The notes below the pieces were generated by a model, which ran no database searches, was not told where the DNA came from, and was given only the letters and a program-made list of their open reading frames with translations. Made by a program: the position numbers and the translations under genes. 64,000 bases of DNA from Xestospongia muta (lineage: Eukaryota; Porifera; Demospongiae; Haplosclerida; Petrosiidae). The stretch covers positions 4,729,214 to 4,793,213 of the forward strand of contig OY848924.1 of NCBI GenBank assembly GCA_963693285.1, read 5' to 3'. Positions 1 to 64,000 of the stretch are shown one piece after another. How positions within the stretch are numbered: the first letter of the stretch is position 1; every line of letters begins with the position of its first letter.

Positions 1-1197
1 CACAACTGGTAATGACTGACAAAAATTCAGTAAGCATGATGCTATCTCATCTGAGCCACGTCCTGCCACATTCTCTGGCCACATACACATATATCCATTG
101 CCAGTTCCGCAATTGTGGATACCAAGATTGTATACCCATAATTGTCTTAAATAGAACACTAACCCTGTATGGATGTGAGGAGTAGGAAGATTCTGTTGCA
201 GATCGAATGAAATAACCAAAGTTGAATCTGAAAGTTTTTTAGCAAGTTCTGTGTCCTCCCGAAGTGACTTGAAGCCAAGCTCCGCCTTCTCATGATGTTC
301 TTTAAGTTCTTCCTGAAATTGACATTTAGTTCCTTCATCTGCAGCATCATTGACATGGCAGTTCAGAGTATCACACACCTTACAGGTATCCGAACGTGGT
401 GAACCAAATGAAAAGTTAAATTTTTCACAAAATATTCTTCTATAAGTGGGCTCAGAAACTGATGGCCAGCCCACTTCACACTTCTGAAGGTAAAGTGTGT
501 GCATTTTCTTGATGTTTAGGTCTGGTGAGAGATACCTCTTGTTGGGATTATTTGTTCGTGAGTAGTGACTTGTCTGACGTGGAAAAGAGGAAATATGAGC
601 CTTCACACATTCATTGCTGTTTTCAGGAGTATGACTGGGTCTATTATCATGCCTTCCTCTCTGGTCAATTGGCGGAGTGCAGTCCTTCACTCTAATATTT
701 CTGATTCTCTTAACAGAAATACCATGAATACTACAAAAAGCAGCTTGGCAAACTCTCATTTCTTTACCATGAAGTCTCACATAGTAAACAAATGTCTTCT
801 TGCGTTTACTGTTGACACCTTTAGTAGTATATCGTCTTTTTGGTTCAATGCCATGAATAAGTCCATGTAAGTAAGCGTTTTGTATATCGAAACTTGCAAG
901 GTTATTAAACTCTTTAAGGATTCTAGCTCTGTCAACTTGAGGTACTTTTTCAAAGCAACGTAGTGAGCACTTACAGTCTTTTCCACACATCCTCGGTGGA
1001 ACAATAACACCTTTGGAATTCACATACTCTTTACCATGATTTCTTAAACACTTGCGCTTATTTCTCTTCCACTGTTCTGTCTTGCGAATCTGCTTTCTAC
1101 TATAAATCTTGCCAAAAATGTTGGCACCGTCAATCTCACGGTCAGATTCATCAGTGGATCAACTAGACTCGTCTGTAGAAGTATCATGTACGTCCAT
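1..1197 (-). pseudogene. Transposase-like protein, partial, runs off left edge
   Basis: A long open frame on the minus strand starts at an ATG at 1195-1197 and is still open at base 1. It encodes an acidic N-terminus, a cysteine cluster (CGKDCKCSLRC) near 960-990, a basic linker, a second CxxC pair (CKVC, about 380-395), and then a block with SFDLQQNLPTPH followed by YLRQLWVYNLGIHN. I recall the same order of motifs in abundant uncharacterised, probably transposon-derived invertebrate proteins (the DUF7869 type). The aspartate of SFDLQ would suit an RNase H-like fold, but that is inference. A TGA at 1159-1161 interrupts the frame after about 12 codons, so the copy is either broken or begins further in. 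The C-terminus lies outside the window. Confidence 0.6.
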
Positions 1198-1500
1198 CTC
1201 CTCTCTGCTCTCTCAAAAGCGAACACGAGGTGGAAAACTTTCTACCGTAAATAAATCTAATAAACAGGAAAAATCATGAGAATTTTTAAAATTATTTTTA
1301 ACTCCTTCTTGTTTGTGCATGAAACTGCAACTTTCAGACTTGGTGCAGCAATTCATCTACTGTTTATTTCTGGAAAAAAATTATTTCTGCCAAATTAGTG
1401 GGTTAGGCCCCTCGTGTACTGACCCATTCAATTCTACATGGCCACATGCCTTTAGTTCAATCACCATTATTACTATCAAATAGAAGGTCCACTCATAGAT
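1198..1500. other. Non-coding stretch
   Basis: AT-rich sequence without a convincing ORF, splice pattern or repeat. It separates the partial transposase-like gene from the diverged repeat array. Confidence 0.4.
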
Positions 1501-1504
1501 AGTT

Positions 1505-2899
1505 GTGATTTAAACAGGTCATAGTCAATTGCCATCGAACTCCATCCAATGAAATCAATATAAATTGCCGTGTTATTGTGAAATTCTTTCCTGTATCACA
1601 GCGTCTTCGCTGCCTTGAATTAAGTAGCTTGCAACATAACAAATTGAGGACAATGAGTTGTTAAAAAAAGTATGTATATTTAGTGCCACAATCCATGCAT
1701 TACTGGTCAACAACAGACTAATAGAAATAAAAAAAAACTAAATCATTTATCTCATTGAAAATTTATGCATTTTGGTTGCTAATGGCAATCATTGTAGCAT
1801 AGCTAGTCAATCCCACCTAAATGTTTGTGTATTAAACGTGTTGCCATCTACATTAGCAGATGGTGCTTTAGATAAACAATACTCTCCAAGATGGATTGTG
1901 TCTTGAAACTCAATCTCCAATTGTATGTCCTTACCCCATGTCAAACAATGTACAGGACAAGTGAAATGGTGTTCAACATATTTCCCGAGTGGAAAATGAT
2001 AATAATAGTTTTACTGTTGTATTTTGCGTATCCATATCCTATCTCATAATGCAGTCTTTAAATAGCGTATTGAACCAAAAACAGAGTGGTTCATCATCAC
2101 ATGGCTTTCCAGCTGCTGCAGATGATGCATTGGGTTTATTTGAAAGAAGTGAGTCTGATCACAATGGGTTAGGATGATCAACTCTATTGAATAGAACACT
2201 TACAAATGTCATCTAGTGTGTAAAGCAGCATGAGTTCAGGTATAGTTTGTCTCTGCTCAAACAAAGACGAGATGTATAATTGCCAGTAACATCATTTTCT
2301 TCAGTATTAACTATAGATGTGGTGTTTTTAGATATAAACAAATCATAATTGACACAAGTTTTCACGTTGTTTCCTTATTTTCCAACTCCAACCAATATGC
2401 AGTGGTTTTAAATGGTTTATAAACATTGATTAACAGCTAATAATGATTGTCTTGAATACCAGCTGAGTTCGTTTTCCGTTCATTATAGAACTTACTATTT
2501 TAACAATTTTGTCTGTTCAAATCATATCAGCTATCGATGACACGACATCAGCTAACCACATTTCCATTGTTAAAATTCCGTGTTGATAGTGTTTTGGAAT
2601 GTAAACAAAAGCTGATAGCTGACAATGGAAAAGAAAATGTTAGTGAAATTGACTGAATTGTAACCTCTATCGAGTCTCTATAATTGCGTTACAATGTGTT
2701 TAAGACGAGATTCGACAAACTCTACCAAGTACTGGACTGTAGTTTTCAATTAATTTTTAATTCTTTCAGTCCTTCATTCAATTTCTGGAGAAATATTTTT
2801 GCATCTTAACGAATTTATTGCTAAAGTAAACAAATTGGCAGCTGTGGTATCAAAATTCAGTGAAGTAAATTATTATCAAATCAAATGTCTTGCCATAGA
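1505..2899. repeat. Diverged ~1.35-kb repeat, unit 1
   Basis: This segment aligns by eye with 4657-6470. Shared landmarks in the same order are a block with TCCAATGAAATC, the string GTGCCACAATCCATGC, a block with GATAAACAATACTCT, one with GAAATGGTGTTCAACATATT, one with GATTGTCTTGAATACCAGCTG, and a terminal block with GCAGCTGTGGTATCAAAATTC. Units are diverged by substitutions and small indels and have no long ORF. Unit 1 ends at the TA where the Tigger element begins. Confidence 0.8.
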
Positions 2900-2901
2900 T
2901 A

Positions 2902-4654
2902 CTGTATTTCTTTGAATGATATCTGCAGGTACTATTAATTTCAGATGCTAAAGCACTGCAAATACAAAACGGGCGAAAAGAATTCAAGGCCGAACACTAT
3001 TAACTTCAGGCTTCAGACTTTATTAAAAATCTAACCATGCCCATTTATTTTTAACCTCATGATCTCTTAAACAATTAAAACAACCAAGAATATTCAGTTA
3101 CAAAGGACTCTCTCCAGCTAATCATTATCTTCTCTTACTAACTCATTTGTCTCCAATTCATTTTCATCACTATTTAAATCAGCAAAAGGATCTTCATCTT
3201 CATCATCAGGTTGACTTGCTAGCATCTTCGACTTGCTAGCATCTTAGTGGTAAGTTGATGAATCTCTTCAGCTCCATCAGCAGCAACTTCTCCTGACTTC
3301 AGACAGTGTATGTCACCATCCTCACTCCCATCAACAGCTACACTAATACCACAGACCTTGAAAGACTTGACTATTACTTCACTTGTGACAGCTTCCCATG
3401 ATTCTACCACCCACTTCAAACATGTCAGTTTATCAGGAGCTCTCATGTTTCCACCTGGAGTGAAGGACTGTTCACCAGATGCCATCCACTGATTGTACAA
3501 TACTCGATACACAGCCTTGAACGGTTTATTCCATGATACATCAGCTGGTTGGAGGTGAATTGTAGTTCCTCCTGGCAAGATACACATGTCTGAATTTGTT
3601 TGCTTGTCAACATGCATTCTAACTTTATCCATCATGTGGCATCTGTAGGCATCCCAGATAAGAAGTCTGCATGTAAAACTCAACTGTCCCCACACCTTAT
3701 CCAAGTACTGAATTGTTAAATCCTCACTCATCCAGCCATTTCTGTGCATGCATACTACAGCACCAGGAAACCGTGTTAGCTCTTGAATCAGACATACACC
3801 CTTGAAAACAACAAAGGGCTTTAATTTTCTCCCATCAGCCAGTGCAGTGAGAATAACAGTAAAGCATCCCTTCATGACCTGTAGTGCGAATTGGAATGGA
3901 GCGCTCACCAACTCAAACCACAGTAGTGTCACCTGGCATATGGAGCCAGAGTGGAGTCTCGTCCATGTTTCCAATTGATGATAAGGGGTAATTATTAATA
4001 TAACACATCTTCCTTAATCTCATTAAATAACTGGAAATTTTCTGAATATGGTCTAGTAGCAGCTTCTGTCCCACTGTTGTTCTCCTCCTCAAGGAAAACT
4101 CATGACGTTTGAAGAAATTAGATAGCCATTCTCTACTTGCAATGAAATCTTCATGCCCCTTGTAGAGTTCAAGAGCCTTGCGTTGAATAGCAGCTCTAGT
4201 AATATGGCAGTTTCTAGACCTTAATTCAATGATCCAAGAGGCAAGCTGTTCTTCCATATCTGGAAGCTTTGCTTTTCTACCTGCACCAGGAAGTCTCTTT
4301 TTTCCAGGAATGGTTTGCAGTTGATATTTTTTCTTCCTCTAGTAGCGTACACTGGCTTCATCAACTGAAAACTTTCTTGCAGCTTCTCTATTGGAAGTTT
4401 TTTTCAGCTTCTTCTACAACCTTCAGCTTAAAAGCCACATCAAAGCTTCTCTTTTTACTTTTACATTCGCCCTCAGCCATTGCCAGTTGTGATAGCAAAT
4501 GTGCTATGTAAACACTGTATTGTTAGTACTGCACAAGCGCAATATGCAGTAATAATTCAAGGAGGAATATTATATTGTTCAGCCTTCATGGCAGTGCAGA
4601 TCCAATTCAAGTGCAGATAAAATTCGAGGGCGAAAAGATTTTGAGGAAATACAG
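2902..4654 (-). mobile_element. pogo/Tigger-type DNA transposon with TA target duplication
   Basis: The element is bounded by short inverted repeats: the left end begins CTGTATTTC at 2902 and the right end finishes GAAATACAG at 4654. Both are flanked by TA (2900-2901 and 4655-4656), the Tc1/mariner/pogo target duplication. A subterminal motif GGGCGAAAAGA occurs near both ends in the same orientation. It carries one transposase pseudogene on the minus strand. It lies exactly between two units of the ~1.35-kb repeat, so it inserted after the repeats were in place. Confidence 0.85.
3118..4480 (-). pseudogene. pogo/Tigger transposase (CENP-B HTH plus DDE), broken
   Basis: Start ATG at 4478-4480. 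The N-terminus (SFDVAFKLKVVEEAE) is a CENP-B/pogo helix-turn-helix, followed by a second DNA-binding region (3913-4257, EWLSNFFKRHEFSLRRRT) and the DDE_1 catalytic domain. The three catalytic aspartates are visible: NMDETP, LIWDAYRCH and LQPADVSWNKPFK. Breaks are an extra A in the first helix region, TAG in place of an expected tryptophan just before RKKKYQL, a frameshift just after LHMPGDTTVV near 3915-3970, and a ~17-bp duplication (about 3222-3244) that creates an early stop at 3219. The acidic natural tail would end at 3118. The element cannot mobilise itself. Confidence 0.85.
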
Positions 4655-4656
4655 TA

Positions 4657-5063
4657 GTTTTTATTCAAACAGGTTATAATGAATTGGCATCAAACACTAT
4701 CCAATGAAATCCATAAAAATTGCTATGTCATTGCTAAATTCTTTTTTGTATCACTGTGTTTTGCACCATCTTGAATTGGATAGCTCACAATATGACAAAT
4801 CGAAGACAATAAATTGTTAGAAACAAGTATGTATATTCAGTGCCACAATCCATGCATTGCTTGTCAACAACAGACTAATGGTTGCTAATGGCAATCATTG
4901 TAGCATAGCTAGTTGATCCCATCTGAATATTGGAGTATTAAACATATTGCCATCTATATTAGCAGATGGTGCTTTAGATAAACAATACTCTACAAGATGG
5001 ATTATGTCTTGACAAATTTATGGCTACAGTGAGCAAATTAGCAGCTGTGGTATCAAAATTCAG
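4657..5063. repeat. Diverged ~1.35-kb repeat, unit 2 (internally deleted)
   Basis: It begins just after the right TA of the Tigger element with the same opening block as unit 1, and keeps the GTGCCACAATCCATGC and GATAAACAATACTCT landmarks. It then jumps near 5012 directly to the terminal GCAGCTGTGGTATCAAAATTC block, so about 0.9 kb of the unit is missing. Confidence 0.75.
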
Positions 5064-6470
5064 TTGCCATGTTATCACTAAATTCTTTTCTGTATTGCCG
5101 ACTTTTTTTTGCAATCTTGAATTAATAGCACACAATATGACAAATCGAAGACAATGAATTGTTAAAAACGAGTATGTATATTCAGTGCCACAATCCATGC
5201 GTTGCTTGTCAACAACAGACTGATGAAGATAAAGAAACAACTAGATCATTCATCTAGTTGAAAATTTCTGCATTTTGGTCATTAATGGCAATCATTGTAC
5301 ATAGCTAGCTTGTCCTATTTGAATGTTCAAGTATTGAATGTCTTGCCATCTACGTTAGTGAATGGTGGTTTAGATAAACAATACTCTTAAACAACGCACA
5401 GGACAACCGAAATGGTGTTCAACATATTTCCTGAGTGAAAACTGATAATAATAGTTTTTCTAGTGATGCATTTTGCATATCCATTGAACTAAAAATAGAG
5501 TGGTTCACTATCACATTGCTTTCCAGCTAATGCATCTGGTTATTTGAAAAAAGTATCCAGGCATATCTAATGACAATTGGTTTGACGATTAATTGTATCA
5601 ATAGAACACTTACAAATGTCATCCAGTGTGGACATTCTTCCACTATATTGGCTGGAGGAATTTCTCCAATCAATGCACCATTGATAAACATGCAAATATG
5701 TTGCAGCATGTAGAGCAGTATGAGTTCAAGAGCAACTTTTTTCGTTCAAACAGGGATGAGGCGTAGAGTTGTTACTAACATCAATTTCTTCAGTATTAGC
5801 TATAAATCTGGTATATTTAGATGTAAAGATATCGTAATTGACATCAGTTTTCACATTGTTTCCTTATTTTGCAACTTCAATGAACATGAAATGATTTTAA
5901 ATGGTTTACTAACATTGATTAACAACTAATAACGATTGTCTTGAATACCAGCTGAGTTGGTTTTCGGTTCATTATAAAACTTGCTATCTTCAATGATTTT
6001 AGTTGTTTGTATCATATCAGCTCTTGATGACACAACATCAGCTATACTCTGTCCGAGTTGAGTTGGTCCCTTCCTTAAAAAAAGGTGTTGTGTGCATGGA
6101 CTGAAGTACATTTAATGTTATTCATTGTTAGTTCACATGAATGTCATGCAAACAGACCACGTTTTCTTTCGTGCTCGTAAAAATGCAAAGGTAAAAATAC
6201 TAAAATCACAAAGAAAGGAGGTTGTTGCAAATGTCTATGACTATTTCGAGAAAGTCAGCAGACGTCAACTGACTAAAGCACCTCTTACAATTGGATTACA
6301 ATGTGTTTAAAGTGACATTCAATTAACTCTATCAGATAATGAATAAAGGACTGGAAAATTAAAATTAATCAAACAATACAGTCCAGTATCTGATGATATT
6401 TTTTCGCGTCTCAACAATTTTGTGGCTAAAGTAAGCAAATTGGTAGCTGCAGTACCACATTTCAGTGAAT
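5064..6470. repeat. Diverged ~1.35-kb repeat, unit 3
   Basis: Nearly full-length homologue of unit 1. It contains an extra ~70-bp block (about 5641-5710) and a ~200-bp segment near 6050-6300 not obvious in unit 1. That segment carries a 61-codon + strand ORF (6125-6310) with a basic helix-like stretch (KILKSQRKEVVANVYDYFEK) resembling transposase N-termini; I rate it a remnant only. Confidence 0.75.
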
Positions 6471-6479
6471 TAGACTCCG

Positions 6480-7325
6480 AAGACTTTTTACTTCACACTA
6501 ATATGCTAATTAGAAGGGAATAGTGGTATACATTTTGAAGTTTACATTTGAAAGTGTAAAGTCCAATTGCAACAAAACTTGGTCAACCTCTTCCAAACAT
6601 TTATACAATTTTTGTACAGCATTCTGTAGAATTTATGAATATAATCAATGCTATACTTTAAAAAAGAAACTACCTCTATCTTCTCCTGAAGCCTTAACTT
6701 TTGGTGATCAACTATTTTCTTTTTCCATTTCTTCAAGTGTACTATTAAATGATTCTTTCATTTTCCTTAATTCTTCTTTAATTTGCTCCAATTCTTTCAT
6801 CATTTTCTTCAATAGCTTTACATAAACACAATTAAATGGTGTGATTTACCATTTGTACATTTTATCTTCTGACTGTAGTATGCTCTTGTTCTTTTGATTT
6901 TGTTTCTCATGGTCATCACTATTTCCCCTTCCAATCACTTAAATGGTGTGGGACTAATGTTGACTAGCTGGCTGGCTGGCCTGAGTTTGTGTTTGACAAA
7001 ATGTGACAACCATGAAGGACAAGCTTGTTCAATTCATACTTGGGTTCATAATCATTGGCATTGTTGTCACAGTATGCATCAGTACACAAAGTGGACAAGA
7101 GGAACCGCTACAAGAATGTTCTGCTTTAAGTTATATCCTAGATGAAAGTATAGGTGGTGATTCTCTTTATGAATGTTTTTGAAACACCTCATTCACATCT
7201 CACGAGGCATGACAGTCTGTGCATCCATTCCTGTAGCTGTGGGACTGGATTGCCTGACTCCTCCTAGTGAGTTTGAGTGTGACTACAGATACAAGACTGT
7301 TCCCAACTCTTATTGAGTTGAAGAT
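6480..7325. other. Unassigned region with small ORFs
   Basis: The minus strand at about 6735-6830 encodes a charged heptad-like stretch (KELEQIKEELRKMKESF) that ends in a stop and may be an exon remnant. On the + strand an ATG at 7012 opens 56 codons with a hydrophobic N-terminal segment (FILGFIIIGIVVTVC), signal-peptide-like, ending at 7182. I cannot link either to a known family or a complete gene model. Confidence 0.3.
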
Positions 7326-7527
7326 TTGGCCTCCCGAAGACATCGTGAGGCAATCCAAGGTGGAGATAAGTGCTCTACTTTACGCTGCCAGCAATATTTT
7401 AGTCCACCTCACCAATCTTGGTTGGCAGTGCGAAACGTAGTGCATGCTGCGTGCCGGTTTTGCTTTTCAACCCATATTTTGCCATTGTGGTTGATGAATC
7501 TAAGTAATTGTTCAATGTGATAGTTGT

Positions 7528-7890
7528 GTGCATCTTTACTCAACATCTTTTAAATATATCTTTATTACTGCAATATTTATAACATTAATGATAGTAGAAT
7601 TTTTCATTGCTGAAGAAATAGCAAATTTGATCAACAAAGAACATGTCTTAGCTGGTCAACGTGCTGACAGAACCATACTGAGAAATAAAAGTTATAGGAC
7701 CCTGAGATATAATATTGAAGCTATACAATGTGTTAGAAATTTGGATGTAGACAATGCTGGGGCGATAACAAGTAAGCGTCAGCGTTTTGCAGCTTTACAA
7801 GACAGATTTATACAGAAAGAAACTTGTGAAACAGGTACAACTAGCATAAGCAAAATACAACAAAAACAGAAATCAAAGGTTTTTGAGTGA
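7528..7890 (+). CDS. Hypothetical 120-codon ORF
   Basis: An uninterrupted + strand ORF with a hydrophobic N-terminal segment (about residues 9-28) followed by a basic, mostly helical-looking region containing RADRTILRNKSYRTLRYN and SKRQRFAALQDRF. No family recognised. It could be the last exon of a host gene or part of an unidentified element. An upstream open stretch in a different frame (about 7260-7440, with SALLYAASNILVHL) may be a preceding exon. Codon use does not set it apart from its surroundings. Confidence 0.3.
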   Translation: MHLYSTSFKYIFITAIFITLMIVEFFIAEEIANLINKEHVLAGQRADRTILRNKSYRTLRYNIEAIQCVRNLDVDNAGAITSKRQRFAALQDRFIQKETCETGTTSISKIQQKQKSKVFE

Positions 7891-7899
7891 GGTGAATGC

Positions 7900-8762
7900 A
7901 AAATAAGACCAAATTCAAGTGGAATGACAAGCAATTTGGCTCCTCAACCACAAGCTATACTAATCAATGGGTTTTTTTACTTCTTCAAATCAAAACTGGG
8001 ACAAATTGTATCTTGCTTTCTTTTGAAAACCTTCCAAACTGGAGGGGTGTAAGATACCCCCCTCTTGCAGTCACATGGGTGAGATGGGTAAACAAGACCA
8101 CAGTACAGAGTAGTAGCTCTTTCTTCTTCAGTTTACACTTCTTTTGATAATTTTTTACTAGTCTCAGTTTGAGTTTGATCAACCTATTTGATGTTATAAA
8201 GTATGATTTAATATAACATTGCTTTCAAGATTAATAATGGATGTATCATCCACAAGGTGATCTTGAAAACAACCTTGTGCATGCATATGAGTATCTATCA
8301 ATATTAAACAATGAATTGATATTACTAGAGAAAGAGCACAAACCATCATGAAACCCATGAAAGGTACCAGTCGCTAAATTCTGGCCTTTATATAAATGGT
8401 ATCAATGCAGGAAATATACCCTATCTTAAACTTTGAACCAGAGTCCAGTGTGTTGATCTGTAATATGTAATTGTAAAATAAAAAGTTTAATTTGATATAA
8501 TTATCAATACCTTTGATTTCCCTTTTGTCTTTGGTTCCTGTAATAGAGATGTAATAAAAACATTAAGAACAAGTGGACACACCTTTTCAGTCTCAGATCA
8601 TGTGTAGATTGTCCATCTTTATCTAAATACATAAAATCCAACACAAATAGTTTGTTACATTTGAATTTCCTTTTCTAGCACTTTTATCCTTGCCAGGGGT
8701 GACTCAGCCAATGTTAGATTGGTGGGGCAACATTTTAAAAACAAGTATGATTGACTCTCAAT
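7900..8762. other. Non-coding stretch
   Basis: AT-rich sequence without recognisable genes. It ends at the 8-bp target duplication (8755-8762) of the next element. Confidence 0.4.
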
Positions 8763-10234
8763 TAGTGTTGTAAAAGTATTGAATTTGTATTTAGTTACTG
8801 TTATTGTTATTGTACAAAATTTGTTTGAATTTTAGTTTTTGTTATTGATTGTTCACAAAATCGATGTGAGTATTTGCTTTAGTTATTGTTAGTGAATCAA
8901 ATTTTTGTTATTGTTATTGATGAAAGTCTATTATAAAGGGTGACATTTAAGTGCCAAATGTACAATGTACAATGTCAAATGTTTGAGTAGGCCTTGTTGC
9001 TCTTGACAAGAACTTCTCTTTCAAGGTTTGCATTTGTTAATCGATTTCATTTTCCAATGCAAGCATCTCCTGCAATTGAAAATGTTCTTTCAATAGGTGC
9101 AGAAGACGCTGGCACAACAAGGACATAACAAACAACGTTCGACAGAGTTGGAAACAATGGCTCAGATTTCACCCAGTAGTCCAAAGAGTCAGTTGGATGT
9201 GGACAGTTGCTTTTTCTTTGTTCAATAAACATGTCAACTTCTTTTTCTCCTGGGCTATTTGACAGGGGTTCTTTTTTCTTTAATAGTTGTTTAGAAACTA
9301 TCTTTGATAAGTGGCGAAACTTCTTGAGTGGGGGCTCTATCTGTTCTTCAGTTGTGCTTGTTGCTGTATCATTGCTGCTTTCAATGGGCTTTTTCAAATG
9401 ATTATCAACAAAATTGCCAACAATTTCTTTCAAGTAACATGTTCCTTCTTCTACTAGGTCATCAGAAAGAACATAAGTGTATTCTGGATCAAGTTGTGTA
9501 GCCACTATATGCAAATTATTATGATTGGGTGTACTTGTGGATGCAACAAAAACAGCCAATTGTTTAGTGATTTGCTTGTACTGGGGCTGGTCTCTCTCAT
9601 ACTTCTTTCCCTTCTTCAGGACTTGTGTGTTTGCTGACCCTTAAAATTACATTGGGACCTTTTTGACTTTGCCAAAGCTGACTCTTTTTCCTTTATAATG
9701 TTCTTCTCCTTTTGAATGAGCTCCTGATATTGCTGTGGATGCTTGGTTTTTAAGTGGGCCTTCAAGTTATAGTGCTAAACTTTCCTTTAAAGTTTGTCTC
9801 ACAAATTTTATCATTCATCTTGACTTGATAGACTGTCTTTCCTGATGCCTCATTATATTTGAAATAATCCCACACAGGGCTGCTCTTTTTCCTTCCAGAA
9901 TGTGAAGCTGTTGCCATCTCAATGAAACTTGAGAAAAAATGGTTTGAGGTGCAGCTGCAAATAAATCCTCATATAAACAGCCAAGTCAGGTGATGATTCG
10001 TGGTATTGTAAAAGTTCTTTGACCTTTCAATAGGTCTATGCACCTTGTTTACACATCAACGTGTTAATAATTTTTTCTTATTTTACTAGTATAGAGCTTC
10101 AATTTTTGTTTTAGTTATTGTTTGTTAATGATTTCTAACTAATTTTAGTTATAGTTTTGTTATTGTTAACAATAATGATTTCCCTTTTACAAAAATGGTT
10201 TTAGTTTCAGTTATTGTTAAACAATTACAACATA
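8763..10234 (-). mobile_element. Internally deleted hAT element (BED type)
   Basis: Perfect 8-bp duplications CTCTCAAT flank the element (8755-8762 and 10235-10242), the hAT signature length. The ends form an imperfect inverted repeat: TAGTGTTGTAA at left, and TATGTTGTAA when the right end is read in reverse. Both subterminal regions are rich in TTATTG. The single minus-strand coding region joins a BED finger almost directly to the C-terminal dimerisation domain, so the catalytic middle is missing and the element would depend on a transposase from elsewhere. Confidence 0.88.
8987..9917 (-). pseudogene. hAT transposase remnant: BED finger plus hAT C-terminal domain
   Basis: Start ATG at 9915-9917. 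The BED zinc finger opens with SPVWDYFKYNEASGKTVYQV and has mutated cysteine positions and stops (about 9770). A low-complexity linker follows, then a good 170-codon frame (9047-9559) ending in the hAT dimerisation block LDYWVKSEPLFPTLSNVV followed by PASSAPIERTFSIAG. A TGA at 9047, where arginine would be expected, truncates the last ~20 residues (NRLTNANLEREVLVKSNKAY). The RNase H-like core with its DDE residues is absent. Confidence 0.85.
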
Positions 10235-10264
10235 CTCTCAATAGTTGTTTTGTGCCAGTGCTAT

Positions 10265-10297
10265 GTTACATCATGTAGTGCAACTACATGATGTAAC
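10265..10297. repeat. Perfect 15-bp hairpin
   Basis: GTTACATCATGTAGT is followed by GCA and then its exact reverse complement, giving 15-bp arms with a 3-nt loop. It sits just outside the right target duplication of the BED hAT element and upstream of the C-terminus of the next hAT gene. It may be a terminal structure of an element or a remnant of an excision event. Confidence 0.85.
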
Positions 10298-11906
10298 TTT
10301 TTATATTGTATTTATAGAAACATAATAAGTGATATAATATACCGCACTGTATTACATGTACATTGTAAGTTGAATGATTTAGTCTGTTTATGAGTCAAAA
10401 TTACCGAAGTATTTCTTTCGCTCATCTTTAGGTGATACAAATTCCTTGGCTATCTTCTGAAAAGTAAAGCAATTATTTAATCGTTTGTCAGACATGGTTG
10501 CTCTTAAATAGTTAAAGAGCTGTCTTAGAGCTGAAAAGTTTCTTTCAGATGTTCATGATGTAATTGTTATAGTTAGATATAGCCTAAGTAATTTATGAAT
10601 TTCAGTTAGCAATTTTCTATTGGCATGCACTTTCATTGCAATTGCCTCACAGATAGTACGTATGCTAGTAACTTCTTTTACAGAAGGCAATGATTCATGT
10701 ACAACAACTAGTATAGCTAGTTGATTTCTTAGCCTATCAAAGTCAAAGTCACTTCGAAAAACTGAATTTTCAATATAATTACTTTCTATTATGTCTTCCA
10801 TAAGCTGAACAAAGCAAAAGTTATTCTAAAGCTATAACAGGTTCGATTACATTTTTCTGATCAAAGCGTTCTTGAAGGTCCTTAATAAGGAGGTCACAAG
10901 CTTCAAAATATACAGAACGAAATAGATCTTTAGAATTGCTAAATTGGTGGGGTAATGTAACACTATCAAATCTGGTTGGACGTTTTCTGTACCTTGGTAG
11001 TTGTGGTTGCCCAATATGAAATTCTTGTGCTTGCATCACTTCTTCATTTCTTTGGTGTTGATAAAAAACACTAGCTACATTAACAGCTGATATAGCTTCT
11101 TGAAAAGATATGTCTTTAGTCTGTAAGATACTTGATGTTTCCTCAGCAACACTAAAAAGGTGATGACCAAGCTTTAAATTAAAAAGAGTTTCGAATTTTT
11201 CAAGAGAAGACACAATGCCTGCAGCCTTTAAACCACACTCATCACGTGCAGTTTGAAGCATTTCTTCCAAGGTTTCTATAATTACAGTGTATTGCTTAAT
11301 AACTGCATCTATTGCTGTAGTTCTCACAGTCCAGTGAGTAAGACAAAGTGGCTTAATACCAGATTTTGGACAATCACTTTGAAGCAAATATTTAGAAAAT
11401 AGGAGCTTACGCTTAGGGGAATTGTTTATTAACTTAGTTAGATATATCTCTCACTATATCAATTGCTTCTCTAATCTGAGAAATTCCCCTAGTAATATCT
11501 TGTAAAAAAAGGATTTAAGCAATGTGCTAGACAATGAACAGAAAGTGCTGCGGGAACATCTCTTTTATTATAGTTGCCAGGGCATTTCTGCTGCGGCATC
11601 ATATGCTTGACCACAACAAAGGGAGAGAGGCAAAGCACAGTGAGTTACCATGTCTTTTAAAAACAACAGATAGAGTCTGACCAGGTTAAACATACCAATG
11701 TGATCTTCATATATCGCATAATTTTCATAAACATACCTAATAGAGAGGTTAAACTGCTCACTGGTTGCAATATCGGTTGTTTCATCCACTATTATAGCAT
11801 ACCATGCTGGACTATTGGCCTTCACTTTATCTAGGAGCTGTCGCAACACTTTATGCCTCATTAAAATGATTAATTTGTTTACAATTTCATGTGACATATA
11901 CCTATT

Positions 11907-14900
11907 CGCAGTGGCTAGAGGTCCGGCAGCCGGATTGAATTTTCTGGCACTACAGGTCCGGCAGTGTCGTATCCGGACGTAGACGGCGGCAATGCACGTG
12001 GCTCACGTGGCTGTGACTTTGGATTTCAAATATCAAATTTGACCACAGCTATTTATTATTATGACAAGATCTACAAAACCAAAGTTTAGACTTTGCAAGT
12101 TGATACATTTAAAATGGTACCAAATCAAGCAAATATCACATTGTATGGATGACTCAATTTCATCATTGATAGGACTTGCCACAATACCACAGAGGGCTTC
12201 CTTTTATAATAGCAACTATGTCTTCTACTGCTAACTAGGCTTTTCTTGTGAAGTACCTCTTGCATATTTCTAGGCACACTTGTGGTTCCAAACAAGAAGT
12301 AGTCACTTTCTCAGGCCTTATCTCCACCTGATCTTCTTTAATCAAAGCCGCTACGGGAAATAGCAGCCTCAGCAATAATGGGGTCGACAAACCAGAGCAA
12401 AATTACTATAAAATATTAATTAATTGTTAAGAATGCAGTTAGAGGTAACATACCCTTCTCTCTGTCAACAGGAGGTTTCTTTAAGAAGGTAAGGGGCTTG
12501 TTTAGCTTTTGTTTCTTATTAGGCAGACCTATAACTGTTTTCTCTGCTCCCTTAGGCCTTCCCCTTTTCATCATCTTAGGTGGTGGTAGTTTAACACTAT
12601 CTAGACCTGAAATAATGTTACCTACATATAACAACTGTAAACACATACTGTACATATACTCACCATTGTTCTCCTTATCTGAGTCACATTGTGTATCTCC
12701 AATACTAGATCTACCTGCTATGTTCTCATTATTATCTGAAAGTAATCAACAGATGTTCGAAATTAATGGCAGTAAACAAACCTTTACTCTGAATCTCAAC
12801 ACTGGTACTATCTAGATCATTGACACATCCAACATCTTCATTTAAGCAGTGTATTAGACAATCCAGATTATCTAAAAAGTACACCTAATAAACATTCGTG
12901 TAATGTGTCTGTACCTTCATTGTCTTTGGAATTATCATCTGTATTTGTGAAAATTAAAACCAGGTATAACTAATACTATATTTACACTTACCAATCATTT
13001 CAAAGCACTGAAGACTAGAAGCTACTTCCTCATTGACAACAGCCCTTCCACCTCTTGCCCATATACTACACAATTGCTCCAGTACATCCATTTACTCCTT
13101 GAACTCATCCATTCCAATTTCCGAAGCAAGAGAAGGTAATTATTGCCTGGGCTCTCCTGAATTTGTCATGTTAAGACAGCACTGTTTCCTTTTGTTCTGT
13201 GGACATACACTTAAGAGACAACTATATAATTAACTGGCATAATATAAATTACTGGAGTTACTTGATCAGTCTCATCATTTGCTGCTGCTTCATGATTTTT
13301 ACTTCCAAACACCTGCTGAAGGTAAGACATCTTCCAACAGTCAGCAATATCCCTAGCTGACAAAAGAGAAACACCTTTTTCACGTACTGCAAACATGTGC
13401 CTGCAAGGCAGTTTCATTGTACTCAAAAACTTGCACTGACATGCATCATTGCTCACACTCAGAATACCTAATTCAAGACACCACAATAATTTTAGAAGAA
13501 GCAGTGTACAGACCATCCTTGTCTGTCGCTATAAGGGCAACATTTTTCGAAATGCAAGTTGCTTAGAGACATAGTGACAAGCATATGAGGTCAGCAAACC
13601 AATATCAGTTGAATCGGGAATATCTGCTGGAAGAATGGCCTTTTTGACTAAAGCCATAAGGGTGTGATGGTCCCGTTCATTACGAAGAACAGCTAACACA
13701 GCAAAAAATTGATCAAAGAAGCGTGATAAACTTCCAAATCGAGAACAAACACTTTTTATCTTGCTGTTAATACTCTTGATGCAGTTGTTTGTTCCCTCTC
13801 CTAAGGTAAAACTGACTGACTTGTAAGCTTCCACCCACTCATGACGAATACAATGCCAATTGGTAATTACAGACTGCAAGTTAGTACTCAATAATGGTGT
13901 ATAGTGCTCATGATACTCCTCCTCAGATCTTGCATATGCAAGTTTTGTTATTAGTTCCAGGATATGGTCTCGTTCCCCAGATCTTAGTCCCAACTTATCA
14001 CAAGTTATTTCATGTCAAAAGCTTCTGAGTACATGGAAAAGACAGATATGCATAGAAACACCCAGAAACCCCTCAGTAAAAACAGCATGCTCAGTGAAAT
14101 CTTTGTCAGAAATAACTACACCAGTCCTGTTCCATGAAGAATTGGCAGCCTTAAAAGCCTTCACCATTTTCAAGATACCTTTTCTTGGCTCCAGTGATGT
14201 AAGAAATATTGAAATTATTTCACTTTGCCCATTGCTGTCGATCACCAACATCAAGTAAAGTGGAAGTCGCAATTCATTCAATTTGTATGTTGCATCAACC
14301 ATTAGCGCCTCAGGATAGCATTGGAAATAGTATTTCATCAGCTTGTCTTGAAAAAAGAGACCAGTGAATATCTTCCAATCACATTCATTTATAAAAACTT
14401 CTACAGTTGATCCTACACATGATGACAATAATATCATCTGGCTTTAGTCACTTATGTTACCTTCAATTTCTCTTAAGCAACTAACTACAGCATCTAGGTT
14501 ATTTCCATCATCTTGAGTCTGCATGTTACTAATATCCTTCAGTATGACAACTCTACCAGTAGAAGTGCTGTTGTAGCAGCTTCTTATTTACTTTCATTTT
14601 AAGCAAGGATTGTGCTTCCATTTTTTGTCCATCGTCAAGCTTTCTTAGTTTTGGTAAGTGACTGAATACTTCCTACAAACATATTCACAGTACATGTACT
14701 ATAACATCATTTCATGGTCCGTATAAATTTCAATTACCTTAGATATAGCATTGTTATGCTCCATCTGAACATCTGTAACAATGAGCTTCTGACAATCCTC
14801 TGTAAGACGAAGTTTAACACTTGCAGGACATTCTTGCTTGAATGTACTAAAGAACATGTCAGTGGATGAATGAGTACATTGAGCAAAAGATGGTACATGA

Positions 14901-15270
14901 AACAAACCTACCTTTTATGGTGTCTTAAACCAGACCCTTTCCTCTTGATACCCTTTTCCACCAAAAAGACAAGTTAAGTCAATACTGAAGTATACCAAGT
15001 TTTGATTTGCTTTCTCCACTCTTTTGGAACCCGCTTCTTCACTGCAGTGAGGGTTCTTGAATCCCTATGTGTCAATTGGACGTTGCTGGCTACTTGGAAT
15101 TGCTTTATTCTGCTTTGTAACTCGTCGAATGAATCAAACGTACCCTCTATAGTAAAGGACATAGTACCACCTGCTTCATAGTTTGTGCGTCCGTCTACAT
15201 CCGGATATAACACTGCCAGACCTGTAGTGCCTGAAAATTCGATCCGGCTGCCAGACCTTTAGCCACTGCG
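11907..15270 (-). mobile_element. MULE-type DNA transposon with SWIM finger, nested in a hAT gene
   Basis: The ends are long inverted repeats of about 80 bp with roughly 10% mismatch; both start CGCAGTGGCTA when read inward. Flanking 9-bp direct repeats ATACCTATT (11898-11906 and 15271-15279) match the target duplication length of MULEs. The transposase start region overlaps the right inverted repeat. The element interrupts the DUF4371 region of the ZMYM1-like hAT gene. Confidence 0.92.
12416..15213 (-). pseudogene. MULE transposase with SWIM zinc finger (ZSWIM1/3-like)
   Basis: Reading from high to low coordinates: an N-terminal segment (14974-15213, GTFDSFDELQSRIKQF); a FAR1/WRKY-like part with CPASVKLRL and MEHNN (14699-14905); the MULE catalytic domain (14015-14437) with VDATYKLNELRLPLYL and VVISDKDFTE carrying two catalytic aspartates; a helical part (13529-13993); the SWIM finger CQCKFLSTMKLPCRHMF (about 13380-13445); and a C-terminal AT-hook exon (12416-12655, KRGRPKG). 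Introns are likely between 12.66 and 13.2 kb and between 14.44 and 14.7 kb. A TGA just after FHVLRSF (about 14012) breaks the core. The architecture matches metazoan MULE/ZSWIM proteins. Confidence 0.85.
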
Positions 15271-16388
15271 ATACCTATTTGCTTGGACCCAACGGCTGGC
15301 AACATCATCAAAGCTTGCCCAGGTAGCTGGTAGATTACATTCAATTTCTAAATGTCCTCTTAATGCCATGCCTTGTCTGAGGAGACATTTCATGGCCAAC
15401 ATTTGCTAAAATAAGCCAGCCAGCATGTTGAAGAACCTGATCTTGATGAACTTGTACATTGAGCTGCTCTACTACTGATTATTTAAATTATCCCATTTCA
15501 TTTTTTCCTCATGATGTGCAGATGAATTATCATGAATTCGAAACTTTTCAATGCCTTTTTTGTAATTATCAAATCCTTTAACTGAAAACACGTCCTCAGC
15601 TTTTTTTGCAAAGGAAATCAAATTATGTTTTTTAGCATATCTGCAGTAGACACAAAATACTTTTTTGTAGTGAGGATCCACTTATACTTCGAATACCATG
15701 CTGGCAAAAATTTACAACTATTCTTAATGAAAGAAACAAGAATGGCTTCTTCCATGGGTTGATAAGGTGTTTGCTCACTTGCAGTAGCACAGTACATACT
15801 TGAACAATCATCAGAACAATCAACTATAAATACATCATTAACAGGCTCAGAATAAACACCAATATCATGATCATCAACAACCTCCTCATCATATTCCTCA
15901 AAGATAAATGTAGAAAGTTCAGAAACAGCCTCTGTGTCCTTGGCTGAGTCAGGTCCAATACTGTTGTTCTCACACTGCTCCACATGATCAGTTTCAAAAG
16001 ACACACCTATAGCAATTTCATTATCTACTAGGTATTAGTAAGTATTATATCACTAACTTTGAATTGCAATTGTTTCCTCTTCTACTAGATTGCTCTTACT
16101 AGACTTTGAAAACCACAAATCTTGTAACGTTGGTTGATGCCTACGCTTCATTTTTAAAGCATGCTTAGTACAAAAGAGTTAATTATTAGTAATTAAGTTA
16201 ACCCTTTAACAACCGCCACACCTACAAAACTAAGGAAGACTTGTCTCAAGCTTTAAGAACTTCAAAACCAGAATTAGATGTTGCTCACCCTGGACTACAC
16301 TGCTTTGTAATGATCATACAGGTACTTCAAATAAATTTAAATAAAATAAATCCAATAATGACTAGTTAATTATAAGTAGAGACCTTTG

Positions 16389-16460
16389 GGGGGTTATTGC
16401 CCCCTCAATTGTGTGTTTGGGGGGTCAGTTGACCCCCTGCCCCCTTTTCCCCCCCCTTTT
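16389..16460. repeat. G/C-rich run (GGGGG...CCCCC)
   Basis: A short cluster of G runs and C runs including the palindrome GGGGGTCAGTTGACCCCC, unlike the AT-rich surroundings. It lies 5' of the ZMYM1-like hAT gene and may be part of that element's subterminal region. Confidence 0.5.
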
Positions 16461-16766
16461 AGGTGTGGTTTAATTTCACAATTAACGTATGTTTAACATT
16501 TGGTCTGCAATAAGCTAACTGTAGCAGTAAAAATTAGATCCTTTCTGTTTCAGTGCATTTTTGAATACTTGCTGTTCCTGTTCTAAGGAAGCTTCATATT
16601 ACTATTAGAGTTCTAACAAAAATTTAATGTAGAATATAGCACTTCGAAGGTTTGTTGCACTGACCTTCAAATATACCAAATGTTTGCTCGTTATTGTGCG
16701 TTGGTGGAATGATGCCACAAAAATCTTTGTATAAATGTAAATTGTAAAATCACAAAAATGTTAAAT

Positions 16767-16960
16767 CTCTTTCATGTTTTTATTCAAAAATAACAAAGCA
16801 TTAACATTTTCAGACCTTAAATTTGATCTTAACTTGCTTATGGTTAGTCCAGCGGCAGAAAAAATTCTTTCGGATGATGTAGAAGTGGATGGTATACTTA
16901 GAAGGTCCTTGAAACTTTTGACAAACCTGGATAAGACCAGTAAACAACAGAAGAGAGAAT
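16767..16960 (-). pseudogene. hAT C-terminal dimerisation fragment
   Basis: Minus-strand frame with LLSIPSTSTSSERIFSAAG followed by SENVNALLFLNKNMKEI, the classical hAT_C block of ZBED-type transposases, ending at a stop at 16761. No matching catalytic core lies beside it. The ZBED-type hAT at 20.98-22.2 kb lacks precisely this end and has the same orientation, so the two may be halves of one element separated by the DDE-like gene between them. Confidence 0.75.
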
Positions 16961-17290
16961 GACAGGAAAGAATGTTACTGTACAAAAGAAGGAGCACACA
17001 AATAAACATACAACAGAAGGAAATGAGAATAAGGGATTCAAGGAATGTTAATATTTGGAGTTCATCCAGCTAGAGAATGTGATTGTACAACAGAGAATAA
17101 CTATACAACAGAAGGAACACGTGAAATAAGAGAGCCAAAGAATACAATAGAGGGAACATAAGAATAGGTACATTTTATAAGAGAGAGCCAGAGAATGATA
17201 CTGACCACAACAAAAGGAACATTTACATGAGCAAAACGTATAAGAGAGATAGGAGGAGAAAAACAAATGTATTATGTACTTCAGTACATT
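16940..17290. repeat. Degenerate ACAACAGAAGGAA-type repeats
   Basis: Irregular recurrence of motifs such as ACAACAGA, GAAGGAA and AGAGAATG over about 350 bp, with no reading frame. It resembles a decayed minisatellite. Confidence 0.5.
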
Positions 17291-17294
17291 AAAA

Positions 17295-20200
17295 TTATTT
17301 CTTCTTGATAGGTGGCAATGACTGACATTCCTGACATTAAGGATATTGGCCTTCAACACTGTAAGGCTCAATTACTCCATAATAGACACAAATAGGTTCA
17401 AATTTGCCGAATAGTATAACTTTTCTATAGGATCTTTACAATGATGATCATGTATTTCAACATTAGAAAATTCTTCAGGCAAGTTAAGGTCTCTCAGTTT
17501 TGAACTACACGTGTACGAGAGGTTGCCAAGAAGCTGCTGCAATTGCTGCTTTTGGGTACTTTTGAGTTTAAACTTTGAGAAGATGAGTCGCCACATTTCA
17601 CAGTTCTCAAACTGTACCATTAACTGACAGTTTTTAATGTGTGTTGTACACTGGTATAGAAAGGTAGGCCTCGACATTTAGAAGTTTTTTTTTTTGCAAA
17701 GAAGGACGAAACTCTCCTGTTATATTCATTTTAAAAACTTCAGAAAAAGGAAGATAATGTCCATCTTCTCCTGGCACAGGATGTGGCAAATGCCGAAGAC
17801 GACCAAAAACATGAGACAGTAAGCGAACTGGTTTACAAATAGAGCAGCTACTTTTACCACACTTCAAAATTCCAAATGTATAATGCTCCACTTGGCAGCA
17901 ATGGTTGATAAAGGCACACAGATTAGGGTAATCAGTCACATTCCCTTGGTTGTATTTTTAATGTTGCTCCATAGTATTTTCTAATGCCAATATTGCTGAC
18001 CAAAACTGACTAATGTCTTTATTTCATGCTGAATGAAATATACGAATACTCTTATCCTTCAATGTCAAGCGGGAAAAAATACTACACAATAAAACTTTGA
18101 CATTAGATAAACTGTCCTGAACAATAGACTCGAATCCTTTCTTCCTTTCAGCAATTTTTCGGAGCTCACCAAGAGTATTACATTTTCTTACTTCTGATTC
18201 GTACTATTCAGGCATCTCAGTATGAGCAAGTGAAACACACTGTAGACCTAAATTTAATATGGCCATTACCCTCTCAACAGGATTACGCCAGTGTCCTACG
18301 GGCACACAAAAAGTCCAAGTCAAGTTGTAAGAATAAACACATTAAGCTAATCTGGACAGAGAGGTACGTTAAATTGTGGTCAGGGCCACCATCAGTACAC
18401 AAAAACAAAATATGTTTTTGTGAAGGCAGAGAGACATCAGGATACTATAAAGCTCACAAGCATGCCGCAATGGAGAAGAGGCTTCAAAAATAGAGTCCTT
18501 CACACCTACATAGACATTGCCAGTATACCACAATCCCTCAATATTGTCTGGTACATCAACCAAAAATGTGACAGAAGGAATGATGCCAAATTTGGTGAAG
18601 TCATGATCACCAGCTTGAAGAGACTCATTAACAGCCATTGGCACTCTTCTGCCATGTTCAGCTGATGCTACAGGGAAGTCGGGCTCTCCTATTTTAACTT
18701 TATGTTTGTCGTCTAAACAAATAAACATCCAATAGTCTCGTACCATTACAACATTTCCCTCATATAATGAATGCTTGCTGCTGCGTAATGGGCATCAACA
18801 TGATCACACCTCCACTGTTGCTGCTGAATTTTAAAATTTGACTTTTAGTCTACCAGTATGATGTATTGCAGCCTAGAAGGTGTTTTAGACCAAAACTGCA
18901 GCCTTACCCACTCGAGAGAAGGAATCAATACTTCAGAGTGACAACGACCTTTTACTTGCTATATAAAGTCTCAGACAGACAATGCAAGTGCTAAATGTGC
19001 AACAGTACTATGGCGTCTGTCATTAATAGCTGTATTTTCATTGAGATACTTGTCACACTCTTCCCAAAATTGATCATACCTGGTAGACTGGCCTGTGTTG
19101 AGAGAGCAAAGGTCTCTGATAACATTGGGATCTTCCATATCTAATTTTTGATGTAATTTGAGCATCAACTTTGGCTTGGTCAGTGGTATCACATCAATAG
19201 GCATACACTACATTATTACTCATAGGTCCTTAGTCCCTTATGTATGACTATTTAAACTCAAGTTTTGTGGCATTAATCTGGACTGGTGTTATTTCAAATG
19301 GTTAGCAATACTAATTGAGTACATGTAAATGTGCCTCGCTTACATAAATAAATACTTCACTATGGCAATTATGAATTACCATTACTATTGAAATTACTCA
19401 AAAACAGTATATAATGCACTAGCATTATACCAACCCTGCAAAGAACATGTAACAAGATGTTTGTTTACCTGTTAAACTCTAGTAGAAATGCCTCAATACT
19501 GCTGGTTTTACTGCTGGCGAAACTCTCCCAAATTTCTTGAACATCTCAGATCTCATTTGCCGTGTGTGATAAACTGGAATTAACTGCCTCGCTGTTTCCA
19601 CACAGTGTTGACTAGCTTCTAAGCACTGCACAGGTTCAACATCACTGGGAACTCTCCACAGAAAGTGCATATTCCCTAATTGCTCCCAGGAGAATATGTA
19701 AGTAGAACAGAAGGAAAGGATAAGCCATTTCTGACCAGGTTGTTCAGTGTGCAATGATTCTTTGCTGGATCACTTGAGAAAGAATTTGTGATATCAACGT
19801 GCTCATAAAAAGGCACATCAATAAGAGACTCTCCAATATCCTTAAAATGCAAGTTGCTATCAGCAACACATGATGGAGATAAAAATCTCACTCGGAGATT
19901 ATTTGATATTTCACGTACTGGTGTAGGTGATTTATGATGCAGTCTAACAGCTTTGTTTTTAGAGGATAGATACTGAATGTAGCCAATAAGTGACTGCAGC
20001 AAAGCAAGTACTAATTGCTTGAAATCACACCATCCTTCCCTGTCCCAATAGCTCTCATCCTGTTACGCTCATTACCAGTACCAAAAGAATTCATTTGTTT
20101 TCTCAGATATAATATACCAGAATTGTCTAAGCACAGGAAGAAGCGGACCTGCAACTTGTCTATTAACGAGCTACAAGAGTTCACACTTGACCTTAGTGTC

Positions 20201-20650
20201 ATTTTGGAAAACATGACGATGGCCATCAATGTACCAAAATATCTGGCACAGCAACCAAACAAGCTTAGTACCAGATGTATCTACCTCATCAGCATTGAAC
20301 TTCACCCCTTTTGATGTCGTGAAACTTATGATGTCATTGTATAATTTGTCCTTTCAATTCCTTTCTGTGATTGGCTGTAAACTGGAGTCAGGTGGTTGAT
20401 GCTCCTGATGATACATTTGTTGGGCGGAGTGCATTAAAACATCAAAAGCATTGACTATTAACTCACGTGAGACAGACATTGTCGTACTTTCAGTTTCCTC
20501 ATTCACACATACACAATACTTTAAAAACCTGCCAAAAGATGATATGACAGGCTGAATGAGCAATGCTGAATCAACAGGGTCCAAAGAGGTCCAGCGTTTG
20601 ATGACAATAGTTTGTAAGTACAAGCTGACGACCCAGGTATTTTCAGCCAT
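17295..20650 (-). pseudogene. Long DDE-like transposase-family gene of unassigned type
   Basis: About 1,000 codons can be followed from an ATG at 20648-20650 to a TAA at 17295, across several frameshifts and stops. Blocks in order: a VDTSGTKLVWLLCQIFWYID block (about 20180-20310); FLSPSCVADSNLHFKDIGES (19.85 kb); FLWRVPSDVEPVQCLEASQ (19.65 kb); SLEWVRLQFWSKTPS (18.9 kb); CLDDKHKVKIGEPDFPVA (about 18.67-18.72 kb); GDHDFTKFGIIPSVTFLVD; LCTDGGPDHNLTYLSVQ (about 18.37 kb); RNPVERVMAILNLG (about 18.28 kb); and a Cys-rich C-terminus with KCGKSSCSICKP. I recall this block order from abundant uncharacterised proteins of cnidarians, molluscs and fishes. The spaced D, D and E in DDKHK, TDGGPDH and NPVER suggest an RNase H-like DDE catalytic triad (inference). 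TAG, TGA and TAA codons in the 17.94-18.21 kb stretch, plus frameshifts, mark it as dead. Confidence 0.75.
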
Positions 20651-20978
20651 ATTACGTTGGTGAAGAAATCTAAAAACATATACTCAACTTCTGGAATTTG
20701 AGTAATCATCCAGGGTATCAGCGTTCTCTTACAAGATGGCTGAAAAACCGAAACATTGACAAAATCAGCCATTATAATAAATTTAAACAAAAATAATGAA
20801 CAAAACCTAATAATAATAGTTTTTTTTGTTAGATGGTTGTTCCAAGGAATTTTCAATTTCAATTACAACATCATCAGAATAACTTACTATTATATCTACA
20901 ATTGTTTGGTTTACAACTTCAAGAAATTCTTACTCGTGTATATTGGATGAACAGGTGCACCAAGAACTAGCACACTTT

Positions 20979-22196
20979 TCAAGTCCAAATTATTAAGATT
21001 CCATCTTTCCTCTGTGCCTTTTTTACTGTATTTTGATAATCACGTATAGCAGGTAATTCTCCGACAATTCTATCTTGATCTTCATCATCTTTGTACAGGT
21101 TTGTCAAGATTTTGAACAATACTTTTAAGAACAGACAGTACATTAGACATTGACACATGCTCATTGTAACTAAACAAGGTAGTAGCAATTTCTAATGATT
21201 TTAACACATTTATCAATTGCTCAGCTAATCTCCATTGACGATCGGTTAAATTTAATGATCGATCTTGTCTCTTGGTAACTCTGTCATCATTCAACACTTT
21301 CACTACTGCCCACCTCAACTCTACCAATCTTTCAACCATATAGAATGTTGAATTCCATCTTGTGGAACATTCTTGAATTAAAACTTTTACATCCATATTC
21401 TTTTCTCTTTGTGCTGCTTTTAATGCTTCTGATGCAACAAAGCTTTGACAAAAGTGGCTTACAAGTTTTTTAGCTACAGTTACAAGTTTCTTAATGGTTC
21501 TGATTTCCTCTAAACCTTTGTTGACACAAAATTGGAGATAATGAGCCAAACAACTGAAACTTTCCCAGCCATTGTGATCTCGAAGCAGCCTTCCACAAAG
21601 CTCCAAAGTCTTCGTAGTAATTTCTTCATCTGTGTGTCTCAGGAAATGGAAGAGTACCAAGAAGGACTGACTTCAACTCCAAGATAATGAAAGGAAATGT
21701 CCAGTCACTGTTATATATGCTGTCCAGTGACTGTTATACACGCTTCTATTCTATTACTTCTCCAAATATCTGTGGTCATTGATACACTTGCTGCTTCATA
21801 TGGTTAGCAGACAGAACTTTGTAGCCTGGCTCCATTACATTCATTAGTCACCTAAATCCTTTTCTTTCAGCAATGTAACAAGGTCGCACGTCCTCAGCCA
21901 CCATGTCAACAATAGCATCTGTTATACTTTTGGATTTACTTTCCGAACAAAACACAGGTTTTGCGTATTTGTCAAGTGATAACTGTGACTTAGAACTAAT
22001 TTGCTGAACCTGTTTTACTGTATAAGTAAGAGAGTGTTGACTGGATAGGTGCTCTTCTAAGATAAGTTGTTCCACCACTGTACAAGTAAGTTTTTTCACA
22101 CAATAAACATTTCACTTTATTAGGATCTTCTTCTTGAAAGTATGGCCAGACATCACTTTTAAAGGATTTTAGCCATAACGCTATGAAAAGTATCAC
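20979..22196 (-). pseudogene. ZBED-type hAT transposase, 5' portion
   Basis: The BED finger (about 22030-22160) reads SDVWPYFQEEDPNKVKCLLC. A linker ORF follows (21848-22099), then after frameshifts the hAT core: a TTDIW-like motif near 21760, and an intact 191-codon frame (21085-21660) with SCLAHYLQFCVNKGL and CSTRWNSTFYMVERL, where the tryptophan-containing RWNSTFYM block is a hAT hallmark. The frame fades at about 20979 before the C-terminal dimerisation domain. A fragment with that missing domain lies at 16767-16960. Confidence 0.82.
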
Positions 22197-23163
22197 TAGT
22201 AAGTAGTAACAACACTAGCAAAACTCTAAACACTAAACACATGGATCGATTAATGTGGGAGGAGTTAATTATTATTCACAACTATCAAATATTGGAAGGC
22301 AAAAAAGTCTGTTCGAATCTATTGAACTTGGCTAAAATGTTCGAACATTTGTCACGAGAACACTAATTACTATACAAGTTTTGAACTGATAGAGTTACTT
22401 TGTCTGTGGGTGATTTAAGGAAAGACCTCCATAAATAAATTCATTTCTTACATCCCTTTGGATAACTCATAATGTAGATGAAGTAGGCAGCTAAAAGACT
22501 CAATGGAGGACACTCGTTCACCTCATGAATAATGACATAATCAGCAATTAAGTATTGACCAAGTCCTTCAAAATCACCAGTTACTAAAAGGTAAGGTTGT
22601 GGCTGCTGATTTTCCTTTACAATTTTCTTAATATCCATGGCACCCTACAGCAAATATTTCATTCGTGGACTCTGGAAGTAACATTGGCAGGATAACCAAA
22701 CCTAACAATGAATAATTACCTATGTATGTCAAAATTAGCACAAATTTTTACAAATTATGAACTGACTATCTCATATGTCATCCAGCAGTTTCTTTAACTG
22801 TACAGAATGTTGAGCATCAAGTTTAGCCTGTTGAAGTAACATTGGATAAAGCTCTTGCTATGGATCTTGAAAATCTTTAAGTGTAATACTGTTGTCACAA
22901 AGCCTCTGCATCTCCATCAATAGCTTCAAGTGCAAAAAACATGTCCATCAGTAAAAAAAGAAATGTTTACCTCATTTCTTTTGTAAGAATGGATACTTTT
23001 CAAATAAAGACACTAAATCTAAATCACAGGGTCCTGCAGACGCATATAATCTGAGGATTCTTGCTTCACAGGCCGGGTTTTTTATCTCTTCTGAATTCCT
23101 TGAAACAGTTCATAAGGGATTGAATAATTGCACCCTGAAATAAAAAATGCACTAAAGTGCTTA

Positions 23164-24002
23164 ACCTCGCTGCGGTGCCCAGTGTAAATCTATACTGCAG
23201 AGTGCATGTAAATGTACATTTAAGATTGGACAAGGTGTGGTCAAATTATTGATGGATCACGTGATGCACATTGCAAACTGTTGTTTGATGACTCAGCATT
23301 TCTCTTCAATCAAAGGGAAAAAAGCTTTGTTGTTTACTGGGTACTTTGCACTCTGATTGACATGTCTGTGAAGCTGTAACTGAGTAAGTAATAGTATCAT
23401 TCAATTGCCAAGCAAGATTAAGTGCTAGATTCGTGATGAATGTTTCTCTGACCCTTTACATGACACTATAAATTGTTTCAATATTTCATATGCAAAATGT
23501 ATTGTAACTTGAAAATGAAGCGTTCTTTGGAAACGTCCTGTAGTACAAATATAAATCGATATATTATCTATTAGTACCAGTTTTTTCAGTGCTTTGAGAC
23601 GTTTCCTGAATGTGTTACTTCGCTCCAAGTCCATGTACGATCCTGAAAAACTTTTCAGAACTTTTCTGACGATTGCCTCGACCAACGCCCTTCTGTCTTG
23701 CTTACACCATACTAAAAAATCGCCATGTAAGGTTTTTACTTTTCGAGAAATGGCACTTGACCTCTGCAGCCTGAAAAGTCTTTTGCAAGTTTAAGTTTCT
23801 GTTTTTCTTGACGGATGTTCTTGATACTACTGTTGTAAAGTCCACATGTTTTTCTATTCGTTGCTAAACGTTGGTAGCTGCTAACGCTTGAGTTGCCAAG
23901 TTATAGCAGTTCAAAAAAAACAACCCCAGTAACAGACACACACACACACACACACACAAACAGACTACAGTACCCTTGCTATGCACCCACGCACAGCGAG
24001 GT
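23164..24002. mobile_element. TA-flanked insertion in an intron of SAMD3-like copy 1
   Basis: The two ends are inverted repeats: ACCTCGCTGCGGTGCCC at left, and ACCTCGCTGTGCGTGGGTGC when the right end is read in reverse. TA dinucleotides flank both (23162-23163 and 24003-24004). It starts 25 bp inside the intron after the 24028 splice donor. It holds a (CA)n run at about 23936-23958 and no recognisable transposase; the small ORFs inside match nothing I know. It is probably a non-autonomous Tc1/mariner-like element. Confidence 0.6.
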
Positions 24003-24595
24003 TAGTAATAATTGTAATTAAAGTTACATTATAAATATAGCGTATATATGGTGTTGACTTCATATATTCATACTTGTCAAAAATACTAACACTGACATTT
24101 CTATAGTCCTCAGCAGTTGGATAACGCTTGTAAGCTAGCATAGAAGATGATACAGCTGATAAAAATTGACTACAAGTCTCCTTTGTCAACTGCTTAGTTT
24201 CCAATGCCACCTTCACATCATGACAAAAGTACTTTGGCAAAGGAAATGGGTTTGGCAATGGTATGGAGTCGTTTGAACATTTTCAACTTTTCTCCTCGTT
24301 TTACTGTTTCTTCTATCAAACAATGATCCATCACTTGTGTTAGCATCTAATGATGACCCATCAGTATTATCTTTATCCTCATCTTTTGACAGGGGCAAAC
24401 TCCTTCTTACTCTTCTGGTGAAAGTCTTAGTTTCAGACTTGTGACTTGAGGTACCAGTTGGTGTAAACCTTGGCATACTACCTTCACTAGACTATACAAG
24501 ATATTAAGGCACATTAATTGTAACAACAATCTTTAGTTTCTCTCTATTGCCAAATATTTCATCATCATTCAAATCCACAAATTTGTTCCAGTCAT

Positions 24596-24773
24596 GGGTG
24601 TTTCTTGGTGTAACATGACTATGATGACATCATAATGAAATGACACAAGTGATGTCATCATCATATATGATGACATCACCTAAACCTTAAACCAAACTTA
24701 ACATATTATCTCTGTATGTGTCATTATAGGACAAGTTGTTACATTATTGGTCAAGTTACACCAAGATGCACCC
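24596..24773. mobile_element. 178-bp MITE inside a coding exon
   Basis: Inverted repeats GGGTGTTTCTTGGTGTAAC (left) and GGGTGCATCTTGGTGTAAC (right, read in reverse) bound the element, and the exact 8-bp duplication CCAGTCAT flanks it (24588-24595 and 24774-24781). Eight-base duplications fit a hAT-related MITE. An internal inverted repeat at 24649-24679 has 13-bp arms (GTGATGTCATCAT) containing a CRE-like core. Removal of the insert and one duplication restores a reading frame that aligns with SAMD3-like copy 2. Confidence 0.88.
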
Positions 24774-25024
24774 CCAGTCATGGTCATATTGCTGAAATGT
24801 TACATCAATTGCAACATGCTTTTCAAAAACAAATTATGTTTTGAATTCTCTTTTTAAGAGTGGAATATCTACTTGTTCTAACTCACAAGGAAGCTTGATC
24901 ACTTTGTTACTTAGTTACAGTCTAGGTACGAGACAAGCACAGACTTCATAATAGTGAAAAATTAGCACAAGGTTGGTGTGAAGAAGTGTGACAATAAGGT
25001 GGAAATAGGGCTTTAATAAGAATA

Positions 25025-25363
25025 ATGGCTACTGCTCAGTCTACTGTTTTTGGTGAGAGTGTTGTCGGTGTTTCACAAGGTGTTTCATGTTCGGTTTCAT
25101 GTTGGATTTGTTGCAAGTATGCTGCTCCAACTCTAAAAGCAGCCATTCATCATACTGGGGCTATTAACCCTCATGATCCCAATTTTAATATCCGTTGTGG
25201 AATCTGTGGATGTTCCAGAGTAGACGCAGTCTTCCAGTCCTTCAGAAGGCATTTCTACCATAAGCACCGCCATGTTAAAACTCTAGGAATATTGGGAAAT
25301 TTGAGTGTAACTGACGAGGCACATTTTGGAAATAAATCAAATTCTATAGTGTCCTTGGTATAA
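25025..25363 (+). pseudogene. C2H2 zinc-finger N-terminus of EnSpm-like transposase, copy 1
   Basis: The + strand ORF starts with a Ser/Val-rich leader and then CWICC, a histidine region, and the block FNIRCGICGCSRVDAVFQSF followed by RRHFYHKH. The pattern F-x-x-x-CGI-x-x-C...F-x-S-F-x2-H-x-Y-x-x-H recurs in the first coding exons at 48109 and 51321. Only this exon survives: a Gypsy element begins about 15 bp after the stop. It is head-to-head with SAMD3-like copy 1, about 100 bp from the first recognisable block of that gene. Confidence 0.7.
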
Positions 25364-25378
25364 GGTTGTGAAGGAGAG

Positions 25379-28300
25379 TTAATGAGACTTGATGTGATCC
25401 ACATGTCGGCGAATTATCTTTCCATTCTCAATCTGAATTGAATAAGACAGTGGTCCAGTAACATCCACTATTTCTCCGGGTATCCATTTCTGGGCAATGA
25501 AGTCCTTGACCATCACAAGTTGACCTTTTGAAAAGTGTCGCTGCTTGACATCTTTATCATGATGAGTTTTCTGGTTGCTCTTTTTGTGGTCACAACAGAT
25601 TCAATGTTAGGTTTCAATAAATCAAAACGAGTACGAAGTTTCTGTTGCAGAAATAATTCTCCAGGAGAGATGTTAGTAGTAGCATGAGGGGTTGATCTAT
25701 AACCAAGCAAGAACTGAAGTTTAGTTCATCTTGAGCGTTAGTCTTCATAGCTTCCTTAAAAGTTTGAACGAACCTTTCTGCTAACCCATTTGTAGATATG
25801 GGTTAGGGTGATATGGAGCACTACGAATATGCTTAATCCCATTAGCTTTCATAAAGTCAGCAAATTCTTCAGAGGCGAATTGTGGTCCATTGTCTAACAC
25901 TAATTGTTCAGGGAGACTGTATTTTGCAAAGAGATTCCTGAGTGCTTCAATAGTTTTAGAAGAGGTTGTTGAAGGCATTTGAATCACTTCTGGCCATTTT
26001 GAGTGCGCATCCACCACTACCAGGAACATCTTATGCAGTGGCTGATTGTGATTTATTTTCAAGGCAAGGAAGACATGACTTTGTTAACTTCTCAATATCC
26101 TTGTCAATTCCTAACCACCACATGTAGCTTCTAGCTATGGTTTCATTTTAGTGACTCCTGGGTGGTTCTGATGAAGTGTCTGTAGAATTCAATCTTGTAG
26201 CCTTTTTGGAATAATGACACGAATACCCCATAGTAGGCATCCACTTTCAATTGTAATTTCTTCTTTCTTTGATTGGTAGGGTCGAATGTTATCTGGAACT
26301 TGCTTTGGCCATCCCCTTCTCACGTAATCAACAATCTTACTAAGAATGGGATCACACCTGGTTGCAGTTTGAATTTGATTACAGGTGACTGGTAAGGCTT
26401 GAATCTGAGCGAGATTGAAGATGGTAACTGTCTTCGTTTCACCAACTGCTTCTTGATCATGTAGTGGAAGTCTTGACAGTCCATCAGCATTGCTATGAGT
26501 TTCGGTAGATTTAAAACAAATATTGTAATCATAACCTGACAAAAAAAAGTGCCCATCGCTGTAAGCGAGCAGCAGCTAAAGAAGGAATTCCTTTCTTTGA
26601 GCCAAAAATTCCAGTGAGGGGTTTGTGGTCAGTTATGAGGGTAAACTTTCTTCCATAAAGATATTGGTGAAATTTACAGACTCCAAAAATCGAAGAGAGA
26701 GCTTCTTTTTCAAGTTGTGAATAGTTTTTCTCTGCAGTAGTTAGTGTGCGTGAGGCAAATGAAATTGGTTTTTCCGATCCATCTGGCAGAACATGAGAAA
26801 TCACTGCTCCTATTCTGTAGGCAGAGGCGTCAGCTGCAAGATTGATGGGTAGTCTTGGGTTGTAATGTGTCAATACATTGGCAGAAACTAGTTGTCTTTT
26901 GGCTTCTTCAAACGCTTTTGTACATTCGTCAGTCCATTTCCACTTTTGATTTGCATGGAGCAGACCATTGAGTGAATGTAAAATGCTTGAAAGATTTCGA
27001 ATAAATTTTCCGTAGTAATTGAGTAAGCCAAGAAATGACCAAAGTTCTTGGACATTAGTGGGTGGTGGAGCATTGGTGATGACTTCCACTTTGCTGGGTA
27101 CTGCACAGATTCCTTCTTGATCAATTTGATGTCCAAGATACTCAACAGATAGTATAAGGTAGTGACATGTGTCCTTCTTAAGTGTGAAACCATGCTCTTC
27201 TAATCTGTTTAGCACAGCCGTTAAATGTCGAAGATTTTCTTCGCCGTCTTTTCCCGTGATTAATATGTCATCGATGTAACAAATGACTCCTAGCAGTCCA
27301 TGTAGGATCTTATCCATGAGCCTCTAAAAGATAGCTGGTGCTGATACAATTTCAAATGGCAATCTGGTGAATTGGTATAGACCTTGGTGTGTGTTTATTG
27401 TGACATACTTCATGGAATCTTCCTCTAATGCTAGTTGCAAGTAGGCTTGTGAAAGATCTAACTTTGTAAAATGTTTTCCATTTGCTAATGTAGCAAACAA
27501 ATCTTCAGGTTTGGGAAGTGGGTCTGGTCTACTGTGAGAGCTTGGTTTATCGTGACCTTGTAGTCTCCACAGATTCGAAATCGACCATCCTTCTTGGGAA
27601 CAGGAACAATTGGGGCAGCCCAATCACTGCTATTCACCTTTTTCAAGATCCCTTGTTCTTCCAATCTGTCTAATTCCTTCCCTATAGCTTCTTTGATTGC
27701 AAAAGGTACAGGCCTAGGTTTAAAAAATCGTGGCGTTGCATCAGGCTTTACATTTAGTACTGCCTTCTCCGGGTGTACTGTTCCCAGCTCCTCCTTGAAT
27801 AAGGCTTTGTGCTTATCAAGTAAGTCGTTTAGGTCAATAGGCTTGTTACGAATTGTGGCAATCCGTTGCCAATCAAGGCGAATGTATTTCAGCCAGTTTC
27901 TTCCCATTAGAGGTGGACCATTACCAGGAACTACATAGAGGATGAGTTGAGCAGATTGTCCTTGATAACACATGTCAACATGCAACTGTCCCAGAACAGG
28001 CATAGGTTCATTAGTGTACGTTTTCAACACTAACTTGCATGTCTGTAACTTCAGCTCAGGGAAGTATTTCCTTTTTGTAGCTTCCGAGATTATAGATACT
28101 GTAGCTCCGGTGTCTACTTCCATGACAAGAGGTTTTTGGGCAACCTGTAGCGTGACTTGAATTGGGGGAGAAGTAGACATTGGCTCACTTAGTGTGTAAG
28201 CCCTGCAATCTTCATCTGAATCAGCATCACCTTGAGACGCTTGATGTACCTGATGAGTTCTATAAGTCTTTTCTTTTAATTTCTGTGAATTTCCAGGAAA

Positions 28301-29026
28301 GTTGTGCTTCTTCGGTGGATTAGAACGACAAGCTGGAACTATGTGGCCCTTCTTTCCACACGCATTGCAAATCGAATCTTTGAATCTGCATTCTGCAGGG
28401 GTGTGGTTTGATTTTCCGCATCTGTAGCATGACTGTGGGCTACTTTGGGGCTTGATTGACGTCCCTATGACCTTCTTGATGTGCTGTTCTTGTCCTTTCA
28501 ATCTTCTAGAACTGTGGTCAGCAGCTTCCATCCCTTGGGCGAGTTCCATGGCCTTCACTAGGGTAAGTTTAGGCTCGGATAACAACCTCCGTTGAATGGC
28601 TTCGCTACAAAGTCCACATACAAATCTGTCACGAAGAGCTTCCTCCAGATATGCTTCGAATTCGCACGTAACTGCTAATTTTCTTAGAGAAGCATCATAT
28701 TCAGCCAGAGTTTCACCAGGCCTCTGATTTCGTCTGTGGAATGTGAATCTTTCTGCAATAATTAGCCTTTTTGGTTCGAAATGGTCCTTTAATAATTGAG
28801 CAATTGCAGGCATAGTTAAAATTTTTGGATTCGCTGGATCTGCTAAATCACATATTAGTGAGTATGTAGTGGGTCCAATGGAGCTGAGGAGAATAGGCAC
28901 CCGTTTGTCATCTGCCACTTCATTTGCTTCAAAGTATAGTAGCACCCGATCGAGGTATTTTGCGATTGTCTCCACGTCGGAATTGAATTCGTTGAGGGTC
29001 CCAAATTTTGTTGTACCAGTAGCCAT
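25379..29026 (-). pseudogene. Gypsy A gag-pol polyprotein
   Basis: ATG at 29024-29026 (MATGTTKFGTLNEF). Gag is followed by two CCHC knuckles (CYRCGKSNHTPAEC and CNACGKKGHIVPAC, about 28330-28440), then a protease with MEVDTGATVSII (about 28.1 kb). The RT begins in the same frame. After a frameshift near 27500 it continues with TKLDLSQAYLQLALEED, a TAG after SAPAIF (27320), and the catalytic YIDDILIT (27.26 kb). RNase H (NLAADASAYRIGAVIS, LITDHKPLTGIF) ends in a frameshift near 26530. The integrase core (25781-26062) has VVVDAHSKWPEV and VLDNGPQFASEEFADFM. The C-terminus includes VKDFIAQKWIPGEIVDVTG and stops at 25379. It resembles the K02A2.6-like/Mag lineage. At least four lesions make it inactive. 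Confidence 0.9.
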
Positions 29027-29060
29027 TATTTGGTTGAAATCCACAACCCTCGTCGCCAAT

Positions 29061-29269
29061 TGTAGTGTTTGGTTAAGTTAAAATAATTTTATAATGGAAC
29101 AAACGACAGAGAAACTAAATTCTATTTATACAAAATCAAGAACAATAAAGAAAAGAACTAAGTGACAACACTATTAACACAAATTAGCACCAATTTACAG
29201 TAGATGTACTAACTAACTACATAATTACAAACAAAACCTAAGTTTGAAAGAGTTCAAAAGATATCACAC
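29061..29269 (-). repeat. Putative 5' LTR of Gypsy A
   Basis: Read on the minus strand it begins TGTGATATC, ends CAAACACTACA and is followed at once by the primer-binding-like sequence, giving TG...CA ends and 209 bp. No second copy is present, so the outer boundary is uncertain; an alternative boundary is 29535 (TGTTGTAC). Confidence 0.45.
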
Positions 29270-31370
29270 CGGTCACCCTTGGGACCAACAAAAATGTCTG
29301 TTATACAAAGGGGGCCTCTTTATACAGAGGCCTTTATAAGCAGGTGAAAATTGCTTGCTGCACTGTTAGCCGGTTGAAATAAAGTTATACAAAGTGAATA
29401 AACAAGCATGAAATACACAGTTGAAAACCACTTAACAATTTGCTTATGGTTAGTTATTGGTGGTTGGTAAAGTACTGCTAAATAGATTTTTGTTGGACTT
29501 GATTTAATTTTGCTTGTTATATCAATTGTACAACATCAAACATTTGTTCAGATATTTTCTCCTCCCCTCTTTCAGTTAAGAATAACAACAAATCATTAGC
29601 AACTCTGATTGTTTCATTAAAACATGTAATGGATGATGCTGTAACATTGTCATCCTCCGTTTCTTCCTCATCACTTTTTTCCTAATCTACATGACTCGTC
29701 TTTGGAGCTTTATTTGATATCACTATATCACAAAGCTCTTCTCTCCAATTTTCATCATCAAATGTGGCTGATGTTGGAATCTCTTCATCAGCATTGATAT
29801 ACACTGTAGCTGACATTTCTGAATCAAATCGATGCACCATTTCTTTTAGACTTTTACCTTGATCTAGATCAGAAAAAGGATCTCCAGTTGTTTCTGGAAT
29901 GTGACTAAAACCACAATGATTAAAACAGTTCTGTATTGTAAGAACTTTTGCCTGGTCCCATGCCTGATTTATCCATCGAATAGCAAGGAGAACATCAACT
30001 TTTTTTGCAATTTCAGAAGCTGTTCCAGATATGCTACTTATTTGAACATACTTTTTTCTGTAGTGAACTTTAAAATTTTTAATAATACCAGCATCTAGAG
30101 GTTGAAGACGGGATGTCGTATTTTTGGAAAGAAATACAACTTTGATGTGAGAAAAGATTTCAGAAAGTTCAGGAGTATGAGAACTCACATTATCCAAAAA
30201 CAAAAGTATGTTTCGATTTTGCTGTGCAAGCATTTTATTGAACTTAATGAGTATGTCAGTCATAATTATTGAATCCATCCATGCTTTTTTGTTATGGTAA
30301 TACGGAATGCCTAGACATTTCTTCTTGTTTATTATTCCCTTAAAACATCTTGGGGATTTGGATTTACCAATCACAATCCCCAGCAGCACTGACAAGAAAG
30401 GCTAAAGTAAGTCGTTTTTTTGCCTTTTGCCTCTCTTACTCTGCTTTTTAGCATCAGCAAGAGTCTTATCAGGTAATGCACGAAAGAAGCAAGCAGTTTC
30501 ATCTTCATATCCCTGAATTAAGCTTGTGAGTCATTCCAACCATGCTTGAACTGTTCCTTCATTAACATCTCCAGATTCACCACTGATTACGAGTTGCTTG
30601 ATGTTATGCCTTACATTTAAGCTTTGCAAACATCCATTGGAAGCTTTAAATTCATGGTTGTCCATACGTTGAGCAATTAGTAGTGCTTCTTCCTGTAACA
30701 TTGGGCCAGTGACTGGGATATGCCTCTCTCAAACAAGAGAATACCACTCAAACACAGCGTCATCAATACTCTTGTACTTCGCTTCTCGCTTTCGTTTTCT
30801 GTTTGCAGGAGTATGCATTTCGTATTGGATCTTGATCGTGTCCTTGGACTTTAGAATTAATTGAATTTGAGTTCTACCACATCCAAAAATTTCAGCCAAC
30901 TTTCTACTTCCAGTCGATGGATTCTCCTTGAAGTATTTAATAAGCTTCATCTTATTCTCAAGACACAGAGTGTTCCTCCTGGCCATGTTCAGGTCACGCC
31001 TGACTCATGTGAACACTCGTGGGTACTGAAGTGTGAAGTTGATCGAAGTTGTCAAGTTTTGAGTCTGTGCTTTAATAATGGCATCTCAGATCGTTGATAG
31101 TGAAGCATCATGCTGCTACAAATGGCTATCCTATATTAGAGGATTTCATGAATACAGCAATATATAGTCTCCATATGTTGGAGAAGTATTGCAATGTACT
31201 TTTCATTGTTGGGGCAAAGTGAGCCGGCCATTAACCGTATTATAGAGTGACCATTCAGCCAGATTTCATTTGTACTATGAATATGGGAAAAATCGTTGGG
31301 ACTTTACCACATGACCGTTTTAAATTAGCAGACCACCTTACTCAGGTGACTGCTAAGTCAGGTTCCATTG
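29270..31370 (-). mobile_element. Second pogo/Tigger element
   Basis: The right end, read inward, starts CAATGGAACCTGACTTAGCA and is followed outside by TA (31371-31372). The left subterminal sequence (29270-29350, CGGTCACCCTTGGG and following) resembles the right subterminal sequence, but the very tip is missing where Gypsy A abuts it. It carries a broken transposase on the minus strand. Confidence 0.6.
29682..30986 (-). pseudogene. Tigger transposase 2 (CENP-B HTH plus DDE_1)
   Basis: ATG at 30984-30986. The N-terminal helix-turn-helix (LCLENKMKLIKYFKENPS, GSRKLAEIFGCGRTQIQ) ends at a stop at 30729. The linker resumes in other frames with MDNHEFKASNGCLQSL and ACFFRALPDKTLADAKKQ. The catalytic part (29682-30395) keeps KSKSPRCFKGI, NKKAWM, ILLFLDNVSSH (second Asp) and TSRLQPLDAGIIKNFK (third Asp). 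The tail is acidic. It differs in sequence from the 3.1-4.5 kb transposase, so these are two Tigger families, not duplicates. Confidence 0.87.
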
Positions 31371-31372
31371 TA

Positions 31373-33650
31373 TTATCATTTTGAAGTAAAGGGTAAATTT
31401 TCTGAATTAGTTAATGAATCAGAAAGCCAGAATGATTTTGAGCCTTTTCAAGGATTGCATTCAAATTACCTACAGAAGTACTTTAAGGAGACATTGCACA
31501 TTGTAGTATGCCTGGTTCTTGATATGACATGCATAGAGTGGTACTTACTATAGAAACCAGTAGAAAGAAAGGTTGGGCAGAGATTTCAGTTAACACAATG
31601 TACTGACAGGTCACACCTGATAGCAATGAACGACTATATGTATGATGAGTCTCTAACTTTGTCTCTCCAACAGCTCCTGTCAGACCAATTTATTTAAGAT
31701 GAAGTGCGCTAATATTTTAATAATCATTTGTTGTGCATATGTGATATACATTCTAAGAGGCCATGAGTGAAGTGACCAATTACTTGGTGATTACTGTGAT
31801 GGTACTACATATGCAGCTTATCCTTTTTTCTCTTGTGAGCCGTGTGCTTTGAAATCACTTAGGCACCAAAACTAAGATTCATAAAGTGGGTATGTTTAAT
31901 ATTTGGAATGCCTGTATATAAATGATGTGATTACAGGTACTTTTTATTAAGAGGAGAACTGAGAGCAGACTCTGTGATTACTAGGTTATGGCATAACTAC
32001 ATTAACATCATGTAAATGCTACAGTATATGCTATCTTAATACATAGTTATCAGCACCTTATACTTCGGGAATAAGCCACAGATAAGGCTCTTTACATCAG
32101 TAGTATAATAAGGGTTTATATCATTCTATAGATACATTATAAGCACCTCTGTTCTGAGCTCTTTTATATATCTGAAGTAAGGTGTACTTATGCTGTATCA
32201 TATCATTGTTATAACTATGTTATATCATAGCTTATTTTGGGGGAGATATTTTCACAAAAATGAATTGCAACACAAATGCACTATAATAATAATGTCAATC
32301 AGAACTAAACAAATATTCAGAATCACTGTCCTCTTCTCTTTCTACTGTTGCTGTATCAGGATTCAGTACTGACACAACAACTGATTCACCATCACCATTA
32401 TCTTTATTTAGTCCATCTTTAAGCATCCACAGCTTTGCATTTTCTGGAATTGTCTTGAACTGGTGATCCTCCTTCTCTAGTGAATCTTGCACGGGAAGAA
32501 TTTTCACATTTTATTCATTACATTTTCCATGAACAAGTTAAATCAATCAGATGTTTTTTTTCTTCAGACATCATGTCTGGTATTACAGACTTCCAAAGTG
32601 TCATTTCCGGCCTTGATGAACAAATCTTGTACATCTTTTGAATGTATACATTATAGAAAGCATAAGTATTGTGTGGTATATATTATATACAAAACACACC
32701 TACTGCTTTCTCAATCTCAGTTGTTTTTGACTCTTGATTGGGTCACCACATTCAGTTATAACTTCTTTATAAGTCTTACAACCATCTACAAGGAGAATAA
32801 TCTCCAACTGCAGAAATAATAGTGCTCACAACTTTAGTATTATGACTTCCATTTATTCTGTGTGTAAGAATAAGAAAAGGTTACGGTTCATTTGTCTTGA
32901 ATTGTGTGTCCTCATTCATTTCATTATGCACTGCTCATATTTTGTTCTATTAATAAGAAATAAAGTATAGTGGATTATCATTCTTTGCATCATAGCATGA
33001 GCGTACGTTACTGGTACGTTACTGATATGTGTGTGAGCAGTACTTGTAAGACAAGGGGTGTACCTCTTTTGCGTTTACCAATACTGCTAGGAGTTACAGA
33101 AGTGCTTGAAAGAATACAGTCGATTGTAAATACAGTCAATTTTGGTAGAAACATTACCAAGTTTTGAGTCCTTACATTGAAAAGATTGAAGTATGCTACT
33201 CAATATCTGAATGTTATTATGACTTGTAACATGACCATCATTTTTAATTGACCATTGTTTGTTCCAGTATGGCAAAGAGAAGTAGATCTATTTCCAGTCA
33301 GGAGAGATTGTATTGTGGTGGCGACACTAAAGAATTCATCTAGTTATACATAATTGTGTTCAGATCCCAAAGGCTGATATCGCGACCTATAGTGTGTATA
33401 TATAACATATAATTGAGTCTCGTTGTACGACAATGAACCTTATAGAACAAACATTTTATCTTCCTGACATGTTATAATAGTCACTTAGTATACTTACAGC
33501 TAACAATCATCGCTTACACAACAAAACTTTTTAGTGATTACAAAAATCTTAACTTCCATTTGATATTTCATTACAGAATTCTACTGTATATATCACAAGC
33601 ATATAAATTAGGGTGATCCTGATGTTCTCATGTTTTATAGTAAGGCATGT
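31373..33650. other. Unassigned region with possible exon remnants
   Basis: A 61-codon + strand ORF (31368-31553) is unrecognised. On the minus strand, 32295-32507 encodes an acidic C-terminus (ending EEDSDSEYLFSSD), and open stretches near 32600-32640 and 32710-32830 with AG before LEIILLVDGCKTYKEV could be preceding exons. I recognise no family, and I see no inverted terminal repeats. Confidence 0.3.
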
Positions 33651-33657
33651 ACTGTCA

Positions 33658-33663
33658 CATATA

Positions 33664-33726
<63 letters not shown>

Positions 33727-33757
33727 GTATATATATATATATGTATATATATATATG

Positions 33758-33788
<31 letters not shown>

Positions 33789-34009
33789 GTATATATATAT
33801 ATGTATATATATATATATGTATATATATATATGTATATATATATATATGTATATATATATATGTATATATATATATGTATGTATGTATATGTATGTATGT
33901 ATATGTATGTATGTATATGTATGTATATATATATGTATGTATATATATATGTATGTATATATATATGTATGTATATATATATATGTATATATGTATATAT
34001 GTATATATG

Positions 34010-34063
<54 letters not shown>
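33658..34063. repeat. TATA/TATG microsatellite, ~405 bp
   Basis: Alternating purine-pyrimidine tract made of TA dinucleotides with regularly interspersed TG steps (TATATATG and GTATGTAT phases). All three + strand frames and the minus strand stay open as Tyr/Ile/Met/His repeats; those ORFs are artefacts of the repeat. Confidence 0.98.
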
Positions 34064-34066
<3 letters not shown>

Positions 34067-34299
34067 TACTTTGTACCTAGATGAACTGTAAAAAACTTGA
34101 TTAAGTGGCTTCGAAGGTATTTTTTGCCTTCCAAACTGAAGAGCTCTCCTTGCACCTGTTAATGTAGATGAAACTGTAGTTCCATTCAATGCTCCTTTTC
34201 TTCTGACTCAGGGTAACTCCATCAATTCTATATACAACACAAGGAATATACTGTAAATAATCTATTCTTTTAAAGGTGGTATTGTTGTAATTTTGTAGT

Positions 34300-35264
34300 T
34301 TGATCATGAAGAGGTGTGTGAGTTGTAAAAGAAGAGTCTGTTCTTATTGTATGGAAGAGGTTGCACATACCTCTTTTTACCATCTAAACGATAAGACAGG
34401 TGTAGTTTGTCCTGGAAAATGTAGTCGATTGGTGTCTTACACTGTCAACGATGAGGGCCGATCAATTGATGACAAAACTGGTAACTTTGACCCACTTCCT
34501 AGTGAATCAGACAATGATGCTTCTGTCTGTAAGTCTGATGTTTCTCCACACCTTGGTGTCATTCCACAAGACAGTGATGAATCTGATGATACTGATGGTG
34601 AAGACATTTGTGAAAATTTTGATCCTGAAAATGATACTGACCATACTTCTGAAGGTACTACTACTACTACCTTGACTACTGTTTCATGCTTCTGAAAGAG
34701 CAATTCAGCATTACTGTTGTTTTTTGGGAATGTGATAGAGAAGAGTCCAAAAGGTGTTCACGTATAGACTTTCCTAATCATCCACATGCATTAAGAAGGG
34801 TTAAATGCAACACTACATTATTGTAGAGAGTGAAAGTTGCAGCCAGATCTAAACTAGTACCTTGTAAATTATATCATTACCATAGTGTTATACATAGTCT
34901 TGAACAGTTTATACAGAGAAAGGAATTTCTAAGTAAATGTGAGCAGGGGCCAAACAGGCCAGATCTGTCAGCTAAGGATTGTCAGCTAAGGATATGTACT
35001 GTGACATATATGATGGTAGTGTTTGGAAAGAACTTTCAGTACATTAATGGCATACCTTTTTTATCAGCACCACACAATTACTCTTTAACACTGAATGTAG
35101 ATTGGTTTAATCCTTTTAAGTGGACTGAATACTCTGCTGGAGCAATTTACTTGACAATCTAGAATCTGCCTCAATCTGAGCGATACAGATTTCAGAATGT
35201 TATAATAGTAATAGTAGGAATGATTCCAGATCCAAAAGAACCCAAGAAGGACTTCAATACCTAT
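34300..35264 (+). pseudogene. EnSpm/CACTA-like transposase fragment
   Basis: The first ORF (34300-34695) has a Cys-rich start (RCVSCKRRVCSYCMEE), FYHLNDKTGVVCPGKCSRL and a long acidic region ending in Thr repeats. After stops, 34830-35160 carries HSLEQFIQRKEFLSKCEQ, then SLTLNVDWFNPFKWTEYSAG and AIYLTI, followed past a TAG by NLPQSERYRFQNVI and GMIPDPKEPKKDFNTY. These match the DGFNPF, NLPP and LIPGPKEP blocks of Tnp2-type EnSpm transposases. The match ends at 35264, where the LTR of Gypsy B begins, so Gypsy B inserted into it. Confidence 0.72.
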
Positions 35265-35487
35265 TGTTACGGGAGCTGATTGATGATTGACCAATCAAAT
35301 TAATTCCTACCTTAAGCCATGTGACAGAGTCACCAGGACTGATAACTATGTTTGTTTTTTTGTTACTGATTAGAGTACATTTCCTGTCTAAATATCTTAT
35401 AAAAGAAAGTGTTTTAGGGGAGCACAGTGAGTCTGTCCAGAAAAAAAAACCAACTTATCTAGTAGCCAAATAATATTCTCTGTTACA
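35265..35487 (+). repeat. 5' LTR of Gypsy B
   Basis: Starts TGTTACGGGAG and ends TTCTCTGTTACA, immediately before the primer-binding-like TTTGGTGGCAGCGGTGGGAT. It contains a TATAAAA-like box near 35399. Only one LTR copy is in the window, so the boundary rests on the TG...CA ends, the break in the EnSpm ORF at its left, and the sequence after it. Confidence 0.7.
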
Positions 35488-35750
35488 TTTGGTGGCAGCG
35501 GTGGGATCTGAAGAAACAGAAGAACTTCAAGCTATAAAGTTACAATCTCAGGGTGCATAGTCTACAGGGATCACCCACCTTGTTACAACTTATGCAACAA
35601 AAGAGGTAGCAAGATCAGCTGTGTGCTACCTCTCCTAATAACAAGAAATCATTGTTAAGTCATATGGACAACTCCTTATCTATTTGGGGTTTAGAAGAAG
35701 ATAACGAAACTGAACGTACAAAGCAATCAGGACTTTGACATATATCTCGT

Positions 35751-36223
35751 GTGGATTATAGAGAATTGAAAGGAGCCTTACTGAAACGTTTTGATGTGAC
35801 ACCTGAGGCCAATAGAAGAAAATTTCGTGAAGCAAAATGGACCAAAGATCAAGAGCCAGAGGACTATGTCATGACAAAGAGTAAGCTCATCAGACGTTGG
35901 CTTACACCAGACGAAGGTTCACACCAGCTCATTGATAAGGTATTAGTAGAGGATCTACTAAACAATCTACCGAGAGACATGAAGATCTGGATTAAGGACC
36001 ACCAACCAGAGAACAAGGAACTTGTTCTCTGGTTGGTGTGGTCCTTAATCCAGTGGCTGAGCTGATGCAGGTGTATTTGTCAAATAGGAAGGATATTACC
36101 TCTCCAGGTCCCAGTCGAGCAACATTTATCAGAACAACCTCTACTACAGACTCAAGAAAAAGCAGCAACATTCGGAACAAACAAAAAAACAAATGCTGTG
36201 AAAGTGGAAAATACAACTACTAA
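35751..36223 (+). pseudogene. Gypsy B gag, SCAN-like
   Basis: Frame 35751-36065 with YRELKGALLKRFDVTPEAN, RKFREAKW and LIDKVLVEDLLNNLPRDMKI is typical of SCAN-like gag capsid domains. It is wrecked at 35990-36050 by a foldback duplication that reverses part of the ORF; the downstream frame (36038-36223, VLNPVAELMQVYLSNRKD) continues the original protein. A single CCHC-like remnant (WFKCGKTAHYAPEW) follows near 36250. Confidence 0.75.
35990..36050. repeat. Foldback inverted repeat within Gypsy B gag
   Basis: The 28-nt left arm (35990-36017) and 30-nt right arm (36021-36050) are reverse complements apart from an extra TG in the right arm, with a 3-nt spacer GAA. The arms begin GATTAAGGACC and end GGTCCTTAATC. 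Confidence 0.95.
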
Positions 36224-36513
36224 GGTTGAACAACGATGGTTCAAGTGTGGAAAAACAGCACATTATGCTCCGGAGTGGACATATCAACGGATTACCTGCT
36301 ACTAAGATGCACTTGGATACAGGAAGCTCAATGACACTCATTCACAGGAAGTTTTCCCCACAGTGTAATAGTTCTGGATAGTTTGTACTGATAAGAAACA
36401 CTGCTGGCACTCAGACGTATCCAGTGGTAAAGGCAAAAATTGAACTGGATGGACATTCGTATGAAATAGATGTTGCTGTCTCTGAACAATTGCAGGAAGA
36501 CGCATTGTTAGCA

Positions 36514-36806
36514 GAAAACTCAAACAGAAAAATCCAATCCATCAATAGGTGAACGATTTCCTTTTGATAACTCTTTGTTTGATACAGGAAGAAAACACAA
36601 AGGAGTACCAAACTAGAGAGGAAAAGCTAACAGCAAGAGAACAGCTAGGACCTTCTGAAACATCTTACGCTGTCACAATCAGAGCTCAAGTACAACAACA
36701 GAAAACTCAAAAGAAAAATACAATCCATCAATAGGTAAATGATTTCCTTTTGATAACTCTTTGTTGATACAGGAAGAAAACACAAGGAGTACCAAACTAG
36801 AGGTCA
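36514..36806. repeat. Tandem duplication in Gypsy B protease region
   Basis: About 107 bp starting GAAAACTCAAA at 36514 is repeated starting at 36701 (offset 187 bp) with small differences. Shared landmarks are CAATCCATCAATAGG, GATTTCCTTTTGATAACTC and GAAGAAAACACAA. Confidence 0.85.
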
Positions 36807-36939
36807 ATGAAAACATTATCAAACTAAGACTCTCTCTCGTAATGAATTTATTGTACAAAACAAGGACCCTGAAATTCAACAATAGGAACAATATGAACAA
36901 CCTCAGTTTAAAATACTAATATCTGGAGTGTTGTGTCGA

Positions 36940-38036
36940 CGATGGGGCCCTAGAGACAAGCCAGCTGAGATTGCCGACCAGGTGGTTAAGCGAGTACTCA
37001 AACTAGCTCACAATGTTCTGGTGGCAGGTCAGACGTTTCTGGTGTTGCAAAAGATCTGACAGACTATTGTAGGACTTGTGTTGAGTGTCAGAAATTAGCC
37101 AGACAAGGTCAGAAAGTACCATTGGTTCCAATGCCAATAATTGGAGAACCATTTGAAAGAATACCTATGGACGTGATTGGACCACTCCCAGTCCAAAGAC
37201 AGCTGCCAGAAAACAGCTTGTAAAAGAAGATCTGAAGCAAAATCAACAGAAACAGAAAACACAGAAAACATGGTACGACCGTAAAGCTCGAGAGATGAAG
37301 ATGGAAGTAGGGAACCAAGTACTACTCCTATTGCTGGAAAATCAAACAAAAACTTGAACAAGTTAGTTATGAAGTCATAATAGACTCTGAAGGAAACGCC
37401 AAGGTATACCACATTAATTTGCTTAAAAAGTGGTTTTCCCATACAGAAACAGTATCAAGTTATGCTAATACTGTCAAAGAGGATGCTAACATGGAGCTTT
37501 ACAAACGATCAGATCAACAAACACCTCAAATCAACCAGGAGCTCAGTGAAGACCAGAAAAGCCAACTACTGAAGCTGATACAGAAGTATCGAACCGTAAC
37601 TACTAGCCTACCAGGACATGCAACACTGATACAACAAAAGATACCAACCAACGAGTGTCAGCCTATACGTCAAAAGCCATACCGATTACCACAAGCATAC
37701 AAGGAAGCTGTAACGAAAGAACTAGAAGAGATGGAAAAAATTGGTATTGTGAAAGAGTCAGAGAGTGAATGGTCGTCACCAATGGTGATAGTTATGAAGA
37801 AAGACAGTAAAATACGTATATGTGTAGATTTTCAGAAACTAAACCAATTCACCAAGTTCGATCAATGCCTACCCCTTGCCCTGCATAGATGATCTACTAG
37901 ATACTGTGGGTAGAGCTAAATACTTGACTACTCTAGACTTAGCTAAAGGGTACTGGCAAGTTCCTATATATGAAGAAGATGAAGCAAAAACAGCTTTCAG
38001 TTCACCTATTGGTTTGCTACAATTTACTATATGGTA
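36940..38036 (+). pseudogene. Gypsy B integrase remnant followed by RT
   Basis: First an integrase HHCC region (DKPAEIADQVVKRVLKLAH, then CRTCVECQKLARQGQK, about 36960-37120) and the start of its core (PMDVIGPLPV). Most of the core is deleted, but its C-terminal domain is recognisable (WYDRKAREMKMEVGNQVLLL, then YHINLLKKWFSHTE near 37400-37440). The same frame runs on (37419-37892) into the RT N-terminus: LPGHATLIQQKIPTNE, QKPYRLPQAYKEAVTKELEE, SEWSSPMVIVMKKDSKIRI. After a frameshift, TTLDLAKGYWQVPIYEED follows, and the match ends at 38036 before the catalytic YxDD. Confidence 0.78.
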
Positions 38037-38040
38037 ATAG

Positions 38041-39000
38041 GCATCAGATAACAAACTATTCTTAGCAATTTACACAGTGCAGTTTTATTTGCCTTTCCTT
38101 TAAATAGAGTAACATGGATTAAAGTTAATGCACAAGGAATCTATGACTTTATTTCTGAAACATCTAGTCTTATTGATGATAATGTAATTGGTTTATACAA
38201 CAGATCAGGCTCTAATTTTGTAACAATTAAATACTACCTTGTTGAAAAGATATAGATTAACTTAATATATGTGAACAATACAAGTAAGGTGGTAGTCACA
38301 CAAAGTGTTCAGAGCACATTATTAGTGTGCCAGAGTACAATATGAGTGTGCAGAGCACACAATGTGTCTTACCACACCATAGGTGTGCCAAGTGAAGGGT
38401 GTGTAGCAAACTCTCCTCTTTTTACAGTGATGTGCTTATGAGCACACCAAAAAAATGTGTGTTAGTCACACAATTGCAAGTGTGATGATTGGTGTGCTTG
38501 GAAAAGGACATTAAGAAAAAAGTACAGAAATATGAGGACAATAACACTAATGGCCCATCGGCTTCTATAACTTCTGTTATTATCTTACAATCAATTACGA
38601 GGATAGTTCTAACTTGAACAACTTGTTAAAAAGAAACAAATGCCCACACTGTATTTGCTGCTTATTGGTGATTTAAAAGAAACGATAGAGCTTTTTCTCC
38701 AAAAATAGTGTGAGTAACACTAATTAACACATTATACTAGGAGCAGGGCCCCAAAAGTAAACATAACCCTAATTATCACCATTAAGTTTCATGTATACTG
38801 TCAATGGTTAAGGCATGGCAAATTTAAGTATCATTTTACTTTATTAAAAATATAAAAAAATAAGTTTTTAAATAGTTATTTTCCACATTCTAAGTAGTTT
38901 TTTTAATATACTTTAGTTCTCTACAGAGTTTTAGTTAGATATTGGGGGTCGTTAGTAGGCACTATATTGTGCTTACCATAGAAGTCATTTTCAAATTGCC
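38041..39000. other. Unassigned region; small ORF and GTGTGC-rich cluster
   Basis: A + strand frame of about 66 codons ending at a TAG at 38253-38255 (RVTWIKVNAQGIYDFISE, YNRSGSNFVTIKYYLVEKI) could be the last exon of an unknown gene. At 38286-38512 the words GTGTGC, GCACAC and TCACAC recur at least a dozen times in both orientations, as in subterminal regions of DNA transposons, but I find no bounding inverted repeats. The rest is AT-rich and empty. Confidence 0.35.
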
Positions 39001-39080
39001 TCAACAGTTCTCTTTTGAACTACTGACAGCTGCAAACATGCCAAAATGTCTTCTGTTTGTTGGTTTGTTTGATGATGACT

Positions 39081-39398
39081 TCAAATTGTTGGTCGTACAG
39101 CAAGTGGATGCTTACTAACTACTTTGGAAAATTCTGTTGTTTCGACTACACTTTCATTGAGATCAATGTGAATGTCTTCACCTTTGTTTTCCTCTACAAC
39201 ATCGTCTTTTGTTTCATCAATGACAGCTTGCTTCAAGTAACTTATTTCATTGAGTTCTTCATATTTTGTAGGAGTGGATGTGGTCACAATGTTTGGTGGT
39301 GGAGATGACACATTCTGTTGTAGACCACATTCTGCTTCTTCAGTCAAAGTCTGGTTCTTCATAAGATGAAGTGTATTCATGTTGTAAATTGAACTCAC
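39081..39398 (-). pseudogene. Hypothetical ORF downstream of the SAP gene
   Basis: A 105-codon acidic frame (with EELNEISYLKQAVIDETKDD and EENKGEDIHIDLNES) on the same strand as the SAP-domain gene and 150 bp beyond its last recognisable block. It may be the tail of that gene after an intron or frameshift; an open stretch between them reads CEFLRMKSPSQLDLLEFLRA. No family recognised. Confidence 0.35.
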
Positions 39399-39803
39399 AA
39401 GCTCTTAAAAACTCTAATAAATCTAGTTGGGATGGTGATTTCATTCTCAAGAATTCACAGTTGGCAGGCTCATCTACAATGTATTAGCTCTTATCTAGTC
39501 TTCGGTGAAGTTGTATGGTGGAAAGAAAATGTAAGTGGTTATTTGTTCTTAGATGGAGACAATGATCCAGAATATCAAGTTGGTGGTCCTACAGCTCTCC
39601 ACTTCAGAGACAGTAATATTCAGATTGATAAAGGAAGTTGTAACTGCTGTTCCATTAAATGAAGGGATATTGGCACATACTCTCTTAACTGCTGTCTCAG
39701 AAGATCTAAACATGGTAGAAAGTTTTCCTGAAGGCTGCTTAGCTTGAATTCTTAGCATCACAGATGGTAGTATGTTTTCAGGCCATCTGTTCATAGTATT
39801 AGC

Positions 39804-41169
39804 CAGTGGCGAAGGCAGGAATTTTAAGATGATAGGGCATCAGAAATGCTGCGCAAAACGCGGCCAAAAAATTTCAGAGTTAAATATATTCGTGATGGGC
39901 GTGGTCAATTACTTAATTATAATAATAACATCGTTATGACATTCTACATGATCCGCAATTCTGAATAAGAGCAATCCTTCTATTGTTATCCAATCCAGAA
40001 AATTCAGTAACCACTTCTTCAAGATTAATTGCATCAGAAAGCTCTCTTTCAATTGACAAAATAGCCAAGTTGGACAATCTTTCATCACCCATTGTTGATC
40101 GTAAATGGTTTTTTACTAGTTTTAGTGTAGAAAAGGAACACTCACACTGTGCTGTTGAAACAGCAATAGTCATAGCAATTTTTTTCAGCCTGACAAGATT
40201 GGGAAATGCTTCTGAAAGGTGTTTTAATTCCAGTAATGCATCATTTAAGCTACTGAATTCTTTATTTTCCAAAAATTTTTAGCTAAAGAAGTCTCCATCT
40301 CAATTTTATCTGCTGGTAAATCATAACCATCAACAAGAGGTTGCAACGAACCAAGTGAAAGGAAAGAATTAGATGTAGGGTTCCTTTCATTATACTTAAG
40401 TTTTTGTTATCAAATTGTCTGCCAATTTCGGCTAAAAAGGAATCAAGGACTGGAAAATAAACTTAGCTTTGTATTCGGCATAAGGATTTGTTATAGGCTG
40501 TCTAGAACCAGTACTGGAGTGGAGATGAAGTGTAAATACTGGTAGTCACAGGGGTGACAGATAATGGAGATGAGGTGCAACTACTAGTAGCAGTTGTTAC
40601 AAATACCTATCAATAATGAAAGCTCATATTACAATTCATTCACTTTTCTTTTAACTTACAGTAACAGTTTGCTGACTTTGGGTAGGCAAGGATGAAGGCA
40701 GATTACCAGATGATGACAGTGAAATACTGGCCTTATAATCATGATGACATTTGTATAAATCTAGACTTCTATTACTCATATTGGATTCATCCTCCTCCTC
40801 AGTCAATTCAGGGATCCGTTTATCTCTGTTACTAAAAAAATCACAGAGACTACTCTGTTTCCTCTTTGCCATACTTACTCATGTGTATGATTGTAAACAG
40901 ATAATATAATTAGTAATAATCAATTTTATTATTATAAAGGTGTGGTCTCAAAATGTCAGAGATTGAACCGTAGAGTTCAGTTTGCTTCTCTTTTATCTTT
41001 CCAGAAGGTCAAAGACAGCTTAAGTGTGTGATTTTTACTACAAAAATTATCATAGGAGATAGGAGATAAAAAGCAACATTGTAAGTCTGTAACCAAAACT
41101 GAATTAACTGAGCCAGTAGCAGTTGGTAGGGTAAATGCCCTACCATGCCCTACCTTGGATACACCACTG
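39804..41169 (-). mobile_element. Small hAT element inside the SAP-domain gene
   Basis: Left end CAGTGGCGAAGG at 39804 and right end ...CCACTG at 41169 are inverted (CAGTGGYG read inward), and both are followed inward by TAGGGCAT. The flanking 8-mers are GTATTAGC (39796-39803) and GTATTAGT (41170-41177), 7 of 8 identical, fitting a hAT duplication with one later mutation. It contains an internally deleted ZMYM1-like transposase. The SAP gene reads on from one side to the other. Confidence 0.85.
39934..40872 (-). pseudogene. Internally deleted ZMYM1-like hAT transposase
   Basis: The N-terminus is at 40651-40872 (MAKRKQSSLCDFFSNRDKR, an acidic/serine-rich leader as in ZMYM1-like transposases), and the C-terminus at 39934-40272 with HLSEAFPNLVRLKKIAMTIA, then AQCECSFSTLKLVKNHLRST, the hAT_C dimerisation block. 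A frameshift near 40275 separates it from PLVDGYDLPADKIEMETSLA. The TTF finger and DUF4371 core are missing, so the element is non-autonomous. Confidence 0.82.
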
Positions 41170-43143
41170 GTATTAGTACCTATTTTCTTTGCCTGTTGAA
41201 ACATACACTCTTGATTTTCAGTGTTGACTGAACGGAGACAAATAATTTCATATTGCCGAGGTGCGTGAGCAAGTAAGGAATGCAGATAGGCACCAAACAG
41301 TTTTTGATATGTAATTTCACGAGGTGTACAGAAGAGATCCTTACATAGTTTATGATGTACCCACATACAGTTATGAAGCTGTAAAATAGACTTTGGAGTA
41401 TGTTTGTCATCACCTGAATAAAGGATTTCTGATAGTTTAACAGCTGTTGACAGCAGAATTTTAACATCGAGAGGTACGTTTTGGTGAAAGAAAAGCTTAT
41501 AAGTTTCAATAAGTGCAACTCACAAATCTGAGCCTGAGAAGCCATTCTCTCTCTTTGAAAAGAGTATATGTTTCTCACAAGCTGCTTTTGCTGGCTTGTC
41601 AAGAATATGAGGTAATTCTGTGAGAAGGTTTAATAGATGTCCTTTCAAATCATAAAGAGGCTCGCAATCTAAAATCATGTAATCTTGAAGATTTAAATCA
41701 GCCAGTTTTTGTGAAGGATTAGCGATCAAAATAGTAGACACCTGCTGTACTCACATTAAAATTGACTGCAATTTGGAAAGAAGTTCTTTCTTACCCCCAA
41801 GTATATCGAGTACACCCCTTCTTCGAAGTTCTTCCAATAAATTCTGTTTGCTCAACCTATCAAAAGGTTTCAGAACATCTGCTTTCCATCCAAACTTCCC
41901 TTGAAGTACCAACTTCTGCAAATCTTCTAATGAACACCAATGGTAACCAAAGACATAAGCCACATCATCCATACGTGAACTTAAACAGCCACAACTACCA
42001 CATTTGAATATCCTCCAATTGAGAACCTTTTAAAGGCTTGGGTGGGATGGTCAACAATAAAGAATTTAAGTTTGTCATGTACGGGTCAATTTAATGGGCT
42101 GCTGCAGATTTAACAAGCAATCAATTCGATCAGCAATAGTAGCCACTTGGTCCAATGCTGCTTGACAAGCAAACAATATAAATCTCTGGCTCTTCAATGA
42201 ACTCCTGTATATTTTCATAAGATTCTTGCCCTGCCTTTGCCACACATTCCCTTGAGCTGATGAAAACGCCTGGTCATAAACTACATGTACTGTCATCAAT
42301 ATGTACCCTGCTCCCAAAATGGTCGAGTAATCATGCCACAAAGCTAAGGTACGTGACCTTTGTAAAGCCTTTAGCTTCTTTCAATTTTCACTGCTGGAAG
42401 CTTCATCAACATTCTCTATCAGAGAATTTACAGTTTCAATGGGCAAACATCGATTTACTCGTCACTCATTAGGTACATGAAGGGTTCGTGCTTCAAGAGA
42501 AGTTTTTTCCTGAGCTGGAGAAGAGGAATTTTACAACCGTAAACAATGGATACATTTTTCTCAACTTTTCCATCTAACACGGCACTTTCCAGGTAACTTA
42601 GCCTTACTGGCTCGTATAGACTTCCTTCTTGGAGTTTCTAAGTTCGTCATATCAATTCCACTTTGTCTTACTATTTCTTTGGGAATCTGCCCCTTGTTTA
42701 TCCTTCCACATTGCTTGCCTAGTTACCTCAGTCCACAGTCCAATTAATGATACAATCATTCGGCCAAGAAGAAATAGTTTCCAATAGATTTTCTTTTATA
42801 CTAGATAGGTTTTGATAAGATGGAATGTGACTTCTTTTAGTTTCTAATCCTTCATTGTATACAAAAGACTGGGAGAGACGTTTCCTCTTATAAGCAGAGT
42901 GTGACTCATTCTCTGACAGGAAGAACAAGGCAGCATTTTGAGCAAATTGCTGACTTACAGTATCTCAAAGGATACGCTGCTGAACTCTTCTTTCTTTTTC
43001 TCAGTTGAAGATTTTCTATTCAATGCCCTCTTTTTGCCACAGTACTTAACAGCTGATGATGTGAAGCTGTGGTTAAACATACTCTCGTAAGACTTGTTCA
43101 ACTCTTGGAGAATTGTGCCAGTGACTTCATTCTCATTAGTCAT

Positions 43144-44840
43144 TTAGAATGTTCACTATTGGTGGGCAGCTAGAAAATCTTTTGCGGATCATAGTAATTT
43201 CATGCACAAGTAATACAACTGGATCATGTATGTTAAGAAGTAAATTATTTATTATAATATTCATTATAATCTTGTAGGAGTGGCCAACATGCCTTGTCAT
43301 GGCATCCAAGAGAGAACAGACTCCCGTTTCCCTTCAAGTGAATTGTAGGTTTGCTCGTGTAGCCATTTTCTAGATATGTTTCCTGAAAATATACGTTCTG
43401 GAAAAACTACCGAATACTGGTATGGAAGTGGGGGTATATCGACTTTCAATCAGCATTGTAACTATATTTTAGATGCCTTTGGCAAAAAATGGCATCCTAC
43501 TGTACATTGAGACCTTTTCTCAATGATACATAGTGAATAAAGTAATGAATGTCACAGCTATGTAGTTATATACTTACAGAAGAGAGCAATACTGCTAGCC
43601 AAAGTATCGAGAGGTGATGAGAAAGAGGAGAGTTAGGCACACCTACAACATATATCAGTAATTTTAATATACATGATACATAGGGAATGAATAGGCCAGA
43701 GTTAAAGTAATGTCATGGCTATGTAGTATAACTTACAGAGGAGCAATACTGCCAACCAAACTATTGACAGTTGTAGATGTAAGTAGGTTTTTCATACTAT
43801 TATAATACTCATGAATTGGCAACTGCTGGCAAGTCACACTTGCCTTACTACATCATCAATACTACTTACTATATTACCTGACAAGTATACCGAAGAGTTG
43901 AAACTTCCATGACATGATCCAATTTTTGGCCTCATAAGATGGCTGATTTAGCTTACTTACTCTGTAGTAAGATGAGGCAGTAGGAAAAATGCTAGCATTT
44001 ACCCAGTTTCATGGACTCTGCTGTTAACTATGTATAAGGTGAGTTTGTTGTGAAATTTTGAGATGGAAATTCGTTTTGGAGTTTATAATATATTGGCCTA
44101 AGTGGCTACTATCAACCTCATAATAGTAATTTCATTGGCAAAATTCTTAATTTATTGTTTGTATCAACTTCAACATTATATATGACGTTACACATACTAT
44201 GACACACTGTTGTGCTAAACTTTAAGTCTTTTTTAATGCCTGTTTTACCAACCGCCTATCCCGTTTTCTCCATTTTTTAGACATTTTTGGTTTCGTCCAT
44301 ATCTACAAACAGAAGACTCAACTGTTGACTTTATTACCACAATAGTGATGACTAATCAATATCAAACCACCTACATGTAGTCAGAATGATGTATTTGTTA
44401 GTATTTGTCTGAAATAAAATAAAATAAAATCGTTGTTTTTTAGGCAGTGCGTTGGTGGACCCAGGCCTTAATATAGCAGTGTCAGTGACACACATGACCA
44501 TGTTGTTCCCAGGCTTACACCTTGAATTAGAAATAAGCCAGCAAATCCAGTCCAGCAAAAGGGTTGTCTTCTGTGAAAAGAGAAGGTTACCATAGTAATA
44601 GTTGCTGGCCATACCTGTTAGGAAGATGCTGCTTCCAGTTCGACTTGCTTAAAGATTCTAACTATGATGTCTATCCACTTCTGTTGTCTCAGAAAATTCA
44701 GTTTAGAATACGGCACATTTCATTAAGTGTCTGTGTGTAAACACTTTTACATGTACATAACAATTACTACTACCTGATCTTGTTTACCCAAGTATGGGTA
44801 TTTCTCAAGTAATGTTGTAATGTCACAAGGGTTATTCATG
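43144..44840. other. Non-coding region with a tandem duplication
   Basis: Sequence at about 43528-43620 recurs at about 43676-43770 (GATACATAG..GAATGAATAG/AAAGTAATG, GCTATGTAGT, CTTACAGA, GCAATACTGC). The rest is AT-rich. A minus-strand 86-codon ORF (44352-44612) matches nothing I know. Confidence 0.45.
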
Positions 44841-45059
44841 ATATCCTGCCTCCTCATACAGAAAGACTCTTCATGAGCTCTTTAACAACAGATGAATTTG
44901 GACGAGCTTTAAACATCTCATTAATCAGTCGCCTTAAGGAGACATCATCACCAGTGGTGGCAGAGGCAATTCAGCATTGGTCAGGCAACAGGCAACAAGA
45001 AAAAATTTCTGAACCATGCTCACTTTTGGTTCCATGCCCTTCATAATTGTAATTGCTTG

Positions 45060-47110
45060 ATAAATTATTAATTTATTGTTGAAATTTACCAGCAACATCA
45101 ATTAGGTTCATTTGTCATGTAATTCATTGTAAATGTTCAAGATCATGAGGTGATTTAGTCTAGACTGTCAAGATGAACAATCCAACAAAGCTGCTTGTAG
45201 AAGAGACATTGTCCTTTTGACATGCTTTCAAAAAATGAAATAACATCTTGTAATGTAAAATCACCCTGGTGCTGTTCAGTGAAACTTGATGTAAATATCT
45301 GAAGCTGTGTTGAGAGCTCACTTTCACTGACGTCATCACCATAGAACTAGAGAATAGATTGGAGCTCTGTAGAACAATCATTGTTTTTTGCTGCTATCAA
45401 GAGTAAATCTTCGAGATTTTGATAAAGGACATACCCAGGCTTATCGAAACATTGTTTGATACTGGGTATAGCTAAATCGAAGGCTTTGAAGTATACTCAA
45501 ACTGTTTTGGCATTTTTATTTTCCTAGGCAGAGATGGTTCATCAGTGTGAGTATTTTCACATACATGATCCACTTGCTTTGCAATCACCTGAGCTTCAGA
45601 AGCTGACATACTCTTGTGCTGAATCGTCTTACTCAAGTTGTCAGTAATCTTTAAGATTCTTTCACAAAGACACAAACCAAACAAGAGTTTGTACTTTAAC
45701 ATCTGCATATTCACATCTATGATTCTTCCTTTTATATCTGGATCATTCTTTTGTTCATCATTCTTTTGTTCTAAGCATTCATTCCAAAGTTGCTTCAAAA
45801 CATTATAGTTCTCTATGACACTGCTGATGGACTCACCCTATACAGTCCACCTGGTAGGGCAAACTTTTCATATACCAACTCTGGCAATGGACTCTTCATT
45901 GCAATCAGATTTGATTTGGTCAAAGGCATTGTTTCGTTTTGGAGAATACTTCACTAATCGACAAATTTTAAAAGCCAACTCTAATGCCTCATTACAAATT
46001 TGTGTTGCTGACAGCTAGGTTTAAAGCATGCCCATAACAATGAGTGTAAATAGCCCTCTTTTCTTCTAGAAGAATTTGTGTGGCCACACCACTCTCTCTT
46101 CCACTTATATTTGAGGCTCCATGATAACATTGGCCACGGCACTGAGAAACACTTAGACTCATTCCAAGTAATGTGTCTTTGATAGCATGGACAAGAGTTT
46201 TAGCATCAATGCTTGGTACTTCATATAGACCACTGAAATTTTCATGGTCTTCAAGGTCATCATCTACCCACCTAATACAGAGAGTGAATTGTTCCTTGTT
46301 GGAGATGTCTGTACATTCATCAGCCATGATGACATAGCAACCTGCTTTGCGGATATTGCTACTCAATTCACGAATAATATGAAGTGCCATGATTTGCAAT
46401 TACTCATTTTGAATATCATGGCTAATGTATTTATCTGTTTTCTTCTTCAGCCATGTTACAATCTCTGAGGGATCTGAACTTTGCAAAAGCAGAAGCTGCA
46501 TAAAGTTGCTGTCTATTTCCTCCTGGGCCTCCACAATATTGTGCCTTAATGGAAGGCCTCGACGAACCAAAAATCTAACACTCTGGAGTATTTTAAGCTG
46601 CTTATCTAGCACTTCTTCAATATCACTCACCTGCTTGGGAAGAACAAGTAGAGCCTCAACTGCTTCATAATGATATCTACTTTCTTGATGCTTTTTAAAT
46701 GCTGCTGTTGCTTCCTTCCAGTACACAAACCCTTTGCTAATGAAGGCTGGATCTCTTTTATACTGGACAAAAACTTGTTCTCATGTTCAGCTGTTGTGCA
46801 CAAATGACAAAATGCTACATCTTTCTAAACATCATAATGTAGCCATGGATATTTGTCACACCAATCTGCTCTCGTTTCAGAATGAAAATTCTATGGCAAT
46901 TCCATGTGCTCCCTCTTGTGAATATTACTTAATAATAATAATTAATATTTTAATCACTTTGTGGGCTACAATTAGAAAAATTAGAATATTGAGCAGTCGA
47001 GCAAACTCGAGCTTCTTTTGCTGAAACTTTTGGGCTCTCAAATAATATTGGTCCGGCTGCCGCTGGACCTGCTGGACCTGCTTTGCTACCACCATTCACC
47101 TAAATTAGTT
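45060..47110 (-). pseudogene. ZMYM1-like hAT transposase
   Basis: The N-terminal Gly/Ala/Pro stretch lies at about 47050-47100. The TTF zinc finger follows (about 46700-46870: CDKYPWLHYDV, FCHLCTTAEHENKF, KGFVYWKEATAAFKKHQES). Frame 46400-46726 continues the linker and 45992-46399 is the DUF4371 core (YVIMADECTDISNKEQFTLC, SQCRGQCYHGASNISG, HCYGHALNLAVS). After a short gap, 45472-45798 holds LWNECLEQKNDEQKND, LCERILKITDNLSKTIQHKS and SLPRKIKMPKQFE. Near 45080-45150 the tail RLNHLMILNIYNELHDK is present, but the SFSALRR block before it is degraded. Frame breaks at 46399 and 45992 and the degraded C-terminus make it inactive. Confidence 0.83.
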
Positions 47111-47277
47111 AGAAATTATAACACTTTCACAGTTGACACTATCTGGAGGAATTAAAGGAGGAATGATGTGTGTTGTGATTGCTGGTTCGAAATTCTTTTA
47201 ATCTGTTTTGTAGTATGCTTACAATGGCCCCCTATGCATAAATTCAAATGTGTACCAACATGTTTTAATAAACTTAC

Positions 47278-48061
47278 ATTAGGACTTCCTTGAGGAGAAT
47301 TAAGATGAGGATACTTATCGACAACTGCGTGAGCATCATGGTTGTAATCTTGAGACATTAGGTAACATTTGTAGATCAACATAGCTCCAGCGACACAGAA
47401 TGTAAACATGCTTGTGGTTTCCCGAGTTATTTTAAAAGCTTGTTCCACATTACAAGGGTAGTACTTTGGGAGAGGAAATGGAGATGGCAATTGAATAGTA
47501 TCATCAGGCTCTTTCTTGACAGTTAGCATCAAAGTACATTTGAGCAAGACTCCAATGACTCATCTACGGGATCTTCATCATCAGATAATATTTTTTTTCC
47601 TAATTGACAATTGATGCAGTGCTTGTTTTTCATCACTCTCTTCACTAAATTGTAACTGTATTGGAGTAAAATTAAGCAGACCTTGAGGAATATCCTTACA
47701 ATCCTGTAATTGAAAATGAATCAATTCATATAAATCCTCAACATAATTAAGAAATGGCATCTTGTGCATACATGTTTGTGAATATTAGAGAATTACTGTT
47801 GGTTTTGTTGTTTGTGATAGAGTAATCGTGATTGGAGAAACAACCACCTTTAGATTTTCTTTCACCCCTCACACAGCATCCCTGTCTAAGTCAACATACT
47901 CTTCCCACTCCTCATTGTATTTCTGAAAAACTATTTCTGCATGCATGTTTGATCCAAAGCAGAATCTTCTTCTAAATTCACTTGGTAAATAGTCAATATC
48001 AGAAACATCCCACCCTTCAGGAATTTTAACGACACTATTGTGTTCCAGGTACTCTGGGCAT
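47278..48061 (-). pseudogene. SAMD3-like gene of EnSpm-like module, copy 2 (5' exons only)
   Basis: ATG at 48059-48061, then VVKIPEGWDVSDIDYLPSEF, RRRFCFGSNMHAEIVF and, after a frameshift, QKYNEEWEEYVDLDRDAV (47.88-48.06 kb). Exon 2 starts after an AG near 47705 (DCKDIPQGLLNFTPIQLQ). A later exon has PSPFPLPKYYPCNVEQAF and VVDKYPHLNSPQGSPN and ends at a GTAAGT donor at 47277. The first block aligns with copy 1 (FVFEKHVAIDVTFQQ, DHDWNKFVDLNDDE). The 3' half is absent; the ZMYM1-like hAT remnant begins at about 47110. The ATG is only 48 bp from the opposing zinc-finger ATG at 48109. Confidence 0.72.
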
Positions 48062-48108
48062 TAATTGGAATTGTAAAATACCATTGGTGTTGTTAGTTAG
48101 AAGCTGGA

Positions 48109-48540
48109 ATGGTAGTGGTGTGTTGGAGTTGTTATGACTTTGCAGCAAGATCCTTGAAAAGATTTATTTGTGATACGAGATCTGTTCATTCTCATGAACA
48201 TAACTTTATTGTAGTGTGTGGCATAAATTCCTGTCCTCGAACATACAAGAAGTTTTCTTCCTTCAAGAGACATTTGTATCATCACAAAGAAATAGTTGAT
48301 GACAATAGTGTTTCAGTAATAACAGAACAAAGTCAACCTGGAAATAATTTTGATAATTTTACAGTAAAGCACCTCCTTTGTGAAGAGAATGGTAGCATTG
48401 GAATTAATCAATGATATTGATGAACAAATTGAATCAAAAGTAAAAGGACTTACGACAAACCTACAGCTGTACCTATCATCTATTGAAATTGACCATGATC
48501 AACATCCCAGACTAAAGGAAATTTTTGAGAGAGGAAAGTC
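48109..48540 (+). pseudogene. C2H2 zinc-finger N-terminus of EnSpm-like transposase, copy 2
   Basis: First frame 48109-48414: VCWSCYDFAARSLKRF, then HNFIVVCGINSCPRTYKKF and SSFKRHLYHH, the same spaced Cys/His pattern as copies 1 and 3. After a frameshift the protein continues (48380-48540) with ALELINDIDEQIESKVKGLT and HPRLKEIFERGK. At 48541 it is cut by the LTR of Gypsy C; no continuation is found on the other side of that element. Confidence 0.7.
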
Positions 48541-48612
48541 TGTAACGTGGGTACAATCCACAGGTTAGAGTTCAAGTCTCAGTTCAACAATGATATATTT
48601 TTCTTATAACGA
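48541..48612 (-). repeat. 3' LTR of Gypsy C, distal piece
   Basis: Read on the minus strand this piece ends CCCACGTTACA, completing the LTR that starts TGGTGTATATC at 53583. The two pieces (72 + 157 bp) are separated by the complete EnSpm-like copy 3. Supported by continuity and TG...CA ends, not by a second LTR. Confidence 0.55.
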
Positions 48613-49140
48613 CACTGAAAAAACTATTGGGTAGGAAGTACCCAAAAAATGGGTCATATTTACTGCAACTCAGACAACCCAGCAGATGGGTCAATTTACC
48701 TTGATCCCAGGTAAAGCTGAACTGACCATAAATCTAACAGTTAAAACAGACAAACCCTATGGTTATAATAACCCTTTAGTGATGAGAAGTTCCGACCCAA
48801 AGCAGTAGTGAAACAACCACAATTACAGTTGCATTAACATCATCAAGAACAGGTTGCTATACCAAATGCACTGATGAAGCAACCACAATGATGGTTGATG
48901 TACCCTTTCAAAAAAGGGGCTAGCTGACTGAATTACCAATAAAGTGACCATACATGACGATTAGAATAACCATGGAACAATTAAGTTTTACACAGTAATG
49001 TAACCACTCATATGGGTTGATATAACCTTGAGAAAGGCTTACTGACCCAGTGTACTGACAATTTATATACCTTTTATATACCTTTTATATAGGTTGATTT
49101 AACCATTCACAATACCATAGTTAACCTAAAATTAGGGTAG
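48613..49140. promoter_or_regulatory. Left subterminal palindrome array of copy 3
   Basis: At least three clear palindromes: TGGGTAGGAAGTACCCA at 48628-48644, GGTTGATATAACC at 49015-49027 and GGTTGATTTAACC at 49092-49104, with weaker relatives between (for example GGGTCAATTTACC near 48700). Related words recur at the other end (53290-53410: GGTAGTTATAACTGG, GGGCAGTAACAACCC). They are candidate transposase binding sites. Confidence 0.6.
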
Positions 49141-49283
49141 AAAAACTTTCTCAAGAGATTGATATGATAAGATAAAGTCAAAGAATGATTGATATAATAA
49201 GATAAGGGTGAAGGATGATTGCTAACAAAACCCTGGCAATAAGGTGCTATGTGGTAAAGTTCAGTGAAAGTTAAACAGAAAGT

Positions 49284-51345
49284 TCAACACAAGTCTTTCT
49301 TTATGTCAGAAACCACTGCTATGTATGAACTAGGTCGCTTTAATGAGTCTGGGTAACCAAGCAGGTAATCTTGGAAAAAGAAAAATATGTTGGAAGCTTT
49401 AGTCGGGTACTCCAGGTTGTAAACATAGTATAACAACCAAAGCCAATAAAAAGTGCTTGGAAGTGACTGCACCTCACATAGCACAGTCTGTTCCATTAAC
49501 ACGAAGTATTGCTTGTTACTTTCACTGATCATGGCTGCCACACGAGGAGCATTCCGTACAGGGTTAGTCTTGATAGCATCCTCAACAGACACTATATCCT
49601 GAAACAGGGAGGGGTAATTATGGTCAGTATTAAGATCATGTATGCATAAATGTACATGTAATGGGAAATATGTATTAGTAACTTACAGAGTTGTATTCTT
49701 CATAGATATAAAGGAGGCTGTCCTGTCCTTTTCCCCCAGCAATTGCCAACACCTTCAGAGAACACGCTTGCTTTGAAATCTCATCTACAGTGTATATACA
49801 ATCAGGTTAACTATACACATACACGTTTAATATATTACTTAAAACTCACCATTTGTATCCACTTCCTTTAGCACAGAAGATATCCCTTTTCTCCCACTGT
49901 TCTGTCCATAGAGGAGAATTGCAACATAGAACTTCTTCCATTGGGACAAGAAATTGCCTCTACTGTCCTCACTGTCAGTGATTAAGCTGATTTCTTGTTC
50001 AATCTAAGATATTAGAATTACAGATGCTATTACTTATCACATACTGAATATTTACGTTTCATACCACTGCATGACGCTGAAGAGCTGGATAATCATCAAG
50101 GATATGTCTGGCACTCGTAGCATCATTGAGAATAAACATCCGATGGCTCGGATAAGTTGACTTCATCAGAGGGAGGAGAACAGAATCCCTAGGCTTTCCT
50201 TTTGCTAGCTCAGTAGCTATAGCAGACAAGTGTGACTCGGTACTGGAAGTATCTTCTGTGAATTGGGCACCAGTGGGATACCTTCTTAATAATGAATCTT
50301 TTTTCCTAGCTTCAGGAGAAAGCTTGCTCCTTTTCACAGGTACATACATGTAGAGTACACTTGAACACTCTGAGGCACATACAGAGTATGCTACATACAC
50401 ATGGCAACTGAAAACAAACAACAGGTATGCTGTAATATATTTAAGTACTTATTCAGTCTAGTTCCCATAGAAACACTGACATGCACATAGAGTATAGCCC
50501 TAGCAATTTGACTCACATATCCATTTCCCATATCATCTTTCATGAACAGGTGGTTCAGGATTAGTTTCCAGACTAGGGAAACACATTGTTCCCTGGTGGG
50601 TTTTACAAAGTGACTAAATAGCAGGCTAACAAGAATGCGCACTATCTCACAGCAAGCAGATTCTTCAAGTGATTCGTTACGAATACATTCTTCAACCTCA
50701 GGGCGCCAGTGCTTCGGTATTTCAAGTCCACGGGACCAGCTTGTTCGTGATACAGAAGACACAGAAGTTGATGGGTTGGAAATGAAGGTGAGGCTGAGGA
50801 AGAGCAGTCCTGTTCTGCTCTAGTTTGAGATTTCCAAAGGAGAAGCTGATGGCAGGGAACACTGAGCAAGAAAACTATTATAGTCACAAAATAAACAAAA
50901 TGAAGCAATTCACCTGATGTAGTTTGAGCATCTTCTTTACAAGGCCTATAGGGGGGACTATTTCCTTTATGTCCAGCTCAGTGAGACTAATGAAGGCTTC
51001 TCCATCAATATAGTTTTCTAAAGAAGAAATGTACCAGGGTGTAGGTAAGTGAAGCTAGTAGTAGCGCTACACAATTAATACTAAGGTAGCAAGCATTTTA
51101 AAGACAAAAGCTAGCTTACCAGCGAAAGCTTCACAGAACTTCTCTGGGATACCACTGTTGGTTTTTAGCCAGTTGGAGAGTTCATCCACGGACATAGAAC
51201 ATATTGAAGTACCAGTAGCCATTGAAGGACTACTAGGCACAGACACACAGCTGTCCACATCCATTTGAATCCTCGGCCAGCTGCACATTGAACACCACGT
51301 GTCTACTTGTATAGAAGAAAATGGCAGCTCAGTGTTCGAGGTCAA
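49284..51345 (-). CDS. SAMD3-like protein gene, seven exons, apparently intact
   Basis: Exons by GT-AG: 51120-51345, 50914-51017, 50517-50819, about 50065-50367, 49850-50003, 49687-49784 and 49284-49598; they sum to 1,503 nt with consistent phases. Exons 1-2 form a SAM domain (MSVDELSNWLKTNSGIPEKF, then ENYIDGEAFISLTELDIKEI). Exon 3 has RGLEIPKHWRPEVEECI and LILNHLFMKDDMGNGY; exon 4 is basic then RRYPTGAQFTED; exon 5 ISLITDSEDSRGNFLSQWKK; exon 7 ends AISE-free with SNKQYFVLMEQTVLCEV and YYVYNLEYPTKAS. This order resembles fish and cnidarian SAMD3-like proteins. Exon 3 could start at 50861 instead, but then meets TAG at 50820-50822; the AG at that TAG gives an in-phase acceptor. The exon 4 acceptor is the least certain. 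Probably an accessory gene of the element. Confidence 0.75.
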
Positions 51346-53199
51346 GTATCAGCCCCTCTCTAAAACAGAAGCTATGTCCTATGTGCTCTTTCGAGTGTCC
51401 CTCTATTGCACTATTGCTGAGTCATTTGCACTTGGTTCACTCAAATGACCCTAGATTTTCTGTTTGTTGCGGAATTGACAGCTGCACTGTGACCTCAAGA
51501 AGTTTCTCTTCATTGTACACCCATGTATATAGGCATCATCCTGATGCAGGTATAAGACGTCGATCTGCTAATAGCTTTTCTGTGGAACCGTCCACTACCA
51601 CTGCTCCCAGTGTTCAACTTGATTCACATGAGGACATCTTTTGTGGAACAGGTATAATATGCCCACCCCTTCATAGCATAGCAAACACTAGTTTATAATC
51701 TGAGTTGTGTAATCTTGTCTACTTGTTCACTTACAGACTCAGTTACAATCTGAATTATTAGTTTGATAATCTGAGTTGTGATACTTGTCTACTTGTTCAC
51801 TTACAGACTCAGTTACAACTGCAGCAGACATTGATCGACTCACAGGATTTGATGAAGAACTTCAACAACGTTCAGGTTTGTAATCCTCTTGGGTCGCATA
51901 TTAAGAAGCATAAAGTTGGACTTGTCTTCTACATGTTGGGGAATATACATCCTAAATTTCGATCAACCTACAGAGCTATCAATCTAGCCATTTTAGCTAC
52001 CAAGCCTGTACTGGAAAAGCATGGGATTGATACTGGAATCATGAAAATCATTGTAAACTGCTGACTGGGCCTACAGAAAGTCACTACTCTAAGACTTATG
52101 GTATAAACTGAAGGTCAGCTTTGTTAGATGTACCACATGATTGTATGCACGATCTCTTAGAAGGAGTTGCATCTACAGAGGTCAAGCTGTTACTAAAGCA
52201 TTGTATTGCTGAAAAATACTTTAGTTTGGATGAGTGCAATAAGTCTATTGTTCACTTCAATTATGGCTACACTGAAAGTGATAGACCAGTGCCTGTTTTA
52301 CAAAGGCATTTTCCATGATCTTTCTAAGCAGTAAGAGGCATTTCCAGTTTTGATCGGATTCAGGAACTTTACTACCAATCAGGAATGGCAAAATCTGTAA
52401 CAGAAGTAGCATTTGAGATGCCAAAGATCTAATGGGTTTGTCACTTGGAGATTGTGTTTGGCCCGGTGGTTACAAATGGTATGGCAGATTCTTTGAAAGT
52501 TCTAATTAATGAACACCATGCAGCTTTGTGTCTTTGTATCCATCAAGCTTTATCCCCAAAATGCATTTTCTAATACACTATCCAGAGCAAATGCTTCAAG
52601 TGGGCCCAATGGTTAGAACGTGGACAATAAGACATGAGGCAAAGTTGAATTTCTTCAAGCAGACTACTGGGATATTAAGCTTTAAGAACATTACTCTTTC
52701 TCTTGCAAATCACCATCAGTGTTTAGCATGCTATGAAATGTCTACTAGTAATGTTTTGTGCTCAAGACTAGAATATGGACCTACATCTACACCATCCATT
52801 ACAGTAATACTTCAAAATGAAGTAATTCGGAGTTGCATTATTGAACAGGTCCCAGGTTTAAGTATGGATACATTGGTATGACATCCTAATTGGGTCCGTC
52901 AAGATGGTGTTACATATATGAACAATAATGCTTATGTTGTGATAGGGCATGATGGCCTGGACCCTGTTTTTGCTTCTATCGAGGAAGTAATTGTCATTGG
53001 TTGTGATATGGTTCTATTTAGTGTTCAGCACTGTGATGTATGTTATTTTGATGATCACTATCATGCGTATGTTATAGATCACACCTCAAAGCAGTCACAT
53101 GAGAATAACGTTGTGGATAGGAATGTATATCATTGTCATGTCATGTCAAATGGTTTGAGATGTGTCACTTTAAATTATTCATTTATGTACATATCATAA
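51321..53199 (+). pseudogene. C2H2 zinc-finger EnSpm-like transposase, copy 3 (internally deleted)
   Basis: Exon 1 (51321-51651, donor GTATAA) holds the finger: LCPMCSFECPSIALLLSHLH, FSVCCGIDSCTVTSRSF, SLYTHVYRHH. Exon 2 (from about 51807, after a tandemly duplicated acceptor region at 51711-51806) reads DSVTTAADIDRLTGFDEELQ and then passes, with the middle of the protein missing, into VCNPLGSHIKKHKVGLVFYM (51.88 kb). Later frames give VPHDCMHDLLEGVASTEVKL (52.13-52.18 kb), FIPKMHFLIHYPEQMLQVGP and TWTIRHEAKLNFFKQ (52.55-52.67 kb), and a C-terminus ending at 53199. The MHDLLEGV and GP-RTWT-R-EAKLNFFK blocks correspond to EnSpm transposase and DUF4218-like regions. Deletions and frameshifts make it inactive. 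Confidence 0.78.
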
Positions 53200-53426
53200 G
53201 AATGTACTATCATTTATAATTTGACAATAAAGTGTTATTTTAACCAAAAGTGGTAGTTTTACGCATGGGAATCCTAGGTAGTTTCTACCAACAAGGTAGT
53301 TATAACTGGAATGGGCAGTAACAACCCATTGTGGTATTTGTAACTCCTGCTGGGTATTTTCTACCAGTCACCAGTATGGAAAATATAACTACATGTGGTT
53401 AAGACAACCCAGATGTTTTTTCAGTG

Positions 53427-53583
53427 AAGAACAAATCAAAATACATACACAGTTGGGTTATATATAGCAAAATTACAGAATGTTCTAGAACCAATGATCA
53501 CACAAATAAATAAACAATTTAGAGATAAAGTAATACAGTAAAAATGAAACAGTAAAAATAAACAATCTTAGAGATATACACCA
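53427..53583 (-). repeat. 3' LTR of Gypsy C, proximal piece
   Basis: Starts TGGTGTATATC directly after a purine-rich tract (AGAGGGGGAA read on the minus strand), as expected for a polypurine tract and 3' LTR. It is cut at 53427 by the inverted repeat of EnSpm-like copy 3. Confidence 0.6.
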
Positions 53584-53636
53584 TTCCCCCTCTAGTTTAT
53601 GTGTCCTCACAAAAAATCAGTAGCAAAGTAACAAAG

Positions 53637-56600
53637 TCAGTGAGTAATATAATTTCCATAACACACTGGGGGTTGTCGATTATGTTGTGGTCTTTCGATC
53701 ACAATGGATAGTTCGTCTGATGAGGTTGTGTATCCTCCAGTTGATTGAATTTCTTGTTGATTTGCAACAACTTCTGCATATGTTAACTTTGATGTTGAGG
53801 TGGCTGGTGGAGAAATTGTGTTAGGGCAAGCTTCTTCACTTCCTCTCTTTTGCGGGGTAGATGTAGGTTGCTTCTTGCTGGCTTTGCCCTGTGGCTCACC
53901 GTAGCAGAGCTTTAGTCTGTTCATATGCACAACTAATGTCTTTGGACTGTATCCTGTAGGTCAAAACACCAAGAAGACAATTTCTTGTTCTTCCCTGCTT
54001 CATAGCGGGGACATAGACTCAAACTCTGTCTCCTACAATGAGGTTGCTGTCAGCAACTTTCTCATCATATTTTGATTTGTTCCTTTAGTGTGCTTTGTTC
54101 AGTTTACATCTTACATCATCATATACTCCTTTTAGTGAACAGTTCAAATCTTCTATGAACTCAGGATTTTCTTTCTCTACTCCTTCTCCTGGTAAGGGAA
54201 CCCTGTCTAGCATGACATCTACTGGAAGATTTTGTGATCATCCAAAATTAATTTGATATGGACAATAACCCGTAGAATCATGGAGGGCAATAACCCGTAG
54301 AATCATGGAGGGCGGTCCTGTACACAAATAACACCTTGGGGATATGTAGATCCCAATCTTTTTGGTTCTCCTTCACTAACTTGGCTAGCATTGCTTCCAA
54401 AGTATGATTGACGCGTTTGACCTCTCCATTCCCTTGCGGGTGATATGCTGTGGTTTGTGTACGTTCAATTCCTAGACTTCTGCAGAGAGATGAAAAGACT
54501 TGACTTGTCAAGTTTGCTCCTTGGTCATTATGAAGGCTTGAAGGTACTCCATATTGACAAATAATTTCATTAACCAGCACTGTAGCGAAAGTTTCTGTGT
54601 CTGTGTCTGAAGGGCAAAGGCTTCAATCCACTTGCTGAAAATATCAGTCACAACTAAGATATACTTTTTTCCTTTTGAAGAGGTGGGTAAAGGTCCCATA
54701 ATATCCAAGATATCTTTTGAAATGGGCAGGTAGCCTTAATAGTTCCGAGTGGTGCTTGCGGTTTGGGTTGTGGAGGATTACATTGCTGACATTGCTGGCA
54801 TTACCATCCCCATTACTCAATATCCGGCTGGTATCCCGGCCAGTAGAATCTCTCCTTCAAACACTCAGTTGTTTTTTGTAAACGAAGATGACCTGCATCG
54901 TCATGGAGCTGTTGTAGGACTGTTGCTCTCATATTACTGGGGATAACTAGTTGTGTTTTGACCATGGGGAGGGAGGAGGAAGATTGAAATTTTCAGCACA
55001 AAAGTCCAAAAATCTGGGAATGCAAGGATAGGTGGGCTCACTAGTCTTTGTTTGAGCTCATCGAAAGCATTTTGGCATTTGGAATCCCAGTGGAAGCTGT
55101 TTTCGTTTGTCAGGAGCTTATGGAGTAGGAATAATCAGCTACAAACCAGCAGTAGTAGTTGGCTAGTCCTAAAAACTGCCTGAGCTCTTTCACATTGTTT
55201 GGGACTGGTGCTTGCTAAAAACCACAATGTCATCCAGATATATCAGGCACTGTTTCTCTGTTAGTCCAGCAAGACACACTCCATTAGGCGCTGGAACGTG
55301 GCAGCTGCATTGGTAAGGCCAAATGGCATTATGTTTAATTCAAAATGGCCTTTGGAGTCAAAAAAACTGTCTTTTCCTTGTCTTGTTCTTCAACTTCTAC
55401 CAAGGTCTAGTGTGTCGAAGTAGGTAGCAGTCCACACAGAAGCACCAGGAGCCATCCTTCTTCCTTACCATCACTATGGGTGATGACCAGGGGCTACTAC
55501 TGGGTTTCACCACTCCCTGGTCAAGCATCCTTGTGACTTCGGCATCAACCACATCCTTGAGTACCTCAGCAATCCTTCGTAATGGTTGTTGCACAGGAGG
55601 TCCTTCAGTCGGAATTGAGTGCTTGGCAGCTGGTGTTCGACCAACTGGTCCACCTTTAGGTGCAAATAAATCAGCAAATTGGGTCAAAAGATTTTGGAGC
55701 TGTATCTTCTCTGAAGATGTCAAATCAGAGCGATCAAAGTTAAAATCTGAGGTCTGTGATTGGTCTGTTTGTGTAGCCACCACATCATTTATGTTATCAT
55801 CCACCAGCATCACATTGTGCCAGGGGGTTGCCTCTCCAAGCTCATACCTTTATAGATGGTTATTGGTGTGGGCTGACGTTCATCACTTGTAGAACAACTG
55901 CGTTTCCCAACGTAACTGGACTCGGTGTCCTTGCAATACACAGATTTGTGGGAGGGGCACTGTTCATTGGTTCAACTAGTCCTTCACAAAAACTGCTATA
56001 CTTTTCCTTTAGCTCCCCCAGTATCAATTGTCGCTTCCCCTGTATCAATTGTCTTGTGCGTCCAGGTATTTCCATGTCAACAGGGCCTATAACAGCCACA
56101 CTATCAATTTCTTTTGTTGGTGTCCCATAAACATTGGAACGTGGCATTGTGAATCCTTTCCAATTGAGAGATTGCTACATCAGCAGCCCATAACAGCACT
56201 GTGCTCCTTCAAAAATCTGCACCCAGTAGATAATCTACAGTTAGGTTGCGAATGATAGTGAACTCTTCCTCGGTGCTAAATGATCCCAGAAACACTGCAA
56301 GTTTTGCTCTTCCAACAACATCTAGTGGCATACCATTGGCATCCACAGCTCCTGGTGACTCAGTCAGTTTTCGACAGTACTCCACTGGTAAGAATTCATA
56401 CTGTGTGACAGAGACAGCAGCTCCAGTATCTAATAAGACGTTAGTAGGCACTTGTCCTACAAGACCGCCTGCGTAGAATATAGCATAAACACTGCCGGTG
56501 GCTTGGGTAGGTCAGTGGATATAAGTTACTTCCTTGGCCAGCCACCCATCGATCAGGCTGGCCCAGCGTAGTTTAACTGGGGGCAGTCACGTTGAAAGTG

Positions 56601-56680
56601 TCCGAACTCACCACACTCCCTAAAGGCACGACAATCGTGGTCCGCTATTGGAGCATACAGTGTTGTCACAGGTTCGGTGG
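53637..56680 (-). pseudogene. Gypsy C gag-pol remnant
   Basis: CCHC knuckle near 56600-56640 (CRECGEFGHFQRDC), then a protease with VLLDTGAAVSVTQYEFLPVE and TVDYLLGADF (56209-56451), a linker frame (55860-56147), and the RT N-terminus (55397-55813) with HSIPTEGPPVQQPLRRIAE, LDQGVVKPSSSPWSSPIVMV. After a frameshift come NIMPFGLTNAAATFQRLME and the catalytic CLIYLDDIVVF (about 55.25 kb). RNase H is largely deleted. Integrase: MDIMGPLPTSSKGKKYILVV, DIFSKWIEAF (54.6-54.7 kb), then HNDQGANLTSQVFSSLCRSL and AYHPQGNGEVKRVNHTLEAM with the catalytic Glu (54278-54580). The last frame (53637-53930) is a hydrophilic tail. Order is conventional, with integrase after RT. Confidence 0.85.
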
Positions 56681-56759
56681 GTTTTTTTTTGAAAGTTTAG
56701 ATTCTACCTCCTTCACGTTCTGGACTGCTTGCTCGAAGGTTGTAGACTGTCTGCACAGC

Positions 56760-57550
56760 AATATTTAATATTATCATTTGGAAGTAGCCAAAAATCTACT
56801 GGTTGTTTAGTCCAAAATGTGTTGATGTATTCATTATGTATTGAAATATAAAATTAATCAAGTCACAGTAACTTTACTTGTCATGGTATATGACAATAAA
56901 ATGTTGACTATGAGATAATTAGAATGTTTACGTATGGCAACCAAAGTGGACAGAGTTTTGATTTTCCAACTCTAATCGTATGTGTACATCTCTTTTATTG
57001 TAGGTAGTAACAGTGAACTTGTTGGAAAAGAGTCCTCTAGAGCTCATGATAATAATATTACATTATACACTAGTATATACTATGTCTGATTTTATAGAAG
57101 TTATGGCACAAACGGTCAAAACATAATTGATGAGCAAACTGATGGTAAATTACTTTATTCATATCCTTTAATCTGTACATGATTACATAATTATTACTAA
57201 ATGACTAATTGTTTTATACTTTTCACAATTTAGGTGTTAATAATTATGTTAACGATTTCATTATTGACGATTGGTAAGTTAATAATTGTAAAAGTAATGT
57301 CATTACATCATTGTATATATATATATATATATATAGGTAAATTATGTGATGCATCAACAAACTTTCAGGTTTATTTGGCTGATTTTTGTGATATAACTGT
57401 GGATGCTAATCCTCATCATATGGTTAACAAACTTGTCTCTGCTGATCTGTTCCAAACACATGGTAAGGAAAATGTTAAGAGTAGACTGATGTATGTGATA
57501 AAGCTTAAAAATAATAGAGAAGTTACAGAGACTGATACACAATGATTAAC
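56760..57550 (+). other. Possible exon(s) of an unrecognised gene
   Basis: An open frame at about 57337-57545 (NFQVYLADFCDITVDANPHH, MVNKLVSADLFQTHGKENV) follows a TAG acceptor after a TA run, and small GT-AG bounded pieces occur at 57098-57143 and 57235-57273. Phases do not join cleanly, so I cannot write a gene model. No family recognised. Confidence 0.3.
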
Positions 57551-60500
57551 ACCAAATTGACTTGCTAAAGAAGATTTGCTATTTTTTTCAGAACAAACTG
57601 ACAAGACTTTAAGGAAATTGGTACTAAAATGATAAGTCAACTGTAGAGTGTAAGTTGAAAATATTACGTGAACACATATAACATCTATAATGTTTAAAAT
57701 AATTTTAAATAATTAAATTTATTATAATTGGTTGGTTGTGTATTGATTTAATAACTAAATAAAATGTACTATAAATAGCTGGTATATGCTTTCTTTATTA
57801 AATGAATTAACTGATCACAATCTTGTAATTAAACTAACAATCCTAGTGTATTATTATATATAATAACACTCAAGAGACAAAGACTATATAAATAACAAAC
57901 TCTTTAATGTGTAATAAGTTGTAATAACTACATGTTCTTTTCTATTGTAGGTTACATATTCTTTGGATATAATCCTCCCTTCACAGTTTGTTGCGTTTGT
58001 TGCTATCTAACACTTTATTTCGTAGACTATAACAGTGTTTGTTACTTAAATTATTAGTTTATTATATTTTATTATATTTGTCTTGTAGATTTCCCTCCAT
58101 TTTTATATTTTGATGTAATCTATATAGTGATGCATATTACAATTCATGAGTTTAATGTTTAGACATTGCTACATCTTAAATTTCATATATTTCTTTTAAG
58201 AAACTTTTAAATTGTCAAAGAGTACATATACTTTAAATCTCTAACCACGCACAGGTAACAGGGAAGTTGTAATGTATAAAGTAACAATGTCATAACATCA
58301 AACATCTTCCATGAACATAACTTAACACAGTTGTTTTCATCTTTATCTTTCTTACTTTTGCTATAAATGACATAATCATGAAAGAAACTTTGTGTGAGTG
58401 CATATGTTAATAATATGCAAATAATGCATAACATTATGTTACATATATATATACATTATATAATTTACAGTGGAATGCAAAGAATGGTATCCTTTATATT
58501 CATGGAATTTCTTGTTTACTACTTGCAGTCTCCTGAACGTTAACAGCTAGTGCTCTCGTTTATACAATAATACAATCCATCAACATTACATCAGAGGTTG
58601 AATTTATAAATTAAACAAGGTATAACTCAAAAATATTATTTTGGTTACTAGTGGTCATGGACCCTCAATTGCCTTGGTGACTGGCAGGGTATTGAAATAA
58701 AGGATATAAATTTCAACTTGTCAATGTTACACCTTTTCCTATATGTTAATTTTTAGAATTTCCTATATTAAATGAGAAGACGTATGTTAGTATAGGCTAT
58801 AAAAGTACACTGATATCAATGAATTGGCTGGATTTAATTCTTAAACTTCTAGATTCTTAGTATACAAAGTGGGTATAGCATCATTACATTCAAATCTCAA
58901 GTTTATTAAAGACATCATTCTAAAGTGTCTTACCTTAGAGTACTGTCTATAGTAGCAGTATATCAGCTTATAATGGAGGTATGGGATGTTTGGCATTCTT
59001 ATCAACTACTATATTCAATGTAACCCTCACCTACACACATGTTGATAGCTAGAATTGTTTTTATGCTTATATATTGATTATTATTATCATATTATGAATG
59101 AATAATTACCTTTTCTGATTGTAATTATGTGCCTCAATTCATTGTTAAGTATATTAATCATGATCATTGTTAGCTATTTACTTAATAATATTGATTATTG
59201 TCTGTTACTATACTTTTCATTTAATTGTAGCACAGCTTTCTAAATTAAACTTTATAATTGTACTTGTGGTTATACTAAACTAATCGTGAGTTGTGTATCA
59301 TATACTAATTCATTCTAATCAAAGTTAGTCAACACTATATTCCACTTTGTAGTTTGATAGTTACTCTCCAAGATGATCTGATCACATTCTCTGATACTGT
59401 TACCCTGTAAGTTTAATATGTTGTACGTGCAATAATAATCACTTCTCTTTATAATTATTATATTATAATATTACTGGTGATCTACTACATCATGTATACA
59501 TATAAACACTATACATACACTTGTGAATTATATATAAACTGTCACAAAGTAAATATTATTATTTATTTTACATATAGAAGGATGATGTGGACATATGGCA
59601 TAAGGAACCACTAACTACTGGTAAGTTGTACCTCATAATAAATGTTAATATTGTGTATATTAATAATCTTTTAGCCATGTATATTGGAGACAACTGTTCT
59701 TTTGATGATGAATAGGTACTACTATAATAATGGAATGCTTGTTGCCTGAGCTCTTTCAGACTCACTAACATCTTGTAAGTGATATGTAACATTTAATAAT
59801 AGTGGATGTTATTAATAGTTTATCTATGATGTGATGAGAAATAATGATATTCTCTGATAACTGTTGTGCAATAATTAACATTTCTTTAACTATCACTATA
59901 GTAATGTTGTTATCCATTACTATAATAAAGTATTATTTATTACTGAAGATCTGATAGGATGTTTTTTGCCACAAAGATGTGGACAGAAACAAAGATGTAA
60001 TGCCTACAAAACAGAGAGTTATTAATTTGGTCATAGTAACTGTAATCGCAATATGTATGCATGTATTAACTATAAAGCCTTGTTTTTAGCTTTTAAGGAG
60101 CTTTCTAGCTTTGAGTTGGTGCACACGTGAATAATCTACAGTTTAGTTTACATGTTTAGAATATGGAATGAGCCTTTAAGTACATGTGTACTGCATTATG
60201 ATTTAGCAGTTTCTTAATAGCACATAGTAAGTCTGTTGTATGTACTGAGTGAGTGAATCTTAACTTCTGAAACTGCTCTATATAGCATGTACAAGAGTGC
60301 CTTGTCAATATATTGTTTTAAAGTTAATTAGCTAAGAGCTAGTCGGATGCATATAGTACAAATATATCCTCCCTCTCTAGGAGTCTTATGAGTAATTTTG
60401 TAACAGCTACATCTTATCTTGTAATCACCTACTGTTAGTAATGTAGTTATGTATCATTAGTAGTCACATCTTATACAAGTACATGTACTTCTGATGCAAA

Positions 60501-62640
60501 TTATTTTCCCTATGACTTCTGTATGTATATGACATATCTACTAACTAGTATATCCCCTACTACCTATGTCTTGTATATATCCTATATTATGTTACGATAC
60601 AGATAATAATAAACGTTTGTACTTGTCTTTAACACCTTTTAAAGTTTATTCAGCTCTCATATATATCTGTTAAGTTGTTGTGTTTTTAATGTAATACTGT
60701 CATAACATTCACTGTGTTCCCTAATGTACAGAGTATTGTATTCCTATCCACTATTCTGTATGTAACCTTTTTTCTTCTCTTTCCTAATGTGACCCTTCTT
60801 CTCATTGTATCAATACATAATACCCTCTGGTATGTTCACTTCTAATTCTCATACACTGTTCCTTAACATCATGTTTTTCTTGACTCTTCCAGTGTAGAAT
60901 CCACACATCCACTCTCTTTTTATGTACTTTTGTAGCCATTCTTTACTGTGTTCTTATGTAACAATTGTTACCTTATATTGTGTCCTATTATAACATCGTA
61001 TTGTTAACCTGCTGTACCCTAATGTCAGTGAAATCACAATTTTGCCCTATACTATTTCTTAAAAGTAAAATTCCCAATTTACCCTAATGTCTTCTAATAT
61101 AATATCCCAATGTTACCTGATACTGTGTTATAATGTAATATCCCAACATTACATTGTAATGTGCCCTAATGTAACCAATGTTACCCTATACTGTATCCTA
61201 ATGTAACAAATGTTACCCTTTAATGCATTCTAATGTAGCATCCCATTGTTGTCCTATACTATGTCCAAAAGTAACGTCCCAATGTTACAATACACTATTA
61301 TTATATGATATACACCAGAATGAGAATATCTTATTTTGTGATGCTCAAATTTCTTACATAGTAATACCTCCTTTGGTGCAAACCTTTCATGAGATGGTAA
61401 ACAAGGGTTCATTCTCTGATATTAAAAAGTTTTTACAAGTCATCTTACCATGTATCCATAATATTAAAGAACTACCAGGAATTAATTGAACAGTTGTTCG
61501 CTAAAAGCAAACGCGAATATTTTGGTCAAATTATGTTGTCTGACAGTCCTCAACAACAATTGAAGAAATAACGAAAGCTTTAGATACAATGTTGGTGATT
61601 GAAGACAATTCTATCTTAATACCATCCCAACTGTTATATTTAGTTGAGAGTCTCTACGTCAAAGCTTTACATAGCCTGCCACGCAACACATGCGATCTGA
61701 TAATGCAAATGACATTAATGATTCACCACAAACAGGAAAAATGTCTTGATAATCTATGAATGAGCACATCATTGTAAACAGTCTACATGATGTTTAAAGA
61801 CTATCTGCATACATTCATATCAAGACCATAAGACACCTTCTCACTAAATTAATACAAAAGAATGAAGTCATCATCTAAGTAAGGGATATACTGCTAATCC
61901 TTCTCATTGTTGATGTTCACATCTGCTATCAATTCAATATATAACTATACTATTATTACCATTGTCGTATTCAAGTATAAAATGTACAGGCTTTGACCTG
62001 TGATTAGAAAGATGATAATTTTCAACAGTAACCATACAAGTACATACACTTTAGACTACTATTTTAAGACTATATGACTATCAGCCAGTAGTAATATTTT
62101 CTGATAGGGATTCATTCATTAAAACTGCTTTTTGTTTGTTCTTAAGGTAAACTTGTTGAATAGCTATATAGAACTAATGTTTTGTATACGTACATTTAGC
62201 AATTTTGCATCCAATCTTTTTCATAATGATAAACAGTTGTTAGTGCAACTTTTTGATTGTTGTTATAGTGCTCATTGCTCATAAAAATTTCAAATATTCA
62301 CTAGTTTCTAATACTAGATGGACAGTTCATTGTCAGTATAAACATATGTTCTGTGTATGTGTAAAATAACTGTGGTCCTTTCTACTGGTTGTAGTTGCTA
62401 ATCTACTTGTACAAAGAAATGAAAATGACTGTTCTTGAAAGAGATAAAGTTGATAAAGTAATTTGTCTCTCTATATAGGAGAAGGATGTGGTTATCGAAG
62501 AAAAATTAATATCTTATTTGTCATGAGCAGACAACATTAATGTAAAAATTACATAACTAAGTTATTATTATTGTTGTCAGTCATAATTAGTATTTATTAA
62601 CATCTTGTAAATTCTTATATTTATTATAATAGTTGTTTTG
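57551..62640. other. AT-rich, gene-poor stretch
   Basis: No ORF above ~90 codons and none recognisable; frequent TA-rich runs. Apart from the degenerate repeats near 61 kb it looks like ordinary intergenic DNA upstream of the IGBP1-like gene. Confidence 0.6.
60940..61290. repeat. Degenerate minisatellite (CCTAATGTAAC / CCCAATGTTACCCTATACTGT)
   Basis: A unit of about 35-45 bp built from the words CCTAATGTAAC, CCCAATGTTAC and CCTATACTGT recurs about eight times with many substitutions; weaker copies may start near 60690. A 88-codon ORF at 61223-61489 starts within it and is not convincing. Confidence 0.65.
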
Positions 62641-62718
62641 TACATACACGTGTACACCCCCTGCCAGTATGCTATATTTAACCCCGAAAATTAAAAGGTT
62701 AAAAATTGACTTTGACTC

Positions 62719-63749
62719 ATGGCGGCGAAGAATGATATGGTTACTGAACCTGGTGATCTCACTCTCTCTGAGCTGTTTACCTCAGGCTGGGATATACAGA
62801 AAAGAATAGAGTCTGGAGACTTAGTTGGTACAAATGAACACTTTAAGGTAAGTGTGGTATAAACAATAATGAACAACAAAACTAGTCTCAAATTATTCTG
62901 AGATAACTAGTTTGTTACGCTAATCACACATACTGATAGACAAATCAGTTCAGCTATTTACTTTAGATAGATTATAATGAACTGGTATATCAGTTTGTCT
63001 GGTGTTGCTGCCCTTCGCTTGGAGAGGAAGGGTCAGGTAGCACACATTTAGCAAACCTATTCTGCTGGAATGTAATTAGTGATCAGTACATCATCTACTG
63101 CCCAAAGATGTGGGTGTGACATGTAGACTTCCATCATTAAATTCATTATTCTTATCCTCATTGCTTCTAGCAGTGATACTTATTTTCAGGTGTTTTGTCC
63201 AAACTCACAGACTAACTTGCTGTTATCTTAGCAGTAGTTAAGCACTTATTTTAACACTTTATTTGGTAGCCATAACTGTTTGTGGTATCATTTAATTATA
63301 TTCATAATAAAAGAATGTGCTAAATAACTGCTACAGCATATAGTGTAACAAAATGAGTTTGATATATGCATGTTACCAGATCCTTCCTCTCTAAACAAAG
63401 GGCAGTAATGCCGGACTATATATCAGTGTGTGTGTTTAGTCTTAGTAATTATGATATTGTGTCGTTGACAGGAAGCAAGGTTATTAATCATTATAAAGAT
63501 AGCATTATAACCTTTGTTAACTTCTCCCTGAATACACTTCATGATAATAAAGTAGTTTGTTAAACCATTCATATTCTAACAAGGGGCTGATCAGTTATAT
63601 TTATTTAAAGCTTTGTTATACTGTGTATTTCTTCAGTCTACAGTACAAAATGGTATAGAGCAATTAGAAGAGGCTCATAGACTTGTGAATGAATTAAGTT
63701 TATTTAGCAGTAATGAGGAACTTGATGAATTAGCTACTGCTGATTTAAA
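62719..63749 (+). CDS. IGBP1: IGBP1 / alpha4 (TAP42 family) gene, first two exons
   Basis: Exon 1 (62719-62847) starts ATGGCGGCGAAG and ends at a GTAAGT donor; exon 2 (63637-63749) follows TTTCTTCAG and ends at GTAAGT. They encode LTLSELFTSGWDIQKRIES and then IEQLEEAHRLVNELSLFSSN followed by EELDELATADL, matching the N-terminus of IGBP1/alpha4, whose human form has LPELFETG..., LDLFSRNEDLEEIASTDLKY at the same places. In animals and yeast this protein binds and stabilises the catalytic subunits of PP2A-type phosphatases and works with TOR signalling in the cytoplasm. Intron 1 is 789 bp, phase 0; exon 2 ends in phase 2, and intron 2 starts with a long TC repeat. The rest lies beyond the window. 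It is the only clear host gene here. Confidence 0.88.
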
Positions 63750-63775
63750 GTAAGTTTGTTTGTATTTTTCACTGA

Positions 63776-63973
<198 letters not shown>

Positions 63974-64000
63974 TAATACCACATAGATATATGATACTTC

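Follow-up and report, generated by a model that had tools for sequence, protein, structure and literature searches.

The closest described relatives of the elements reported here are the maize CACTA transposon En/Spm and, among animals, SmTRC1 of Schistosoma. As summarised in one account (PMC1636069), the proteins of Spm are spliced from a single transcription unit, with TnpD carrying two tandem ORFs, and TNPA is essential for transposition: it is a DNA binder whose binding is stabilised by TNPD, and it also reactivates the methylated promoter. Plant CACTA elements make 3-bp duplications (PMC4158355). SmTRC1 means that an animal CACTA element with a tnp2 transposase and 2-bp direct repeats is already known; such repeats were found in 7 of 14 copies, its other proteins arise by splicing, and its authors describe having detected no relatives of these proteins in other animal or fungal elements (PMC1636069). 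In the literature covered—most subscription journals and Repbase reports lie outside it—we found no paper on a SAM-domain gene in elements of this type, and one may be in print.

Here we analysed one window, the whole stretch of 64,000 nucleotides from Xestospongia muta, which is part of contig 8 of a 158-Mb genome in 28 contigs. A first-pass annotation had noticed three places in it where a zinc-finger transposase gene appeared to be paired with a "SAMD3-like" gene, a name that we keep from that annotation as a label and not as a statement of orthology to vertebrate SAMD3. We asked how these pairs are related, how often the arrangement recurs in the window's own genome and whether it is mobile.

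Results

Three related pairs in the window

The pairs are named A (22.4–25.4 kb of the window), B (47.2–48.4 kb) and C (48.6–53.4 kb), and at all three places (3/3) a C2H2 exon on the plus strand stands opposite a minus-strand gene in divergent layout. The zinc-finger exon of L040, an intact copy elsewhere in the genome, has tblastn matches on the right strand in each of them, at 25112–25270 in A (E 4e-6), 48100–48366 in B (E 8e-7) and 51375–51611 in C (E 4e-9), and by this sequence comparison the three C2H2 exons are one family. The minus-strand genes likewise make up one homologous family as judged from their sequences: in the genome searches the B query finds A (E 2.5e-11) and the A query finds B (E 6.5e-11), and hhalign aligns 346 columns of a profile that includes both with one of C-type proteins (probability 97, E 6.7e-11). 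The start codons of C are 56 bp apart (51264 on the minus strand, 51321 on the plus strand), compared with 113 bp in L040, 163 bp in L041, 78 bp in L064 and 98 bp in L068, while the distance from the last recognisable N-terminal codon to the zinc-finger ATG is ~116 bp in A and ~57 bp in B. The orientation, spacing and shared motifs first reported for the pairs are, by all these measures, real. This includes the CGI-x-x-C...H-x-Y-x-x-H signature, although B has a lysine in place of the last histidine (HLYHHK).

The view that the pairs are three families and no recent duplication also held: amino-acid identity between A and B is 42% in the core exon of the SAMD3-like gene, and C is of another subfamily. 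On sequence grounds A and B are assigned to one subfamily without a recognisable SAM domain and C to the other, with a SAM domain. Because the A/B N-terminus differs while the remainder of the protein shows homology with the C type, the pairs are three lineages of one arrangement, and the evidence thus came out against a single segmental duplication. The minus-strand genes can be called one SAMD3-like family, but the SAM domain that the name implies is unrecognisable in A and B.

C is the one pair with terminal repeats within the window. Its left terminal inverted repeat (48613–48632, plus strand; CACTGAAAAAACTATTGGGT) was identified by a repeat-pair search, and L039, a copy elsewhere in the genome, starts with the same bases; the right repeat (53407–53426, minus strand) ends in CAGTG and agrees with the left one at 17 of 20 bases, counted by eye. 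Enclosure by CACTG inverted repeats was therefore confirmed for C but not for A and B, for which no terminal ends were found within the window; the flanks of C, GA and AA, do not match. The SAMD3-like gene of C (49284–51264, minus strand) has about seven exons. Exons 1 and 2 (~51264–51120 and 51017–50914), which together encode the SAM domain, and exon 3 (50819–50517) were located by script, and exons 4–7 (~50343–50062, 50003–49850, 49784–49687 and 49598–49284) were read by eye, the junction between exons 3 and 4 being uncertain. On the plus strand, the C2H2 exon (51321–51695; tblastn E 4e-9), probably the first exon of the transposase gene, is followed by a broken transposase gene (51834–53199; best E 3e-28 by tblastn with three transposases). 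This gene has in-frame stops, and the three tblastn queries gave no match to residues 149–233, which carry the second conserved Asp and the CxxC motif.

In B, the SAMD3-like gene (47187–48051, minus strand; tblastn with the L064 protein, E 1e-10 and 8e-19) consists of a non-SAM N-terminal exon (48051–47821), a core exon (47520–47266) and a next piece (47231–47187), and its C2H2 exon lies at 48109–48411 on the plus strand (tblastn with L064, E 2e-15). A is an old, broken copy. Its decayed SAMD3-like gene (22369–24908, minus strand; tblastn with the L064 protein, E 2e-6, 3e-24 and 1e-11) retains N-terminal pieces (24908–24774 and 24605–24384), a core exon (24273–24055) and a C-terminal piece (22938–22369); the start exon holds a stop, and the gene is split by an 870-bp dispersed repeat (~23139–24009). 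The C2H2 exon of A is at 25025–25360 (plus strand; tblastn with L064, E 5e-16), and probable transposase remains follow at 31437–31891 on the same strand, with weak tblastn matches at 31437–31475 (E 0.012) and 31774–31891 (E 1e-4 to 7e-4). The transposase expected at every pair is accordingly present in C, where it is broken, and in A at most as scraps beyond other inserted mobile-element sequence, but in B a tblastn search with three transposases found no match.

Several other features of the surrounding DNA can be recorded here. With 40 of 1830 candidates scored, the 870-bp repeat has at least ~40 further places in the genome, mostly 84–90% identical. At 38485–38601 on the minus strand there may be a fourth SAMD3-like remnant, in the form of a C-terminal piece that matches the L064 protein (E 0.002). 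Other mobile elements, all on the minus strand, occupy 25382–29077, 29685–31004, 45992–46399 and 53640–56511; named by eye, they include gypsy-like pieces and a pogo-like transposase, and one has a DUF4371 match (E 8e-10), which we take to be hAT-type.

Linkage across the genome

We searched the genome with the SAMD3-like proteins of C, B, A and L040 and the transposases of L040, L064 and L065, counting a SAMD3-like locus as linked if it lay within 8 kb of a transposase match and using 1000 circular shifts of the transposase places as a control. Among the matches listed, 45 of 81 SAMD3-like loci were linked—44 divergent, one tandem and none convergent—a count inflated by same-family copies, which are not independent, and by deletion derivatives keeping only the transposase end (3/45). 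In the 1000 shifted trials, linked loci averaged 1.3 and numbered at most 15. For the tandem locus there is, in addition, a divergent partner at 2.6 kb. In the L040 search, every transposase match with 369 or more aligned residues (11/11, eight of them from the L040 family itself) has a divergent SAMD3-like partner. The head-to-head linkage predicted from the window was thus borne out in the window's own genome.

Among the matches listed, 36 of the 81 SAMD3-like loci had no partner within 8 kb, and the same was true of 62 of the 108 loci of the transposase; the searches scored a part of their candidates, and scraps are frequent among the loci. An initial count had left 34 loci unlinked, of which we took every third (11) and set aside one known derivative and window pair A; of the nine then read, two have a zinc finger and a transposase in the divergent layout, one has a zinc finger only, and six have neither within ~6 kb. 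At least seven of the 36 unlinked SAMD3-like loci match known element DNA, that of L040 at six (C1:8017953, C1:10560181, C1:10628079, C4:2915917, C4:4765788 and C4:6842285) and that of L064 at one (C2:19934552).

The subfamilies of the two genes also go together. When linked loci were labelled by the SAMD3-like query that found them and by the best-scoring transposase query, A/B-type SAMD3-like genes accompanied an L064-type transposase at 18 of 18 loci and C/L040-type genes an L040- or L065-type transposase at 26 of 27, where the label denotes the sequence subfamily and not a SAM exon at each locus, and related copies are not independent. With the query families' own copies left out, an L064-type transposase went with 15 of 15 A/B-type loci, compared with 1 of 13 of the C/L040 type. 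This agreement points to joint inheritance and not to repeated capture.

Ends, copies and an empty site

Both genes lie between CACT-type ends in all four families that could be bounded (C, L040, L064 and L068), which together with the linkage count establishes the divergent pair as a recurrent transposon module, as had been proposed. The terminal inverted repeats are of the CACTA/CACTG kind: CACTG in C, CACTGC...GCAGTG in the L040 type, CACTA in L068 and, in the L064 type, a CACTC end opposite a CACTG end, the same in three copies; ends were sought for L041 and L065 and none was found. The L040 element is ~6.4 kb long and, besides the reference, has four copies with 99–100% DNA identity across both genes, plus partial ones. 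Comparison of these copies shows that identity ends at CACTGC and GCAGTG, beyond which the sequences are unrelated.

Matching 2-bp flanks were present in 11 of the 13 copies read at both ends, in keeping with a short (2-bp) target duplication, which window element C does not display. In the L040 type they match in five of six copies (CA, TA, TA, TA and TG; the sixth has TT and TA). TA stands on both sides in L064-type copies (3/3), L068 (1/1) and deletion derivatives (2/2), and as all matching flanks outside the L040 type are TA, a duplication, a fixed TA and a TA target are indistinguishable there. One L040 copy has a paralogous empty site. When the two flanks of the copy are joined, they match this site in a single alignment of 1617 columns (93.5% identity), and the one-column gap where they meet reflects one duplication base dropped in joining them.

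Derivatives of L040 that keep the SAMD3-like side and have lost most of the transposase occur at four places (C4:6840959, C2:6875638, C4:6446872 and C2:17770131). The two that were read (L066 and L067) have both ends and TA flanks, and their SAMD3-like gene is frameshifted; they may therefore have spread without help from their own copy of it. Compared with these two, the L040 SAMD3-like gene shows a dN/dS of ~0.31 and ~0.39, as expected if purifying selection acted on it while the element was active.

The two proteins

The relatives of the transposase place it in the tnp2/Transposase_21 family of CACTA/EnSpm elements. PF02992 matches L040 (E 5e-4) and L068 (E 0.0018) below the curated cut-off and a relative, P0109, above it (32.1 bits versus 28.6), PF02992 being precomputed for part of the 120 homologues listed. 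The CMC/CMCT motif, given in PMC12730594 as a DDE triad with C(2)C and H(3-4)H between the second D and the E, is present: D93, D187, C208, C211, H417, H421 and E441 are invariant in 32 sequences, and this conservation suggests a catalytic role for these residues. A model of the transposase (pLDDT 88.6) gave 47 Foldseek matches at E up to 1e-3, all of them RAG, BbRAGL or HzTransib, and the predicted fold resembles that of RAG1, ProtoRAG and Transib. Zinc finger and transposase are probably one protein. As a separate observation, ten transposase fragments of ~0.4–0.6 kb are spread over 1.3 Mb on one strand (C1:20863582-22165362, minus), with no SAMD3-like match nearby; they look like an amplified fragment.

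The SAMD3-like gene of L040 is intact, with seven exons, GT-AG sites and 539 aa. A SAM domain was found in the C type only: the SAM_1 matches of C (E 0.0014), L040 (E 0.021) and L041 (E 0.0067) are all under the curated cut-off, and that of a sponge homologue, P0003, is over it (E 1.4e-7). A profile of three C-type proteins matched 26 PDB sequences at E up to 1, with L3MBTL3 the best (1.4e-5), followed by Polyhomeotic, Sfmbt, SARM1, ankyrin-repeat SAM proteins and a few others; the parts matched are presumably their SAM domains. For the A/B type, the L064 protein matched no Pfam family at E up to 0.5, and its N-terminus matched neither a Pfam family nor a PDB sequence. An AT-hook-like RGRP core is present in six of the nine SAMD3-like proteins scanned, and the fold model of the protein is poor (pLDDT 53). 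Homologues occur in the demosponge Amphimedon queenslandica (37% identity over 59% of the query) and in Halichondria panicea (38% over 54%).

Discussion

Our results show that the second gene belongs to the transposon, because it is linked to the transposase gene, CACT-type ends surround both, copies have 2-bp flanks and an empty site exists. We consider it likely that A, B and C are what is left of three lineages of a two-gene CACTA/EnSpm transposon of an animal host, probably a demosponge, in which transposon the SAMD3-like protein is an accessory transposition protein. In such an element, the two genes would face away from a short and presumably shared promoter region, with 56–163 bp between start codons. 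Gene 1 would encode a C2H2 zinc finger and then a transposase whose DDE core is RAG1-like and whose C-terminal domain is BAH-like. Gene 2 would encode the SAMD3-like protein, which begins with a SAM domain in one subfamily and with a different N-terminus in the other and continues into a conserved middle and C-terminal part. The transposase would cut at the CACT ends, and the SAMD3-like protein, made together with it, would bind the element ends and self-assemble, thereby pairing them in the way that TNPA pairs those of En/Spm. The analogy suggests a TNPA-like accessory role, and it is plausible that the SAMD3-like protein is a functional TNPA counterpart in view of its position, its conservation, the SAM domain in one subfamily and the AT-hook-like core.

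The job of the SAMD3-like protein may instead be to shield the element from silencing, or keep it active. That the second gene is element-encoded but counters host silencing, through chromatin or DNA methylation and outside the transposition complex, is possible, and we hold it to be the less probable role. Speaking against it, SAM domains serve signalling and scaffolding too, one whole subfamily has no recognisable SAM domain, and the AT-hook-like motif in six proteins equally fits plain DNA binding. We regard as improbable that the gene is a host gene, repeatedly captured and carried as a functionless passenger. The unlinked SAMD3-like loci (36/81) and the amplified derivatives that keep the SAMD3-like side would agree with capture, but place and orientation are the same across divergent families, the gene subfamilies go together even outside the query families, dN/dS is below 1 and some of the unlinked loci are themselves known element DNA. 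Local segmental duplication or chance neighbourhood, which the position of all three pairs within ~31 kb might bring to mind, can be dismissed given the divergence of A from B, the separate subfamily of C and 45 linked loci genome-wide where shifted controls never exceeded 15.

The second gene stays with the transposase across divergent families, which suggests that these animal CACTA elements need a partner in order to transpose, and both proteins and defined ends are now at hand for a direct assay. Since the transposase has a RAG1-like predicted fold, the element would add to the cases in which a RAG-type enzyme is accompanied by a second protein encoded by a gene of its own. More speculatively, the RAG1-fold CACTA transposase of early animals might work as a two-component recombinase whose obligate SAM-type scaffold is encoded divergently—a parallel to RAG1/RAG2 with an unrelated partner—and some animal SAM-domain genes, including SAMD3-like ones, might descend from the transposon gene. 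We put this forward tentatively; were that origin true, a group of SAM-domain genes that are annotated in animals and so far unexplained would turn out to come from transposons.

The sponge elements share with maize En/Spm (TNPD and TNPA) the CACT-type termini, a tnp2-type transposase and a second element-encoded protein, but they differ in having two divergent genes and 2-bp flanking repeats, and the likeness of the second protein to TNPA would be one of function. With RAG1/RAG2, ProtoRAG (BbRAGL) and Transib the likeness is that of the transposase fold, and the sponge elements are set apart by CACT ends, 2-bp flanks, a tnp2-family transposase and divergent genes; the genes of ProtoRAG are in convergent order. 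Fungal EnSpm elements with TET/JBP genes similarly combine an EnSpm element with an additional gene, but as described in PMC12730594 their cargo is different, they have 3-bp duplications and they live in other hosts. SmTRC1 is, like the sponge elements, an animal element with a Transposase_21 transposase and 2-bp direct repeats; what distinguishes the sponge elements from it is a conserved second gene that recurs across families.
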